From contig JAPWKE010000003.1 of NCBI GenBank assembly GCA_028283655.1, positions 744,001 through 808,000 of the forward strand: a stretch of 64,000 nt of DNA. The letters are read 5' to 3'. This DNA is from Acidobacteriaceae bacterium (GTDB lineage: Bacteria; Acidobacteriota; Terriglobia; Terriglobales; Acidobacteriaceae). Made by a program: the position numbers and the translations under genes. The notes under the pieces were generated by a model, which was given only the letters and a program-made list of their open reading frames with translations, was not told the origin of the DNA and did not search any database. This document shows, in pieces, positions 1 through 64,000 of this stretch; within the stretch, counting starts at the first letter, position 1, and each line of letters starts with the position of its first letter.

Positions 1-906
1 AGCTTTGGCGAGCGAGTACATGCCCTTAACCACGCTGAGCACCCTTGCTCCTGCGGGGTCCGCGACTGGGTTGACGGGGACATAAATCGAGTCGCCTTCT
101 CGGCGGCAAATCACGTTGTTGGCCACGACCAACCGCATCATCCATATCGCAGAGCCAGCGCTTTGGCAGTCGATGCCCAGCCAGCCGCGGTACTCCATTC
201 CCTGGCAGACAAGGCCGGTCTGTGACTGAAGTTCAGCGGCAATTGTGGCGCGCAGCGTTTCAGCATCAGGAGCATCGATCTCTTGCAGGGAGAAAGGTGC
301 CTGGATGAACGGCGACTCTTCGTCCATCATCGCCAGAAGATTCGCGACCGCCCGGTGCTGAGCCGACGATGTGTGCTGTGACCAGTAATGCGTGGTCTTC
401 GCGATGGACGTAATGACGTTCTTGACTTCCTTTTCCAGCCGGAAGTGTGGGCCTGCTGGGAGGTGAAGAACCATCCCTTGGCAGTGGGCGGAAACATTTT
501 CCATGTTGATCGCGCGAGCAAGCCACGCAGCCATCGTCACCCCCGGACAGTCCACGTGGATCCATCCCGGCACGGTCGACGGTTCGGCAATCAATCTCGT
601 CACCATCGAGATACCGCGACAGAGTTCCTTCACTACCTCGCGGTAGAGCGCGGGCTCGAGATCGATCTCAGGTTTGGTTGCGGGCTCAAGTAGCTTGCCT
701 CGGTGTGGAGGGCCGCCAGCCATAGCGAGATCACAGAAGGAACCCCAAATGTCATTCCATGCGACACGCCCATCGGTGCCATACTTCAGACCGGCAGAGC
801 CCATGGAAGTTGGCTGCACCGCCTCATAACGCTCCCGGTACTCTTCCGGTAGAAGCGTTTTGAGGCGGTTTTCAAAGAGTTGGTACTCGTTCCTTTGTTC
901 TTCCAT
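1..906 (-). CDS. Unknown conserved-looking protein, 3' end outside window
   Basis: An open frame of 302 codons runs off the left edge with no stop, so the C-terminus is missing. The ATG at 906 is preceded by AGGAGA about six bases upstream, which supports this start. I do not recognise the family. The protein has no obvious signal peptide or membrane segment and looks cytoplasmic. Visible features are a Trp/Gly/Pro-rich stretch around residues 50-70 (including WNDIWGSF and GGPPHRGKL), a Cys/His-containing segment around residues 120-150 and a run rich in Asp/Glu/Ala near residue 210. It is the last visible gene of the leftward operon that starts near 5900, 71 bases after the Gfo/Idh stop, so a role in the same catabolic pathway is likely but unproved. 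Confidence 0.7.
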   Translation of the reverse strand, partial: MEEQRNEYQLFENRLKTLLPEEYRERYEAVQPTSMGSAGLKYGTDGRVAWNDIWGSFCDLAMAGGPPHRGKLLEPATKPEIDLEPALYREVVKELCRGISMVTRLIAEPSTVPGWIHVDCPGVTMAAWLARAINMENVSAHCQGMVLHLPAGPHFRLEKEVKNVITSIAKTTHYWSQHTSSAQHRAVANLLAMMDEESPFIQAPFSLQEIDAPDAETLRATIAAELQSQTGLVCQGMEYRGWLGIDCQSAGSAIWMMRLVVANNVICRREGDSIYVPVNPVADPAGARVLSVVKGMYSLAKA

Positions 907-977
907 GGGCTCTCCTGCGTTGCTCTCGCTTATTCGATCATGCCAGCACAAACGTAGAGCGAGTTCGTGCAAAAGAG

Positions 978-2042
978 TTAGCGAAGAAGAGCCTGTAGAC
1001 CGTTACGTTGGAAGTACTCCTGCATCACCACGGCGTTGCCGGTCCTTGAGCTTTCGATACCTGCAAAGCAGAGTGCAAGGGTGCGAAGATGATCACGCCC
1101 ATCACACGGTGCGGGCAGGTTGTTGTCGAGTGCGTTGAGGAAGTCGATGAGTAAGGCAGCGCTGTCATCATAGAAGGCTTCAGCGTCCGCGATCTCTACC
1201 GGTGTGAGTTCGGTGTCAGTGGTCTTGGCATAAGCGAGGTCAGAGAAGAGCTCGCGTTGCACGAAGACGCCGCCTTCACAGTCGGTGCGCCACTCGAAGC
1301 CTGGGACGTTCCAGCCACCGGACCAGGTGCCGAAGTAGTTGATGGCGATACCGCCCTCAAGCGTCAGCAGAGCGTGGACGTTAGCGTCGTCAGCGTACAT
1401 GCTCCACGCGGGGTTCCACGTGCGGCACATGATGCTTTCGACTTCGCGGCCATAGCAGAAGCGAATGAGGTCGAGGTGGTGGATGCTCTGCTCGAGCATC
1501 ATCGGCTGCTCCATCGTGAGCGGATATTTGTTGATGCCCGGACGACGGCCGTCGCGATGACGACGATAGATAAACTCACCAAAGCCAACGGTGCCGAGGA
1601 ACTCGCTGGTCAGCAACTCGCGATACTTCTGATGCACCGGCAGGTAGCGGAAGTTCAAGCCGACGGAGAGCGCGAGCTTGTGCTCTTCAGCGAGTTCGAG
1701 GATGCGTGCGGACTCTGCGAGATCGAGCGTGAGCGGCTTCTCGGCGAGGATGGGAAGACCTGCGTCGAAGAGGTCGGTGCATTGCTGCAGGTGGCCGTCT
1801 GGCGGCGTGACGAGCACGGCCGCGGTGAAGGTGATGCCTGCGCCGAGTGCTTCCTGATGTGTGGCGAAGACGGGCACGTCGGGATGCGCTGCAGCGAACT
1901 CCTCACGTGTCGGTGCGTGAGGGTCCACGGCGGCGGCGATACGGGCGTTCGGTGATGCGTCGATGACGCGTGTCCACATGCGGCCGCGCGTGCCTAGCCC
2001 GATCAGCAGCAGCTGGTGTGAAGCGTTACTTTGCGTTGACAA
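978..2042 (-). CDS. Gfo/Idh/MocA family NAD(P)-dependent oxidoreductase
   Basis: 354 residues, a normal length for the family. The N-terminal Rossmann motif GLGTRG (residues about 16-21) follows a hydrophobic strand, and the EKP motif (about residues 100-102) typical of the family's catalytic Lys-Pro turn is present. The C-terminal half is the usual mixed alpha/beta dimerisation and substrate domain. Members oxidise or reduce sugars, inositols and related polyols; the substrate cannot be read from sequence. The start is a TTG at 2042 because later ATG codons would cut into the Rossmann fold. It overlaps the upstream aminotransferase by 17 bases, so the two are translationally coupled in the leftward operon. 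Confidence 0.88.
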   Translation of the reverse strand: MSTQSNASHQLLLIGLGTRGRMWTRVIDASPNARIAAAVDPHAPTREEFAAAHPDVPVFATHQEALGAGITFTAAVLVTPPDGHLQQCTDLFDAGLPILAEKPLTLDLAESARILELAEEHKLALSVGLNFRYLPVHQKYRELLTSEFLGTVGFGEFIYRRHRDGRRPGINKYPLTMEQPMMLEQSIHHLDLIRFCYGREVESIMCRTWNPAWSMYADDANVHALLTLEGGIAINYFGTWSGGWNVPGFEWRTDCEGGVFVQRELFSDLAYAKTTDTELTPVEIADAEAFYDDSAALLIDFLNALDNNLPAPCDGRDHLRTLALCFAGIESSRTGNAVVMQEYFQRNGLQALLR

Positions 2043-3225
2043 AGAGACGCTCCTTCGCTGCGCTGATGCGCTCCATGGCTTCCTTCATGCGTTCGATGGG
2101 TTGCAGCAGACTCATGCGGACGTAGCGGTTGTCGTCGTCACCGAAGAGCGTGCCGGGGAAGAGCAGTACGCGGCACTCGCGCAGCAGCAGTTCGCAGAAC
2201 TCCGGTGCGGCGAGGCCGGAGTTCTCGACATTCGCGTAGATGTAGAACGCGCCGCCGGGATGACCGTAGGTGAAGCCGATTTCGTCGAGCGCCTTCATCA
2301 TGAAATCGCGGCGATCGCGGTAGGCTTCGAACATGGCGACGGAGTCATCCTGCGGGCCGGTGAGTGCGGCGAGCGCGGCCCACTGCGACGGCGTCGTTGC
2401 GTTGATGCTGAGCGTGTGGCGCGGCTCGATGAGCATCTGCACGAAATCCGCAGGAGCAGCGAGGTAGCCGACGCGGAAGCCGGTCATCGCATAGCTCTTC
2501 GAGAAGCCATTGAGCGTGATGGTGCGTTCCTTCATGCCGGGCAGTGAGCCGATGGAGAGATGTTCGCTGCCGTCGAAGATGATCTTCGCGTAGATCTCGT
2601 CGGAGATGACGATGAGGTTATGCTTCTTCGCGATCTCTGCGAGTTCGCGCACCTGCTCGGGCTCGGTGACAGCGCCGGTCGGGTTGTTGGGCGTGACGAG
2701 CACGAGCACCTTGGAGCGCGACGTGATGCGTGCTTCTACGTCAGCGGGCATCAGCGCGAAGTTGTGCTCTTCGCGCGTGGGCACCGGTACGATCTTGCCG
2801 CCGAGCATGTGCACAGCTGTGTCGTACGAGGTGAAGCGCGGCGAGGGGATGAGGACTTCATCGCCTTCGTTGATGAGCGCGAGCATGCAGAGCATCATGG
2901 CTTCCTGCACGCCTGCGGTGACGATGATCTCTTCGGTTGAGTAGTCGAGCTTGTACTCGGCCTTGAGCATCGACGACACGGCTTCGCGCAGCTCAGGGAT
3001 GCCAGCGGGATGCGTGTAGTGCGTGCGGTCGTCGGTGATGGCCTGGCGTGCGGCTTCGGCGATGTGCTCGGGCGTGCGGAAGTCTGGATCTCCGCGACCC
3101 ATCGCGATGACGTCCTGCAGCTTCGCGGCGATCTCCACCATCTTGGTGCGGTAGGAGGTGTCTTCTTCGTTGATGCGCGCTGCGAGCGCCTTCATGAGGG
3201 GATTCTGTGCGGGGTTCGTGCTCAT
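2026..3225 (-). CDS. Class I/II PLP-dependent aminotransferase
   Basis: 399 residues, full length for fold-type I aminotransferases of the AspC/AlaT type. The NPTG motif is at about 181-184, the SDEIY segment with the PLP-pyridine Asp and the Tyr at 208-212, and the Schiff-base lysine sits in GFSKSYAMTG at K243. The start ATG at 3225 overlaps the stop of the amidohydrolase by four bases. It probably transfers the amino group of an amino acid released by the neighbouring hydrolases to a 2-oxo acid. It is closely similar to the aminotransferase at 9130-10308, so the locus holds two complete paralogues plus a degenerate third copy. Confidence 0.92.
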   Translation of the reverse strand: MSTNPAQNPLMKALAARINEEDTSYRTKMVEIAAKLQDVIAMGRGDPDFRTPEHIAEAARQAITDDRTHYTHPAGIPELREAVSSMLKAEYKLDYSTEEIIVTAGVQEAMMLCMLALINEGDEVLIPSPRFTSYDTAVHMLGGKIVPVPTREEHNFALMPADVEARITSRSKVLVLVTPNNPTGAVTEPEQVRELAEIAKKHNLIVISDEIYAKIIFDGSEHLSIGSLPGMKERTITLNGFSKSYAMTGFRVGYLAAPADFVQMLIEPRHTLSINATTPSQWAALAALTGPQDDSVAMFEAYRDRRDFMMKALDEIGFTYGHPGGAFYIYANVENSGLAAPEFCELLLRECRVLLFPGTLFGDDDNRYVRMSLLQPIERMKEAMERISAAKERLFVNAK

Positions 3226-4451
3226 ACCAGGCGCTTTCCTTCCAGGAAGGTCATCGTGACCTTATCGAGTGCTTTCAGATCTTCGAGCGGGTTGCCGTCG
3301 ACGACGACAACGTCAGCGAGCTTGCCTGCTTCGAGCGTGCCGAGCTTGCTGTCGAGCTTGTTCATCTTCGCGGCCACGATGGTGGCGCTGCGAATGGCGG
3401 CGTAGTTGTCCTTCATGACGCCGACCTTCACCATGAACTGCATCTCGGGCGAGACGACTTCGTGGCCAACGGCGGGGCTGCCTGCGTCAGTGCCGAAGAC
3501 GATGGGCACGCCAGCTTCAGCAGCCTTCTTCAGACCTTCATAGCGAGATTTGTCGGCCACGGCCTTCTGGCGTTCTGCTAATTTCCAGTCGGGCACGTTG
3601 AACTTGCGTGCGATCTCGGGAACGCTCTGCTGCACAATGGGTGCGAAGGTCGTGACGATGGGGACTTTGCGCTCAAGCAGCAGAGCGATCGTCTCGTCCG
3701 AGAGCGACCCACCGTGCTCGACGACATCGATGCCGAACTTCACGACGCGGTTGATGATGGAGTCAAAGGTCGCGTGTGCGGTGATGGGAAGACCGTTGCG
3801 ATGCGTCTCGTCGATCACTGCTTCGAGCTCTTCATCGGTGAACTCATGCAGATCGTGCGAGGCCATGATCTTGATGAGGTCGGCACCGCCGCGAACCTGT
3901 TCGCGCACAGCGCGACGCATCTCGTCAGCGCCGGAGGCTTCACGGCAGCACCAGTAGGTGTGGCCGCCTGTTTGCACGATCGCTTCGCCGCAGATGAGTA
4001 GGCGAGGGCCGGGGAAGATGCCTTGTGCGACGGCTTGCTTGGCTGCGAAGTTCGATTGGTTCATGCCGAGGTCGCGCACGGTGGTGATGCCTGCACGAAG
4101 GCTCTTCAGCATGTTCGTTGCAGACTTGTAGGCACTGATCTCGGGCGTATCATCGAGCGCTTGACGAGCGAGGTCGTGCACACCGTCCCACGCGAGGTGC
4201 GCGTGGCTGTTGAACATGCCGGGGATCATCGTGCCGTTCGTCTTCACGACGTAGGCAGCATCGAGATCGGCGCGGTCGGAGGCTTTGCCGACAGCAACGA
4301 TTACGCCGTCCTTGATTTCGACGACGCCGTTTTCGATGACTTCGTCGCCGACGGCGGTGAGGACGCGGCCGACGAGGACCTTGTGCTCCACGGGGATATC
4401 CATGATCGGCGCGGTGATCTTTTGAAAGCGCCAGGCTGCTGCTTCGGGCAT
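3222..4451 (-). CDS. Metal-dependent amidohydrolase (imidazolonepropionase/Xaa-dipeptidase type)
   Basis: 409 residues with the amidohydrolase-superfamily layout: a small N-terminal beta domain, then a TIM barrel with HAH at residues 83-85, the candidate carboxylated Lys at 194 (DLIKIMAS), His 226 (ITAHAT), His 246 (VVEHGG) and Asp 322 (FGTDAG). This binuclear pattern matches the clade containing imidazolonepropionase-like enzymes and dipeptide-cleaving members that remove C-terminal Pro, Arg or Lys. A peptidase or cyclic-amide hydrolase role fits the peptide transporter and carboxypeptidases nearby. The ATG at 4451 has AAAGGAG seven bases upstream. It lies 12 bases after the glycosidase-like gene in the leftward operon. 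Confidence 0.88.
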   Translation of the reverse strand: MPEAAAWRFQKITAPIMDIPVEHKVLVGRVLTAVGDEVIENGVVEIKDGVIVAVGKASDRADLDAAYVVKTNGTMIPGMFNSHAHLAWDGVHDLARQALDDTPEISAYKSATNMLKSLRAGITTVRDLGMNQSNFAAKQAVAQGIFPGPRLLICGEAIVQTGGHTYWCCREASGADEMRRAVREQVRGGADLIKIMASHDLHEFTDEELEAVIDETHRNGLPITAHATFDSIINRVVKFGIDVVEHGGSLSDETIALLLERKVPIVTTFAPIVQQSVPEIARKFNVPDWKLAERQKAVADKSRYEGLKKAAEAGVPIVFGTDAGSPAVGHEVVSPEMQFMVKVGVMKDNYAAIRSATIVAAKMNKLDSKLGTLEAGKLADVVVVDGNPLEDLKALDKVTMTFLEGKRLV

Positions 4452-4463
4452 GTTGATTCTCCT

Positions 4464-5900
4464 TTAGTTCTTGGGCTTGTAGCCGAGTTCTTCCAGCGCG
4501 CGTGCGCCGCCATCGAGATTGCTGAGGTTCATGCCTGCGTAGTTCGGCGAGTAGACGAGACCCTTGCCGCCAGCGCGAAAGGTCGCGTGCACGCTGCGAT
4601 AGACCGTGTCCGGTGTGCAGATCGCTTGCTCGGCGAGAATGCGCGGAGCGTCGACGCCGATGCCCATGTAGACCGGCACCTTGCCTTGCACGCCACGCAC
4701 GGCATCGGCGCACTGGCCGAAGACGTAGGTGTCGGGATCCATCCCTGCCGCGATCACTTCGTTCGCAGGCGCTTCGTTCATGCCGAGCAGAGCGTACATC
4801 GTGGGCACGAACTCTTCGCGCGTGAAGTCGCGCAACAGCGTGCTGCCGAAGTAGTTCATTTCGCGGATGAAGACCTCGCCTGCCTGATGTTGGTAGGTGA
4901 TCGGCTTGACCCAGTCGCAATAGGTCGTCTGCTCAAGCCACGGCCACTGCGCCTTGCGGATGGGGTTGAAGTGATTGCGGTTCCAGACGTTCAGACCAAA
5001 GATGAGGGCGGGGTTGCACCACTTCACGATGCCGTAGAGTTCGCGGTCGAGGTCCTTGCTGCGCTCAAGCCAGAACTTCTCCCAGACGAGCACTTCGGGA
5101 TTCGCGAGCAGAACGCGGAGGAACTCGATGAACGCACCGTCGACGAAGGTCTCGCCTGCGCAGACCTTTTGGAAGAACTCGTAGACGGGCATGAAGGCGA
5201 GCTTCGTGCGCTCGACATCGATGTTGCGCTCTGCGGCTTCCTTGCGGCACTGCGAGCAGAAGCAGCCCGGAGCCTGCCCCTGCATCATGCGATCGAGCGG
5301 AGAGTTGCGCTCGTTGCACCACATGATGCCGTCGATATCGTAGTTGCGGCAGTGCTCTTCGATGATGCCGTGCCACCAGCGACGATAGTCGGGGTTCGAG
5401 GTGCAAGGCTCGCCCGCGATGCGGCCAAAGAGATCGATCTCCATGCACTGCGGCATGTTCGGGATGAGCACCGCAGCCGCCGAGCCGTGGCCCGCGTACT
5501 TGAAGAGCGGTTCCATGAACTCGGGGATGACCTTCATCCCGCGCTTCTTCGCCTCGGGGATCACGAGGTCGAGGATGTCCTGGCCTGCGAGTTCCGGGTC
5601 GCTCGAAGCGAACTGCTTGATCAGCGTGTTCGTGTAGTACTCGGGACGTGGTTTGATGTACGAACCGCCCTGCATCGTGTACGGCGCGGCAACTCCGTGG
5701 TCAGGCCAACCTTCGAGCTCGGCCGAGATGCGGCGTCCGACCTTCAGCCCCAGCCAGGAGATCGTTCCGATCATCAGCGCATTCGCGCCTACCCGGTTCT
5801 GCAACGTGTTCAGGCACGCGTCCACGCCTTCATCGATGAAGCTGATAGGGGAAATCTGCATACCGATCATCGGATCGGTGACGGGGGATTGAGTAGACAT
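4464..5900 (-). CDS. Glycoside-hydrolase-like TIM-barrel protein
   Basis: 478 residues from the ATG at 5900. No signal peptide is seen, so it is probably cytoplasmic. The sequence reads as an alpha-amylase/GHL-type barrel: repeated D-G-I-M-W type strands (YDIDGIMWCNERNS near residue 208) and a CFCSQCRKEA cysteine cluster near residue 230 that resembles the C-x-C-x2-C segment of hypothetical glycosyl hydrolase families. Substrate and activity cannot be assigned. It is the first gene of the leftward operon, and the operator-like site CTGTATAACAA lies about 50 bases upstream. The open frame extends further to a TTG at 5957, but that codon is inside the operator, so the downstream ATG is preferred. 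Confidence 0.75.
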   Translation of the reverse strand: MSTQSPVTDPMIGMQISPISFIDEGVDACLNTLQNRVGANALMIGTISWLGLKVGRRISAELEGWPDHGVAAPYTMQGGSYIKPRPEYYTNTLIKQFASSDPELAGQDILDLVIPEAKKRGMKVIPEFMEPLFKYAGHGSAAAVLIPNMPQCMEIDLFGRIAGEPCTSNPDYRRWWHGIIEEHCRNYDIDGIMWCNERNSPLDRMMQGQAPGCFCSQCRKEAAERNIDVERTKLAFMPVYEFFQKVCAGETFVDGAFIEFLRVLLANPEVLVWEKFWLERSKDLDRELYGIVKWCNPALIFGLNVWNRNHFNPIRKAQWPWLEQTTYCDWVKPITYQHQAGEVFIREMNYFGSTLLRDFTREEFVPTMYALLGMNEAPANEVIAAGMDPDTYVFGQCADAVRGVQGKVPVYMGIGVDAPRILAEQAICTPDTVYRSVHATFRAGGKGLVYSPNYAGMNLSNLDGGARALEELGYKPKN

Positions 5901-5946
5901 CAGTGACGGAACCCTCTTGTATGCGGTTGGCGTGAGAAAGGTATAA

Positions 5947-5957
5947 CTGTATAACAA
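5947..5957. promoter_or_regulatory. Candidate GntR operator, site 1
   Basis: CTGTATAACAA matches the locus consensus TTGTATAACAA at 10 of 11 positions. A second copy of the GTATAAC core immediately precedes it (5941-5947). It lies upstream of the leftward glycosidase-like/amidohydrolase/aminotransferase operon. Confidence 0.6.
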
Positions 5958-6006
5958 ACTAATAATGATCGCGACTGATTGTCAATCGACGTTGTCGTTC
6001 AGCCGC

Positions 6007-7443
6007 TCACGCATACGGATTGAAGCCTGCGGGGAAGTGGCCCGTCGGCTCGATGTACTCGTACGGTTGGCGAGCGATGAAGCGCCCTGTGCCCGGCTGG
6101 CTGAGCACGAGATCGTCCTGAAAGGCGAGTTGACCTCGCAGGTAAACGCTCTTCGGAATGCCAACAGTTTCGAGGCCTTCGTAGGGTGTGTGGTCGGGAC
6201 CGTGGTGCATGTGGGCGTTGGCCAGCGTGCGCTTTGCGGTGGCGTCCCACAGTACGAGATCGGCGTCACTGCCGACGGCAATAGCACCTTTCTGGGGGTA
6301 CAGACCAAAGAGCTTGGCGGGGTTGCTGCTGACCAGGTCGACAAACTTTCGAAGCTGGATGCGGCCCTCGTGGACACCGCGCGTGTAGACGATCGGCAGC
6401 CTGGCTGCGAGGCCGGGGATGCCGTTGGGGATTTTGGAGAACGGCGCGTCGGGGCCAGCGAACATCTTGCCTTCGGTCCCGTGGAAGTTGAGTGGCGAGT
6501 GGTCGGAGGAGACGACGGTGATCGTTCCATCCTGAATGCGCTGCCAGAGGTCTTGCTGATCCTCCGCCGTGCGTGCCGGCGGCGCGAACATGAACTTGGC
6601 GCCTTCCATACCGGGACGGTTGAGGTCGTCGGCGGTCAGCACGAGATACTGCGAGCAGGTTTCGGCCCAGACTTTGACACCGCGGCCCTGAGCGCGCGCT
6701 ACTTCTTCCGCAGAGCCCTGTCCAGAGACGTGGAAGATCTGCAGTGGCGTATCCAAAGCCTCGGCCAGCGCGATGACGCGGTGCGTGGCTTCGCGCTCCA
6801 CGATCATCGGCTTGGCGAGCGTGAGAGCGTGTGGCGCGGTAATGCCCTGGGCGAGCAGTCGTTGGGTCAGCCAGTCGATCAACTCATGATGCTCGGCGTG
6901 TACGCAGACCAGCGCCCCGTATTTACGTGCGGCGTCCAGCACGGGCAGAATCTGTGCGTCGGTCATGCGCGTGCTGGCGTTCGCCATGAAGATCTTGATG
7001 GAGCGATGGCCTGCGGCGATCAGTTCGGGCAGTTCTCGTTCGAGCACTTCGGGCGTGGGATCGGTGATGGTGAGGTGGAAGCTGTGGTCGCAGCGCGAAC
7101 GCTGCGAAAGCTCATGCGAGTGTGCGGCAGCGTTCTTCAGCGAGCCTCCGCGCGGCTGCATGATGAACGACAGAAACGTCGTCGTGCCGCCTGCCAGTGC
7201 CGAAGCGCTTCCGCTGGCGAAGTCATCGGCGATCTGTGCGCCAGAGGAGAACGCCTGGTCGACATGTACATGCGAGTCAACGCCGCCGGGAAGCACCAGC
7301 AGACCCGAAGCATCAACGTCCTGTTGACCGGCTGGGAGAGAGGCTTCGATGGCGGCAATCTGTCCATCGCGAATACCGAGGTCGCAGGTCACGATGGCAT
7401 CGGGCGTTACCACGGTTCCGCGTCGAATCGTAAGGTCAAACAT
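6007..7443 (-). CDS. D-hydantoinase / dihydropyrimidinase / allantoinase family cyclic amidohydrolase
   Basis: 478 residues, typical for the family (about 450-480). Metal ligands are in the expected places: HVH at 58-60, the candidate carboxylated Lys 150 (SIKIFMA), His 182, His 238 and Asp 314 (SSDHSP). These enzymes open five- and six-membered cyclic ureides (hydantoins, dihydropyrimidines, allantoin) to N-carbamoyl acids in the cytoplasm. TAGGAG lies six bases before the ATG. It diverges from the beta-propeller gene across only 43 bases and reads toward the glycosidase-like operon. With PuuE at 28587-29519 the locus encodes two unrelated families of possible hydantoin-ring-opening enzyme. 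Hydantoinase versus allantoinase specificity is not resolvable by eye. Confidence 0.88.
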   Translation of the reverse strand: MFDLTIRRGTVVTPDAIVTCDLGIRDGQIAAIEASLPAGQQDVDASGLLVLPGGVDSHVHVDQAFSSGAQIADDFASGSASALAGGTTTFLSFIMQPRGGSLKNAAAHSHELSQRSRCDHSFHLTITDPTPEVLERELPELIAAGHRSIKIFMANASTRMTDAQILPVLDAARKYGALVCVHAEHHELIDWLTQRLLAQGITAPHALTLAKPMIVEREATHRVIALAEALDTPLQIFHVSGQGSAEEVARAQGRGVKVWAETCSQYLVLTADDLNRPGMEGAKFMFAPPARTAEDQQDLWQRIQDGTITVVSSDHSPLNFHGTEGKMFAGPDAPFSKIPNGIPGLAARLPIVYTRGVHEGRIQLRKFVDLVSSNPAKLFGLYPQKGAIAVGSDADLVLWDATAKRTLANAHMHHGPDHTPYEGLETVGIPKSVYLRGQLAFQDDLVLSQPGTGRFIARQPYEYIEPTGHFPAGFNPYA

Positions 7444-7486
7444 TGTGGCTCCTAGGGGGCTTGTTCGTAGAAAGGAAGAGGGTGTT

Positions 7487-8356
7487 ATGGAAGAGTTGTG
7501 GGTTCGGCTGGGTGAGAAGCGTTACCGGGTGGAGCGTCCGTTTGGCGATGTGCCGGGAGTGGAGCAGGGCAGCGTTTCGGACGTTGCGGTGAACTCGCGT
7601 GGGCACATCTTTGTGCTGCTGCGGCGCGACCCTTTGCTGACTCCCCAGGCTGCGGCTGTGGTCGAACTGGCACTGGATGGCAGCCGTGTTCGCGCGTGGG
7701 GAGAAGAGATTGCCGATGCGCACATGCTGGTGTGCCATCCGGCAAACGATGACGTCTTTGTCGTGGACCGTGACGCGCATGAGGTGCGTCGTTATAGTGC
7801 TGAAGGCCAATACAAAAGCTCGCTCGGCACACGCCACAGGCCGGGCGAACCGTTCAGCCATCCCACGGACATCGCCTTCATGCCTGGCGGGGAGATGGTG
7901 GTTGCCGACGGCTATGGCAACGCCACTGTTCACATCTTTGCGCCGGATGGCGAACGTCTGCGCTCCTTCGGCAAACTCGGCACGCAGCCTGGGAAGTTTC
8001 TGACGCCGCACTCCGTCTGCCCGCTCGATCAGCAGCACGTGGTCGTTGTCGATCGCGAAAATCACCGCCTGCAGGTCTTCAGTCTCGAAGGAAAGCTGGT
8101 CGACGTGTGGGGCGGGTTCTTCCGTCCACAGTCGGTCTGGAGCGATGGCAGGCAGCTTTTCGTCACGGATGCGGTTCCTTCGCTGAGCCTTTTGAGCCTT
8201 ACCGGGGAACGAATTTCGCGCTGCCGTCCTGTTTTGAATGGAGCCCACGGGCTCGCTGGAGACCCCGCCAGCGGCTGCCTTTATCTGGCGGAAACCAGCC
8301 CCAGCCGACTGACTTGCCTGGTTCCCGAAGATAAAGAGGCGTCGCATGTTGTATAA
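7487..8356 (+). CDS. Six-bladed NHL beta-propeller, peptidyl-hydroxyglycine amidating lyase (PAL)-like
   Basis: 289 residues from the ATG at 7487, with AAAGGAAG eight bases upstream; in-frame codons further upstream lack such a site. NHL-type blades are evident, with signatures also found in PAL: DGYGNATVHIF (about residue 144), a TPHSV turn, and VVDRENHRLQVF (about 187). PAL lyases split N-(alpha-hydroxyglycine) compounds to an amide plus glyoxylate, the same chemistry as ureidoglycolate lyase. No signal peptide is visible, so it is cytoplasmic here. It could equally be a non-catalytic NHL protein or a lactonase-like enzyme. Its stop codon lies inside operator site 2. Confidence 0.72.
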   Translation: MEELWVRLGEKRYRVERPFGDVPGVEQGSVSDVAVNSRGHIFVLLRRDPLLTPQAAAVVELALDGSRVRAWGEEIADAHMLVCHPANDDVFVVDRDAHEVRRYSAEGQYKSSLGTRHRPGEPFSHPTDIAFMPGGEMVVADGYGNATVHIFAPDGERLRSFGKLGTQPGKFLTPHSVCPLDQQHVVVVDRENHRLQVFSLEGKLVDVWGGFFRPQSVWSDGRQLFVTDAVPSLSLLSLTGERISRCRPVLNGAHGLAGDPASGCLYLAETSPSRLTCLVPEDKEASHVV

Positions 8357-8367
8357 CAATTATACAA
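8349..8367. promoter_or_regulatory. Candidate GntR operator, site 2 (perfect 19-bp dyad)
   Basis: TTGTATAA, a 3-base spacer CAA, then the exact reverse complement TTATACAA. The left 11 bases equal the locus consensus TTGTATAACAA. It sits 61 bases before the start of the half-aminotransferase gene and overlaps the end of the propeller gene. Confidence 0.75.
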
Positions 8368-8428
8368 AAGTAGCTGTATGTCTATCCTCAGCCAAGGCTT
8401 GGTGAACCGGATAGAAAGGACGCGGGAA

Positions 8429-9133
8429 ATGGCATTTGTCGTGGAATTTTCGAAGTGCGTCGAAGAACTAGGCGCATTGCAGGCGGTTTTGCCCAACGAC
8501 GACGTTGTGGCAAATCAGTGGAAGATTATGGCGCAGGCCGCCTCGGAGGCGTTGTCGCGCGGTGAGACGCACTACACGGATCGCCCGGGCATTCTGCCCT
8601 TGCGTCAGAAGGTCAGCGCGTTGCTGCAGAAGCGGTTCTCGCTGACGGTCGATGCGAAAGCTTCTGTTGTCGTCACCTGCGGTGCTGTGGAGGCGCGTTT
8701 TGTGGCGCTGCAGCAGCTTCTTGAAGCAGGCGCCGGGGTCTGGGCTTCGGAGTCGCTGCAGGAACTCATTGCCGGTGCGGCCTGTATGCGCCGCGCCACG
8801 CTGACATCCTCTCCTGAAGAGGCGAAGCTGGTGTACCTCGCCAGCAGTCTGAAGGAAAACGTTTTGCGTGCAACGCTGGCAAAGGTTGCGCCGGACGCCA
8901 TCGTGCTCTTCGAAGTCGATGAAGAGGGTGCGTCCTTCCACCCGTCGCAGGTCGGAGGCTTCTCCGAGCGAACGATCACCATCGGCCAGTTGGGCGACCC
9001 CGCCTGGCAGATGGGGTATCTGGTTGCTGCGGGTGGTTTCTCTGCAGGCCTGCGTGACTTCAAGCAGGCGCTCACCATCTGCTCGACCAACCTTTCGCAG
9101 TGGGCGATGCTCGCTGCCATGGAGGCCCAATGA
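8429..9133 (+). CDS. Truncated, lysine-less aminotransferase-like protein
   Basis: 234 residues from the ATG at 8429, which has GAAAGGA eight bases upstream; an ATG at 8378 in frame lacks a comparable site. It aligns with the N-terminal and large-domain part of the two complete aminotransferases here (for example GETHYTDRPGILPLRQ against THYTHPAGIPELRE). It lacks the NPTG motif and the SDEIY Asp/Tyr pattern, and where the Schiff-base lysine should be it reads GQLGDPAWQMGYL. It ends where the C-terminal small domain should begin. It therefore cannot be a normal PLP enzyme. It overlaps the complete aminotransferase by ATGA, so it is translated with it and may be a regulatory or structural partner, or a decaying duplicate. 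Confidence 0.78.
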   Translation: MAFVVEFSKCVEELGALQAVLPNDDVVANQWKIMAQAASEALSRGETHYTDRPGILPLRQKVSALLQKRFSLTVDAKASVVVTCGAVEARFVALQQLLEAGAGVWASESLQELIAGAACMRRATLTSSPEEAKLVYLASSLKENVLRATLAKVAPDAIVLFEVDEEGASFHPSQVGGFSERTITIGQLGDPAWQMGYLVAAGGFSAGLRDFKQALTICSTNLSQWAMLAAMEAQ

Positions 9134-10308
9134 ACGAACTAGCCGAAATCCAGTCTCTTGATGGAACCAAGCTGCGCTACGCGCTGATGGAGCTGTCGAA
9201 GTCGATTCCCGACGCCATCGCCCTGGGCCGTGGGGACCCGGACATGGACACGCCACAGTTCATCGTGGAAGCCGCGCGGAAAGCACTCGGCGAAGGTCCT
9301 CTGCCTGTGGCTCCGGTCCTCGGTCTTCCTGCGTTGCGTGAAGCGGTTGCGCGCAACGCGGTGCGCGACCATGCGAGCTCGATTGGGCCGGAGAACGTAC
9401 TCATCACAACGGGTGGCCAGGAAGCTCTCTTCCTGGTGATGACGCTGCTGCTCAACCCCGGCGACGAGATCCTTGTCCCGGACCCACGCTACACCTCGTA
9501 CGATCAGGCGATTGAGCATACGGGGGCAACGAGCGTCAGCGTTCCGACGTTTGCCAAGGACGGCTTCGATCTCGATCCGGCTGAAGTGGAGAAGCGCATC
9601 ACGCCGCGCACCAAGGCGTTGCTTCTGGTCACGCCCAGCAACCCGACCGGCGGCATTCTGACACCGGAGAGCGCACAAGGACTGGCTGAGTTGGCGCGCA
9701 AGCACAACTTCGTCATCGTCTCGGATGAGATCTACGGCAAGTTTGTCTGGAGCCCGTTCCGGCACACCAGCATCGCCGGGGAACCGGGACTCGCGGATCG
9801 TGTCATCACGATCTCGGGCTTCTCCAAGGCCTATGCGATGACCGGCTGGCGCGTGGGCTACATCCTCGCGGCGAAGGAAGCGATCGAAGCGATGGGTCGC
9901 ATCAAGTCGCACACGACGGGGCCCGTGGCCGCACTCAGCCAGCGAGCAGCACTGGCTGCAGCTCTTTCCGATGACCAATGCGTTCGCGACTTCCGCGAGG
10001 TCTACATCGAGCGGCGTGATCTGCTCGGTGCAGGCCTCAAGCAGATGGGGCTTTCCTTTGGCGAGCCGCGCGGAGGCTTCTTCTTCTGGGCGGACAGCTC
10101 CTCTACCGGTATGCGTGCTTTGGAGCTTTGCTACCTGATGCTCAAGCACGCTCGTGTCCTCATCTTCCCGGGCACGGCGTTTGGCCAGGCGTGGAGCGAC
10201 TACCTGCGTATCACCACCTTGCAGCCTACCTCCGTGCTGGCAGAGGCGGTGGAGCGCATGAACCCGGTGATGGAGCGCGTACGTCAGCAGAGCGGCGTCA
10301 CGCGCTAA
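9130..10308 (+). CDS. Class I/II PLP-dependent aminotransferase
   Basis: 392 residues starting at the ATG in the ATGA overlap with the preceding half-aminotransferase; GGAGG is four bases upstream. Complete active-site set: NPTG at 171-174, SDEIY at 198-202 and the PLP lysine K233 in GFSKAYAMTGWRVGY. It resembles the aminotransferase at 2026-3225 closely, and both open with a GRGDPD segment near residue 34-46. Likely role: transamination of an amino acid released from the imported substrate. It is followed by a strong hairpin, so it probably ends its transcript. Confidence 0.92.
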   Translation: MNELAEIQSLDGTKLRYALMELSKSIPDAIALGRGDPDMDTPQFIVEAARKALGEGPLPVAPVLGLPALREAVARNAVRDHASSIGPENVLITTGGQEALFLVMTLLLNPGDEILVPDPRYTSYDQAIEHTGATSVSVPTFAKDGFDLDPAEVEKRITPRTKALLLVTPSNPTGGILTPESAQGLAELARKHNFVIVSDEIYGKFVWSPFRHTSIAGEPGLADRVITISGFSKAYAMTGWRVGYILAAKEAIEAMGRIKSHTTGPVAALSQRAALAAALSDDQCVRDFREVYIERRDLLGAGLKQMGLSFGEPRGGFFFWADSSSTGMRALELCYLMLKHARVLIFPGTAFGQAWSDYLRITTLQPTSVLAEAVERMNPVMERVRQQSGVTR

Positions 10309-10326
10309 ATAACGATAAGCAAAGAA

Positions 10327-10359
10327 CAATGGGCGCGCTCCAATAGAGCGCGCCCATTG
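10327..10359. terminator. Bidirectional hairpin between convergent genes
   Basis: A perfect 14-bp stem (10327-10340 with 10346-10359, loop CAATA) lies between the rightward aminotransferase and the leftward SDR. No long T-run follows on either strand. Confidence 0.7.
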
Positions 10360-10393
10360 CTTGTGTGCGAAAGATGTTTTCTAAAGACGTTTA

Positions 10394-11119
10394 CTACTGA
10401 GCGCGTTGTGCAAGCTCCCAAGCGCTCAGTCGCTTGCCGGAGAGGCTGGCGTCGGGTTGTGTTGCGAGAAACACAAACGCTGGCGCAAGCTCTATCGGAT
10501 CCACCCAACGCTGCTTCAGCTCGTCTGGATAGTTCTGCTCAGACATTGGTGTTCGCATCGGCATGCCCGGCGTCACGCTGTGCGTGAAGACGCCTTGGTC
10601 TGTGCCTTCCAATCCCAGGGCAGAGGAGAAGCCTTCCAGCGCATGTTTCGTGGCGGCGTACGGTGCCTCGCCCCAGTCAGCTCGTATGCCGGAGTTGGAG
10701 GAGACGTAGATCGCGCAGCCCGACCCAGCGGCGAGCCACTGATTCCAGTACGCCCGGGTGAAGAGATATCCCGCCTGGATGCCGACGTTGAAGGTCAGCT
10801 CCCAGCGCTCCTCGGTCATCTCAGAGAACGCCTGTGGCACGAGGAACCCGGCGTTATGAACGAGCGTGTGAACGCTCGGGTGGTCGACGGCGATCTGTGC
10901 GATGGCTGCACGTGTGGCCTCGGCGCTGGAAAGATCGACGGCGTATACCGTGCTGCCGGGCAGCTCCTTCTGCAGCTCGAGCAGCGCCTTCTGGTCGTAG
11001 TCGACAAGCGCCAAATGGGCTCCTGCCTGATGAAACGCCACGGCAATAGCCTTTCCGAGCCCCTTGGCTGCTCCGGTGATGACGACATGCTGTTCAAGGA
11101 TGGCTCGCATAGCGGACAA
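10394..11119 (-). CDS. Short-chain dehydrogenase/reductase
   Basis: 241 residues. The TTG start at 11119 is chosen because GGAGG lies seven bases upstream; the next ATG (11110) is 16 bases away from it. The cofactor motif TGAAKGLG is at about 15-22, NAG at 89-91, the catalytic Ser at about 140, and Tyr 154 and Lys 158 (YAATK). This is a classical SDR acting on an alcohol or ketone; substrate unknown. It is divergent from the DUF4438 operon across a 114-base region holding operator site 3, so it is probably co-regulated with it. Confidence 0.87.
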   Translation of the reverse strand: MSAMRAILEQHVVITGAAKGLGKAIAVAFHQAGAHLALVDYDQKALLELQKELPGSTVYAVDLSSAEATRAAIAQIAVDHPSVHTLVHNAGFLVPQAFSEMTEERWELTFNVGIQAGYLFTRAYWNQWLAAGSGCAIYVSSNSGIRADWGEAPYAATKHALEGFSSALGLEGTDQGVFTHSVTPGMPMRTPMSEQNYPDELKQRWVDPIELAPAFVFLATQPDASLSGKRLSAWELAQRAQ

Positions 11120-11171
11120 GGTAAAACCTCCAGAAGAGAATCACGCTTGTATCTCAAGCGGTTAGTTGTTA

Positions 11172-11186
11172 GATTGTATTACAATC
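11172..11186. promoter_or_regulatory. Candidate GntR operator, site 3
   Basis: A perfect dyad GATTGTA-T-TACAATC. Its core TTGTATTACAA (11174-11184) differs from the consensus at one position. It lies between the divergent SDR and DUF4438 genes. Confidence 0.68.
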
Positions 11187-11233
11187 ATCGCTAATCCGCC
11201 GTTTCTATATCCAATGCGCGGGAAAGGACGAAA

Positions 11234-12100
11234 GTGCTACGAACCAATGCTGATCAGCTGGTCATGATGGCGGTTGCTGGAACGGTGAGTCAGCCGACAG
11301 TGCGTCATCCAGGCTACATCCCCGACAACGAGGGCAAGAGCGTTTTGCTTCCGGGTATGTCGGGAATTACGTACAACGTACGCACGGGCGATCCTGCGTT
11401 TGGCTGGGCGGCAGACCATGTCGAGCCTGGCGTGTCGATCGCCGCAGCGAACGAAGGCCATGACTTTGCTCTGCACTATCTCACCTGCATGGGCAACGAG
11501 GCGTTGGTGACCTCGGGGCTGTCGGCAGGAGCACGCGGTATTGTGACCGGTGAGCACGCGCGTATGCTGGTGGACTTCGAGTCCGAGGTGTACGACGGGC
11601 TGGCAGTCGGTGACAGCGTGCAGATCTCTGCTTATGGTCGCGGTTTGAAGCTGCTCGACTATCCGCACATCGAGCTCAAGAAGACGAGCCCGGCGATGCT
11701 GGAAGCGATGGGCGTTGAGGCCGTGGACGAGCGCCGCATTCGAGTCCGCGTTGCGATGGAGTTGCCGATCCGCATCATGGGTTCGGGAGCAGAGTTGAAC
11801 AGCGAGTTTGTTGACCAGGATCTGATGTCTGGCGACCGTTGCCTGATGAAGCAGCTTGGTATCGACAAGCTACGCCTGGGTGACGTGGTGGTGATCAACC
11901 ACGCCGACCATCGCTTTGGTCGCAGCTTCCGTTCGGGTGCGGTCAGCATCGCGCTGTGCATCCATGGCGACTCGGTGATGACGGGCCATGGCCCGGGCAT
12001 CATGACGATCATGACGTGCCCTGAGTCTTGCATCGAGTGGGTTATCGACAAGGGAGCAAACCTGGGAACGTACTTCGGCCTTGGAAAGGAAACGGCATGA
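11234..12100 (+). CDS. DUF4438 domain protein, copy 1
   Basis: 288 residues from a GTG at 11234 with AAGGA five bases upstream. The whole protein matches the style of the DUF4438 family: an N-terminal block near residue 41 (PGMSGITYNVRTGDPAFGW), a DKLRLGDVVVINHADHRFGR segment near 213, and a GHGPGIMTIMT Gly-rich end near 251. The biochemical function of the family is not established to my knowledge. No signal peptide is seen. It is the first gene of a rightward operon after operator site 3, and it overlaps the second DUF4438 gene by ATGA. The two copies align throughout, which suggests a duplicated pair forming a heteromer or acting on related substrates. Confidence 0.85.
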   Translation: MLRTNADQLVMMAVAGTVSQPTVRHPGYIPDNEGKSVLLPGMSGITYNVRTGDPAFGWAADHVEPGVSIAAANEGHDFALHYLTCMGNEALVTSGLSAGARGIVTGEHARMLVDFESEVYDGLAVGDSVQISAYGRGLKLLDYPHIELKKTSPAMLEAMGVEAVDERRIRVRVAMELPIRIMGSGAELNSEFVDQDLMSGDRCLMKQLGIDKLRLGDVVVINHADHRFGRSFRSGAVSIALCIHGDSVMTGHGPGIMTIMTCPESCIEWVIDKGANLGTYFGLGKETA

Positions 12101-12975
12101 GCGTCGCATTCAATGAAGACAGATTGGTAATGGTTTCGGTGATGGGACAGATCGTGCATCCGTCCTTCCCGGGGCTTCCTGCAGAGCCGTATCGCTTCGC
12201 GGCTGACGGCAGCGCTTTTCTGCTGCCGACCTACGGTGGCATTGTCTATAACGTCTCGGTAGGCGACGACGCGTTTGGCTGGGTGGCCGATTGCATCCAC
12301 CCCGGCGTCAGTATCTCACTGCCTGCAGATACCTCGAACCGTGGACTTAACACCTTTGCCTGCGTTGGCAACGACGCGATGGTGATGACCGGCGACGGCA
12401 AGGGAACGCGCGGCGTGGTGACAGGCAAGAGCGGACGTTTCTCGGAGCAGGTGATCGTGCACTTCCCGAAGGAAGCGCGCAAGAAGTTCGCGGTGAACGA
12501 CAAGATCGTCATTCGTTCTTGCGGCGTTGGCATGAGCCTCGAAGGTCATCCTGAGGTTTATCTCAAGAGCCTCTCTCCGCAGCTTTTGAAGGCGCTCGAA
12601 CTCACCGAAGAAGACGGCCGTGTGCAGGTCCCGGTCGTTGCAAAGATTCCTGCTCACCTCATCGGCGCAGGCGCGGGACTCACCAGCGAAGGTGGCAGCA
12701 TTCATCTGCAGACGACGGATCGTGCAGAGATCGCGGCTCTGGGGCTGGATAAACTTCGCCTCGGCGACGTTGTCGCGTTGGAGGATTACGACAGCCGCTA
12801 CCAGCATGGCTATCTGCGTGAGGCGATCGGCATTGCCGTTGTTGGACAGACCGATGGTCCGCGCGCAGGTTACGGCCCTGGCATGACGTTGTTGATGACG
12901 GCGACGAAGGGCAAGATCGAACCGGTGATCGAGCCGGGGACGAACCTGGTCAGCCTGCTCGGGATTGAGGCGTAA
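12097..12975 (+). CDS. DUF4438 domain protein, copy 2
   Basis: 292 residues; start ATG in the ATGA overlap, with GGAAAGGA just upstream. It keeps the same landmarks as copy 1: PTYGGIVYNVSVGDDAFGW, DKLRLGDVVALEDYDSRY and GYGPGMTLLMT. Copy 2 has Glu-Asp where copy 1 has Asn-His in the central segment, so the predicted ligand-binding positions differ. Function unknown. It is tightly followed (2 bases) by the dehydrogenase, so the two DUF4438 proteins and the Ldh-type enzyme are very likely made together. Confidence 0.85.
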   Translation: MSVAFNEDRLVMVSVMGQIVHPSFPGLPAEPYRFAADGSAFLLPTYGGIVYNVSVGDDAFGWVADCIHPGVSISLPADTSNRGLNTFACVGNDAMVMTGDGKGTRGVVTGKSGRFSEQVIVHFPKEARKKFAVNDKIVIRSCGVGMSLEGHPEVYLKSLSPQLLKALELTEEDGRVQVPVVAKIPAHLIGAGAGLTSEGGSIHLQTTDRAEIAALGLDKLRLGDVVALEDYDSRYQHGYLREAIGIAVVGQTDGPRAGYGPGMTLLMTATKGKIEPVIEPGTNLVSLLGIEA

Positions 12976-12977
12976 GC

Positions 12978-14060
12978 GTGGCTTCTGAAACGGTAGCTTC
13001 GTCGGATGTGAAGATGGTCGCGGTAGATCTTGATGATCTTCGCCGTTTTGCTCTCAAAGCCCTGCAGGCGATGGGATGCACGACTGAAGAGGCTGAGGCC
13101 ACAAGCAGTGCCCTGATCTATAGCGAGTTGCGCTTTCATCCGGGGCAAGGGCAGGGGGTGCGTCGCTTGTCGGCGTACCGTCAGCGAATTCAGAAGGGCT
13201 ACCTGAACGTGGGTGGCTCGTTCGAAGTGCTGAAGGAAAGCCCTGCGCTTGCGTTAGTGGATGCGCATAACGGTCTTGGCAGTCTCGTCGGCCAGCGTGC
13301 GATGCGACTTGCGATTGCGAAGGCGAAGGTCTGCGGCATAGGCGCTGTGATTGTTCGCAATGGCACGCACTACGGCTCGTCTGCGGTACACGCGGCCGAG
13401 GCGGAGCGCGAGGGCTGCGTCGGCATAGCGTTTACCAACGCCGGGCCTGAAATGGCCGCGTGGGGGGGGGCGACTCCTGTCGTCGGCACCAACCCCTGGT
13501 CGATTGCTTCGCCGGGTGGTGATGGCTTTCCGGTAGTGCTCGACATTGCGTTGACCACTGCAGGCAAAGGCATGATGCGCTGGCTGGAGCGGGAAGGCAA
13601 GCCTATGCCGGTGGATTGGGCGTTGACGCCGGAAGGCGAAGAGACTACTGATCCAACGCTGGCCATGGCAGGAGCGTTGCTGGGTATCGGTCAGTACAAG
13701 GGCTACGGGCTTTCGTTGATGACAGACGTGATGACAGGCGTGCTCTCTGGCGGTGGATTCGGCGTGGATCCATACAGCGATCCGGCGAAGACCGATGTAT
13801 CGCACACTTTCCTGGCGTTCGATATCGAGTGGTTCATGCCAATGGCAGAGTTCCGCACGCGCATGCATCGCTTCGGCGAGATGATCCGCGCAAGCCATCT
13901 GCGACCCGGCTTTAGCGAAGTTCTTCTGCCTGGCGAGTTGGAGCACCGACGTGAAGTGGAGAAGCGCGCAAACGGCGTTCCGCTTGCCGAGAATGTGTTT
14001 GCTGAGTTGCAGGCGCTCGCGGCTGATTTGAACATCGAGCCGCTTACCAAGAAGCATTAG
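12978..14060 (+). CDS. Malate/L-lactate/ureidoglycolate dehydrogenase family (Ldh_2) oxidoreductase
   Basis: 360 residues, normal length, with a GTG start two bases after the previous stop. Family landmarks are the N-terminal Arg-Gly-rich helical region, GTHYGSSAVHA (catalytic His region, about residue 130) and GTNPWSIA for NAD(P)H binding (about 171). The family includes ureidoglycolate dehydrogenase AllD, malate/lactate and sulfolactate dehydrogenases and cyclic-imine reductases. With ureidoglycolate lyase and allantoinase in the same locus, an AllD-like activity is attractive but not provable here. An uninterrupted run of nine G lies at 13462-13470 and encodes Trp-Gly-Gly in frame. Confidence 0.85.
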   Translation: MASETVASSDVKMVAVDLDDLRRFALKALQAMGCTTEEAEATSSALIYSELRFHPGQGQGVRRLSAYRQRIQKGYLNVGGSFEVLKESPALALVDAHNGLGSLVGQRAMRLAIAKAKVCGIGAVIVRNGTHYGSSAVHAAEAEREGCVGIAFTNAGPEMAAWGGATPVVGTNPWSIASPGGDGFPVVLDIALTTAGKGMMRWLEREGKPMPVDWALTPEGEETTDPTLAMAGALLGIGQYKGYGLSLMTDVMTGVLSGGGFGVDPYSDPAKTDVSHTFLAFDIEWFMPMAEFRTRMHRFGEMIRASHLRPGFSEVLLPGELEHRREVEKRANGVPLAENVFAELQALAADLNIEPLTKKH

Positions 14061-14083
14061 GACAAAGGATAAGAAGGGGAATC

Positions 14084-15610
14084 ATGAGCTACACGCAGTT
14101 TCTGGAACAGATGGCCACCGTCAACGATCTTCTTTGCTCGGCATCGATGCTGAGCTGGGACGCTCGCACGATGATGCCGTCCGGTGCGGTTGAAGTACGT
14201 GGCCAGCAGATCGCCACGCTCATGACGCTGGCTCGCACCACGCTGCTCTCTGACGAAACGATGCGCCGCCTGGAACTTGCCGAGCGCAGCACGCGGGATC
14301 TCGCCGAAGATTCGGCCGAGCGTCGTTCGATTGCGCAGACGCAGTATGCCATCGCCATGCACAAGCGCATTCCGGATGAGTTGCAGGCAGAGCGCGTTGC
14401 CTTGCGCGAGGTTTCGCGTGCTGCATGGGTCAAGGCTCGTGCTGAAGATCGCTTCGAAGACTTTGCCCCTTATCTGGAGAAGGTTGTCGCTCTAGCACGT
14501 CGTGCGGCGGATGCGATCGGCTACGAGCAACATCCCTACGACGCTCTTCTGTCTTTGTTTGAGCCGGGTGAGACCGTCGTCTCGCTTGACAAGCTTTTTT
14601 CGCGTTTGCGTGAATCGCTGATTCCGTTGCTTCGTGCGGTGCAGAGCAAGCAGCAGGTGCGTTGGGACTTCCTCGAGCGCGAGTTTCCTGAGAACGAGCA
14701 GCGTGAGTTTGGGATAAAGATGGCTGAGGCTTTTGGCTATGATCTTCGCCGTGGCCGTCTCGACAACACCGTGCATCCGTTTGAGATTTCGTTCACTCGC
14801 GAAGACGTACGCATCACGACGCGCTACACCCGCAACTATCTTCCGGCTTCGCTCTTCGGCACGCTGCATGAGACCGGTCACGCGCTATACGAGCAGGGCG
14901 TCGATCCTGCTTATACGCGTACACCGCTGGCTACCGATCTGCCCGGTATGTATGCCGTAGGCGGTGTAAGCTTTGGCGCACATGAGAGCCAGTCGCGCCT
15001 GTGGGAGAACCACGTTGGTCGCAGCAAGGAGTTTTGGAACCTGCACTATCCGTCACTCAGCGCGCTCTTCCCGAGCCAACTTGCGGACGTCGATACTGCC
15101 GCGTTCCATCGTGCGGTCAACCGCGTACAGCCGGGCTTGATCCGCGTCGAAGCCGATGAGTTGACCTATGACTTCCACATCATGCTGCGCACGGAGATCG
15201 AGCGCGACCTGATTGCCGGAACATTGGAGGTCAAAGACCTGCCGGAGCGTTGGAATGCAGCGATGAAGAGCGACCTCGGGTTGGATGTTCCCAACAATCG
15301 CCTCGGCGTTCTGCAGGACACGCACTGGTCTACCGGGCAGATTGGAACGTTCTGCAACTACACGATCGGTAACGTGATGGCTGCTCAGCTTTACAAGACC
15401 GCGCTTACGACCGATAAGACTATTCAGCCGGCGCTGGACGAAGGCAACTATGCTCCTCTGCGCCACTATCTGCGGGATACGATCCATCAACATGGGCGAC
15501 GTTACTCGCGGGACGAACTGCTGACCATGGCTACCGGCCGCACGCTCGATCCGGAGCCGTACATCGAGTATCTGACCGCGAAGTATACCGAGCTATACGA
15601 ACTGGGATAG
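14084..15610 (+). CDS. M32 family metallocarboxypeptidase (carboxypeptidase Taq)
   Basis: 508 residues, usual for M32. The zinc motif HETGH is at 262-266 in a [13 protein letters not shown] context, and the rest is largely helical. There is no signal peptide, so it is cytoplasmic. It removes C-terminal residues from imported peptides, which fits its place directly upstream of the peptide ABC transporter. The ATG has AAGGGGA upstream. It lies 23 bases after the dehydrogenase in the same rightward operon. Confidence 0.93.
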
Positions 15611-15656
15611 CAATCTGAAGACAGCCTCTGGCTCGTCTAAGAGAAAGGAGTTCCGC

Positions 15657-16700
15657 ATGGCATCCACAATGGCTGTACAACCGGAGCAGGCGCCTGGCGC
15701 TGCACCTTTGCTTGATGTTCGGAACCTCCGCGTCCGCTTTCGCACGGAAGCCGGCCTGGTGACGGCTGTCGACGATGTGAGCTTCAAGGTGAAGCGCGGA
15801 CAAACGCTTGCCGTTGTTGGTGAGTCGGGGTCAGGGAAGTCTGTTACCTCGCTCGCCATCATGGGTCTGCTGCCAAAGTCGAAGCACCGCGAGGTAAGCG
15901 GTCAAGTTCTCTTCGAAGGTCGCGACCTCTTGAAGACGAGCGAGAGTGAGATGCTGCGCCTGCGCGGTACCGGCATCGGCATGATCTTTCAAGAGCCGAT
16001 GACCAGTCTGAACCCGGTGTTGCGCGTCGGGGAGCAGATTGCCGAACGCCTCGAGGTACACCAGAAGTTATCGCCTCGTGCGGCCTGGGACCGCGCTGTG
16101 GAGATCCTCTCCATGGTGCGGATTCCTGATCCCGCCAAGCGCGCTGTCGCGTATCCACACCAGATGTCCGGTGGCATGCGGCAGCGTGTGATGATTGCGA
16201 TGGCACTGGCATGCAAGCCCAAGCTTCTGATTGCAGACGAGCCCACCACGGCGCTCGACGTCACGATTCAGGCTCAAATTCTGGAGCTGATGAGAACGCT
16301 GCAACAGGAGATGGAGATGGCGATTCTCTTCATCACGCATGATCTCGGTGTGGTTGCCGAGATGGCGGACAGGGTTGTGGTGATGTATGCGGGAAGGGCG
16401 GTCGAGGCCGCACCCGTTCACGATATTTTCGCTCGTCCGCGGATGCCATACACGCGTGGCCTGCTGCGGTCTATGCCGAGAGTGGATCGTGCAAGCCAGC
16501 ATCAGCAAAAGCTGGAAGCTATCCGCGGTAACGTGCCGAGCCCACTGCATCTTCCCAGCGGATGCACGTTTCATCCGCGCTGCGATTTTCTTACCGACAG
16601 CTGCAAGGCAACTGTGCCCATGCTTGAACCGATTGCCGAAGACCATCTGGTTCGCTGCGCACGCTGGGAAGAACTTGTTCAACTTGAGGCGACCTCATGA
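15657..16700 (+). CDS. dppD: Peptide ABC transporter ATP-binding protein (DppD/OppD type)
   Basis: 347 residues; ATG preceded by AAAGGAG. Walker A GESGSGKS at about 55-62, Q-loop [10 protein letters not shown], signature MSGGMRQR near 170, Walker [13 protein letters not shown] and the H-loop ITHD. The C-terminal oligopeptide/dipeptide extension has the [14 protein letters not shown] cysteine cluster, which can hold an iron-sulfur cluster in some homologues. With the next four genes it forms a complete importer for di- or oligopeptides or a peptide-like compound. It overlaps dppF by ATGA. Confidence 0.93.
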
Positions 16701-17674
16701 CCCCGGATCCCGCTGCAGCACCCATCTTGCAGGTGAATTCGCTTCGCAAGCACTTTCCTACGGGCAAGGGCTGGTTTGCGCGGAACGCCCCGGTTGTTAA
16801 GGCTGTCGATGATGTGAGCTTCCACGTCAACGCTGGAGAGATCGTTGGTCTCGTCGGCGAATCCGGATCGGGCAAGACGACCATTGGGCGCAGCGTTTTG
16901 CGCCTGGTCGAGCCCACCTCAGGATCAGTCGTTTTCGATGGCAGAGAGATCACCACGTTACCTCCTGAAGAGATGCGTTCACTGCGCAAGGACATGCAGA
17001 TCGTCTTTCAGGACCCGTTTGCGAGCCTGAATCCTCGCATGACTGCGGAGAAGATTCTGACGCAGGCATTGCGGATTCATGGGCAGGACAGTGGCAACAT
17101 GCGCGAAACGATCGTGTCGCTGCTGGAGCGTGTCGGCTTATCGTCAGCTCATCTGGAGCGCTATCCGCATGAGTTCTCCGGCGGCCAGCGTCAACGCATC
17201 GGCATTGCCCGGGCAATATCGCTTCGTCCCCGCTTCCTGGTTGCAGACGAGCCCGTTTCGGCACTCGACGTTTCCGTGCAGGCGCAGGTGGTCAACCTGT
17301 TGCAGGACCTGCAACGTGAGATGAATCTGTCGATGCTTTTCGTCGCACATGATCTCAGCGTGGTGGAGTACATCAGCGACCGAGTGATCGTTCTGTATCT
17401 GGGGCGCATTATGGAAGTAGCCCGTGGACGTGATCTTTACGTGAACCCTCGCCATCCTTATACGGAGGCTCTTCTCTCGGCCGTTCCTGTACCGGATCCT
17501 ACGGTGCAACGTAAACGCGTTTTTCTGGAAGGCGATATTCCGAGTCCGTTGAATCCTCCTTCAGGATGCGTCTTCCGCACACGCTGCCCGATCGCCACAG
17601 AGGTCTGTACCAAAGAGATTCCTCCTCTGGTTGAGATCGCTCCGGCACACTTCAAAGCCTGTCACCACCGCTAA
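16697..17674 (+). CDS. dppF: Peptide ABC transporter ATP-binding protein (DppF/OppF type)
   Basis: 325 residues. Walker A GESGSGKT at about 54-61, Q-loop [10 protein letters not shown], signature FSGGQRQR, Walker [12 protein letters not shown], and the C-terminal extension with cysteines ([14 protein letters not shown]). It is the second nucleotide-binding subunit of the heterodimeric importer, translated from an ATGA overlap with dppD. The binding protein and permeases follow on the same strand. Confidence 0.93.
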
Positions 17675-17713
17675 CGAGCTTCGCAGATCACTACAGGAAA
17701 GAGTTCTCAAGAC

Positions 17714-19318
17714 TTGTCATACATCGAGCAAAGAAGGAGGAGACGTTTCACCACTGCAGGTGTGGTGCTCGCCGCGTTGGCGCTTCTTGTCTGGACGGCG
17801 TCTCACCATCGGCATAAGAACGATCACTCCATGAGTGATTCAGGCTCCGTGGGCGCAAACACGATCGTGATCGCGCAGGCGAATGACGCTGACACGCTTG
17901 ATCCCTCTGACGTTGGTTCCGCGGATACGTTGAACGTCGCACGAATGCTCTTTGGAACGCTCTACGATGTCTCGCCGGATGGAAATCTGCAGCCGTTCCT
18001 GGCAGAGTCCTACGCCTACTCTGAAGACGGCCGCTCGATCACCTTCAAGCTTCGTCCGGGACTTGAGTGCGAAGACGGATCTCCGTTGACCGCAAGCGAT
18101 GTGGCTTACTCGTTTCAACGTGCAGCGGATCCGCGCAATCACTTCACCGGCAACGCTTCAGGCTTTCTCATTCCCTCTATCGAATACACCGGCGTCCATG
18201 TAGACAGCCCGCTGAGTGTGACGATCCACACCTCGAAGTACAACCCGATTGCTATCGGGCTGATCAGCGAGATGATGGTGATGTGTCGCAAACCCTACGA
18301 GAAGATGTCGCTGAGCGAAGCGTCTACGCATCCCAGCTCGACAGGCCCATATCGTCTTGCAGAGTGGATTCACGACGATCGCATTGTGCTTGAGCGCAAC
18401 CCGCACTTCACCTTGCGTCGCCCTCGCTACGACCGCGTTGTCTGGCGTGTGATCCCGGAAGGCTCCACACGTACAGCCGAACTGCTTGCAGGCAACATCG
18501 ACCTCATCACGGGTGTTCCTCCCGACCAGATCGACGCTATTCGCAACAGCGAGACGGCCAAGGTGGAAACCGTCACAAGTACGCGAAGAGTCTATGTGGG
18601 CTTCAACCTGCGTAAGAAGTTTCAAGATACGGATGGCGGGCGCGCCATTCAGGACCCTCGTGTTCGACAGGCGTTGCAGTACGCCATCGATGTGCCAACA
18701 ATCTGTGAAGCTCTGCTGCGTACGCCTTGTCAGCGGGCTTCGACGCTTGTCGTACCGCGCAACGACAAGTCTGGCATTGCCTCCACGCCGTTTGATCCTG
18801 ATAAAGCAGAGAAGCTGCTGGATGCTGCGGGCTATCCGCGAGGCAAGGATGGAGTGCGCTTTCATCTGCGACTTCAGGCCCCGCGTACCTTGTACGGCGA
18901 TGGCAACGTCGCGCAGGCCATCGGACAGTATTTGAGCGATATCGGAGTCGATACACAAGTGAGCCTGCTTGATTTGTCTGTGTATGTGCTGCTCACTCGC
19001 GCGCATGAAGCAGGTCCGCTCTTCCTCTTGGGCACGGGTGGTTCGACGTGGAGTGCGCTCTACGACATGAGCGATCTTTCGGCTCCCGATGCAGGGACGA
19101 ACTACACCGGGTGGCACGATCCTGCGTTCTTCGCAGGCTGGTCCAAGCTGGAGCAGACGCGAGATGCGATGGAGCAGCAGAGCATCATGAACAACATGCT
19201 GCAGGAGTTTCATGCAGGAGCGCCCTGGCTGATGCTTTACTTCCAGCCCGATGTCTACGGCGTCAGCAATCGAATCCACTGGACGCCGAGGGCAGATGAA
19301 AACATCACGGTCTACTAA
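17714..19318 (+). CDS. dppA: Family 5 substrate-binding protein of the peptide importer
   Basis: 534 residues from a TTG start. The N-terminus is Arg-rich (five consecutive Arg at residues 7-11) followed by a hydrophobic stretch (about 15-28). This looks like a membrane anchor or a Tat-like signal; no lipobox Cys is seen. The mature part is a classical SBP_bac_5 protein: TGPYRLAEW near 212, ELLAGNIDLI near 255 and a conserved C-terminal tail. It is a clear paralogue of the orphan binding protein at 38796-40391 (shared segments such as HDDRIVLERNP and VRQALQYAIDVPTIC). An A-rich GGA site sits about 14 bases upstream, so the start is less certain than the reading frame. Confidence 0.88.
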   Translation: MSYIEQRRRRRFTTAGVVLAALALLVWTASHHRHKNDHSMSDSGSVGANTIVIAQANDADTLDPSDVGSADTLNVARMLFGTLYDVSPDGNLQPFLAESYAYSEDGRSITFKLRPGLECEDGSPLTASDVAYSFQRAADPRNHFTGNASGFLIPSIEYTGVHVDSPLSVTIHTSKYNPIAIGLISEMMVMCRKPYEKMSLSEASTHPSSTGPYRLAEWIHDDRIVLERNPHFTLRRPRYDRVVWRVIPEGSTRTAELLAGNIDLITGVPPDQIDAIRNSETAKVETVTSTRRVYVGFNLRKKFQDTDGGRAIQDPRVRQALQYAIDVPTICEALLRTPCQRASTLVVPRNDKSGIASTPFDPDKAEKLLDAAGYPRGKDGVRFHLRLQAPRTLYGDGNVAQAIGQYLSDIGVDTQVSLLDLSVYVLLTRAHEAGPLFLLGTGGSTWSALYDMSDLSAPDAGTNYTGWHDPAFFAGWSKLEQTRDAMEQQSIMNNMLQEFHAGAPWLMLYFQPDVYGVSNRIHWTPRADENITVY

Positions 19319-19351
19319 GGCAGCACGACGCGCAGAAAGGCGGCACGAACG

Positions 19352-20332
19352 ATGATCGGCTTCGTGGTGCGACGACTTTGGCAGAGCCTCCTGGTGATCT
19401 TCGGAGTCACCCTGGTCACCTTCCTTTCCATGCACATGGGCGGCGACCCAACCTATCTGTACGTGAACGAGCATGCCAGCGATGCGCAGATCGCCGCCAC
19501 GCGCGCGGCGCTTGGCTTCGATAAGCCGCTGCCCGTGCAGTATCTGCATTACGCCGTTCGTCTGCTGCATGGAGACATGGGCACATCGCTGACCTATCGC
19601 ACGCCTGCGCTGGACGTGGTGCTGCGTCACTTTCCTGCCACGCTGGAACTGGCGATGTTCGCTCTCATCGTCGCGCTCGTCTTCGCTATTCCGCTCGGTG
19701 TGTTGGCGGCGATGAAGCGAGGAACGCCGCTTGATGGCGGCATCATGATCTTTGCCATGTTTGGCCAGTCCATCCCCAGCTTCTGGCTTGGCATCATGAT
19801 GATCCTTGCCGTAGGGCTCGGCCTGCGCTGGCTCCCTATCTCTGGTCGTGTGCCCGTGCTGGATGAGATCTTTGCCGGAAATATTGCGGAAGGTTTAGCC
19901 AATATTCCACGAGCGATTCCGTATCTCATCATGCCGGGCATGACGATCGCCTTCTTCACGCTGGCGAGAACAACACGTCTGGTTCGCGCCTCCATGCTGG
20001 AAGTGCTTTCGCTCGACTACGTGCGTACGGCTCGCTCCAAGGGACTCAATGAACTCCGCGTCGTCGGCTACCACGCGATGCGGAACGCCATGCTTCCCGT
20101 CATCACCATGCTCGGGCTGGAGATGGGCTTTCTACTCAGCGGCGTGGTCGTGGTGGAGACGATCTTCTCCTGGCCCGGAGTCGGCAGACTCGTCTATAAC
20201 GCCATCAACCATCGAGACATTCCGCTGGTGCAGGCCGCAGTCATTCTCTTCGCGGTCACCTTCCTCGCGCTGAACCTTGCTGTCGATCTTCTCTACGCGC
20301 AACTTGATCCTCGTATTCGGCTGAACGGATAA
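19352..20332 (+). CDS. dppB: Peptide ABC transporter permease (DppB type)
   Basis: 326 residues with six predicted membrane segments. The first follows the N-terminal MIGFVVRRLWQSLLVIFGV, which is characteristic of DppB. The EAA-type cytoplasmic loop is visible near 215-240 (YVRTARSKGLNELRVVGYHA). Inner-membrane channel subunit of the importer. The ATG at 19352 has AGAAAGG eleven bases upstream. Confidence 0.93.
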   Translation: MIGFVVRRLWQSLLVIFGVTLVTFLSMHMGGDPTYLYVNEHASDAQIAATRAALGFDKPLPVQYLHYAVRLLHGDMGTSLTYRTPALDVVLRHFPATLELAMFALIVALVFAIPLGVLAAMKRGTPLDGGIMIFAMFGQSIPSFWLGIMMILAVGLGLRWLPISGRVPVLDEIFAGNIAEGLANIPRAIPYLIMPGMTIAFFTLARTTRLVRASMLEVLSLDYVRTARSKGLNELRVVGYHAMRNAMLPVITMLGLEMGFLLSGVVVVETIFSWPGVGRLVYNAINHRDIPLVQAAVILFAVTFLALNLAVDLLYAQLDPRIRLNG

Positions 20333-20337
20333 GAACG

Positions 20338-21249
20338 ATGACGAATTCGAACACGCTCGCTGTCTCTACCCCGGTTCGCCGCAGTGTCACGCGCCGCGTC
20401 TGGCGAAGCCTCTGCCGCGCGAAGTGGCCGTTGCTGGCCATGATCATTCTTGGTCTCATTGTTCTCGCGGCAGTCTTTGGCCCCATGCTGGCAACGCATG
20501 ATCCAAACCGCCAGGACATCATCGCTCGCCTGAAACCACCGCTGTCGTACGCTCACCGTGGTCGTCTCTTCTTCCTTCTCGGAACGGATGGCCTTGGTCG
20601 CGATGTTCTTTCACGACTGCTGTACGGCGCGCGCATTTCGTTGATCGTGGCGCTGATCTCTGTTCTGGTCGGCGGTGTTCTGGGCACCTTCCTCGGCACG
20701 ATTGCCGGGTACTTCGGCGGCTGGATTGACGACGTGCTGATGCGCCTGGCCGACATTCAACTTGCCTTCCCGTTCATCCTGCTGGCCATCATCTTTATGC
20801 TGGTGCTCGGTCCGGGCATGGCGAACCTGATTCTGGTGCTCGGCATCGGTCAGTGGGTCACCTATGCGCGTATCGCCCGCGGGCAAACCATGTTGCAGCG
20901 CGAGCGCGAGTACATCGAAGCGGCAAGAGCCCTTGGGCAGAAGACTCCGGGCATCCTGTTCACGGGCATTCTCCCGAACATTCTGTCGCCGCTCATCATC
21001 ATCGGCTCTTTCAATATTGCCAGCGTCATTCTGGCAGAGGCCGCACTTTCCTTCCTCGGACTCGGTGTCCCAACGACCACGCCGACGTGGGGCGGCATGC
21101 TGGCAGAGAGCCGCGATCAGCTGCTCGCAGGACGCTGGTGGCTTGCGCTGTTTCCCGGCGTCGCCATCATGCTGACCGTTCTCTCGTTCAACCTATTAGG
21201 CGATTGGCTGCGCGATTACCTCGATCCGCGAATGGCAAACGAAGGCTAG
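20338..21249 (+). CDS. dppC: Peptide ABC transporter permease (DppC type)
   Basis: 303 residues. The N-terminal cytoplasmic segment and first membrane helix are followed by the DppC signature FLLGTDGLGRDVLSRLLYGAR near residues 78-98, and then five further hydrophobic segments. The EAA loop YIEAARALGQKTPGILFTGI lies near 190-210. Second channel subunit, five bases after dppB. It is the last gene of the importer operon; the TonB-dependent receptor follows after 228 bases containing its own operator. Confidence 0.93.
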   Translation: MTNSNTLAVSTPVRRSVTRRVWRSLCRAKWPLLAMIILGLIVLAAVFGPMLATHDPNRQDIIARLKPPLSYAHRGRLFFLLGTDGLGRDVLSRLLYGARISLIVALISVLVGGVLGTFLGTIAGYFGGWIDDVLMRLADIQLAFPFILLAIIFMLVLGPGMANLILVLGIGQWVTYARIARGQTMLQREREYIEAARALGQKTPGILFTGILPNILSPLIIIGSFNIASVILAEAALSFLGLGVPTTTPTWGGMLAESRDQLLAGRWWLALFPGVAIMLTVLSFNLLGDWLRDYLDPRMANEG

Positions 21250-21324
21250 ACCGCACGAAAGAAGCGACATAGGCACGACGGCAGCGAATCGTCTACCTCT
21301 TTTGTTTAATTTTAGGTTGCATGG

Positions 21325-21351
21325 TTGCTAGTTTGTTATACAATCTAGCAA
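21325..21351. promoter_or_regulatory. Candidate GntR operator, site 4 (extended dyad)
   Basis: The core TTGTTATACAA (21333-21343) is the reverse complement of TTGTATAACAA. Outer arms TTGCTAG (21325-21331) and CTAGCAA (21345-21351) share the same centre, giving a 27-base dyad. It lies 126 bases before the TonB-dependent receptor start. Confidence 0.72.
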
Positions 21352-21477
21352 AAGCAGCACAGCATTATTGGCTCAATGGTGAACCAGCCATCGGCCAGGT
21401 CATACGTTCGGCAAGTGTCATACCGTCGAGCGGTCTGAACGATATCTCTGCAATTAGACTTTCCAGGAGTTCCTTGC

Positions 21478-24400
21478 ATGCGTTTTGCTTCAAGGCGGTT
21501 TGTCCGGCCAGTGCTTAGTTCCTCTCTCTTGTTTATGACGGCTCTGGGTGCGGGTGCTCAGACGTTTCGTGGTGGCATCAACGGTACAGTGATTGATCCG
21601 TCGGGCGCAGTGGTGCCTGGTGCGGTGGTTACGGTAACTGATGAGCACACCGGTTTGACCCACACGATGAAGGCTACGGGCTCAGGAGACTTTGTCTTCT
21701 CCGATCTGCCGCTCGACCCGTATACGGTGACTGTGACGGCCGATGGCTTTGCCATTCAGAAGCTGCAGCATGTTCAAGTCTCGCAGGGAAGCATTTACAC
21801 CGCACAGGTGCATCTGTCTCTGGCAAGCTCCGGGCAGGAGATCTCTGTTTCAGCCAATCAGCTTGCTCTGGACACGACCTCGTCGACGCAGACGACGGTT
21901 GTTAGCAACAAGGCTGTCGATGCGATGCCGCTGAACGGTCGCGACTTTACGCAGATGGTTGCCGTGACTCCGGGCTTTGCCGGATACGCAATTGGTGGCG
22001 GCGGTACGGGCATGGGGTCGTTGAACGGAACGCGCTTTGACCAGATGAACTGGCAGATCGACGGCGTTGATAACAACGACTTCTACGCAAACGTTCCGGC
22101 TGTGAACCAGGGCGGCATTCTGGGTATCCCCGGTGTCGTGATGCCGATCGACGCTGTCGATCAGTTCTCGGTGCAGACGCAGGGCAACGCGGAGGCGGGC
22201 CGTAACCCCGGTGGTGTGGTCAATCTTGGCCTCAAGTCCGGTGGCAACCAGTTCCACGGTTCGGCCTACTACTTCAACCGTAACGAGGCCTACGCTGCAG
22301 GCTCGCCCTTCCTCGCGGACGGTGCGACCAAGAAGCGTAATCGCAACTACAACGCTGGCTTCTCGTTCGGCGGTCCGATCATCAAGGACAAGCTCTTCTT
22401 CTTCTCGTCGCTTGAAACGCAGACCTTCAGCATCGGTCAGAGTGGTCTGGCGACCGAACCTTCGTACGCTTACCAGACACAGGCGAAGGCGCTGTTGACG
22501 AAGTACGGCGTAGCGGTGAACCCGGTAGGTCAGAACATTCTCGACACCTTCTACCCGGCGTATGCATTGGGTGGAGCGGCAGCGGCGAACAACTACTCGA
22601 GCAGCATCCCGGAGTATGGCCATAGCTGGAACGGTGTCCTGAAGCTCGATTACGCGATCAACCAGAAGAACAATCTTTCGGTGCGCGCGTTTGGTGGCGA
22701 AGGCAATCAGGTTGCTCCGAACGGTTCGAAGCTGGCTCCTTATTACGAGGTTGGCCCGATTCACGTCTGGAACTACGCGACCGTGCTGGACACGACGCTT
22801 ACGCCGAGACTGAGCAACCAGCTCCTGCTGGGTGTGAACTACTTCAATCAGCTCTTCAACAACTCGCAGCAGAACTTCAACGTTGCGGGCACAGGCCTTG
22901 TGACGGGCAGCTCCTATCCGATGGAAGCTCCGAAGATCCGCATCACGGGCTTCGATTACGCTGGCGTTATTGCTCCTTCGGGGCGCAATGACATCACGGG
23001 CCATCTGAACGATACCGTGTCGTACACGGTCGGCTCGCATGCCTTCCGCTTCGGTGGCGAGTTCCGTCGCGGCTATGTGAACGTCTTCAACTCCGGCAAC
23101 TCGACGGGCCAGTTCAACTTCACTGGCACTCAGGGAGCCTGGAAAGACGACACCACATACGGTTCTAGCGTGAATGCTCTAGCTGATTTGTTGGCAGGTA
23201 ACTATTCGACCGCTACCATCGCGATCGGCAGCCCGCAGCGTTGGGTCTACGCCAATGCATTTGACGGCTTCGCACAGGATTCATGGCGTCTTGGTCAGCG
23301 TTTGACCGTGAATTACGGCATTCGTTATGACTACGAAGGCCCGCTGTACGACAACTCGAAGGACCTCAGCGTCTTCATTCCCGGCAAGGGTGTGCAGGTG
23401 CAGGGCGCCGGTGTGGGTTCGCTCTATCCGTCGGACAAGAATAACTTCGCGCCTCGCCTCGGCTTCTCGTACCAGCCCTTTGAGGGTGGCACGACAGTGA
23501 TCCGCGGTGGCATCGGCATGTACTACGATCAGCCGATCATGGCGGCGTTCCTGAACAACTCGACGAGCAACAGCTCGCCGCTGGGTGTGCAGGCTAACCC
23601 CGGAACGAGCTTCCCGTACTACTCGACTACCTCAACTGCTGGTACGCTCCAGAGCGGCGTTCCTGTCTTCGGTACAACTACTCAGGGATGCTCCTCCACC
23701 TCACCCTGCGGGGGTTTCTCGATCGACCAGAACATGCGCACACCGTATGTCTGGAACTACAACCTGAACATTGAGCAGCAGCTTGGACCGAAGATGCTGG
23801 CACAGATCGGTTATGTAGGTAACGAGTCCCGCAAGCTGCTCGCTATCCGCGACATCAACCAGGCAAAGCTGCAGTCAACAGGCTCACCTTCGACAACGGA
23901 TGAAGCACTCCAGCAGCAGCAAAGCCGTCCGTTCTACAACCTGTACCCGACCTTCGGCAACATCAACCAGGTGGGAACATTTGAAACGGGTAACTATAAC
24001 TCGCTGCAGGCTACGTTGAAGCTACAGGGATACCACGGCTTCACCGCGCAGGCTGCTTATACCTGGGCACACGCTTTCGATGAAGGTTCGGTCTCGCGTT
24101 CGCAGCTTCCGCAGGACAGCAACAACATCAAGGGCGAGTATGGAAACGCAGCAACCGACACGCGCAACACCTTCGTCGGCCTGATTTCTTACTCCACCCC
24201 CAAGCGCAGTGGCTCGTTTGCTCCGGTGCTCAACGGCTGGCAGTTCAACTCCATGATGAACTTCCACTCGGGCGCTCCGTTCACGATTTACAACAGCGCT
24301 GACACCAGCGGCACGGATGAAGGTGCTCAGCGTGTGAACATCATCGGTAATCCGTATGCAGGGGTGAATCACAAGTTTGACTCGACTGCAAAGAGTGAGA

Positions 24401-24723
24401 CCTGGTTGAACACCGCAGCGTTCGCTGCTCCGGCAAACGGCACCTACGGCACGATGCCTCGTAACGCGCTCTACGGCCCGGGCTTCAGTGACGTCGACAT
24501 CTCGGTCTTCAAGATGACCAAGATTACCGAGAAGATAGGCGTACAGCTTCGTGCTGAGATGTTCAACGTCTTCAACCGCAAGAACTTCGCTCCGCCGGCA
24601 ACCACCTTCGGTGCAGATGGCTTCGGTGTTCTCTCCGACACGATCGGTGACTACGCTGGTGCTCCTGGCATCGGTCCTGGCGAACCGTTCAGCATGCAGC
24701 TTGGTGGAAAGATCATCTTCTAA
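21478..24723 (+). CDS. TonB-dependent receptor with N-terminal carboxypeptidase-regulatory-like domain
   Basis: 1081 residues. The signal peptide ends near AGA/QTF (about residue 28), followed by a carboxypeptidase-regulatory-like beta-sandwich at about 30-115 (GTVIDPSGAVVPGAVVTV). The plug domain follows (MPLNGRDFTQMVAVTPG near residue 150), then a large beta-barrel ending in the terminal Phe of GGKIIF. This Oar-like architecture is heavily expanded in Acidobacteriota. It should bring a large substrate across the outer membrane using TonB energy. The ATG has AGGAG upstream. Its own operator and position directly after the peptide importer suggest they act in series: receptor for the outer membrane, Dpp for the inner membrane. 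Confidence 0.93.
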   Translation: MRFASRRFVRPVLSSSLLFMTALGAGAQTFRGGINGTVIDPSGAVVPGAVVTVTDEHTGLTHTMKATGSGDFVFSDLPLDPYTVTVTADGFAIQKLQHVQVSQGSIYTAQVHLSLASSGQEISVSANQLALDTTSSTQTTVVSNKAVDAMPLNGRDFTQMVAVTPGFAGYAIGGGGTGMGSLNGTRFDQMNWQIDGVDNNDFYANVPAVNQGGILGIPGVVMPIDAVDQFSVQTQGNAEAGRNPGGVVNLGLKSGGNQFHGSAYYFNRNEAYAAGSPFLADGATKKRNRNYNAGFSFGGPIIKDKLFFFSSLETQTFSIGQSGLATEPSYAYQTQAKALLTKYGVAVNPVGQNILDTFYPAYALGGAAAANNYSSSIPEYGHSWNGVLKLDYAINQKNNLSVRAFGGEGNQVAPNGSKLAPYYEVGPIHVWNYATVLDTTLTPRLSNQLLLGVNYFNQLFNNSQQNFNVAGTGLVTGSSYPMEAPKIRITGFDYAGVIAPSGRNDITGHLNDTVSYTVGSHAFRFGGEFRRGYVNVFNSGNSTGQFNFTGTQGAWKDDTTYGSSVNALADLLAGNYSTATIAIGSPQRWVYANAFDGFAQDSWRLGQRLTVNYGIRYDYEGPLYDNSKDLSVFIPGKGVQVQGAGVGSLYPSDKNNFAPRLGFSYQPFEGGTTVIRGGIGMYYDQPIMAAFLNNSTSNSSPLGVQANPGTSFPYYSTTSTAGTLQSGVPVFGTTTQGCSSTSPCGGFSIDQNMRTPYVWNYNLNIEQQLGPKMLAQIGYVGNESRKLLAIRDINQAKLQSTGSPSTTDEALQQQQSRPFYNLYPTFGNINQVGTFETGNYNSLQATLKLQGYHGFTAQAAYTWAHAFDEGSVSRSQLPQDSNNIKGEYGNAATDTRNTFVGLISYSTPKRSGSFAPVLNGWQFNSMMNFHSGAPFTIYNSADTSGTDEGAQRVNIIGNPYAGVNHKFDSTAKSETWLNTAAFAAPANGTYGTMPRNALYGPGFSDVDISVFKMTKITEKIGVQLRAEMFNVFNRKNFAPPATTFGADGFGVLSDTIGDYAGAPGIGPGEPFSMQLGGKIIF

Positions 24724-24748
24724 CCAACCACTCTCTCTTGCTCTCCTT

Positions 24749-24779
24749 GGCTGCAGTCCTCACGGACTGCAGCCTTTTT
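24749..24779 (+). terminator. Rho-independent terminator of the TonB-dependent receptor
   Basis: A perfect 11-bp stem (24749-24759 with 24764-24774, loop TCAC) is followed by TTTTT. Confidence 0.9.
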
Positions 24780-24839
24780 CTTTCAGTGGGGAAGGCCTTA
24801 GGGGCAAGTGATTCCGAAAGGCAAGCGGGCAAAAGAAAA

Positions 24840-24864
24840 GGGCGACGGCATCATGCCGTCGCCC
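24840..24864 (-). terminator. Rho-independent terminator of the VOC gene (leftward)
   Basis: A perfect 11-bp stem GGGCGACGGCA with its complement, loop TCA. On the minus strand it is followed by CTTTTCTTTT. Confidence 0.88.
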
Positions 24865-24887
24865 TTCGTAACTCAAGGAGCGAAGAG

Positions 24888-25313
24888 TTACTTAGCGAAA
24901 ACCTGGCTCATATCGGCAAACGCCTTGAACTCCAGCGCATTGCCTGAGGGGTCGAGCAGGAACATCGTGGCCTGCTCGCCAACCTGTCCCTTGAAGCGAA
25001 TCTGGGGCTCGAGTTCGAACTTCACCTTGGCAGCCTTCAGGCGCTCGGCAAAGGTGTCGAATACGTCCATCGTCAGCACGACGCCAAAGTGCGGCACCGG
25101 CACATTGTGTCCATCCACATGGCTGTGGTTTGCGCCGGAAGCTTCGTTGCCAGCCGGACGAAGGTGAGCCACGACCTGGTGTCCGAAGAGGTTGAAGTCG
25201 ATCCAGTTTGCAGAACTGCGGCCTTCTTCGCAGCCCAGAATAATTCCGTAGAAGTGGCGCGAGGCCTCAAGGTCGGTGACGGGAAAGGCGATATGAAACG
25301 GGGTCAAAGCCAT
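24888..25313 (-). CDS. VOC (glyoxalase/bleomycin-resistance) superfamily protein
   Basis: 141 residues starting at the ATG at 25313 with GAGGAG about ten bases upstream. Two beta-alpha-beta-beta-beta modules are visible. Metal ligands are likely His 7 (PFHIAFPV), a His in VPHFGVVL near 75 and Glu in NALEFKAF near 129. Small VOC proteins include lyases, isomerases and dioxygenases; the substrate is unknown. It is divergent from the epimerase gene across a 138-base region with operator site 5, so both belong to the regulon. Confidence 0.85.
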
Positions 25314-25400
25314 TGCTGCTGATCTCCTCAAAAAGGTCGCGTCACGCCCTGCTTTCGAGTCGTTTCGAAGAGGGGAAGCGCACCGTTGTTCTTCTTCTGA

Positions 25401-25420
25401 GTGTATAACAATATTACAAG
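25401..25420. promoter_or_regulatory. Candidate GntR operator, site 5
   Basis: GTGTATAACAA (10 of 11 to the consensus), then TATTACAAG. The full TGTATAA-CAA-TATTACA arrangement parallels site 2. It lies between the divergent VOC and epimerase genes. Confidence 0.68.
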
Positions 25421-25451
25421 ATTCTATTGTCGTGAGGATTGAATCATCCGC

Positions 25452-26408
25452 TTGCTGATCACAGGCTCGACTGGCTTTCTGGGAAGCTCCCTGATGAGGG
25501 CGTTTGCCGGGCGGTACGACGTTGAGGCACTGATGGGCTGCGATGCCCGCAAACCTGAACTTGCAGGGGTTGGCGCGTATACAGAGTTGGACGTTCGCGA
25601 CGAAAACGCGTGTCAGCGTGTCCTCCAGCGCTTCCGGCCGACGCACGTGCTCCACGCCGCCGCTGTCACGGCGGGCGTCAGCGATGCAGAGATGCACGCC
25701 GTGAACGCCACCGGCACGAGCAACATGGTGCAAGCCGCGATGCAGGTTGGTTCGGTGCAGAGAATACTGCTGCTCAGTAGCAGCGGCGTCTACGGCTCGG
25801 CGCAGCTTCCGCAGAGCTGTGACGAGGAGTACCCACTCGACCTGAGCAGCAGTTACGCCGCGAGCAAGCGCGAAGCGGAGCAGTGCCTGCTGCAGGCAGA
25901 GGCGCGGAGCGGCATCACGATGGTGGTGGCCCGCGTGGGGCCATGCTACGGCCCGCAGGAACGGGTCTCCGCCTTTCGCCCGCAGCAAAGCCTGATTGGC
26001 TGCCTCCTTACCTTGCTGCGCAGCGGAGAAGTCGCACGGGTTCACGGTGAGAGCTGCAGCCGTGACTGGATGCACGTTGACGATCTGTCTGTTGCGATCA
26101 AAGGGCTGCTCACGTCGTTGGGTCTGCAGCATCGGATGTACAACGTCAGCTCCGGCGTAGCCGTTGAAGCGCGTGATGTCCTCGACGCTTTTCGCGGCGT
26201 TGGCTTGCGTGTGCAGCAGACTGAGTCGCCAGAACAGGCGAACATCATTCTGAAAGCCGCGCACGGGCGCAAAGCGATGGTGATCGAGCGTCTTTGCTCG
26301 GACACAGGCTTTACTCCCTCCGTAGGAATACGGGAGGGCATCGAGCGTTTGTTAAGGGAAACCGGCAGCCAGCCAGTTGTGCAGGCCTGTCATGCAGAAG
26401 CAAATTGA
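25452..26408 (+). CDS. NAD-dependent epimerase/dehydratase (extended SDR)
   Basis: 318 residues from a TTG at 25452. The cofactor motif TGSTGFLG is at about residues 4-11, and the catalytic Tyr-x3-Lys is in [12 protein letters not shown] (about residues 136-147). Extended SDRs epimerise or dehydrate nucleotide sugars or act on related compounds. The start is uncertain: the preceding in-frame codons are ATC-ATC-CGC with GAGGA upstream, so an unusual ATC start giving MRLLITG is possible. An in-frame stop at 25440-25442 limits how far upstream it can begin. It is followed 14 bases later by the M14 carboxypeptidase. Confidence 0.85.
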
Positions 26409-26422
26409 ACGTGGAGAAGAAG

Positions 26423-28099
26423 ATGGCAACGGCAATCAATACGAAGTTCGATCGGTACTACACCTACGACGAGATGACGGAGCAGCTCCAGAACCTGGTA
26501 GCAGCGTATCCGGAGCTGGCCAAGATGCGCTCGTTGGCGAAGACGTTTGCAGGTCGTGAGGTGTGGCTGGTTGAGATTACGAACCACCGCACCGGCCCGG
26601 CGCTGGAAAAGCCCGGCTACTACATCGACGCGCAGATCCATGCAGAAGAGCACGCGACCAGCGCAACCGCGCTCTACGCCATCTGGCATCTGTTGACGCA
26701 GTACGGCAAGGACGAAGAGGCCACTCGACTTGTCGACACACAGGTCTTCTATGTGCTGCCGCGCATCAACCCCGACGGCGCCGAGATGTCGCTTGTGCCG
26801 CCGTATCAGAACTGGTGTGGCAACGGTCGTTACACGCCTGAGACCGCGCGTCACGAAGGTCTGATCGCAGAAGACGTCGATGGCGATGGCTATCTCGCAT
26901 GGATGCGTGTGCCGGATACGAAGGGCGAGTGGAAGAAGAGTTCCTACAGTGACGATGTGATGGTGCAACGTTCTCCCGGAGAAGAGGGTGGCGAGTACTA
27001 CAGACTCTATCCCGAAGGTTCAATCCGCAACTTCGATGGCGTGGATGTAAAGGTAGAGAAGCCTTTCGACGGCAACATGAACCGCAACTTCCCGGCCAAC
27101 TGGTCGCGCGAGGAGTACGGTGCGGGTGAGTATCCGTTGTCTGAGCCCGAGGCCGCAGGCATGGCCCGCTTCATCCTTGAGCATCCGAACATTTGCGGCA
27201 TGTGCGCGTATCACACGCACGGAGGCGTGATCCTGCGGCCCAGTATGACGCGTCCCGACAGCTCCATGAGCCCGCGCGATCTTGCCTTGTATGACGCGAT
27301 CGGCAAGGTGGGCACGGAGATTACCGGCTACCCGACGATCAGCATCTATGAGGGCTTCACCCCGGACAAGTCGAAGCCGCGTCGCGGCGGTCTGATGGAC
27401 TGGACCTATGAAGAGATGGGCATCATCAGCATCGGCACGGAGCTGTGGGATCTGGAAGCGGCTGCAGGTGTTGAGAAGGCCAGCTTCTACAACCTGCATC
27501 CAGCAGGAGATGAGGCGCAGCGCAAGATCTACGAGTTTGTTCGCAAGAACCTGGGCGACCGCGGCTGGCGGCCGTGGAAGAGTTTCGAACACCCGCAACT
27601 GGGCACGATCGAGGTTGGCGGTATGGTGAACATCTGGGCTTACCGCAACCCGCCCGAACCAATGCTCGAGAAGGTCTGCCGCGAGAACGCGCTCTTCAAT
27701 CTGCGTCACGCCGCGGCGTCTCCACGCGTCCTCATCGACAGCGTTACGGTTGACTCGCTAGGCGCTGATCTTTACAAGGTGCGAGCTGTCGTTAGCAACC
27801 ACGGCTATCTACCGACGAACCTCTCAGACGTTGCGATCGAGAAGAACATCGCAAAGCCTGTCGAGATCTCCATCAACGTAGAGGGTGGAGAAGTTGTGAT
27901 GAATCCGGCATCGGTGCAGGTCGGTCATCTCGCTGGCCGCAATGAGCGCTTCGCTCCGTGGTCGCCCTGGGGACAGCAGTGGACCGCCGTTGGCAAGCCG
28001 GTTGAGTGGCTCGTTCGTGTCGCTGCCGGTGGATCGATTGAGGTGACGGCTCGTTCAGAAAAGGGTGGAACGTATCGCATCAAACAGCAGGCCGTTTAG
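26423..28099 (+). CDS. M14 zinc carboxypeptidase
   Basis: 558 residues from the ATG at 26423 (GGAGAAGAAG upstream); the open frame extends further back but without such support. Zinc ligands are His 73 and Glu 76 in QIHAEEHATS, with the third ligand in the AYHTHGG segment (264-266). The candidate catalytic Glu lies in ELWDLEAAAG near 343. There is no signal peptide, so it is probably cytoplasmic. About 150 residues after the catalytic domain form a C-terminal extension. It should trim C-terminal residues from peptides. Its stop codon overlaps that of the convergent ureidoglycolate lyase gene by four bases. Confidence 0.88.
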   Translation: MATAINTKFDRYYTYDEMTEQLQNLVAAYPELAKMRSLAKTFAGREVWLVEITNHRTGPALEKPGYYIDAQIHAEEHATSATALYAIWHLLTQYGKDEEATRLVDTQVFYVLPRINPDGAEMSLVPPYQNWCGNGRYTPETARHEGLIAEDVDGDGYLAWMRVPDTKGEWKKSSYSDDVMVQRSPGEEGGEYYRLYPEGSIRNFDGVDVKVEKPFDGNMNRNFPANWSREEYGAGEYPLSEPEAAGMARFILEHPNICGMCAYHTHGGVILRPSMTRPDSSMSPRDLALYDAIGKVGTEITGYPTISIYEGFTPDKSKPRRGGLMDWTYEEMGIISIGTELWDLEAAAGVEKASFYNLHPAGDEAQRKIYEFVRKNLGDRGWRPWKSFEHPQLGTIEVGGMVNIWAYRNPPEPMLEKVCRENALFNLRHAAASPRVLIDSVTVDSLGADLYKVRAVVSNHGYLPTNLSDVAIEKNIAKPVEISINVEGGEVVMNPASVQVGHLAGRNERFAPWSPWGQQWTAVGKPVEWLVRVAAGGSIEVTARSEKGGTYRIKQQAV

Positions 28100-28111
28100 G
28101 CCTGCTGTTTG
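28081..28111. terminator. Bidirectional hairpin formed by two overlapping stop regions
   Basis: A perfect 13-bp stem (28081-28093 with 28099-28111, loop GTTTA). Both stop codons lie in the loop and stem, so the last codons of both genes form the stem and encode KQQA(V) on each strand. Confidence 0.82.
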
Positions 28112-28584
28112 TCCGGCGCAATGATCTCAAGCGGTTCCGAGAGTGTAATGAACTCGTCATCGCTACGGTCGTTGCGCCACATGTACACCGCAAAGTGTGC
28201 CTTGCTATCGAGTGCTGTCGCGCCTGCGTGCCAGGTGTTCGCACGATAGACAACGCCGACGTTGCCCGGTGCGACGAAACATTGTGCTCCTGCCAGATCG
28301 GGCGAGCCATCGGCCAGGCTGGGGGCAACAACGATCAGATACTGCGAAGCCTCAAGCGGAACGAAGATCTGCGCGGCGTGGGGATGACGCTCCAGCAGTG
28401 TGACGCTGTGTGGCAGAGCCGTGGGAACGACAAAGTTCACATGCAGGCGAGGTGTCGCGTCCTTCAACTCGCTGCCTAGCCACTCTGTCAAAAAAGCGCG
28501 CTCCCCCGGGGCCGCTGGTGGAGACACCAGGCACCCGAAGGGAGCGAACTCGTCTGCGTGGACGGGCTTGGGATGCAGCCGCAT
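28096..28584 (-). CDS. allA: Ureidoglycolate lyase
   Basis: 162 residues from the ATG at 28584, two bases after the PuuE stop. The cupin-like ureidoglycolate lyase pattern is clear: an N-terminal FAPFGCLV segment, HPHAAQIFVPLE near 66, and YRANTWHAGATAL near 111. It splits ureidoglycolate to glyoxylate and urea. Urea would feed the urease encoded about 6 kb downstream. It is the last gene of the VOC / AstE-like / PuuE / lyase operon. Family assignment is firm; the true substrate could be another alpha-hydroxy ureide. Confidence 0.9.
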   Translation of the reverse strand: MRLHPKPVHADEFAPFGCLVSPPAAPGERAFLTEWLGSELKDATPRLHVNFVVPTALPHSVTLLERHPHAAQIFVPLEASQYLIVVAPSLADGSPDLAGAQCFVAPGNVGVVYRANTWHAGATALDSKAHFAVYMWRNDRSDDEFITLSEPLEIIAPDKQQA

Positions 28585-28586
28585 AG

Positions 28587-29519
28587 TTAGGACGCCTCGG
28601 CAGGGAAGCGGCCAATCCAGTGCCGCGCGATATCCTCGCGACGGCATACGTAGACGTCGTCGAGGGTCTTCACGTAGTCAAGAAAACGTGCAAGCCCGGC
28701 GGCGCGCCCTGGATGACCAAGAATGCGGAGATGCATGCCGACGTTCATCATGCGTGGCTGTTGTTTGCCTTCTGCGCGCAGCATATCGAGCGAGTCGCGG
28801 AGGAACGCGAAGTACGTTTCACCCGTTGTGATGCCTCCACGAAGCAGCCGCGCATCGTTGACCGTGAGCGAGTAAGGAACGACCAGGTGAGGACGCGCAC
28901 CGGTGTTGTCCCAATACGGCAGATCGTCGTTATAGGCATCGCTATCGTAGAGAAAGCCGCCTTCTTCGATCAGCAGTTTGCGCGTGAACACAGCAGGCGC
29001 ATACCGGCAGTACCAGCCGAGGGGGCGCTTACCGAGTGTGCGTTGAAACGAGGCCACAGCTTCTGTGATCTCGCGACGCTGCTCGTCTTCTGTCAGCGTG
29101 AACTGTTCGTTCCAGCGCAGACCGTGCGAGCAGATGTCCCAGTCGAGTCGGCGAATGGCCGCTGCAGCTTCTGGGTTGCGTTCAATAGCCTGCGCGCAGG
29201 CAAAGACCGTGACCGGAAGTTTGCGTTGTTCGAAGAGGCGAAGCAGCCGCCAGAACCCAACGCGTGTTCCGTACTCATACATGGACTCGGCGGCAAGGTC
29301 ACGATTGCCCTGCGCCACGCGGGACGTTGCCACTTCGAGTAAGGCACGCTCGGAGTGCTCATCCCCATCGGGGATGGAGTACTCCGAACCTTCCTCGAAG
29401 TTCATCACGAAGTTCAAAGCTACAGAAGCGTTGCCGGGCCACTGTGGGTTCGGCGGGTTCTGTCCGTAGCCGCAAAAATCGCGCGGGTGAGAATCTGGGC
29501 TTGGTACAGGAGGTGTCAT
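28587..29519 (-). CDS. puuE: PuuE-type allantoinase (polysaccharide-deacetylase fold)
   Basis: 310 residues starting at the ATG at 29519, which overlaps the upstream stop as TGATG. The N-terminal signature RDFCGYG with PPNPQWPG and the NFEEGSEY segment are characteristic of PuuE, a metal-independent allantoinase of the deacetylase fold, rather than of true polysaccharide deacetylases. PuuE opens the hydantoin ring of allantoin to allantoate. None of its usual purine partners (HIU hydrolase, OHCU decarboxylase, uricase) is in the window, so it may act on imported allantoin or on a different hydantoin. It is followed immediately by ureidoglycolate lyase. Confidence 0.88.
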   Translation of the reverse strand: MTPPVPSPDSHPRDFCGYGQNPPNPQWPGNASVALNFVMNFEEGSEYSIPDGDEHSERALLEVATSRVAQGNRDLAAESMYEYGTRVGFWRLLRLFEQRKLPVTVFACAQAIERNPEAAAAIRRLDWDICSHGLRWNEQFTLTEDEQRREITEAVASFQRTLGKRPLGWYCRYAPAVFTRKLLIEEGGFLYDSDAYNDDLPYWDNTGARPHLVVPYSLTVNDARLLRGGITTGETYFAFLRDSLDMLRAEGKQQPRMMNVGMHLRILGHPGRAAGLARFLDYVKTLDDVYVCRREDIARHWIGRFPAEAS

Positions 29520-30514
29520 CAGTCGCGGAACCCATCTGTCTTGCCGTAGAAGCAGCACCATTCCCCGGTCATCACGTTGGGCAGAGCGCGCAGCCCAAAG
29601 ATCATGCCATCTGCCGGAGCAACAAGCGTTCCGACCACATCACCCCACACATCGACGATGTTGGCGATTGGATCGCCCTTCTTCATCGGCTTCTTGCAGG
29701 CAACGCCTTCTGCCGGAACATAGACACCGCTGGCCGGAGCGAGCAGGGCTTCCTGCACACCCTTCCACCGCTTCTCCGGATAGTGCGCTTCGCCGGCGAT
29801 CATGCCGTAGTGACGCAGCACATTGCGCATCGCTTCCGTCAGGATGCCGACAACACGGCGCATCTCCTCGGGGGAGGTGGCCGGTCGTCCGCCCAGCTCT
29901 ACCGTGATGCCGCTCTTGCCCGCTTCGAGCATCGTTGCCATCGGGTTGCCCTTCGGGCTGATCGCAGAGAGCACAAGCTCCCAGCCGCGGCCCATGGCCT
30001 TCGCCAGCTCGATCGACTTCTCATCTTCGTTGACGAAGATCGTCTCGGAGAGATACGAATGAGCGCCACCGGAGTGGATGGACAGTTCGTAATCCGCAAC
30101 CGTCTTCAAGAACTCTGCATGAGCCCAGGCGATGCGCTCGGTCAGGTATCCCTGTGCGCGGCCCGGGTAGATGCGGTTCATGTCGTACGAGAAGGTGTCG
30201 AGCGGGTTGCCGCGCTGTCCGGCCTCGAACGCCGGGGCGTTCATGGCAGGAACCAGAACCAGCGTTCCGGAAAGCGCCTCTGGCTTGATCTCTGCGGCAA
30301 GGGCGTGGCAGGTCAGCGTGCCTTCCGGCTCATCGCCATGAATGCACGCATCAATCCAAACGCATGGGCCGGACTGCGAGCCGTTGATGACGATGACCGG
30401 GATGGAGATATCGGCTCCGGTTCCGGTCTTTGTCACGGGGATATGACCGCGTACGATCGTGCCGGGTGCGGCAACGGCGGTACCTACTGTGATCGTTTTT
30501 ACCTGCTGGGCCAT
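29519..30514 (-). CDS. Succinylglutamate desuccinylase/aspartoacylase-family (M14-like) deacylase
   Basis: 331 residues. The zinc motif is His 59 - Glu 62 in CIHGDEPEG, the third His in SIHSGGAHSY near 148 and the catalytic Glu in TVELGG near 205. The AstE/AspA family cleaves N-acyl amino acids (succinyl-Glu, acetyl-Asp, N-acetyl-diaminobutyrate). The C-terminal beta domain is present (GVYVPAEGVACKKPMKKGD). In this operon it might remove an N-carbamoyl or N-acyl group, or cleave allantoate in place of the absent allantoicase; that is speculative. Second gene of the operon, five bases after the VOC gene. Confidence 0.87.
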   Translation of the reverse strand: MAQQVKTITVGTAVAAPGTIVRGHIPVTKTGTGADISIPVIVINGSQSGPCVWIDACIHGDEPEGTLTCHALAAEIKPEALSGTLVLVPAMNAPAFEAGQRGNPLDTFSYDMNRIYPGRAQGYLTERIAWAHAEFLKTVADYELSIHSGGAHSYLSETIFVNEDEKSIELAKAMGRGWELVLSAISPKGNPMATMLEAGKSGITVELGGRPATSPEEMRRVVGILTEAMRNVLRHYGMIAGEAHYPEKRWKGVQEALLAPASGVYVPAEGVACKKPMKKGDPIANIVDVWGDVVGTLVAPADGMIFGLRALPNVMTGEWCCFYGKTDGFRD

Positions 30515-30519
30515 GTCGA

Positions 30520-30990
30520 CTAGATCCCCTTTACAGCGTTGTATTTATCAAGCTCTGCAGCGTTGTAGACCTGCATAAATTCAATCTCAATGCCACCGGC
30601 ATCGCTGTCGAGAAACGCAACGTAACCTTCCGGGTGCGGGTGGCTGCCCGTAATCTTGCAGGCCTTGCATTCACGCAGGGCTGCGCCCTTTTGCTGTGCT
30701 TCGGAGAGGGCCTTTTCGATGTCCGCTACTTCGTAGCAGATGTGGTGAAGGCCTTCTGCTCCACGCTGAGCGATCCACGAAGCGAAGCGTCCGTCGGCAT
30801 CCATCGACTGCGAAAGCTGGTACTCGATGCCACCGAGCAGGAACAGGGCCACGCGATTGCGTGACTTCGGGTACTCCGTCACCGCCGTGTCGGCAGGAAC
30901 GCCGAGGAAGCGGACATAGGTGTCCAGCGCTGCCTCTGCGTTACGTACGGCAAACGCCATGTGCTTGATGGATTTCACGTTTTCGCTCAA
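30520..30990 (-). CDS. VOC superfamily protein (methylmalonyl-CoA epimerase-like)
   Basis: 156 residues from a TTG start at 30990, supported by AAAGGA ten bases upstream. Likely metal ligands are His 10 (SIKHMAFAV), His in GLHHICYEV near 82 and Glu in GIEIEFMQV near 136. The fold resembles methylmalonyl-CoA epimerase, but substrate cannot be inferred. It is the first gene of the AstE-like / PuuE / ureidoglycolate lyase operon. There is a terminator between it and the SDR upstream and no obvious operator, so its promoter may lie in the 36 bases just before the gene. Confidence 0.83.
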   Translation of the reverse strand: MSENVKSIKHMAFAVRNAEAALDTYVRFLGVPADTAVTEYPKSRNRVALFLLGGIEYQLSQSMDADGRFASWIAQRGAEGLHHICYEVADIEKALSEAQQKGAALRECKACKITGSHPHPEGYVAFLDSDAGGIEIEFMQVYNAAELDKYNAVKGI

Positions 30991-31026
30991 TGTCTTCGAG
31001 TCCTTTCGTAGGGGGAGAAAAAGGGA

Positions 31027-31052
31027 GAAGAGACCGCATCGGCGGTCTCTTC
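31027..31052 (-). terminator. Rho-independent terminator of the second SDR (leftward)
   Basis: A perfect 11-bp stem (31027-31037 with 31042-31052, loop ATCG). On the minus strand it is followed by CTCCCTTTTTCTC. Confidence 0.82.
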
Positions 31053-31065
31053 AAGGGTGTCTGAT

Positions 31066-31830
31066 TTAGGTGGCGACGCGGCCGCCGTCGATAAGCAGTC
31101 CGATTCCCGTAGTGAAGGAGGACTGCTCCGAAGCTAGATAAAGAACGGTTTCAGCGATCTCTTCGCCTGTGCCCATACGTCCCATGGGTGTCGCAGACAT
31201 CCATTTTTCGGCCAAAGCATCAGGATCGGCTGCAAGATCAAGGTTGCGGCGGTTCATGCCCGTGTCGATCACGCCCGGGCAGATCGCATTGACGCGGATG
31301 TTCTTCCGCGAATACTCAATCGCGAGCACGCGCGTCAGCGACATAATGGCGCCCTTGGACGCGGCATACGAGACGTTCCCGCCAACGTTTGCATACGCGC
31401 TCACCGAACTGTTGTTCACGATGACGCCGCCGCCGGTACGGAGAAACGACTGGATCGCATACTTGCAGCCGAGGAACGTACCTTTAAGGTTGACATCGAT
31501 CACGCGCTCGAAGATCGCGGTGTCGAGCTCTGAGGAGGCCGTCAGGGGCTGCTCAATGCCTGCGTTGTTGAAGAGGATGTCGAGCTTGCCGAAGTGCGTC
31601 TCCGCGGTCTGTACCAGCGCCGAAACCTGGGACTCGACCCGCATATCGCAGGGCTGGAAGAGAATTCGGCCACTCTGGGCCCGAATCTCTGCTGCTGCCG
31701 CTTCTCCCGCGACAACATCCACATCGCCAAGGACAACGGAAGCACCTTCGCGGGCAAAAAGGGAGGCCGTGGAGCGGCCCATGCCGCTGGCGCCGCCGGT
31801 AATAATCGCTACTTTATTGCTAAGCCGCAT
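31066..31830 (-). CDS. Short-chain dehydrogenase/reductase
   Basis: 254 residues from the ATG at 31830, giving the usual MRLSNKVAIITGG start with AGGA four bases upstream. The open frame extends about 350 bases further but that part is not SDR-like. The cofactor motif TGGASGMG is at about 11-18, NNAG at 88-91, the catalytic Ser near 141, and Tyr 155 and Lys 159 (YAASK). Probably a 3-hydroxy-acid or sugar dehydrogenase. Divergent from the second Gfo/Idh gene across operator site 6. Confidence 0.88.
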   Translation of the reverse strand: MRLSNKVAIITGGASGMGRSTASLFAREGASVVLGDVDVVAGEAAAAEIRAQSGRILFQPCDMRVESQVSALVQTAETHFGKLDILFNNAGIEQPLTASSELDTAIFERVIDVNLKGTFLGCKYAIQSFLRTGGGVIVNNSSVSAYANVGGNVSYAASKGAIMSLTRVLAIEYSRKNIRVNAICPGVIDTGMNRRNLDLAADPDALAEKWMSATPMGRMGTGEEIAETVLYLASEQSSFTTGIGLLIDGGRVAT

Positions 31831-31925
31831 GGAATCCTGCACTGTCGTCTCCGCACACAAAATCATGAAACGGGAACGGCTGGATGATGACATTGGACGG
31901 TGGAAGCCACTGTTCGTATGTATGA

Positions 31926-31936
31926 TTGTATAACAA
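31926..31936. promoter_or_regulatory. Candidate GntR operator, site 6
   Basis: An exact TTGTATAACAA lies between the divergent SDR (leftward) and Gfo/Idh (rightward) genes. It is 90 bases before the SDR start and 109 before the Gfo/Idh start. Confidence 0.72.
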
Positions 31937-32044
31937 GTCAAGCGACGCCTTGTCCAGCACTTTCGGGCTTTGTCAGCGTATGGCAGCTGGAATCCGCGTT
32001 TGATACGGCGTTTACGGTTAATTAGAGATTCAGGAGCAGAAGCG

Positions 32045-33112
32045 ATGCGAGTTGGAATTATTGGAGCCAGTTTTGCAAAAGCCGCCTTCCTGCCCGCCTT
32101 TCGGCATGTAGCAGGTGCCGAAGTGGTGGCGTTGGCGAGTTCCAGGCTGGAGAGCGCGGAGGCCGCAGCGAAGCCGTTCGGCGTCAAGCATGTTTATGCG
32201 GATTGGCAGTTGATGCTGCAGGAGCAGTCGCTCGACCTGGTCTGCATCGCCACCCCGACGGTGATGCACGCCCCGATGGTCTTCGCTGCGCTGGAAGCGG
32301 GTGCGCATGTGTTGAGCGAAAAGCCGACGGCGATGGACGCGCAGGAAGCTGCCGCCATGTTGCAGATGGCGGAAAAGCTCGGGCGCGTGCACATGATCGA
32401 CCACGAACTGCGCTTTAACGCCAAGCGAAAGAAGCTGCGCGAGCTTCTGCAGGCCGGCGCCATCGGCACGGTCCGTCATGTCGTGGTGCACAACGTGGGC
32501 GGCAGTTGGGCTGATCCGAAGTCGCGCCCTGCTGGCGACTGGTGGTCTTTGGCGAAGATGGGCGGCGGTCGTCTGGGAGCGAATGGCTCGCATCAGGTCG
32601 ACCTGCTGCGTTGGTGGCTTGGTGAAATTACCGCTGTCTCCGGCACCGTGAAAACGATGGTTCCTGACCGCATTGATCCGCGCACGGGCGCGTCTTGGAC
32701 CGCGACGGCGGACGATCTTGTTCAGTTCTCGGCGGAGTTTGCTTCGGGTACGTTGGCGAATGTGCTCATCAGCACCATCGCTCGTCATGGAGCTGCGAAC
32801 GAGACGACGTTCTACGGCAGCGAAGGGACGATCACCCTCTCGAACGATACCGAGAAGCTGATGATGGGCGCTGTTGGCGAGCCACTTCAGGAGATCGAAG
32901 TCGCGAATCCTTACGATGGCCTCGAAGGCGTCAACGCCGGGATCTGGAACCAGTCTGTGGTGGGTGCTGTGCAGGAACTCTGCGCGGCGATCAGCGAGAA
33001 GCGGGCCCTGCGCGAAGGAGCTACCTTCCGCGATGGCCTGCAGAACCAGCGCGTGCTTGATGCCATCCGCGACTCGGAAGCCCAGAGGCAGTGGGTAGCG
33101 GTTCCGCAGTAA
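32045..33112 (+). CDS. Gfo/Idh/MocA family oxidoreductase
   Basis: 355 residues from the ATG at 32045 with AGGAG about nine bases upstream. The Rossmann motif GIIGASFAK is at residues 4-12, and EKPTAMD near residue 97 carries the catalytic-turn Lys-Pro. The C-terminal alpha/beta domain is complete. Substrate unknown. It is distinct from the Gfo/Idh at 978-2042, so the locus has two. It ends at a strong hairpin facing the convergent regulator gene. Confidence 0.88.
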   Translation: MRVGIIGASFAKAAFLPAFRHVAGAEVVALASSRLESAEAAAKPFGVKHVYADWQLMLQEQSLDLVCIATPTVMHAPMVFAALEAGAHVLSEKPTAMDAQEAAAMLQMAEKLGRVHMIDHELRFNAKRKKLRELLQAGAIGTVRHVVVHNVGGSWADPKSRPAGDWWSLAKMGGGRLGANGSHQVDLLRWWLGEITAVSGTVKTMVPDRIDPRTGASWTATADDLVQFSAEFASGTLANVLISTIARHGAANETTFYGSEGTITLSNDTEKLMMGAVGEPLQEIEVANPYDGLEGVNAGIWNQSVVGAVQELCAAISEKRALREGATFRDGLQNQRVLDAIRDSEAQRQWVAVPQ

Positions 33113-33130
33113 CCGCAAAGGATAAAAGAG

Positions 33131-33164
33131 AACGGGCGGAGCAGCTCTAGCTGCTTCGCCCGTT
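33131..33164. terminator. Bidirectional hairpin between Gfo/Idh and GntR genes
   Basis: A 15-bp stem (33131-33145 with 33150-33164, one G-T pair, loop TCTA). T residues flank it on the plus strand. Confidence 0.75.
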
Positions 33165-33170
33165 TCAGCG

Positions 33171-33878
33171 TTAGAGGAACTTCCGGCGGCGGCGGTCGAT
33201 GAGAAGAATGTGGCTTTCGAGCGCTTCGCTCACCTCTTCCGGTGCCCCGGGCTTCTTGATCTGCTCGAAGATGAAGTCACGGAATAGCTCGTGCTGACGG
33301 GGAATCGCCATCAGATTTTTGTCGCGGTAGCGTTCAAAGTTGAAGACAATCGTGACATGGCGAGCGATTGTGTCCCACAGCGTGCCAGCGATCGGATTGC
33401 GCGCTGCATTGCGAATCGTGCGATGGAACTCCAGATCTGCGAGTAGTGAGGCAGGTACATCTTCGGACTTCGCCGCGCGTTCCATCTCTGCAATCGCGAT
33501 ATTGAGTTCGTTGGGATCTTCCACACCGCTGCGCCAGTTATTCAGGGCATCGCGCAGTAGAAACGTTTCGAGCATCAGGCGTACTTCGAGGATCTGCTGC
33601 GTCGTTTCTGCGTCGAAGGTCGCAACGTGATATCCACGATGTCCCCCGCCGGTCAGGATGCCTTGCGCATGCAATACTTTCAGCGCTTCACGGATAGGAA
33701 CACGGCTTACGCCAAGTTTTTCTGCCAGGGTCGTTTCCACGATGCGCTCGCCCGGCACGAGCCGCCGGGTCGCAATCGAGTTGGCAATGAGGTTTGCGAT
33801 GTTGTCGGCCAGCGACGTCCAGAGCGGTTTCCTCAGGAGGTCAGTACTGCTGGCGCTCAGCGGTGCGTCGATCGACAA
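33171..33878 (-). CDS. GntR family transcriptional regulator, FCD (FadR/VanR) subfamily
   Basis: 235 residues from a TTG at 33878 (AGAGG seven bases upstream). The winged helix-turn-helix lies at about 20-85, with the VETTLAEKLGVSRVPIREAL recognition segment near residues 46-65. It is followed by an all-helical FCD ligand domain ending near 225. A perfect 24-base dyad with the TGTATAA half-site lies 22 bases upstream, so autoregulation is expected. The same half-site recurs in six other intergenic places in this locus. The regulator therefore probably controls the whole cluster, most likely as a repressor relieved by a pathway intermediate. The effector is unknown. Confidence 0.9.
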   Translation of the reverse strand: MSIDAPLSASSTDLLRKPLWTSLADNIANLIANSIATRRLVPGERIVETTLAEKLGVSRVPIREALKVLHAQGILTGGGHRGYHVATFDAETTQQILEVRLMLETFLLRDALNNWRSGVEDPNELNIAIAEMERAAKSEDVPASLLADLEFHRTIRNAARNPIAGTLWDTIARHVTIVFNFERYRDKNLMAIPRQHELFRDFIFEQIKKPGAPEEVSEALESHILLIDRRRRKFL

Positions 33879-33900
33879 AATGGGCCTCTTTCAAAAGGTG

Positions 33901-33924
33901 TGAATGTATAATTTTATACATTCA
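33901..33924. promoter_or_regulatory. Candidate GntR autoregulatory operator, site 7
   Basis: Arms TGAATGTATAA and its exact reverse complement are separated by TT (24 bases). It lies between the GntR start and the divergent urease operon (ureF start at 34047), so both may be controlled. Confidence 0.78.
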
Positions 33925-34046
33925 GCGGGGCTAACAGATCGGTTCTGCTTAGAATACGTCGCCCTTTTGTTTTGTTCGGGCAAATTTCTTCAGTTTTCCT
34001 TTGCGGAAGCCGTCACTGTGCTTTCGAAGTCACTACGGGGCTGGCT

Positions 34047-34721
34047 TTGAGAACGAATCAAGCGAATCAGTCGATGATTGCGTGGCTGCAAATGTTGCAG
34101 TTGTCCGATAGTGCGTTGCCGATTGGAGCCCTCTCCCACAGCTTCGGTATTGAGTCTCTGGTGGCCGAGGGCGGGCTGGATGCCGCCGGTTTGCAGCGTT
34201 TCTTCGCCGAGTGGCTGGCCGGTGCGGGCCACAGCGATGCTGTGCTTTGTGTTCGCGGCTACGGAGCATCGTCGCAGGAAGAGTGGCAGCAGTTGAATGC
34301 AACCGCGTCCGCGATGCGTCCCGCCAGGGAAAGCCGGGAGGCGAGCCTTCGCCTGGGACGTCGCTTTCTGGGGCTGTCTGCTGCACTCGAAAACGATGAT
34401 CGTCTGCGCTTTTACGGAGACGCGCACCTGGCTGCCACTTTCGGGCTGGTTGGATCGGTGTTGAAACTGGATGTGGAGCAGGTGGCTGGAGCCTACCTGC
34501 ACCAGACATTGTTTGGGGCTGTCTCTGCCTGCCAAAGGCTCCTGCCGCTCGGGCAGTCGGCGGCCATGCAGTTGCTCTGGAGCATGAAGTCGCACATGGC
34601 CTCGGTGATCGACGCTGCAAGCGCGTGCCCAGAGTGGGAGAGCCTGTGGAATCTGCAGCCGATGCTTGAAATTGCTTCAATGCGCCATCCGCAACTGCAC
34701 ACGAGGTTATTCATCAGTTGA
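34047..34721 (+). CDS. ureF: Urease accessory protein UreF
   Basis: 224 residues from a TTG at 34047 with GGGG six bases upstream; an ATG at 34074 is the alternative. The all-helical UreF pattern is clear: LQLSDSALPIGALSHSFGIES near residue 16 and a CQRLLPLGQSAAMQLLWSMK segment near 164. UreF binds UreD/UreH and the UreG dimer in the complex that carbamylates the active-site lysine and delivers nickel. It is the first gene of the operon (F-D-AB-C-G). It overlaps ureD by four bases. Confidence 0.9.
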   Translation: MRTNQANQSMIAWLQMLQLSDSALPIGALSHSFGIESLVAEGGLDAAGLQRFFAEWLAGAGHSDAVLCVRGYGASSQEEWQQLNATASAMRPARESREASLRLGRRFLGLSAALENDDRLRFYGDAHLAATFGLVGSVLKLDVEQVAGAYLHQTLFGAVSACQRLLPLGQSAAMQLLWSMKSHMASVIDAASACPEWESLWNLQPMLEIASMRHPQLHTRLFIS

Positions 34722-35572
34722 GCGGAATGTCTGCGGAGCTGCATTTTCTGTTCGAAGGACAACGTGGAGCGACGCGATACCGCGCAGCCCGTCAGGACCC
34801 ACCATGGAAAGTGATTCGTGGCTTTCAGCGAAAAGAGGCTGAATGCCTCGTGCATCTGAACAACGTCTCCGGCGGCATTTTTGGCGGGGATTCGCTGCAC
34901 CTGCATGGCACTCTGCTTCCCGGCGCGGAGGTGCAGCTCACGACCACCGGTGCAACGCGCTTATATTTCCCTCGTGCGGAGGCCAGCGAAGCCGAGTTGC
35001 GATCGACGTTCCACCTCGGGCAGGGCAGCCTGCTGGAGTATCTGCCAGATGCGCTGATTCCGTTCGAGAACGCACGGGCAATGCAGCAGACGACGTTCCA
35101 TCTCGATCGCGGCGCCACGCTCTTTGCCTGGGACGTCGTGGCTCCGGGGCGCAAGGCTTCTGGGGAGATGTTTCGCTATGAACGCCTCAAGCTGATCACG
35201 GAAGTGCAGGTGGAAGGCAAGCCTGTTCTCTGCGACCGCCTGCTGCTTGAGCCGCGACGCTGGACCGTGAACTCTCCCGGGCGCCTCGGCACAAACGCTG
35301 GCTATCTTGTAACGTTTCTCGCCGTTCAGGCAGGAGCAAACAGTCTGGCCTTGCGGGAGTTGGAAGCAAGCTTGATGGAGATGCTCGCGCGATACTCACA
35401 ACCCAATAGCGAGAGCTTGTGGGGGGCATCGGTCTTGCCTGCTCACGGCTTGATGGTGCGAGGCGTCGTCTCGTCTTCGCTTGAGATTTCATCGGTCCTG
35501 CACGCGGTATGGGCGCACTGCAAACAGCAGTTGATGGGCAGGCCCGCTCTTCCTCCACGCAAGATTTATTAG
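34718..35572 (+). CDS. ureD: Urease accessory protein UreD (UreH)
   Basis: 284 residues from a TTG overlapping the ureF stop; an ATG nine bases later is the alternative. The family signature is the [10 protein letters not shown] segment near 47-56 and the [15 protein letters not shown] segment near 117. UreD is the scaffold that brings the UreF-UreG complex to apo-urease and channels nickel. The next gene begins 16 bases later. Confidence 0.9.
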
Positions 35573-35588
35573 GTACGGAAAGGACGTT

Positions 35589-36245
35589 ATGCACCTTACC
35601 CCACGAGAGCAGGAGCGGCTGATTCTTCACACGGCCGCAGACGTTGCGCATCGCAGAAAAGATCGAGGCTTGAAGCTGAACTACCCCGAGGCCGTGGCTC
35701 TTCTCTCCGCAGCGGTGATGGAGTCGGCGAGAGATGGCATGAGCGTTGCCGAACTGATGGTGCACGGCACAACCTTGCTCACCAGCGATGACGTGATGGA
35801 AGGCGTCGCATCCATGCTGCATGAGCTGCAGATGGAAGCCACCTTCCCCGACGGCACCAAGCTCGTCACGCTGCATGATCCTATTCGCGTGCTGCCCGAT
35901 GCCGCTATCGGCATCATCCCCGGAGAGTACCTCTTGAACGACGACGAGGTTCTCCTCAACGAGGGGCGAAAGACGGCCACGATAGAGGTAAGCAATACAG
36001 GGGACCGGCCAATTCAGGTCGGTAGCCACTTCCACTTCTACGAGGTCAACGCGGCGTTGTTGTTTGAGCGCGAGTTGGCTTACGGAATGCGCCTCGATAC
36101 GCCCTCCGGACTCTCCGTGAGATTTGAGCCCGGAGATGTGAAGCAGGTGCAGCTCGTAGAGCTTGGTGGCCGACGCCGTGTCTACGGGCATCGCGGCATG
36201 GTGGATGGAGAGCTTGATCAGCGCAACGCAAAGGGGAACGCATGA
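35589..36245 (+). CDS. ureAB: Fused urease gamma-beta subunit
   Basis: 218 residues. The gamma-type part at about 1-100 starts [14 protein letters not shown] and contains [13 protein letters not shown] and MEGVASML. The beta-type part follows from about 106 with [18 protein letters not shown] and HFHFYEVN. A gamma-beta fusion as in the Helicobacter small subunit; most bacteria encode them separately. The linker is short (a few residues). Overlaps ureC by ATGA. Confidence 0.92.
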
Positions 36246-37966
36246 GCCAGAGAATCTCAAGGCAGATGTACGCCGACCTGTATGGTCCAACAACCGGCGA
36301 CCGCGTTCGATTGGCCGACACCGAACTCATCCTCGAAGTGGAGAAGGACTTCACCGTCTATGGCGATGAAGTCGTCTTCGGCGGTGGCAAGACGATCCGC
36401 GATGGCATGGGGCAGAGCTCCGACGCCACACGCAAAGGTAACCACGGTGTTCTCGATCTGGTGATCACCAACGCGCTCATCGTGGACCACTGGGGCATCG
36501 TGAAGGGCGACATTGGCATTCGCGATGGGAGGATCGTAAAGGTGGGCAAGGCCGGGAATCCAGACACGATGGATGGCGTTGACCCCGAGCTTGTGATCGG
36601 CGCGTCAACAGAGGTGATCGCCGGCGAGAATCACATCCTGACCGCTGGTGCCATTGATAGCCACATTCACTTCATCGCTCCTCAGCAGATCTATGAAGCG
36701 CTCTCCAACGGCGTCACAACGATGCTTGGCGGAGGCACCGGCCCGGCGACCGGAACCTGCGCCACGACCTGCACACCGGGTGAGTGGAACCTCGCTCGCA
36801 TGTTTGAAGCGGCAGAAGCGTGGCCCATGAACCTCGGCTTCCTGGGCAAAGGAAACGCAGGCAGAACCGGGCCGCTGGAAGAGCAGATTATCGCCGGAGC
36901 CTGTGGTCTGAAGCTGCATGAAGACTGGGGATCAACACCCGCCGCGATCGACGCCTGCCTGCGTGTCGCCGATGAGTTTGACGTTCAGGTGGCGATTCAC
37001 ACCGACACGATCAACGAAGCTGGCTTCGTGGAAGATACGATCGCCGCGATCAACGGTCGTACGATCCACACGTATCACACCGAAGGCGCGGGCGGTGGGC
37101 ATGCCCCGGACATTATCCGCATCGCTGCCCTCAAGAACGTTCTGCCCTCGTCTACCAATCCCACGCGGCCGTTTACGAAGAACACCATCGCCGAGCATCT
37201 CGACATGCTGATGGTCTGCCATCACCTCAACCCTCTGGTGCCTGAAGATGTTGCCTTTGCGGAAAGCCGCATTCGTCCGGAGACGATTGCAGCCGAGGAC
37301 ATCCTGCACGACCTCGGCGTTTTTTCGATGATCTCCAGTGACTCGCAGGCGATGGGCCGCGTGGGGGAGGTGGTGCTGCGTACGTGGCAGACCGCTCACA
37401 AGATGAAGCTGCAGCGCGGCGCTCTGACCGGCGATAGCTCACGAAACGACAACGCACGAATCAAGCGCTATGTGGCCAAGTACACGATCAACCCGGCGTT
37501 AGCCCACGGCATCGCTGATGTCGTGGGTTCAATTGAGCCCGGTAAGATGGCCGATCTCGTCCTCTGGAAGCCTGCCTTCTTCGGCGTCAAGCCGGAGATC
37601 ATTCTCAAAGGTGGCTCCATCGCATGGAGCGTGATGGGCGATGCAAACGCCTCCATCCCGACTCCACAACCGGTGATCTATCGACCGATGTTTGGCTCCT
37701 TCGGTAACGTCCCTGCGTCGTCGAGTCTTCTCTTCACTTCCTCCGCTGCCATTCAGGCAGGCACGTTTGACTCGTTAGGGCTCCGCAAGCGACAGGTTGC
37801 GGTGAAGGGATGCCGGTCTGTTACCAAGGCGGATCTCATTCACAACTTCGCAACGCCTCACATTGAGGTGAACCCCGAGACCTACGAGGTCCGTGCCGAC
37901 GGCGAACTTCTCACCTGTGAGCCACTCGCGGTGCTGCCTATGGCGCAGCGTTACTTCCTCTTCTAG
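36242..37966 (+). CDS. ureC: Urease alpha subunit (catalytic)
   Basis: 574 residues, slightly longer than the usual 567-570. Nickel ligands and catalytic residues are in place: HIH at 141-143, the lysine to be carbamylated at 224 (GLKLHEDWG), His near 253 (IHTDT), His near 279 ([12 protein letters not shown]) and the flap segment MVCHHLN with Cys. Asp in [11 protein letters not shown] (about 365) completes the site. It hydrolyses urea to ammonia and carbamate in the cytoplasm. It ends with the usual FLF tail. Confidence 0.96.
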
Positions 37967-37989
37967 CCCCTCTAGCAACGGAGATCGAT

Positions 37990-38790
37990 ATGAGTATGTT
38001 GAAGCAAAGAGCATTTCGAATTGGCATCGCCGGACCGGTCGGTTCCGGCAAGACAGCACTCGTTGACGCGTTGAGCCGGAAGCTTCGCGACGAGATCAAC
38101 CTTGCCGTCGTGACCAACGATATTTACACGATGGAAGACGCACAGTTTCTGATGCGGCAGGGCACGCTTGATGTCTCTCGCATTCGCGGTGTGGAGACGG
38201 GCGGATGTCCGCACGCCGCCATCCGCGAAGACGCTTCCATGAACCTTGAGGCGATTGAAGACCTTGAGCGGGAGCATGAAGGCCTTGAGCTGATTCTCGT
38301 GGAGAGTGGCGGGGACAACCTCTCCGCTGCCTTCAGTCCAGAGCTTGTCGATGAGTGGATCTATGTGATCGATGTCGCGGGCGGCGACAAAATTCCCCGC
38401 AAAGGTGGTCCTGGAGTCACGCGTTCTTCTTTGCTGGTCATCAACAAGATTGACCTGGCAGAGATGGTCGGTTCCTCGCTCGAAGTCATGGATCGCGACT
38501 CAAAGAAGATGCGTGGCGACAGACCGTTTCTATTCACTGATCTCAAAAGTGGCAACGGACTCAGCAACGTTATTGCGTGGATCAAAGAACAGCTTGCCAG
38601 CCCCTCACGCCGCGAGCTTGGCACTATCGAAATGCCCGGAGGCCTCACCCTGGGAGGTCACAGCCACTCACAGGGGGAGTTGGATGAGTGGGGCAGGATG
38701 CACACACACACGGGTGGCCTAACGCACGGTCATACTCTGCACTACGGCAGCGTCTCGCGCCCACAGGCGGAGGACGTGAAGAAGACGTAG
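37990..38790 (+). CDS. ureG: Urease accessory GTPase UreG with histidine-rich C-terminal tail
   Basis: 266 residues, about 60 longer than ordinary UreG. P-loop GPVGSGKT at 14-21, the metal-binding [13 protein letters not shown] motif near 76, ESGGDN and NKIDLA near 149. The added C-terminal part (about residues 218-259) carries seven His in short clusters (GHSHS, MHTHT, THGHT and LHY). Such His tails bind nickel; here they may store it, since no ureE is present. ATG 23 bases after ureC. It converges on the orphan binding protein with five bases between. Confidence 0.95.
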
Positions 38791-38795
38791 CCGTG

Positions 38796-40391
38796 CTACT
38801 GCTTTGGCTGGATAGACATAGCGTCCACCAGTTCGTCGCGCCGTGCGTGGAACTCAACGCGCGGTCCCGAAGCGTAGAAGTCCGGCTGGAAGTAGAGGAA
38901 GATCCACGGGGCCTCGTTGCGGAAAACCTCCAGCATGTTGTTGATGATGGCTGTCTCCTGCGCCGCATCGCGGACGCCTTGCAGATCGTGCAGATCGTTG
39001 CGCCATGCCTGGCTGTCCCACTCGCCGGTATTGGTGTTGGCAAGCTTCGTCGGGAAGAGCGAAAGGTCGAAGAGGGAACTCCACAACGCCCCACCGTTGC
39101 CGGAGAGAAAGAGTTCACCTACCTCATGCTGTCGTGCGCGCGGAGAAAAAACACTGTTGAAGTCCATCGCCTCCACGGTAGTCGCAACACCGATGTCCCC
39201 CAGGTACTGCGCGACGGCTTGCGCTACGTTGACATCTTCGAGGTACCGCGAGCGAGGCCCTTGCAGCGTCAGATGAAAGCGAACTCCGTCCGCCTTGCGT
39301 GGATACCCTGCAGCATCCAGCAGACGCTCCGCCTGGTCCGGATTATAGGGATATGGTGCGACGTGCGAGTGCTCTTGCTGCACCGGACTCGTCATGCGTT
39401 GGCACGGGTGTTGGAGCAACTGCGAGCAGATGGTCGGCACATCGATGGCGTACTCAAGAGCTTGCCTGACGGCCTTGTGCTGAATCGCCGCACCGCCATC
39501 AGTGTGCGCAAACTTTGGCGAAAGGTTGAAGCCAACGAAGATGCGACGCGTCCCATTCACTGCTTGAACATGCGCGGCACCGGACGTGTCGATCGCCGCA
39601 ACCTGGTCCGGCGGAACGTTAGAAATTACATCCACATTGCCCGCCAGCAACTCTGCGACACGCGTGCTGGCCTCTGGAATAATGCGGAAGATAACTCGCG
39701 AGAAGGGCGCTTTGGTCAGCGTGTACTCCGGGTTTCTCTCCAGAACAATGCGGTCGTCATGCGCCCAGTCAGCAAGCCTGTACGGGCCGGTGGAGAAAGC
39801 GTGTGCCGCTGCTGCGGCAGGCGCCAGATGCTCGTAACTCCTACGGCACAGCATGTACGCCTGCGACAGCATACCGGGCACCTGCGAGGAGTAGGCTTGC
39901 ACGCGAACGGTGGCGTCCGAATCATCGTTCGCCCAGGCCTTCTCAAAGCCAATCGCCGAGTAGACAAACGCTGGCAGGTTGCCGTAAAAACCGTTCTGTT
40001 GATTAGCCGCTCGGTTCAGCGTGTACACCACGTCCTGCGCAGTGAAGGGAGAACCATCGTCGCAGCGCAGATCTGGCCGCAGGTGAAACGTAATCTCATT
40101 GCCCGCGGTGTTCCACGTATAGCTAGAAGCCATCGAAGGCACGACGGAGCCATCGGCGGTAATCGTGAGCAGCCTTCCCCAGAGCAGGTTGGCAATATTC
40201 ACGGACGAAGCAGAGTTCAGGTTGTCGGGCTCCATCGACTCCATGTCAGACGACTGCGCGATCACCAACGTGTCTGCATTGGACGGGCCGCTCGTGGGGT
40301 GTTTGCGGTGCGTCCTGACGTGGACCCAGAGGACAAGAAGCAAGAGAAACAAAAGGGCCGCAGAGGCCTTGAACAAAATGCGTCGATACAT
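38796..40391 (-). CDS. Family 5 extracellular solute-binding protein (orphan, peptide/nickel type)
   Basis: 531 residues. The N-terminal hydrophobic segment (about residues 9-24) acts as a signal or membrane anchor without a lipobox Cys. It is a paralogue of the importer-linked binding protein at 17714-19318, sharing HDDRIVLERNP, AELLAGN and VRQALEYAIDVPTIC. No ABC genes lie beside it; it could partner the Dpp importer or bind nickel. The divergent nickel permease favours a nickel link, but the sequence similarity favours a peptide. A 140-base divergent region contains a dyad. Confidence 0.82.
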   Translation of the reverse strand: MYRRILFKASAALLFLLLLVLWVHVRTHRKHPTSGPSNADTLVIAQSSDMESMEPDNLNSASSVNIANLLWGRLLTITADGSVVPSMASSYTWNTAGNEITFHLRPDLRCDDGSPFTAQDVVYTLNRAANQQNGFYGNLPAFVYSAIGFEKAWANDDSDATVRVQAYSSQVPGMLSQAYMLCRRSYEHLAPAAAAAHAFSTGPYRLADWAHDDRIVLERNPEYTLTKAPFSRVIFRIIPEASTRVAELLAGNVDVISNVPPDQVAAIDTSGAAHVQAVNGTRRIFVGFNLSPKFAHTDGGAAIQHKAVRQALEYAIDVPTICSQLLQHPCQRMTSPVQQEHSHVAPYPYNPDQAERLLDAAGYPRKADGVRFHLTLQGPRSRYLEDVNVAQAVAQYLGDIGVATTVEAMDFNSVFSPRARQHEVGELFLSGNGGALWSSLFDLSLFPTKLANTNTGEWDSQAWRNDLHDLQGVRDAAQETAIINNMLEVFRNEAPWIFLYFQPDFYASGPRVEFHARRDELVDAMSIQPKQ

Positions 40392-40439
40392 GGCGGCAGT
40401 CCTGACTGTTCGCGTGAATCCGTTCTATCGAGCATAGCA

Positions 40440-40465
40440 ATGCTTTTCGTTGAGAGAGAAAGCAT
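40440..40465. promoter_or_regulatory. Candidate metal-regulator dyad before the nickel permease
   Basis: ATGCTTT (40440-40446) and AAAGCAT (40459-40465), 12 bases apart, lie between the divergent binding-protein and permease genes. Spacing suits a ribbon-helix-helix NikR-type protein, but no such gene is in the window. Confidence 0.35.
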
Positions 40466-40531
40466 GCCACCTCTACGGTGGTGTTCGTTGAAAATAAGAA
40501 GCATGTCTGGAACGTTGCTGCAGGGAGCCGC

Positions 40532-41593
40532 ATGAACAAATTATTCCGGGAAATGTCCAGCAACCTTCGCGCGAGAATCATCGCCATTTATGGCGTGCTG
40601 ATTCTCTTCAACGTTGCGGCATGGCTCTGGGCGGTTCTGGCCTTTCGACATCATCCCGTTTTGCTTGGCACCGCGTTCCTCGCGTATAGCTTCGGTCTGC
40701 GCCACGCGGTGGATGCAGACCATATTGCTGCGATAGACAATGTGACCCGCAAGCTTATGCAGGAGGGCAAGCGACCCGTTGCTGTAGGCTTCATGTTCTC
40801 GCTCGGCCATTCGACCATCGTCGTGATCGGCTCTGTTCTTATCGCGTCGAGTACGCTCATGCTGCAGGGCAGGCTTGCATCATTTCGCAATATCGGCGGC
40901 ATTGTCGGAACGGCCGTTTCCATGCTCTTCCTTTTCGGCATCGCCTTCATCAACCTGGGCGTCTTCCGCTCGGTCTACAAGGCCTTCGTCCAGGTACACA
41001 ACGGCGCTCCATACGTCGAAGAAGATATGGGCACACTGCTTGCCGGTGGAGGCTTCTTTGCACGCCTGCTGCGCCCTGTCTTTGGCATGATCCAGCAAAG
41101 CTGGCACATGTATCCGCTCGGCCTGCTCTTCGGTCTTGGCTTTGATACAGCGACCGAGATCGGCTTACTCAGCATCTCTGCAGCCGAGGTCGCCAAGGGG
41201 CTTCCTCTTTCCTCTGCGCTTATCTTTCCCGCGCTCTTTGCTGCGGGCATGTCCCTCATCGATACCACTGACAACATCCTGATGATCGGGGCTTATGGCT
41301 GGGCCTTCGTGAAGCCGGTGCGAAAGCTTTACTACAACATGACGATCACTCTCGTCTCCGTCGTGGTTGCGCTTGTGGTCGGTGGCATCGAAGGCGCCGG
41401 CCTGCTCGCCGACCAGTTCCAACTCCGTGGCAACTTCTGGGACGTGGCAAGAAAGCTCAACGAGAATCTCGGCAAACTGGGCTACTGCATCATCGCCTTG
41501 TTCGTGCTCAGCTGGATCTTTTCTGCGGTCTTCTACCGCTGGCTCCGCTTCGACGAGATAGGCGACAGCAAAAGCGGTACCGCGGCTGGCTAA
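40532..41593 (+). CDS. High-affinity nickel/cobalt permease (NiCoT, NixA/HoxN family)
   Basis: 353 residues from the ATG at 40532 with GGGAG five bases upstream. The diagnostic HX4DH motif is in RHAVDADHIAAIDNV (about 47-61). About eight hydrophobic segments are seen, and an internal GLGFDTATEIGLL motif near 200 is also typical. It moves Ni2+ (possibly Co2+) into the cytoplasm to supply urease. Position beside ureG and the lack of another Ni importer make it the likely nickel source. Confidence 0.92.
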   Translation: MNKLFREMSSNLRARIIAIYGVLILFNVAAWLWAVLAFRHHPVLLGTAFLAYSFGLRHAVDADHIAAIDNVTRKLMQEGKRPVAVGFMFSLGHSTIVVIGSVLIASSTLMLQGRLASFRNIGGIVGTAVSMLFLFGIAFINLGVFRSVYKAFVQVHNGAPYVEEDMGTLLAGGGFFARLLRPVFGMIQQSWHMYPLGLLFGLGFDTATEIGLLSISAAEVAKGLPLSSALIFPALFAAGMSLIDTTDNILMIGAYGWAFVKPVRKLYYNMTITLVSVVVALVVGGIEGAGLLADQFQLRGNFWDVARKLNENLGKLGYCIIALFVLSWIFSAVFYRWLRFDEIGDSKSGTAAG

Positions 41594-41715
41594 CGCAAAG
41601 GCTGAATCGCTATGGCTACTGTCTGTAGCGGAAGCGCCATGAGCGACGCTAATCCTTAGTGGAATACGGAGCCTAACCTGCAATCCATCCTGTGGGCGAT
41701 TGTGCGCTTCGATGA
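41594..41715. other. Intergenic gap with no recognised element
   Basis: Between nickel permease and kinase remnant. Short inverted repeats such as GCTAC-TGTCT-GTAGC are present, but nothing I would name. Confidence 0.5.
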
Positions 41716-42290
41716 TTAAGAAAATGTCGGTAGCATCGCTTCCGGAACACCCGGACCATGGTCGAGGATGTCCCGAATCACCTTTCGAGCGCTCAGGTCC
41801 ACCATGCACTCCACCTGGATGGTAGAGCCCATAGGAGCATAACGAATCGCGTTACGCAACACAATCTCAATAGCGCGGCGAGGCACGTCGGGATAAGCGA
41901 ACAGGGTGAGGTCCTGCCGTTCTCCGACGATGCTGCTACCAGCACCGGAGGCCTCGAAATTTGCATCCTCAATGATGCTTTCGCACAGGACTTTGATCGA
42001 GACTGGCGCAAAGGTCTCGGCGTGCATTTTGCCCCCTTCCAGCGCTGCAAGCGGGAGCGTTTGCAACGTTGTGTGGAACCCGCTCAATTCTTGCTGCTCG
42101 TAAATATTGACGGCAGAGGTCAGCGAATCGTTTAGAACCTCGGGTTGTATGTTGGCTTCCAGGTCGCGGAAAGGACCACGGAACCAACTCGCTGACAAAG
42201 GGCATGAAGGCAATCATGAAGATCGTGGCTGCCCAGAAGCTCAGAAACAGCCGAGGGGAACAGCAGATGTTTTCGTTGATCTCAGAAAGC
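41716..42290 (-). pseudogene. Decayed sensor histidine kinase
   Basis: Two matching fragments are in different frames. The upstream fragment reads RLFLSFWAATIFMIAFMPF, the first transmembrane segment of a CpxA/EnvZ-like kinase. The downstream fragment (from about 42170) reads a sensor-domain piece and then an ATPase domain: EGGKMHAETF, EIVLRNAIRYAP (N-box) and DHGPGVPEAMLP (G1 box). The part between sensor and ATPase that should carry the phospho-accepting His is missing. The ATPase stops just after the G1 box. This is a remnant with a frameshift and internal and 3' deletions. No response regulator gene is nearby. Confidence 0.7.
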
Positions 42291-42314
42291 CGCAGGGGCT
42301 ACTTCGGCTGGCGT

Positions 42315-43886
42315 CTATCGAATCTGTGCAGAACGAAGGAAGCTGAAGCTGCCGGTAGCGTCAGGCGCAATGCCTGTGACCCGCGAAGTATGCAGCACTT
42401 CGTTGTTCGGATACCAAAGCGGGATCGAGGGCAGATCGACCGCCAGAATCTTCTGAATCTCCACATACGCCGCGCGACGTTCGGCCTCATCGCTGGTCGC
42501 TGCAGCCTGTGCCAGTAGGGCATCGATACGCGGATTGCGGTAGTGTCCACGATTGCCACCCTTCGGTGGGAAACTTGCCGACGAGTACGCATAGCGGAAG
42601 ATATCCGGATCGAGGTTCGAAGCGCCGGTCCAGCGCAGGATGTACATCTGAAACGCACCGTGCGTGATGTCGGCGTAGAAGGTTCCGAACTCTGCGGGGC
42701 GAATCGCAAGCTCGATCCCTGCCGCTCGGAGTTGCTGCTGCACAGCCTGCGCGAGCAGCCTCGTAGTCTCGTCGGTAGAAGTCTTCAGCGTAAAGCGCAG
42801 ACGGATTCCATCCGCATCAGGCTTGAGCCCTGCTGCATCGAGCAACGCGATGGCCTCCGTGACGGAGTGCGGATACTGCGCCAGCTCCGCATCGGTTGCT
42901 CTAGCCCAATGCCCGGGCGGCAGCAGCGAGCTGGCTTCGTGCGCTTGCCCACGCCACAGGGCCGCGATCAGCGCAGGCCGATCTATGGCAAAGGCAATCG
43001 CCTGGCGCACACGCGGATCACGCAGCGCAGGGTCGGCAACGTTGAACTGCGCGTAGAGAACTGTGGTCGAAGGTGAGGTTTCAATATGGACGCCAGGCGT
43101 TCCGTGCAACGCGTGGACCTCGTCCAGCGTGATGGCATTGGACTCGACATCGCCTGAGCCTTTCTTCAGCTCAAGCGCAGTGGTGATGCTATCAGGAGTG
43201 ACCTCGAAACGTACGCGCGGGATCTTCGGCGCACCGTTCCAGTAGGCCTTATTTCGTTCGAGCACCACATCTTTGTCTTGCGTCTGCGAGACAAAACGAA
43301 ACGGCCCCGTGCCATCAGGATGCAGCCCTTCATCCTTGCCTGCACCTTGCCTCACCACACCAAAGAGCCCATCCGAAAGATTGAAGAGCAAGCTTGCATC
43401 GGGCTGGCTGGTATGGAGAACGAGCGTCAACGCATCCGGCGTTTCGATGCTCGCGATGTTGGCAAACGCACTCGCCTTGGAGCTGATAAGTGTGCCATTG
43501 ATCAGCGAACGAATCGTCCAGGCCACATCGGCAGAGGTAAGCGGAGAGCCGTCGTGAAAGCGTACGCCACGACGAAGATGAAAGCGCCAGGTCAGCGCAT
43601 CAGGATGCTCCCAGCTTGTGGCCAGCCACGGCTGGAGCTTGAAGCTGGCATCGCGATGCACCAGCGGATCATAGATCAGTGCGCCGATGCGCTCAGACTG
43701 CGCATCCGTACCCTGCCGCAGGTCGAGATTGTTCGGCGAAGACTCGATGAGGAAACGCAGTGTTGTCGGCTCACGCTGCACGCGTTCGCAGGCCGTTGTG
43801 CTGAATGCGAATGCTGTGAGGACGCACGCCGCAAGAAGACCTTTGGCTAAACATTGGAACGTGCGCACCCTGCGTTCAACCCGCAT
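42315..43886 (-). CDS. Family 5 extracellular solute-binding protein
   Basis: 523 residues. An N-terminal signal (hydrophobic about residues 15-30) is followed by STTACERV, a possible though imperfect lipobox. The SBP_bac_5 landmarks are present (SPNNLDLRQGTDAQSERIG, RRGVRFHDGSPLTSADVAWT, TGPFRFVS). It is diverged from the other two binding proteins in the window. It overlaps the anmK stop by 11 bases in the mutS-anmK-SBP order, so it may bind a cell-wall peptide for recycling. This is inference from context only. Confidence 0.85.
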   Translation of the reverse strand: MRVERRVRTFQCLAKGLLAACVLTAFAFSTTACERVQREPTTLRFLIESSPNNLDLRQGTDAQSERIGALIYDPLVHRDASFKLQPWLATSWEHPDALTWRFHLRRGVRFHDGSPLTSADVAWTIRSLINGTLISSKASAFANIASIETPDALTLVLHTSQPDASLLFNLSDGLFGVVRQGAGKDEGLHPDGTGPFRFVSQTQDKDVVLERNKAYWNGAPKIPRVRFEVTPDSITTALELKKGSGDVESNAITLDEVHALHGTPGVHIETSPSTTVLYAQFNVADPALRDPRVRQAIAFAIDRPALIAALWRGQAHEASSLLPPGHWARATDAELAQYPHSVTEAIALLDAAGLKPDADGIRLRFTLKTSTDETTRLLAQAVQQQLRAAGIELAIRPAEFGTFYADITHGAFQMYILRWTGASNLDPDIFRYAYSSASFPPKGGNRGHYRNPRIDALLAQAAATSDEAERRAAYVEIQKILAVDLPSIPLWYPNNEVLHTSRVTGIAPDATGSFSFLRSAQIR

Positions 43887-45089
43887 AGCTTACCTTGCCG
43901 AGAATCGCGGAACGTTTGGCCCCTGTGGCCGAAGGAACATTCGCCGGCAGGCCATGCCACGTCAGCCAGCCGAGCAGCGCGAACGCAGCGGCTTCCTTCG
44001 CTTCGATAGGCAGCCCCAAGGCTTCGGTCGTCGTAACCTTGACGCCGGACTGCGCAAAGCCTTCGCTCAGCTGGCGCATCAAGGTGCGGTTGTGAGCGCC
44101 TCCGCCTGCAACCAGAAGCTCGGTCGCGAGCGCCTGCGGAGCGCGTTGGCCGAGATGTGGCCACACAAAACGCGCGTAGGCATCAAGCACGGTGCGCGAC
44201 GTGAACGCCGTAGCCGTTGCGACCGCATCCGCTGCGTTGCTGTCCGCGAGTCGCGGCGTCTTCAGGAACTTCTCCACAAACGCTTTGCCGAACTGCTCGC
44301 GCCCGCAGGACTTCGGCGGGTCTGCGGAGAAGTAGGGCAGTGCGAGCAGCGGCTCCAGAGCCGAATCAACAACGCTGCCCTTCGCCGCAAGCGCACCATT
44401 GCGGTCGAATGCTTTGCCCGTGAAGTGCTGCATCAGCGCGTCAACAATCATGTTCGCCGGGCCGGTGTCGAAGGCGAGCACGCTGTCGATGTCGCCCCCT
44501 GCGGGGATCGCCGTAAGGTTCGCAATGCCTCCAAGATTGAGCAGAATGCGATTGCGCGTCGCGTGGCGAAAGAGCGCGTAGTCGAGCATCGGCACCAGCG
44601 GCGCACCCTGGCCACCGGCTGCAAGATCGGCCGGTCGAAAGTCTGAAATCACCGGAACGCCCAGCGCTTCCGCCAGCACCGACGCTTCGCCTAGTTGCCA
44701 CGTCGAGCGCGTTGCCGCACCGAGAAACGTGGTTGCCGTCGGTTGGTGATACAGCGTCTGTCCGTGCATCGCAACCAGATCCGCACGCATCTTCGTCGCT
44801 TCGAGCGTCTTCCGTACAGCCTCGGCGTAAAGCGCCCCGAGCCGCCAGTTCAACTGCGAAAGCTCCGCGACCGAGATGTCCTTTGCGTCCATCGCCGCCA
44901 GCACTGCGGCACGAACCTTCGTGGTGTAAGGGAAGGAGCGATGCGCCAACAGCTTCAGCTTCGGTGGCTCGGCCGTCGAGCCCAGACGCGAAGGAGTGAT
45001 ACGGCACAGAGCGACGTCCATGCCGTCCGCGCTCGTCCCGCTCATGATGCCTGCGACGACGAGGCCCTTCGGCTTTGGGTACTCGCGCT

Positions 45090-45093
<4 letters not shown>
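43876..45093 (-). CDS. anmK: Anhydro-N-acetylmuramic acid kinase
   Basis: 405 residues. The nucleotide-binding signature GIMSGTSADGMDVAL is at about 15-29, LLNLGGIANLT near 194 and FDTGPANM near 215. AnmK opens the 1,6-anhydro ring of recycled anhMurNAc and phosphorylates it to MurNAc-6-P. It overlaps mutS by four bases upstream and the binding-protein gene downstream, so it is read with both. Confidence 0.95.
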
Positions 45094-47804
<2,711 letters not shown>

Positions 47805-47872
47805 GAGGTCTGACCCCAAGAATACCGCTCGCGCCGGTGTGGATTCCCGGCCTGAAACTCCTGAATCATGGT

Positions 47873-48973
47873 TTAGAGGCTGACATCCAGCGTGCGACGC
47901 TCGCGGCTGGACTCCACGGCCAGCTCAAGCAGCCGGGTTGAGCGGAACGCGTCCTCCGCCGGGATCGCCAGCGGCGCTGTCCCCAGGATGGCGTCCCGAA
48001 CGCTGGCGTAGAACCGCCGGTAATCACCGGTCTCGGTCGGCAGCTTGCGTGTGTCGAGCTGGACCGGCTCTGCGGTCTGCGTCGCCACGGACAGCAGCCC
48101 CCACGCGGACTCGATATCCGGCAGCCACTGGGTGGAAGAGTCCTGCGACGGTACCGTCGCCCCGCCAATCAGGGCTGGCTCCTGCGGGTCGACGCCGAAT
48201 TTGGTATAGCTGCCGCGCGTCCCCTGCACGACAAAACGCGGCTGGGCCTGCGCGGAGAGCAGTGTCGCCTCGCACAGGTAGCGCAGCGTGTGGCCGCTCG
48301 GCAGGTCGTACTCCAGCGTGAGCGTAAAGGCATCGTCGATGTTGGTCTGGTCGCGGTCTTCGCGAACGGAAGCCGTCAGGCGTTGCGGCGTGCCAAAGAG
48401 CGCGACCGCCTGATCGACAACATGTGGGCCCAGGTCGAAGAGCAATCCGTTGGTCAGACCGCCGGTTTCCTTCCAGGTCCCAGGCCGCTGTTCCGGGCGG
48501 AAGCGGTCAAAACGCGAAGTGATCTGGACGATCCGCCCCAAAGTGCTCTCGCGAACCAGCTTCTGGACGGTGAGAAAGTCGCCATCGAAGCGGCGGTTTT
48601 GAAACGGGGCGAGCACCAGCCCGCGGGCATTGGCCAGCTCAATCAACTCCCGGATCTGAGCGGAGGTCGTTGCCATCGGCTTGTCGACAACCACGTGTTT
48701 TCCGGCCTCCAGCGCAGCTTTTGCCAGCGGAAAGTGGCTCTCATTGGGCGTCGTCACAGCGACAAGGTCAATCGTCGGGTCCGCGAGCATCTCTTCGACA
48801 GAGCGGAAGATGGTGGCCTCTGGCCAGGCGGCAGCTGCCGTATCGCCATGCCGTTGCACGATCGCTGCGAGTTCAAGCCCGGGGACGGCCTGGAGAAAGG
48901 GGCAGTGGAAAACTCGCCCGCCGAGACCGTAACCGATGACTGCTGCGCGAAGCGTGCGTTTGGACTGACTCAT
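47873..48973 (-). CDS. Gfo/Idh/MocA family oxidoreductase
   Basis: 366 residues from the ATG at 48973, giving MSQSKRTLRAAVIGYGLGG with the Rossmann Gly motif at 14-19; the longer frame adds only a short unsupported tail. DKPMATT near 93 carries the catalytic-turn Lys-Pro. Third Gfo/Idh protein of the window, outside the catabolic locus and unlinked to its operators. Substrate unknown. The 213 bases between it and tolC hold the divergent promoters but no element I can name. Confidence 0.88.
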   Translation of the reverse strand: MSQSKRTLRAAVIGYGLGGRVFHCPFLQAVPGLELAAIVQRHGDTAAAAWPEATIFRSVEEMLADPTIDLVAVTTPNESHFPLAKAALEAGKHVVVDKPMATTSAQIRELIELANARGLVLAPFQNRRFDGDFLTVQKLVRESTLGRIVQITSRFDRFRPEQRPGTWKETGGLTNGLLFDLGPHVVDQAVALFGTPQRLTASVREDRDQTNIDDAFTLTLEYDLPSGHTLRYLCEATLLSAQAQPRFVVQGTRGSYTKFGVDPQEPALIGGATVPSQDSSTQWLPDIESAWGLLSVATQTAEPVQLDTRKLPTETGDYRRFYASVRDAILGTAPLAIPAEDAFRSTRLLELAVESSRERRTLDVSL

Positions 48974-49186
48974 CTGGCCGCTAGTGTAGGCCAAAATGTC
49001 ATCCGACGAAGCCCGCAAAGCGTCAGGAACGAGAAAACTTTGCTTCTGGAGCTCAACTTTTGCATACCTTGGGCGTTCTCTCGCATCTTCTTAGAAAGAC
49101 GAAGCCCTTTTTCAGCAGGTGAATCTCCGGTAGTGGGGAAGCTGTGCTCCGGGAGGGTTTCGGAATGACCATTTACGATGGGTGTT

Positions 49187-50713
49187 ATGTCTGAAAGAAC
49201 TTCTCGAGCAACCAGCAGGCGCGGTTTGCGGCTAAGTGCATTGGCGCTCGCTGCCGCTGCTGTTTCGGCGTTGCCCGCAGCGGCGCAGATGCCTGGGCAG
49301 AGCTCCTCTTCGCAGAGCAACTCGACCAGCTCCATCCAGGCGGTGCAGGGTGTACAGGCGCAGCTAAATCAGCAGGGCCCCTCGGTGACCCCGAGTGCTG
49401 GCACAAACGACCCGTCGTATCGCGGCTCGATCGTGCGCGATAAGGCGACGGCTGGCGTGCTGGATTTGACGCTGGACGATGCGATTCAGCGCGGTATGCG
49501 GAATAACCTCGGAGTCGTGCTGCAAAGCGCGAACATGAGGCAGGCCAACGGCCAGCGTCTACAGGACCTGCAGCATCTGTTGCCGACAGTATCCGCCGGG
49601 GCAAGCTATGAGCTGCAGCAGATCAATCTGGCTGCATACGGCCTCTCCTTTCCAGGGATCAACTCGATCGTTGGACCGTTTCAAGTCTTCGACTTTCGCG
49701 CTTATCTGACGCAGAATCTTGTGAACATGCAGGCGCTGGAGAACTTCATCTCTTCGAAGCACAACTTCGAAGCCGCCAAGCTGACCGCACAGGATGCTCG
49801 CGATCTGGTGGTGCTTTCTGTCGGCAACGCCTATCTGCTCTGCATTGCAGACCAGTCGCGCATCGACGCGGTCAAGGCCCAACTTCAGACCGCACAGGTT
49901 TCGCTGAACCAGGCGCAGGACAACCATGAGGCCGGCACCGCGCCGCGGCTCGACGTGCTGCGCGCACAGGTTGACCTTCAGAACGAGCAGCAGCAGTTGA
50001 TCCAGACGACGAACTCGCTGGAGAAAGACAAGCTGGCGCTCGCACGGGCCATCGGTCTTCCGCTGGATCAGAAGTACACGCTGACCGATACCGCTCCGTT
50101 CCAGTCCCTCGATACTCCGGACCCGAACGCTGCGTTCCAGTCTGCACTGAGCCAGCGCAAGGACCTTGCAGCGGCTGCAGAGCAGTTGAAGGGTGCGGCA
50201 TCGGCGAAGAAAGCTGCAACCTATGAGCAGCTTCCGACTCTGGCTGTCTCAGGCGACTATGGTGATCAGGGAACGACCCCCGCGCACTCGCACGGAACGT
50301 TTTCGGCTACTGGAACGGTTTCAACCGACGTTTTGAAGTTCGCCCAGATGAAGGGTGACCGTGAAGTGGCAAGCGCACAGTACGATCAGGCGCAGGCTAA
50401 ACTTTCGGATCAGGTTCAGCAGGTGAACGCCGACGTTCGCAACTCGATCCTCGATATCCAGACGGCTGCAAAGCTGGTGGATGTGACGAAGAGCAACGTC
50501 GATCTGGCAAAGGAAGCTTTGTCGGAAGCGCAACAACGTTACAAGGTGGGCGTGGCTGATTCTCTGCCGGTATCGCAGGCGCAGACGCAGTACGAACAGG
50601 CAAACGATCAGTACATCAGTGCGCTATACCAGCACAATATTGCAAAGCTCGCGCTGGCGCGGGCGTTGGGTGTAGCGGCAACGAATTCGAAGAACTATCT
50701 CGGAGGAAAGTAA
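49187..50713 (+). CDS. TolC family outer membrane efflux protein
   Basis: 508 residues from the second ATG at 49187 (the frame also has an ATG three codons earlier; neither has a strong site). The signal peptide runs to about residue 31 (ALPAAAQ). Two repeats of the TolC-type helical barrel are visible, each with long heptad-like Gln/Ala/Asn-rich helices, and ARALG segments near the end of each half. It forms the outer-membrane channel of a tripartite pump. The HlyD-type adaptor follows two bases after the stop. Confidence 0.88.
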   Translation: MSERTSRATSRRGLRLSALALAAAAVSALPAAAQMPGQSSSSQSNSTSSIQAVQGVQAQLNQQGPSVTPSAGTNDPSYRGSIVRDKATAGVLDLTLDDAIQRGMRNNLGVVLQSANMRQANGQRLQDLQHLLPTVSAGASYELQQINLAAYGLSFPGINSIVGPFQVFDFRAYLTQNLVNMQALENFISSKHNFEAAKLTAQDARDLVVLSVGNAYLLCIADQSRIDAVKAQLQTAQVSLNQAQDNHEAGTAPRLDVLRAQVDLQNEQQQLIQTTNSLEKDKLALARAIGLPLDQKYTLTDTAPFQSLDTPDPNAAFQSALSQRKDLAAAAEQLKGAASAKKAATYEQLPTLAVSGDYGDQGTTPAHSHGTFSATGTVSTDVLKFAQMKGDREVASAQYDQAQAKLSDQVQQVNADVRNSILDIQTAAKLVDVTKSNVDLAKEALSEAQQRYKVGVADSLPVSQAQTQYEQANDQYISALYQHNIAKLALARALGVAATNSKNYLGGK

Positions 50714-50715
50714 GC

Positions 50716-52047
50716 GTGGCGGATAATAACGAGCAGCAAAAGCAGCCGGAAGGCACGCAAACCGCGCAGATCTCAGGCACTGTCCAGATCCAGCCGCAGG
50801 GCGGACATGGCGACCAGTCGCAGGGACAGCCTAAGGATGACAAGAACGACCAGCCGAAGGAAGAGAACCCTGAGAAGAGCTCGCGGCGTAAGGTCATCAT
50901 CATTGGCGTGGTAATCCTTCTTGTTCTCGGTGCCTTGTTCTTCTACTGGCGCTCAACGTTCACAGAAGATACGGATGACGCGCAGGTAGATGGCGATCTG
51001 TATCAGGTGAGCGCACGTGTTGCCGGTCAGGTGATCCACGTCGACGTGCAGGATCAGCAGCTTGTTCATGCTGGCGACCCGATCGCAGAGCTCGACCCGA
51101 AGGATCTTCAGGTTGCACTCGAGCAGGCGGAAGCCAACCTTGCTTCGGCTCAGGCCGAGTACGTGCAGGATTCGACGAACGTGCCGATCACCAGCACCAA
51201 CGTGCATACGGACATCCTGACCAGCGGTTCGGGCGTGGCCAACAGCCTCGCTGCGGTGCAGCAGGCAGAGGCCAATGCGCAGGCAGCTCGCTCGCGCATC
51301 GCACAGAACAAGGCCAACGCGCTGAAGGCGAAGATCGACGTGGATCGTTACACGCCGCTCGTCGCCAAGGACGTGATCTCCAAGCAGCAGTACGATCAGG
51401 CTGTGGCGACCGCGACCGCAACGCAGGCTCAGCTTGACGAAGCAGAGCGTTCGGCAGCGGCTTCTCAGGAAGAAGTTCGCGCCGCTCAGGCTCGTCTGTC
51501 TCAGGCCCGCTCGCAGGCTTCCCAGTCCCAGCAGAACGCGCCCGGACAGGTCAAGGTGCAGCAGGCTAAGGCCCAGGCGGCTCTGGCTTCCGTGCAGCAG
51601 GCCCAGGCCCGCGTCGATCAGGCCAAGCTGAACCTCGGCTACGCCAAGATCGTTGCTCCGATTGATGGCATCGTCTCCAAGAAGAACGTGGACGTTGGCG
51701 AGAACCTCGCTGTCGGCCAGGATCTGCTGACGGTTGTTCCGCTGAACGGTCTGTGGGTCACGGCGAACTTCAAGGAAACGCAGCTGGCCAAGATGCACAC
51801 CGGTCAGGAAGTGGATCTCGACGTCGATGCCCTCGGCGGCCGTCACTTCCGTGGCAAGTTGACGCAGATTGGCGGCGCAACTGGTTCGCGTCTCAGCCTC
51901 TTCCCGCCGGAGAACGCAACCGGTAACTACGTGAAGGTTGTGCAGCGTATTCCCGTTCGCATCGACTTCACCAACCTCGATGAAGAGAACAAGGACCATG
52001 CTCTTCGCCCAGGTATGAGTGTTACCCCGGACGTTCGTGTGAAATAG
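50716..52047 (+). CDS. HlyD/EmrA family membrane fusion protein
   Basis: 443 residues from a GTG with GGAGGAAAG upstream. An N-terminal disordered Gln/Glu/Lys-rich part (1-55) precedes one membrane segment (about 59-77). A lipoyl-like beta domain follows (TDDAQVDGDLYQVSARVAGQ), then a long Ala/Gln-rich coiled-coil hairpin at about 130-290. The beta-barrel end has NLGYAKIVAPIDGIVS. EmrA-type adaptor linking an inner-membrane exporter to TolC. No MFS or RND exporter lies in the window. It ends with a strong terminator. Confidence 0.9.
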   Translation: MADNNEQQKQPEGTQTAQISGTVQIQPQGGHGDQSQGQPKDDKNDQPKEENPEKSSRRKVIIIGVVILLVLGALFFYWRSTFTEDTDDAQVDGDLYQVSARVAGQVIHVDVQDQQLVHAGDPIAELDPKDLQVALEQAEANLASAQAEYVQDSTNVPITSTNVHTDILTSGSGVANSLAAVQQAEANAQAARSRIAQNKANALKAKIDVDRYTPLVAKDVISKQQYDQAVATATATQAQLDEAERSAAASQEEVRAAQARLSQARSQASQSQQNAPGQVKVQQAKAQAALASVQQAQARVDQAKLNLGYAKIVAPIDGIVSKKNVDVGENLAVGQDLLTVVPLNGLWVTANFKETQLAKMHTGQEVDLDVDALGGRHFRGKLTQIGGATGSRLSLFPPENATGNYVKVVQRIPVRIDFTNLDEENKDHALRPGMSVTPDVRVK

Positions 52048-52062
52048 CCGTAAAGAAAAATG

Positions 52063-52099
52063 AAAATGACGCGGGCCTTCGGGCTCGCGTCATTTTTTT
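52063..52099 (+). terminator. Rho-independent terminator of the efflux pair
   Basis: A 15-bp stem (52063-52077 with 52082-52096, one G-T pair) with a TTCG tetraloop is followed by a seven-T run. Confidence 0.92.
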
Positions 52100-52150
52100 G
52101 CGGTCAACTCCAACGTACGTCTTCCGCATCTCAGTACCAAGAGGTGAATC

Positions 52151-52747
52151 ATGGCAGTCGCGCTGAAGAAGGTTGAAGACAAAAACGATTTTGTAACGCA
52201 GAACTGGCACCAGAAAGCTCGCGAAATTCAGAAGTTTGGCGAAGTCTCGGCAGACCTGCCGCATCGCCTGAACGCGAAGGTTCGCTCGGCCATGTGCGCA
52301 AAGATGAACCAGCTGCTGGCAGACTCCATCTCGCTCCGTGATATGTACAAAAAACATCACTGGCAGGTGGCTGGCCCAACGTTTTACTCACTGCATCTGC
52401 TGTTCGACAAGCACTTCGAAGAGCAGGTTGAGATCGTCGACACCATTGCAGAGCGCATCCAGCTTCTAGGTGGTGTCTCCATCGCCATGGGCGGGGATGT
52501 CGCCGAGTTGACCAAGATTCCGGCTCCTCCGCGCGGTCGCGAAGAGCTTCCGGTGCAGATTTCGCGTCTGCTCGAAGCTCACAAGCTGATCATGCAGGAC
52601 TGCCACGACATCGCAGAAGCGGCCGACGAAGCTGGCGATGACGGTACGAACGACATGGTCGTCTCCGACGTTCTTCGTCCAAACGAGCTGCAGAGCTGGT
52701 TTATCGGTCAGCATCTGGTTGATATGCCGCTCACCCACGCCGAATAA
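52151..52747 (+). CDS. dps: Dps family DNA-binding / ferritin-like protein
   Basis: 198 residues. The Dps ferroxidase motif is in DMYKKHHWQVAG (about 63-74), followed by HLLFDKHFEEQVEIVDTIAER, which holds the usual His, Asp and Glu of the intersubunit iron site. The N-terminal tail is Lys-containing and could bind DNA. It oxidises Fe2+ with peroxide and protects DNA. AGAGGTG lies upstream of the ATG. Single gene between two terminators. Confidence 0.93.
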   Translation: MAVALKKVEDKNDFVTQNWHQKAREIQKFGEVSADLPHRLNAKVRSAMCAKMNQLLADSISLRDMYKKHHWQVAGPTFYSLHLLFDKHFEEQVEIVDTIAERIQLLGGVSIAMGGDVAELTKIPAPPRGREELPVQISRLLEAHKLIMQDCHDIAEAADEAGDDGTNDMVVSDVLRPNELQSWFIGQHLVDMPLTHAE

Positions 52748-52784
52748 GCACATTCACCCGCTTATTCCTGCAAGTTAGGAGCAA

Positions 52785-52810
52785 AAGGCCGCCCGCTTCC
52801 GGGCGGCCTT
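52785..52810 (+). terminator. Hairpin after dps
   Basis: A perfect 11-bp GC-rich stem (52785-52795 with 52800-52810, loop CTTC). The T-run after it is weak. Confidence 0.75.
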
Positions 52811-52895
52811 CCTGCGTTTGTTCTCAGCCTGTGGAATATTTGTTGCTGCATCGTGTTGCACTGGCTATACATCTAGAACACGAGAGGCTTCCACG

Positions 52896-53843
52896 ATGAT
52901 CTGGACGATGCGGTTGTTTGCGCATCACGCATACGCGGTACTGTTCGGCTGGGTTCTGGTCGAGCAAGCGGGTGTGCCTGTGCCTTCCTTCCCGATCCTC
53001 ATCGCGGTCGGCACGATGAGCGCGGCGCACAAACTGCACGTGTCGTACTCGATTCTGATCATCCTGCTGGCGTGCTTTATCTCGGACTCTCTCTGGTTTT
53101 TCCTCGGAAAACGTTACGGGGCACGCGTTCTGGAGCTGCTCTGCAAGTTCTCGCTGGAAGCCGCAACCTGCGTAACGAAAACTCAGGGAACGGTGGGCAA
53201 GCGTGGCGCTCTGACGTTGCTCTTCTCCAAATGGGTGCCGGGCATCAACACAGTGGCCGCTCCGATCGTCGGGCAGGCGGGAATCTCCTACCGGACATTT
53301 GTTCTGTACGACATGCTCGGCTCGCTGGGCTGGGCCGCTGGCTGGCTCTTTGCGGGTCGCTTCTTTGGCGACCTCGTTCGCCGCTCGCATGAGATCTTCG
53401 GGCTCATGGTGCATCACATCGTGGCTATCACCGTCGTGGTTACGCTGGCTGTGCTGGTTTATCGTTATGTGCGCCGTCGCCTCTTCCTGAACGAACTACG
53501 TGGTCTGCGGTTGGAGCCAGGGCAGCTCATGGCGATGATGGGCGATGCAGACCGTGAAGGCAATCTGCCGCCATTCATCGTCGATCTGCGCCATCCCATC
53601 GACGTTCGAGAAGACCCCGAAACACTGCCCGGCGCGCTTCGCATCTCGCCGGACGATCTGGTGAACTCAAAAGCGCTTATCCCTGGCGGGCGTGACATCG
53701 TTCTTTACTGCACCTGCCCAAGCGAGGAGACCAGTGCCCGGATCGCATTGAAACTACGCAAGATGGGCGTTCGAAGGGTTCGCCCGCTTCGCGGCGGCCT
53801 GCAGGGGTGGCGCGATGCGGGCTATCCGGTCGATGGAATTTGA
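52896..53843 (+). CDS. DedA family membrane protein fused to a rhodanese domain
   Basis: 315 residues from the ATG at 52896 (GAGAGG eight bases upstream). About 1-190 is a DedA/SNARE-associated domain: EQAGVPVPSFPIL near 26, FLGKRYGARV near 68 and FSKWVPGINTVAAPIVGQ near 109. The C-terminal 90 residues form a rhodanese domain (IVDLRHPIDVREDPETLPGA), with the active-site Cys in LYCTCPSEE near residue 271. DedA proteins handle lipid or proton-linked transport; rhodaneses move sulfur. The fused pair is unusual enough to note and may be a sulfur- or selenium-linked membrane system. Confidence 0.85.
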   Translation: MIWTMRLFAHHAYAVLFGWVLVEQAGVPVPSFPILIAVGTMSAAHKLHVSYSILIILLACFISDSLWFFLGKRYGARVLELLCKFSLEAATCVTKTQGTVGKRGALTLLFSKWVPGINTVAAPIVGQAGISYRTFVLYDMLGSLGWAAGWLFAGRFFGDLVRRSHEIFGLMVHHIVAITVVVTLAVLVYRYVRRRLFLNELRGLRLEPGQLMAMMGDADREGNLPPFIVDLRHPIDVREDPETLPGALRISPDDLVNSKALIPGGRDIVLYCTCPSEETSARIALKLRKMGVRRVRPLRGGLQGWRDAGYPVDGI

Positions 53844-53849
53844 AACGAT

Positions 53850-54614
53850 TTACTCGTTCAATCTGAAGTTGATATCGAACGTCGCCTCCACGGCCGTGGG
53901 CTGCCCGTTCAGCATGTACGGGCGATAGCGTGCCGCGCGGACAGCCTGCGTCGCCGCCAATTGCAGCATCGCTGGCCCGCTGACCGCTCGTACGTTTTCG
54001 ACACGCCCTGCTGCGGTGATGGTCGCTGTCACACGAACCACTCCGCTCTGCCTCGCCGCACGGGCAATCGCAGGATACTCAGGCCGTATCGCCTCAAGCA
54101 GCAACCCCGCCGAAACGCCGCTGGAGATCGCAGCAGGTTTGCTCGCTGTGCCTCGCGTACCGTTGCCCGTGCCCGTCGTAGCGATCGCGCTTGTGACTGC
54201 TCCACCTCCGCCAGGCATCACATTGCGCAGCGCGTCAGAAGACCCACTCGCCTCACCGAAGGGGAGCGACGGGTTTAGCACCGGCGGCGCATCGCTGAGA
54301 GCTGCAGCCGGTTGCGCGTGAATGAGCGGCTGATTGAGCCGTTCAATACCTGGCGCAGCGAGCGCACTCGCTGCTGAAACCATCGCAGCCTGCACCACGG
54401 GCATCACCTGCGGAATCACAATCGGCGGCCTCGGCAGCGGCGGAACCGCCAGCGTCACGGCTCGGGGAAGCATCGTCAGCGTGGCCGGGTGCAGCAGTGG
54501 AATGGAAAGAAGGGCAGCGGCAAACGCAAGCTGCAGGGTTACAGAAAAGACGGCGGGCCACCGGGATTGCGGGGCCGAAACGGCAGCGGACTCCATTAAT
54601 GAGTTCTCAAACAC
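53850..54614 (-). CDS. Energy transducer TonB
   Basis: 254 residues from a GTG at 54614 with GGAGG six bases upstream; the open frame starts at an ATG five codons earlier. A membrane helix near residues 24-43, then a proline-rich part (PPLPRPPIVIPQVMP) and the TonB C-terminal domain near 170-254 (RPEYPAIARAARQSG, GRVENVRAVSGPAML). It couples inner-membrane proton energy to outer-membrane receptors such as the one at 21478-24723. ExbB/ExbD genes are not in the window. Divergent by 43 bases from the HGSNAT-like gene. Confidence 0.88.
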   Translation of the reverse strand: MFENSLMESAAVSAPQSRWPAVFSVTLQLAFAAALLSIPLLHPATLTMLPRAVTLAVPPLPRPPIVIPQVMPVVQAAMVSAASALAAPGIERLNQPLIHAQPAAALSDAPPVLNPSLPFGEASGSSDALRNVMPGGGGAVTSAIATTGTGNGTRGTASKPAAISSGVSAGLLLEAIRPEYPAIARAARQSGVVRVTATITAAGRVENVRAVSGPAMLQLAATQAVRAARYRPYMLNGQPTAVEATFDINFRLNE

Positions 54615-54657
54615 GACACACCTCCACATCGAATGAAAAGGCGCATCTTAGCGAGAG

Positions 54658-55929
54658 ATGCGTGCTGAAGCGATAGACACCGAAGAGAGTTGCGTTGTTC
54701 CCGTGGCCGAGATCGTAGATCATCAAGAGATGGTCGAAGTGCAACCGGAGCAGCAGCTAGGGGAAGTTCACCGCAAGAAGCCGCGCGTGCTTTCCGTCGA
54801 CATGCTGCGAGGCCTCACCATGGCGCTGATGATCCTGGCCAATAACCCCGGGGACTGGGGCCACGTCTTTCCCCAACTGGATCATGCCACGTGGAACGGA
54901 TGGACGCTCACCGACCTCATCTTCCCCTCGTTTCTGCTGCTCATGGGCGTCGCGATGGTCTTCTCGCTGGCCTCGCGTGCGACGAAGAGCCGCGGCAGTA
55001 TGGCCCGGCATATCTTCAGCCGCGCAGGGCGTCTGATGCTGCTGGCGCTTGTGCTCTCGTTCTTCCCACGCATGGACTGGCACAGCTTGCGCTACTTCGG
55101 CGTACTGCCACGCATCGCAGCCTGTTTTCTGCTCGCGGGGCTGATCCTGCTCTTCACGCGAAGAATGCGCGCTCTTGCCGCGATCGTCGCTGTGTTGCTC
55201 GTAGGCTACTGGGCCCTGTTGCGCTTTACGGCGCTTCCGCACCATGGCCAGCCGGGCACATGGATGCCGTTTCTTGACCCCGTCGATAACCTCGCCGCAC
55301 ACGTCGACCGCATCGTGGTGGGCTTCACGCAGCATTGGCTGCACACCGGCGTCCTCTTTGACCACACCAGCGACCCCGAAGGTGTGGTCAGCACCCTGGG
55401 CGCGTTGGCGACCACGCTGATCGGGGCGATGTGCGGTGTCTGGATGCGGCGAAGCACCGTAAAGCAGATGCGTCTCGGCCTGCTGGTTGCGGGGGCCGCG
55501 CTCGTTGCTGCGGGAGAGGTTTGGTCTATCTGGTACCCGATCAATAAGTCGCTCTGGACAGGCACGTACGCTCTTCTCAGCGCAGGTTTCTGCATGCTGG
55601 CACTCGGTGTATGTTCGCTACTGGTTGACGGCCACGCCGGTCGGTGGCCCAACTGGTTGCGTTGGACGACGTGGCCCTGGTTTGTCTTCGGCTCCAACGC
55701 CATCGTGGCCTACGTCTTCTCGGAGGCGTTCGTAAAAGCAATGATTTTCGTTCGTATCGCCGATGCCGATGGCGATCTGCACACGTTGTGGACGAGAATC
55801 TATGAAGGCGTCTTCGCACGCCAGCAATCCACGGAGTGGACTTCGCTGGCGTTTGCGTTTTGCTATGTGTGCTTCTGCTTCCTGCCTTGTTGGGCGCTGT
55901 GGCACAAGAAAATTTTTGTGAAGATTTGA
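54658..55929 (+). CDS. HGSNAT-like (NagX / DUF5009) membrane acyltransferase
   Basis: 423 residues with a charged N-terminal tail and about ten hydrophobic segments. The family signature VLSVDMLRGLTMALMILANNPG starts near residue 44, including DMLRG and the NNPG motif. DLIFPSFLLLMG near 87 is also typical. Related proteins acetylate terminal glucosamine of heparan sulfate or act on N-acetylglucosamine transport and modification. Substrate here unknown. ubiD begins 11 bases downstream. Confidence 0.85.
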   Translation: MRAEAIDTEESCVVPVAEIVDHQEMVEVQPEQQLGEVHRKKPRVLSVDMLRGLTMALMILANNPGDWGHVFPQLDHATWNGWTLTDLIFPSFLLLMGVAMVFSLASRATKSRGSMARHIFSRAGRLMLLALVLSFFPRMDWHSLRYFGVLPRIAACFLLAGLILLFTRRMRALAAIVAVLLVGYWALLRFTALPHHGQPGTWMPFLDPVDNLAAHVDRIVVGFTQHWLHTGVLFDHTSDPEGVVSTLGALATTLIGAMCGVWMRRSTVKQMRLGLLVAGAALVAAGEVWSIWYPINKSLWTGTYALLSAGFCMLALGVCSLLVDGHAGRWPNWLRWTTWPWFVFGSNAIVAYVFSEAFVKAMIFVRIADADGDLHTLWTRIYEGVFARQQSTEWTSLAFAFCYVCFCFLPCWALWHKKIFVKI

Positions 55930-55939
55930 GGGAACTGCC

Positions 55940-57526
55940 GTGGCGTTTGAATCGCTTCGTGAATGGATAGACGCTCTGGATCGTGCGGGCGAGTTGAAGC
56001 GCGTGAAGGCCGAAGTTTCGCCTGTGCTCGAGATGGGCGAGATCGCCGACCGCGCCGCAAAATCGGGTAAGGGAACCGCGCGCCCCGGCGGTCCTGCGCT
56101 ACTTTTTGAAAACGTGAAGGGTTACAAGGGCGCACGCGTCCTCATGAACCAGTACGGCTCCGAACGCCGCATGAAGCTCGCGCTCGATACCCACTCCTTC
56201 GACGCCATCGCCGAGCGCATCGAGACGCTGCTGCACCCCGTGCCGCCCACCTCGCTCGTCGACAAGCTGAAGATGCTTCCGAAGCTCGCCGAGATCGGCT
56301 CGTTCTTCCCCAAGGTCGTCAGCGCGAAGAACGCACCGTGCAAGCAAGTCGTGCTGACCGGTGACCAGATCGACCTCCTCAAGTTCCCGATCCTCACCAC
56401 CTGGCCACACGATGGCGGCCCGTTCATCACGCTGCCCTGCGTCCACACCAAGGACCCCAAGACCGGCAAGCGCAACGTTGGCATGTACCGCATGCACGTC
56501 TACGACGGCAAGACCACCGGCATGCACTGGCAGCGCCAGAAGGTCGCAGCCGAACACTTCCGCGATCATCTCCGCGCCGCTACCGACAACGTCCTCGGCT
56601 CCATCGACCTGATGGCGCAGACCGCCGGCGGCACCACCGCTGCGCTCGACCCCGCAGCCACGCCGCAGCACGTCGTCAGCAAGATCCGCGGCTCCCGCAT
56701 GGAGGTCGCCGTCGCCATCGGCACTGACCCCACGCTCACCTTCGCGGCAGTCGTCCCGGCACCGCCCGAGGTCGAGGAGTACCTCATCGCCGGCTTCCTC
56801 CGCGGCAAGCCCGTCGAACTCGTGAAGTGCGAAACCGTGGACCTCGAAGTCCCCGCCCACGCCGAAATCATCCTCGAAGGCTACGTCGAACTCGGCGAAC
56901 TCCGCACCGAAGGCCCCTTCGGCGACCACACCGGCTTCTACACCATGGAAGACGAGTACCCCGTCTTCCACATCACCTGCATCACGCACCGCAAAGACCC
57001 CATCTACGCCGCCACCATCGTCGGCAAACCGCCCATGGAAGACGCCTGGATGGCCAAGGCAATCGAGCGCATCTTCCTCCCGCTCATGAAGCTCACGCTC
57101 CCCGAAATCGTCGACGTGAACCTCCCCTTCGAAGGCGTCGCGCACAACCTCATGCTCGTCTCCATCAAGAAGAGCTATGCTGGCCAGGCACGCAAGGTGA
57201 TGAACGGCATCTGGGCGATGGGGCAGGCAATGTTCACGAAATGCATCGTCGTCGTGGACGAAGACTGCGACGTGCAGGACGTCCCCGAGGTCGTGCTCCG
57301 CGTAGCCAACAACATCGACCCCGAGCGCGACATCCAGTTCACGCTAGGCCCCGTCGACACACTAGACCACGCCTCGCGCCTACCGAACTTCGGGAGCAAG
57401 ATGGGCATCGACGCCACGCGCAAGTGGCCCGCCGAAGGCTTCACCCGCCGCTGGCCCCAAATGGTAGCCATGCCCGAAGCCGTCAAACAGCGCGTAGCGA
57501 AAATCTGCGACGACTTAGGTATCTAG
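55940..57526 (+). CDS. ubiD: UbiD family decarboxylase
   Basis: 528 residues from a GTG with GAGGGA upstream. UbiD hallmarks: the RAAKSGKG stretch near 37, EGPFGDHTGFY near 321-331 with the catalytic-site Glu and Asp, and DEYPVFHITCITHRKDPIYAAT near 336. It uses prenylated FMN to decarboxylate aromatic or unsaturated acids, as in ubiquinone or menaquinone-type routes. The UbiX flavin prenyltransferase is not in the window. Stop followed by a hairpin. Confidence 0.9.
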   Translation: MAFESLREWIDALDRAGELKRVKAEVSPVLEMGEIADRAAKSGKGTARPGGPALLFENVKGYKGARVLMNQYGSERRMKLALDTHSFDAIAERIETLLHPVPPTSLVDKLKMLPKLAEIGSFFPKVVSAKNAPCKQVVLTGDQIDLLKFPILTTWPHDGGPFITLPCVHTKDPKTGKRNVGMYRMHVYDGKTTGMHWQRQKVAAEHFRDHLRAATDNVLGSIDLMAQTAGGTTAALDPAATPQHVVSKIRGSRMEVAVAIGTDPTLTFAAVVPAPPEVEEYLIAGFLRGKPVELVKCETVDLEVPAHAEIILEGYVELGELRTEGPFGDHTGFYTMEDEYPVFHITCITHRKDPIYAATIVGKPPMEDAWMAKAIERIFLPLMKLTLPEIVDVNLPFEGVAHNLMLVSIKKSYAGQARKVMNGIWAMGQAMFTKCIVVVDEDCDVQDVPEVVLRVANNIDPERDIQFTLGPVDTLDHASRLPNFGSKMGIDATRKWPAEGFTRRWPQMVAMPEAVKQRVAKICDDLGI

Positions 57527-57547
57527 CTACAACACAAGCTCACACGC

Positions 57548-57576
57548 AGATGGCGTCCTCATCAAGGACGCCATCT
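57548..57576 (+). terminator. Hairpin after ubiD
   Basis: A perfect 12-bp stem (57548-57559 with 57565-57576, loop CATCA). Only a weak T-run follows. Confidence 0.7.
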
Positions 57577-57587
57577 CCATTTGGACT

Positions 57588-57618
57588 GTCATCCTGAGCA
57601 ACGCGAAGGATCTGCTTG
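57588..57618. repeat. Candidate dispersed intergenic repeat
   Basis: GTCATCCTGAGCAACGCGAA and following bases resemble a sequence I know from many acidobacterial intergenic regions (CATCCTGAGCGAAGCGAAGGATCTG). Only one copy is here, so the class is inferred. Confidence 0.4.
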
Positions 57619-57787
57619 TCGAGAGCAGTTGCGAAGATGCAAGCGAGCCACCGCGCTCTCCCGCGCTCTCTGCGAAAGTCTTCGCGCCCTCTGCGTTCAG
57701 GCCATTGCCTTTCTCCCACCCAACTGCAACTCCACCTGACACAACGCCGTATACTTACAGAGGCGCATCAGCGCAGGAGATTTGCAG

Positions 57788-58651
57788 TTGGCACAGGCAG
57801 AAATTGGCATCATCGGCGGCAGCGGCCTCTACGGCATGGCAGGACTCACCGACGTCCACGAAGAAAAGATCAGCACCCCCTTCGGCGACCCCTCTGACCC
57901 TCTCGTCTTCGGCACCCTCGAAGGCCGCAAGGTCGTCTTCCTCGCGCGCCACGGCAAGGGCCACCGCATCCTCCCCAGCGAGCTCAACTTCCGCGCGAAC
58001 ATCTACGCGATGAAGGCCGCTGGCGTGAAGTCGATCCTCTCCATCTCGGCCGTCGGCTCGCTCAAGGAAGAGCACAAGCCCACAGACTTCGTCGTGCCCG
58101 ACCAGTTCATCGACCGTACCTTCGCGCGCAACGCCACCTTCTTCGGTGAAGGCGTCGTCGGCCACGTTGCCTTCGGCGACCCCGTCTGCCACATCGTCGT
58201 CGACACCTTCGTGAAGGCCTGCGAAGAGGTTGGCCTCGTCGTCAAGCGCGGCGGCACCTACGTCTGCATGGAAGGCCCGCAGTTCTCCACGCGCGCCGAG
58301 TCGAACCTCTATCGCTCGTGGGGCGCAGACGTCATCGGCATGACCAACCTGCAGGAAGCCAAGCTCGCTCGCGAAGCAGAAATCAGCTACGCGACGCTCG
58401 CCATGGTCACCGACTACGACTGCTGGTACGAAGGCCATGACGACGTCACCGTCGAGCAGGTCATCGCCGTCGCTCATCAGAACGCTGCGAACGCACAGAA
58501 CGTTGTGAAGGCTGCCGTCCGACTGATGCCTGCCGACCTCAGCGCCTCGCCCGCACAGACCGCAGCGAAGTTCTCCATCATGACCGACAAGAGCACCATC
58601 CCAGCAGAGACGAAGAAGAAGCTCGACGTCCTCTTCGGCAAATACTTCTAA
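57788..58651 (+). CDS. mtnP: S-methyl-5'-thioadenosine phosphorylase
   Basis: 287 residues from a TTG at 57788, eight bases after AGGAG; another TTG at 57782 is too close to the site. The phosphate loop GGSGLYGM at about 9-16, the RHGKGHRILPSELN segment near 57 and the MEGPQFSTRAES purine-nucleoside signature near 160 are all present. It phosphorolyses MTA to adenine and methylthioribose-1-phosphate in methionine salvage. A PfkB kinase follows on the same strand. Confidence 0.93.
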   Translation: MAQAEIGIIGGSGLYGMAGLTDVHEEKISTPFGDPSDPLVFGTLEGRKVVFLARHGKGHRILPSELNFRANIYAMKAAGVKSILSISAVGSLKEEHKPTDFVVPDQFIDRTFARNATFFGEGVVGHVAFGDPVCHIVVDTFVKACEEVGLVVKRGGTYVCMEGPQFSTRAESNLYRSWGADVIGMTNLQEAKLAREAEISYATLAMVTDYDCWYEGHDDVTVEQVIAVAHQNAANAQNVVKAAVRLMPADLSASPAQTAAKFSIMTDKSTIPAETKKKLDVLFGKYF

Positions 58652-58664
58652 GCAACGCGCCCAG

Positions 58665-58698
58665 TCCTTGCCTCGGCTGCTTTTCAGCGAGGCAAGGA
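58665..58698 (+). terminator. Hairpin after mtnP
   Basis: An 11-bp stem (58665-58675 with 58688-58698) with an inner 3-bp extension; the loop contains TTTT. Confidence 0.6.
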
Positions 58699-58699
58699 T

Positions 58700-58765
58700 C
58701 GGAAGGGCACGACTTCAGTCGTGCTGTAACGCTCGGCGAGAACTCGGGGCTTCAGCCCCTGAGGT
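58700..58765. repeat. Candidate palindromic intergenic element
   Basis: Two further perfect small palindromes, GCACGACT/AGTCGTGC (58707-58724) and GGGGCT/AGCCCC (58746-58759), resemble the GGGGCTTCAGCCCC-type units common in acidobacterial gaps. Single copy in this window. Confidence 0.4.
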
Positions 58766-58795
58766 ACGCCTGATCAATCTCACCTAAGGATTCGC

Positions 58796-59722
58796 ATGTC
58801 CATTCTCGTTGTAGGTTCCGTCGCGTTCGACTCACTCGAAACCCCCAGCGGTAAGCGCGAGCGCGTGCTCGGCGGCGCTGCCACTCACTTCTCGCTCGCT
58901 GCCAGCTTCTTCACCGACGTCCGCGTCGTTGGCGTCGTCGGCGAAGACTTCTCCGAAGCCAATGAGAAGGTCATGCTCGACAAGGGCATCGACACCCGCG
59001 GCATCGAGCGCGCCGAAGGCAAGAGCTTCCACTGGACCGGCTCCTACCTCACCGATCTCAACGCCGCCGACACCCTCGCGACCGACCTCAACGTCTTCGC
59101 CAGCTTCGAGCCGAAGATCCCCACCGAGTACAACGACTCCGAGTTCCTCTTCCTCGCCAACATCGACCCCGTCCTCCAGCTCGACGTGCGCAAGAAGATG
59201 CCCGGCGTCAAGATGGTCGCCGGCGACACCATGAACTACTGGATCGCCGCGCACCGCGAGAAGCTCCTGCCCGTCCTCGCTGAACTCGACGTGCTGCTCA
59301 TCAACGACGGCGAAGCCCGCCTCCTCACCGGCGAAGCGAACACCCTCCGCGCCGCTGAGAAGGTCCTCGAACTCGGCCCCAAGACCGTCATCATCAAGTT
59401 CGGCGAGTACGGCTCGGCCGCGTTCTTCTCCGAGCGCAGCTTCGGTGACGGCATCAAGCGCGCCCCGTTCCGCGTGCACACGCTGCTGCTCGACGAAGTC
59501 GTCGACCCCACCGGCGCAGGCGACAGCTTCGCAGGCGGCTTCTACGGCTACATCGCCTCGCAGGGCAAGCTCACGCCCGAGGTCTTCAAGACCGCCATGT
59601 TCTACGGCTCGGTCATGGGTTCCTTCGCGGTCGAGCGCTTCGGCACCGAGCGCCTCGAGAACACGACGAAGGCAGACATCGACGCCCGCTTCCAGCAGCT
59701 CCGCGAGCTCTCGCACCTTTAG
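58796..59722 (+). CDS. PfkB family carbohydrate/nucleoside kinase
   Basis: 308 residues. The N-terminal GGAATHFSLAASFF segment (about 22-35) and the C-terminal DPTGAGDSFAGGFYG near 237-251 with the catalytic Asp and anion hole define the PfkB fold. Substrate could be a ribose, adenosine or methylthioribose-type sugar. Location 144 bases after mtnP suggests a step in MTA or ribose salvage. This link is from gene order only. Confidence 0.9.
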   Translation: MSILVVGSVAFDSLETPSGKRERVLGGAATHFSLAASFFTDVRVVGVVGEDFSEANEKVMLDKGIDTRGIERAEGKSFHWTGSYLTDLNAADTLATDLNVFASFEPKIPTEYNDSEFLFLANIDPVLQLDVRKKMPGVKMVAGDTMNYWIAAHREKLLPVLAELDVLLINDGEARLLTGEANTLRAAEKVLELGPKTVIIKFGEYGSAAFFSERSFGDGIKRAPFRVHTLLLDEVVDPTGAGDSFAGGFYGYIASQGKLTPEVFKTAMFYGSVMGSFAVERFGTERLENTTKADIDARFQQLRELSHL

Positions 59723-59728
59723 CGCAAA

Positions 59729-59756
59729 AACGCCGGTCCTGCACAGGATCGGCGTT
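59729..59756 (+). terminator. Hairpin after the PfkB kinase
   Basis: Near-perfect 12-13-bp stem starting AACGCCG with one G-T pair, closing on a very short loop. No T-run. Confidence 0.6.
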
Positions 59757-59797
59757 GGCGTTGCCAGCACGACCATAGGAAGGGACGAACACCCACG

Positions 59798-61504
59798 ATG
59801 CCACGCCGCCAGCGCACACTCCGCCCCGGTCGCCCCTCGCCCAACGCGCAGGATCGCTTCACCTGGGACCGCGAAGCGGTCACCCCCGCCGACAAGCGGG
59901 AGGTGTACCCGTTCTTTGCGCTTGGCGTCATCCTCGGCTTTGTGGCGCTGATCGTCTGCTACCGCAAGGAGTATCTGCTCCTCTACGGCGACGCCGTGGC
60001 ACATCTCGGCATCGCACGCCGCATCGTGGACGCGCATTACCCTGGCCTCGCACAGCTTGGTGGCGTCTGGCTTCCGCTCCCGCATCTGCTCATGCTGCCG
60101 TTCATCGGCAAGATGGCGATGTGGCAGACCGGCTTTGCCGCCGTGCCCATGTCGATGGCCTCGTTTGCGCTCTCTGTCGCCGGCATCTGGCGCCTTGCCC
60201 GCCGACTGATGCGCCCGCGCTGGGCCTTCGTCGCTACGGCGTTCTACGCGCTCAACCCCAACCTGCTCTTTCTCTCCACCACCGCCATGACCGAGGCGCT
60301 CTTCCTCGCGCTCTTCATCTGGACGGTCGTCATGGCGATGGAAGCGATCGCTGCCATCCGCGCAGGGAAGACCTCGACCGCAAACGCCCGCATGATTGTG
60401 GCTGGCCTGCTCATCGTCGGTCAGGTCTTCACACGCTACGACGGCTGGATCATCGGTGCCGTCGTCTGGCTCTGCCTCGCGATCGCATGGTGGCGTTCGC
60501 CGCATCGCGCGAAGATGCAGACGGCGTTCCTCATTTTCACGCTCCTCTGCGTTGCCGGTCCGCTCGTCTGGTTCTGGTACAACGCGCACTTTGAGCATGA
60601 CTGGCTCGACTTCATGCGTGGTCCCTACTCGGCCAAGTCTATCGAGCGGAAGACCGCGCCTCCCGGCCAGCACTACCGCGGCTGGCACAACCCCGCCTGG
60701 GCGCTGCTCTTTTACACGCGCACCGCGCAGGTAGACGCCGCCGCATGGGAGACAGGCTTCGGCCTCATGCTCGCCGCAATCTACGGTCTGTGGCTCTCCG
60801 CAAAGCGTCGCACTGAGCAGGCGGTGAACCTCCGTGGCGAAATCGGCGCAGCACTCCTCTGGGTACCGCTGCCGTTCTACGTCTACTCCATCGCTTACGG
60901 CTCCGTGCCCATCTTCATCCCGCAACTCTGGCCGCACTCGTACTACAACGCACGCTACGGCATGGAGATGCTCCCGGCCCTGGCTGTCTACGCCGCTCTC
61001 GCGGGCGAGCACTTTGAGCTTTGGCTCCGCGCCCCTGGCACCACGTCTCGTGCGCTCCTGGCCCGCTTCGCGCAGCCTCTTGCGCTCGTGCTCTGCGTGG
61101 GCAACTGCATCTGGATGATGTATAAGATCCCGTCGGTGCTCAAAGAAGGCATCGTGAACGCGAGCACGCGCGTTCCCTTTGAGCGTTCGCTGGCAAACGT
61201 GCTGAACACCTTCGGCCCGGACGCTCCGGTCATGATGTCGACCTCGGCACACATCGGAGCCGTACAAACGGCAGGCCGCAAGCTCACCTCGATGGTGAGC
61301 GAAAACGACGAAGTCTCCTGGGAGAAAGCTCTCGCCGACCCCGCGCATAACGCGCAGTTTGTCATCGCGCTGAAGGGTGACCCGGTAGATGCTGCAGTTG
61401 CTGCGCATCCCGAAGGCCTGAAGGAGCTGGAAGTGCTTTGCTCCACCGGGCAGCCCTGCGCCAAGGTCTACCAGAGCGAGCTCTACACCTCGCCCACGAA
61501 GTAA
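59798..61504 (+). CDS. Polytopic GT-C/ArnT-like membrane glycosyltransferase candidate
   Basis: 568 residues with a basic N-terminal tail and about nine to ten hydrophobic segments. The first lumenal loop after helix 1 contains LLYGDAVAHLGIARRI (about residues 66-81), with the Asp-containing position typical of GT39/GT83 and related enzymes. The C-terminal 110 residues are soluble and periplasmic. Such proteins use polyprenyl-linked sugars to modify proteins or lipids. No clear family name is possible by eye, so the activity is tentative. Confidence 0.75.
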   Translation: MPRRQRTLRPGRPSPNAQDRFTWDREAVTPADKREVYPFFALGVILGFVALIVCYRKEYLLLYGDAVAHLGIARRIVDAHYPGLAQLGGVWLPLPHLLMLPFIGKMAMWQTGFAAVPMSMASFALSVAGIWRLARRLMRPRWAFVATAFYALNPNLLFLSTTAMTEALFLALFIWTVVMAMEAIAAIRAGKTSTANARMIVAGLLIVGQVFTRYDGWIIGAVVWLCLAIAWWRSPHRAKMQTAFLIFTLLCVAGPLVWFWYNAHFEHDWLDFMRGPYSAKSIERKTAPPGQHYRGWHNPAWALLFYTRTAQVDAAAWETGFGLMLAAIYGLWLSAKRRTEQAVNLRGEIGAALLWVPLPFYVYSIAYGSVPIFIPQLWPHSYYNARYGMEMLPALAVYAALAGEHFELWLRAPGTTSRALLARFAQPLALVLCVGNCIWMMYKIPSVLKEGIVNASTRVPFERSLANVLNTFGPDAPVMMSTSAHIGAVQTAGRKLTSMVSENDEVSWEKALADPAHNAQFVIALKGDPVDAAVAAHPEGLKELEVLCSTGQPCAKVYQSELYTSPTK

Positions 61505-61582
61505 CCGGAGCAGGAAAACCGCCGCAACAGACAGCCACCCGAAGCCCCAACGCACACCTCCCGGTAGTATCCTCAACCGAGG

Positions 61583-62356
61583 ATGCAGGCCGAGACAATC
61601 CAGATTCCGGAAGCGCAACACATACTGTTGGCGGGCGAAACCGCTCGTCGCCTGCTGCTCGCCTGTGCGCTGGGCGGAGCTATCGGCGTCGAGCGCGAAC
61701 TACGCCGCAAGATGTCCGGCCTGCGCACGAACCTGCTGATCTGCATGGCCTCGGCGCTCTTCACCATCACCAGCCAGGTGCTCGCTGGCACGATGACGTC
61801 TGACAAGAGCCGCATCGCCTCCAACATCGTGCAGGGCGTCGGCTTCCTCGGCGCAGGCTTGATCCTGCACAACAAAACCCGCATCCACGGCCTCACAAGC
61901 GCAGCCACCGTCTTTGTCATCGCGGCCATCGGCATCGCCTGCGGCACCGGCATGTATGTCGAGGCCTGCATCGCAACCGTGCTTGTGTTGCTTGCGCTGC
62001 AACTGGTTGGAACGCTCGAGTACCGAATCGGCTGGCAGCGATACACCATGGTCTACGAGGTACGCGCTGAACTAGGCGAGACCCTGCCGCAAGAAGCCGT
62101 TGGCGCAGCTCGGGCCACGGCGCTGGCCGAGGCCAGCGAAGACGCAAAGCACCGGATGATTACTGCCGTACTGCGCGTGATGGACCGCGCTGGCATTCGC
62201 TTCGCGCCGGACGCCGTAGAGAACTTTGCCGGGCTTGAACGTCTGACGTTTCCCGTGCTGGCAACGCGTAAGGTGCACGAAAAGTTACTGGCCGATCTGC
62301 GCGCAAGTGACGCGACCGATCAGGTCCTGGTATTCCGAGATTTGGAGGATGAGTAA
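61583..62356 (+). CDS. MgtC/SapB family membrane protein
   Basis: 257 residues. The MgtC signature GGAIGVERELRRKMSGLRTN is at about 32-51, and QGVGFLGAGLILHNK at about 84-98 is also conserved. Four to five hydrophobic segments make up the first 140 residues. The last 110 residues form a soluble C-terminal domain. MgtC homologues affect Mg2+ homeostasis and ATP synthase. dapF begins two bases after the stop. Confidence 0.9.
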   Translation: MQAETIQIPEAQHILLAGETARRLLLACALGGAIGVERELRRKMSGLRTNLLICMASALFTITSQVLAGTMTSDKSRIASNIVQGVGFLGAGLILHNKTRIHGLTSAATVFVIAAIGIACGTGMYVEACIATVLVLLALQLVGTLEYRIGWQRYTMVYEVRAELGETLPQEAVGAARATALAEASEDAKHRMITAVLRVMDRAGIRFAPDAVENFAGLERLTFPVLATRKVHEKLLADLRASDATDQVLVFRDLEDE

Positions 62357-62358
62357 GA

Positions 62359-63171
62359 GTGAGACGTATTCCGTTTGTAAAGGCGCACGCGCGTGGCAAT
62401 GACTTCCTGGTGATCGACGAGGTGTACGCCCAGGGGCAGCACGCCGCCATGGCGCGCAAGCTTTGCTCGCGCAACACCGGCATAGGTGCCGATGGCATCG
62501 AGTTCCTTGACCGCCGTGCCGACGGCACAAACTTCCTGCGCCTCATCAACGCCGACGGCAGCGAGGCCGAGTTGAGCGGTAACGGAACGCGTTGCGTTGC
62601 TGCCTGGCTCGCCGCCAGCGAGAACATCCGCGAGATCACCTTCGGCACACACGGCGGCGACCGCCGCTGCAAGCTCATCGAGCACAAGAACTCCGAGTGG
62701 TGGATCGAGTCCGCGATGGGCGTGCCGCGCGTCATGCCGCGCACCATCGAAATCGAAGGCGTGGAAGGCCCCATCGCCGGCGCCATGGTCAACGTCGGTA
62801 ACCCGCACTTCGTCCTCTTTCCCGAGCGCGAGGACTTTGGCTCGAACGGCATGAGCTGGCAGGAACTCGGTGCAAAGATCGCCGTCGACCCACTCTTCCG
62901 CTTCGGCACTAACGTGGAGTTCGTTCGCGTTCTCGGCCCCTCGGAGATCGAGTTCCGCATCTTCGAACGCGGCTGCGGCCCGACCACAAGCTCTGGCACA
63001 GGAACCTGTGCCTCCTCGTCCGCCGCTATCACGCTGCACGACGTCGCGCGTTCCTTGACCGCTGTCGCGCAGGGCGGCCCGCAAACCGTCGTGTGGCCAG
63101 AGCCCTCTGCGGAGATGATGTTGACCGGCCCTGCCGAAATCATCTGCACCGGTGAGGTTGAGTTCGAATGA
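62359..63171 (+). CDS. dapF: Diaminopimelate epimerase
   Basis: 270 residues from a GTG with GGAGGATGAGTAAGA upstream. The two active-site Cys are present: Cys 79 in SGNGTRCVAAW and Cys 217 in SGTGTCASSSAA. It converts LL- to meso-diaminopimelate for lysine and murein synthesis in the cytoplasm. Two bases after the MgtC-type gene; overlaps ldcA by ATGA, so cell-wall genes are coupled here. Confidence 0.97.
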   Translation: MRRIPFVKAHARGNDFLVIDEVYAQGQHAAMARKLCSRNTGIGADGIEFLDRRADGTNFLRLINADGSEAELSGNGTRCVAAWLAASENIREITFGTHGGDRRCKLIEHKNSEWWIESAMGVPRVMPRTIEIEGVEGPIAGAMVNVGNPHFVLFPEREDFGSNGMSWQELGAKIAVDPLFRFGTNVEFVRVLGPSEIEFRIFERGCGPTTSSGTGTCASSSAAITLHDVARSLTAVAQGGPQTVVWPEPSAEMMLTGPAEIICTGEVEFE

Positions 63172-64000
63172 TCGCTCCGCTGCGACAGGGAAGCCGCATC
63201 GCAGTGGTCTCGCCTGCGTCTGCGGCGAACGGCGAACTGATCGACAAGGGCATGCGCGCGCTGCAGCAGTGGGGATACGAGCCCGTGCTGATGCCGCACG
63301 CAAAGGCCCGCGGACCGCTGTACTACGCGGGCAGCCTGGGCGATCGTCTGCAGGACCTGCACGCCGCGTTCTCAAGCGATGAGTACGACGCTGTCCTTTG
63401 CACGCGCGGCGGTTGGGGTTCAGCAGAACTGCTGCCGCACCTCGACCTCGACCTGATCCGTGCGAACCCCAAGGCGTTCATCGGTTACAGCGACCACACC
63501 GCGCTGCAGGCGTACCTGTGGTCTGCGCTCAAGCTGCCGACAATCTACGGCCCCATGTGCGCCGCAGACTGGGCGCTGGAGCAAGGTGCGGATGCGCCCA
63601 CCTGGCGCGCAGCCGTGGAGCGTTCCTCGACATGGCAGGTCGGCGAGGCGGATGGCATGCGTGTGCTGCGCGAAGGCCACGCCGAAGGCCGTCTTCTTGG
63701 AGGCTGCCTGGCAATCCTCGAAGCGGGATTGGGCACGCCGTATGCGTTGCATCTGGACGAGCCGACCATCCTGTTTCTGGAAGACATCAACGTCAAGCCC
63801 TACCAGTGGGACAGGATGCTCCTGCATCTGCGATACGCGGGCTTGTTGAAGAACGTGCGCGGCATCGTCTTCGGAGACATGGGCGCAAACGTCGAACCTG
63901 ACGAGCTGCCGCTGCTCGAAGGTGCATTGTTGCACGCCTTGTCAGAGTTTGAAGGGCCGATCGCAATCGGTCTGCGCAGCGGGCACGTCCGAGGAGGCAA
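63168..64000 (+). CDS. ldcA: LD-carboxypeptidase (S66), 3' end outside window
   Basis: 277 codons are visible from the ATG in the ATGA overlap with dapF; the gene runs off the right edge. The S66 landmarks are the N-terminal RIAVVSPASAANGEL, CTRGGWGSAELLPHLD near residue 80 and the nucleophile-containing segment GYSDHTALQ near 104-112, with GPMCA near 126. A downstream LFLEDINVKPYQWDRML also fits. It removes the terminal D-Ala of tetrapeptides in murein recycling; cytoplasmic. Confidence 0.93.
   Translation, partial: MIAPLRQGSRIAVVSPASAANGELIDKGMRALQQWGYEPVLMPHAKARGPLYYAGSLGDRLQDLHAAFSSDEYDAVLCTRGGWGSAELLPHLDLDLIRANPKAFIGYSDHTALQAYLWSALKLPTIYGPMCAADWALEQGADAPTWRAAVERSSTWQVGEADGMRVLREGHAEGRLLGGCLAILEAGLGTPYALHLDEPTILFLEDINVKPYQWDRMLLHLRYAGLLKNVRGIVFGDMGANVEPDELPLLEGALLHALSEFEGPIAIGLRSGHVRGG

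What the first reader, a model, noticed from the sequence alone, without database searches (positions are those of the whole stretch)
5947..33924. Seven related operators define one GntR regulon across the catabolic locus
Exact or near-exact TTGTATAACAA sites or TGTATAA dyads occur at 5947, 8349, 11172, 21333, 25401, 31926 and 33901. Every one is intergenic or in a promoter region, and together they stand before the glycosidase-like, half-aminotransferase, DUF4438/SDR, TonB receptor, VOC/epimerase, SDR/Gfo-Idh and regulator genes. The only GntR gene in the window has the strongest dyad at its own promoter. This argues that 26 or so genes act as one pathway with its own outer- and inner-membrane uptake.
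Basis: partly seen in the sequence, partly recalled or inferred. Interest (0 to 1): 0.85.

Follow-up and report, generated by a model that had tools for sequence, protein, structure and literature searches.

The report
One repressor's switch across catabolic genes
A soil-type bacterium's catabolic gene cluster carries the same short DNA switch in front of seven groups of genes, and very distant bacteria that own the same regulator carry the same switch, so these genes (probably with a neighbouring urease) very likely form one regulated module of a familiar kind, for a food source not yet known.

Summary
The sites are real and the regulon reading holds up. TTGTATAACAA occurs three times in the 4.27 Mb genome, all in this cluster; 6 of 11 genome-wide places with at most one mismatch lie in 26 kb. 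All seven sites are footprints in two genus mates (123 of 143 operator columns invariant, 247 of 895 in the rest of the same intergenic stretches). A motif learned only from alphaproteobacterial promoters near the orthologous GntR puts its 12 best window hits at six of the seven sites, five clearly, the TonB site barely above control. The seventh, at the GntR promoter, has another layout, TGTATAA-TT-TTATACA.

Additions: the operator is a GT-N3-AC palindrome, in part of the sites with an extra half-site 8 bp away. The GntR ortholog, the cluster's M14 gene and an adjacent urease occur in the same 3 of 28 genus genomes; urease faces the GntR dyad. With hydantoinase-, PuuE- and ureidoglycolate-lyase-like genes this suggests breakdown of a ureide- or hydantoin-containing, peptide-like compound that releases urea.

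It is a new regulon of a known kind (FCD-type GntR). Binding and substrate are untested.

The parts
33171..33878 (-). GntR regulator, 235 aa: winged HTH plus FCD effector domain
   Evidence: PF00392 and PF07729 over cut-off; recognition stretch VSRVPIREALKVLHAQGI nearly invariant, and D148, H152, H196, H223 kept in 24 of 24 aligned sequences: the window's, L012 and 22 of the 27 alphaproteobacterial loci
5939..5957 (.). Operator 1, AGGTATAACTGTATAACAA, 39 bp upstream of the glycosidase-like gene (4 genes leftward)
   Evidence: (19.9 bits)
8349..8367 (.). Operator 2, TTGTATAACAATTATACAA, before the half-aminotransferase and aminotransferase genes
   Evidence: (24.5 bits)
11166..11184 (.). Operator 3, TTGTTAGATTGTATTACAA, in the divergent promoter SDR1 / DUF4438-Ldh2-M32-Opp
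   Evidence: 18.8 bits; 19 of 19 columns invariant
21325..21351 (.). Operator 4, core with a half-site-like box on both sides (TTGCTAGATTGTATAACAAACTAGCAA on the minus strand), before the TonB receptor
   Evidence: 7.7 bits, best reversed control 6.8
25401..25420 (.). Operator 5, GTGTATAACAATATTACAAG, divergent promoter VOC / epimerase-M14
   Evidence: (11.2 bits)
31919..31937 (.). Operator 6, TGTATGATTGTATAACAAG, divergent promoter SDR3 operon / Gfo-Idh; best match to the alphaproteobacterial motif
   Evidence: 27.8 bits
33903..33922 (.). Operator 7, AATGTATAATTTTATACATT, between GntR (25 bp upstream of its start) and ureF (152 bp)
   Evidence: not retrieved by the motif
978..5900 (-). Unit 1: glycosidase-like (4464-5900), amidohydrolase (3222-4451), aminotransferase (2026-3225), Gfo/Idh (978-2042)
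   Evidence: broad TIM-barrel glycosidase fold matches for the first
8429..10308 (+). Unit 2: half-aminotransferase (8429-9133), aminotransferase (9100-10308)
   Evidence: a 17-pair terminator-like hairpin at 10325-10361 on the minus strand lies just beyond (the scan as a whole found 15 such sites against 16.6 in shuffles)
10394..11119 (-). Unit 3a: SDR1
11234..21249 (+). Unit 3b: DUF4438 x2, Ldh2-like dehydrogenase, M32 carboxypeptidase, Opp/Dpp-type ABC importer (D, F, A, B, C)
   Evidence: one transcript is inferred from spacing
21478..24723 (+). Unit 4: TonB-dependent receptor (CarboxypepD_reg plus beta barrel)
   Evidence: 11-pair terminator-like hairpin at 24749
24888..25313 (-). Unit 5a: VOC protein (start chosen by me inside a longer reading frame)
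25452..28099 (+). Unit 5b: NAD-dependent epimerase-like (25452-26408), M14 zinc carboxypeptidase (26405-28099)
28096..31866 (-). Unit 6a: SDR3, VOC2, aspartoacylase-like, PuuE-type allantoinase-like, ureidoglycolate-lyase-like
32045..33112 (+). Unit 6b: Gfo/Idh oxidoreductase
34074..38790 (+). Urease operon ureF-ureD-ureAB-ureC-ureG, divergent from GntR across operator 7
   Evidence: ureD, ureAB and ureC next to the cluster in both genus mates; UreC in 3 of 28 genus genomes, the same three
6007..8356 (.). Cluster genes without an operator of their own: D-hydantoinase/dihydropyrimidinase (6007-7443, minus) and NHL-repeat protein (7487-8356, plus)
   Evidence: no motif hit in the 7443-7487 gap among the listed hits

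Best explanation
An FCD-type GntR protein (33171-33878) is the local, probably autoregulated, repressor of the cluster. A dimer reads the palindrome TTGT-N3-ACAA. Part of the sites carry a further TTGTAT-like half-site whose start lies 8 bp from the core start, which would let a second dimer bind cooperatively. Without inducer it blocks seven promoter regions that drive about 27 cluster genes and probably the five urease genes. An intermediate, likely a carboxylate held through the conserved Asp/His set of the FCD domain, releases it. The genes encode outer-membrane (TonB) and inner-membrane (Opp ABC) uptake, carboxypeptidases and amidohydrolases, hydantoinase-, allantoinase- and ureidoglycolate-lyase-like enzymes, oxidoreductases and urease. 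The likely function is breakdown of a ureide- or hydantoin-containing, peptide-like compound that ends in urea. Shown by computation: the sites, their conservation, their link to this GntR in two phyla, and co-occurrence with urease. Inferred: binding, repression rather than activation, cooperativity, inducer class, transcript units, substrate.
For: Concentration in the genome. In 28 genus genomes TTGTATWACAA occurs 14 times: 9 in the cluster of the three genomes that hold the GntR ortholog, 5 in the other 25; the reversed control occurs 22 times, 2 of them in those three genomes. TGTATAA-N2-3-TTATACA occurs at 2 places in each of G000 and G140 and nowhere in the other 26. Footprints: 123 of 143 operator columns invariant against 247 of 895 (Fisher 3.6e-41, columns treated as independent). 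27 alphaproteobacterial loci around GntR relatives (43-65% identical) hold 26 core sites with at most one mismatch against 1 in the reversed control, in 472,910 bases. The motif learned from 15 alphaproteobacterial SDR3 upstream regions (11 carry it) puts its 12 best window hits at six of the seven places, 27.8 to 6.4 bits; best reversed-control score 6.8 bits; no hit of 6 bits or more in control stretches of the same genome. Half-site at offset 8 in 6 of 16 acidobacterial and 12 of 26 alphaproteobacterial cores; at any other offset from 4 to 15 at most 1 and at most 4. Recognition region conserved. GntR ortholog, M14 and UreC in the same 3 of 28 genomes.
Against: The GntR-promoter dyad is not retrieved by the cross-phylum motif, and the TonB site scores 7.7 bits, little above the best reversed control. 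11 of 27 alphaproteobacterial loci have no motif hit of 7 bits or more, and 4 of the 15 training promoters lack it. I chose the SDR3 promoters for training after seeing core sites near them, so the choice of promoters was informed, although the motif letters came from alphaproteobacteria only. The half-site at offset 8 is clear in fewer than half of the cores. The three genus genomes look like close kin, so their co-occurrence may be a single event. Two cluster genes lack a site. Three other Acidobacteriota carry core catabolic genes with no GntR ortholog and no core site in the stretches fetched, so the genes can live under other control.
Confidence: 0.85

Rival explanations
1. The sites are operators, but of a different regulator: one of the other seven GntR proteins in the genome, or a regulator encoded elsewhere.
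For: The genome has 8 PF00392 matches. The dyad at this GntR's own promoter has a different layout from the other six.
Against: In 28 genus genomes the sites cluster only where this GntR is present. The same motif is found around 16 of 27 of its relatives in another phylum.
Confidence: 0.07
2. The motif is a set of AT-rich promoter elements (-10-like TATAA) rather than operators.
For: The core contains TATAA and lies 25-127 bp upstream of the nearer start codon.
Against: The core is symmetric with a fixed GT-N3-AC spacing, and an extra half-site prefers one offset in two phyla. The 25 genus genomes without the GntR ortholog hold only 5 copies of TTGTATWACAA. The promoter scan of 5800-25700, which covers operators 1-5, found no sigma-70-like site at them.
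Confidence: 0.04
3. It is a classical allantoin (purine) degradation regulon, an Acidobacteriota counterpart of HpxS- or AllR-type control (AllR recalled).
For: PuuE-like allantoinase (388 bits against a cut-off of 424.6), ureidoglycolate-lyase-like protein, hydantoinase and urease together.
Against: None of the allantoinase or ureidoglycolate-lyase models reaches its curated cut-off. No allantoicase or allantoate amidohydrolase was named for the 30 window proteins scanned against NCBIfam. Peptide uptake, carboxypeptidases, aminotransferases and a glycosidase-like protein do not fit. Alphaproteobacterial loci looked at have HyuA/HyuB-type (L025, L035) and RidA-type (L013, L025, L032) genes.
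Confidence: 0.1

Closest known systems
FadR subfamily (FCD) of GntR regulators, as reconstructed by Suvorova et al. 2015 (PMC4494728, passages read)
   Same: GntR winged HTH plus all-helical effector domain; A/T-rich palindrome with TKGT/ACMA boxes and, in most groups, 3 nt between GT and AC; extra weak half-sites 7-12 nt from the site centre in 13 FadR-subfamily groups; a single site in a divergent promoter usually serving both operons
   Different: This orthologous group, its operators and its target genes are not named in the passages I read; the GntR-promoter dyad lacks the central AC; substrate unknown
NanR of E. coli (PMC8012715, listing with start of abstract only)
   Same: GntR-type repressor with GTATA-containing half-sites in a multi-box operator
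   Different: NanR uses three direct repeats (GGTATA); here the core is a palindrome with an added box in part of the sites
HpxS (one mention in PMC4494728, passage read; its role in purine use is recalled)
   Same: FadR-subfamily GntR; a ureide-like theme
   Different: HpxS sites have 2 nt between GT and AC, here 3

Membership tests
FadR/FCD subfamily of GntR regulators | N-terminal GntR winged HTH | tested here: met
   PF00392 48.4 bits against cut-off 27
FadR/FCD subfamily of GntR regulators | C-terminal FCD effector domain | tested here: met
   PF07729 56.9 bits against cut-off 24.3; D148, H152, H196, H223 in 24 of 24 aligned sequences (window, L012, 22 of 27 alphaproteobacterial loci); that these residues bind metal is recalled
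FadR/FCD subfamily of GntR regulators | Palindromic operator with GT-N3-AC | tested here: met
   Six of seven sites; operator 7 is an exception
FadR/FCD subfamily of GntR regulators | Effector-controlled binding of the protein to these sites | not testable with these tools
   needs gel shift or DAP-seq
HpxS-type purine regulator | 2 nt between GT and AC | tested here: not met
   3 nt here; HpxS spacing from PMC4494728
NanR-type direct-repeat operator | Direct GGTATA-like repeats as the main element | tested here: inconclusive
   A direct-repeat half-site at offset 8 is present in part of the sites (6 of 16 and 12 of 26), but the core is a palindrome
Allantoin degradation pathway | Allantoinase and ureidoglycolate lyase over curated cut-offs | tested here: not met
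   PuuE model 388.4 of 424.6 bits; ureidoglycolate lyase best 72.9 of 160

The most novel reading that the evidence does not exclude
A mobile regulator-plus-operator-plus-pathway module, shared by Alphaproteobacteria and a few Acidobacteriota, for a so far undescribed ureide- or hydantoin-containing glycopeptide-like nutrient, in which urease and nickel uptake were gained together with the pathway and placed under the same GntR; the regulator uses a compound operator in which a second dimer joins through a half-site 8 bp away.
Probability: 0.35. Interest if true: 0.6.

Novelty: new member of a known kind. Interest (0 to 1): 0.45.

Why it matters
It gives a tightly defined, testable regulon around many genes of unclear function (DUF4438, a glycosidase-like family, PuuE-like and M14 enzymes), with the same operator in two phyla. 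The inducer of one regulator, or growth tests on one mutant, would name the substrate for all of them and tie the urease to a urea-releasing pathway.

Tried and rejected
Weak look-alikes 11147 (inside a hairpin) and 17714 (which may lie in the OppA reading frame): dropped because the motif is not kept in both G140 and G169.

Plasmid records as a source of annotated relatives: no GntR match at 1e-40; the glycosidase-like protein only at 32% in two records.

Literature: TTGTATAACAA in two unrelated papers (listing); DUF4438 in none; a combination with hydantoinase and Devosia in none; one with allantoinase and urease gave one paper, on nitrogen starvation in Mycobacterium smegmatis (listing). 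Searches (8 listed; 19 papers, 10 listed) gave papers on other GntR or other regulators by their titles.

The glycosidase-like structure (mean pLDDT 69, pTM 0.75, nine sequences) gave only broad TIM-barrel glycosidase matches, TM-score over the query at most 0.49 in the 50 rows shown, so no substrate follows. DUF4438 matches the solved but uncharacterised TM1086.

Rows without support: alphaproteobacterial loci with no motif hit of 7 bits or more are L014, L017, L018, L019, L021, L022, L023, L028, L033, L037, L039 (11 of 27). Training promoters without the motif: L027, L028, L029, L030. L037 is a 43% relative on the same contig as L028. L012 and G169 appear to be the same record (equal contig length), so L012 was not counted as independent. 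The GntR alignment used 22 of the 27 alphaproteobacterial loci; L018, L023, L027, L031 and L039 were left out. TTGTNNNACAA as a whole is not enriched in the genome: 16 places against 42 for the reversed pattern.
Full report
Observation. The motif is present as described, with small corrections: exact copies at 8349+, 21333- and 31926+, one-mismatch copies at 5947, 11174 and 25401, and a different dyad, TGTATAA-TT-TTATACA, at 33905-33920. It exceeds chance in the window (9 against 2.6 expected, 0 of 100 shuffles). In the genome the exact 11-mer occurs 3 times in 4.27 Mb, all here. With up to one mismatch 6 of 11 places fall in these 26 kb, while the reversed pattern gives 19 places. The looser palindrome TTGTNNNACAA occurs at 16 places against 42 for the reversed pattern, so it is not enriched as such; but the four places with an AT-only centre are the four in this cluster. 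By my gene starts the sites lie between genes, except that operator 2 overlaps the last 8 bases of the NHL gene. For the glycosidase-like and VOC genes I moved the start inward from the gene caller's choice, which ran over the sites.

Genus comparison. The GntR ortholog occurs in 3 of 28 genus genomes: the own one, G140 (90% identical) and G169 (89%); a fourth match, in G167, is 36% identical and was not counted. Across 396 genomes sampled from the phylum only the own one matches at 1e-30. Both mates carry all 28 cluster proteins that I used as queries, in the same order (the VOC gene at 24888 was not a query). All seven sites align in both; over the operator spans 123 of 143 columns are invariant, against 247 of 895 in the rest of the same intergenic stretches. 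In G169 operator 6 has changed at several positions but still scores 18.9 bits with the motif described below. TTGTATWACAA has 14 matches in the 28 genomes, 9 of them in the cluster of the three GntR-bearing genomes; the reversed control has 22, two of them in those three. TGTATAA-N2-3-TTATACA is found only at operators 2 and 7 of G000 and their counterparts in G140.

Cross-phylum test. A scan of one genome for each of 84,980 species found 28 loci: L012 (apparently the G169 record) and 27 whose titles are alphaproteobacterial (Rhizobium, Aureimonas, Devosia, Methylobacterium and others; class assignment recalled), 43-65% identical. Many share neighbours with the window: SDR3, SDR1, M14, OppD/F, the glycosidase-like gene, aminotransferase 1, the amidohydrolase, and in one case the DUF4438 pair. 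Those 27 loci hold 26 core sites with at most one mismatch, against 1 in the reversed control. I then learned a 19-base motif by expectation maximisation from 15 SDR3 upstream regions of these loci only; 11 carry it, with consensus TGTATACTTGTATTACAA. Applied to the window, its 12 best hits lie at operators 6, 2, 1, 3, 5 and 4 and nowhere else (27.8 down to 6.4 bits; best per operator 27.8, 24.5, 19.9, 18.8, 11.2 and 7.7). The best score in the reversed window is 6.8, so operator 4 stands only just clear. The best hit is the promoter of the orthologous SDR3. About 69 kb of other own-genome stretches (overlaps removed by hand) gave no hit of 6 bits or more. I chose SDR3 promoters after seeing core sites near them, so the test is independent in its letters but not fully in its design. 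Sixteen of 27 loci have at least one hit of 7 bits or more, 44 hits in all, the training sites included, against 2 reversed; 11 loci have none.

Operator structure. Besides the GT-N3-AC core, a TTGTAT-like half-site (5 or 6 of 6 bases) starts 8 bases from the core start in 6 of 16 acidobacterial and 12 of 26 alphaproteobacterial cores; other offsets from 4 to 15 give at most 1 and at most 4. Operator 4 has a TTGCTAG box on both sides. Suvorova et al. (PMC4494728, passages read) describe both the 3-nt spacing and weak extra half-sites 7-12 nt from the site centre in the FadR subfamily, so this is a known architecture. The GntR has the GntR and FCD domains, and the Asp/His set D148, H152, H196, H223 is kept in 24 of 24 aligned sequences (the window's, L012 and 22 of the 27 alphaproteobacterial loci); that this set binds metal and a carboxylate ligand is recalled.

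What the regulon holds. The operators stand before units of 4, 2, 1+9, 1, 1+2, 5+1 and 1 genes: 27 by my count, including the regulator. Transcript units are inferred from spacing and direction. Hydantoinase and NHL genes lack a site. The urease operon ureF-D-AB-C-G starts 152 bp from operator 7 on the other side of GntR, with a nickel transporter further on. UreD, UreAB and UreC adjoin the cluster in both mates (the fetched stretches end before ureG), and UreC occurs in the same 3 of 28 genus genomes as the GntR ortholog and M14 genes. These three look like close kin, so this may be one event. Urease control by the GntR is inferred.

Pathway. The enzyme set points to a compound that crosses the outer membrane by TonB and the inner membrane by a peptide-type importer, loses residues to carboxypeptidases and amidohydrolases, and has a hydantoin- or ureide-like part whose opening ends in urea. 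The PuuE and ureidoglycolate-lyase matches are below curated cut-offs; the dihydropyrimidinase passes one. Alphaproteobacterial loci that I looked at hold HyuA/HyuB-type (L025, L035) and RidA-type (L013, L025, L032) genes. Three other Acidobacteriota hold core genes at about 55-67% identity; the stretches fetched (one of them a 14-kb contig) show no GntR ortholog at 1e-10 and no core site, and the phylum search, which appears to have drawn the same genomes, reported none at 1e-30. So the regulator seems to have been added to or lost from the module. Direction of transfer was not tested.

Verdict. It is a new regulon of a well-known regulator kind; the substrate is the open and more interesting question.

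Noticed in passing
8429-9133: A 234-aa half-length aminotransferase-like protein directly before a full aminotransferase; kept in both genus mates (65-72% identical), so it looks like a real gene and not decay.
   Followed up: partly
34074-41593: Urease operon plus a second Opp-type binding protein (38796-40391) and a NicO nickel transporter (40478-41593); UreC occurs in only 3 of 28 genus genomes.
   Followed up: partly
4464-5900: Glycosidase-like family with no PDB sequence match at 0.01; predicted TIM barrel; beside an amidohydrolase and an aminotransferase in the window, both genus mates, three alphaproteobacterial loci (L014, L017, L018) and three other Acidobacteriota.
   Followed up: partly
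2026-3225 and 9100-10308: Both full aminotransferases score well with the guanitoxin GntC cyclodehydratase model (340 and 308 bits, cut-off 415, so below it), the second as its best hit; a PLP cyclisation or ring chemistry role is possible.
   Followed up: no
11234-12975: Tandem DUF4438 genes, 71-72% identical to a tandem pair near a GntR relative in a Methylobacterium MAG (L032), with a weak operator hit (8.0 bits, L032:13184) just upstream.
   Followed up: partly
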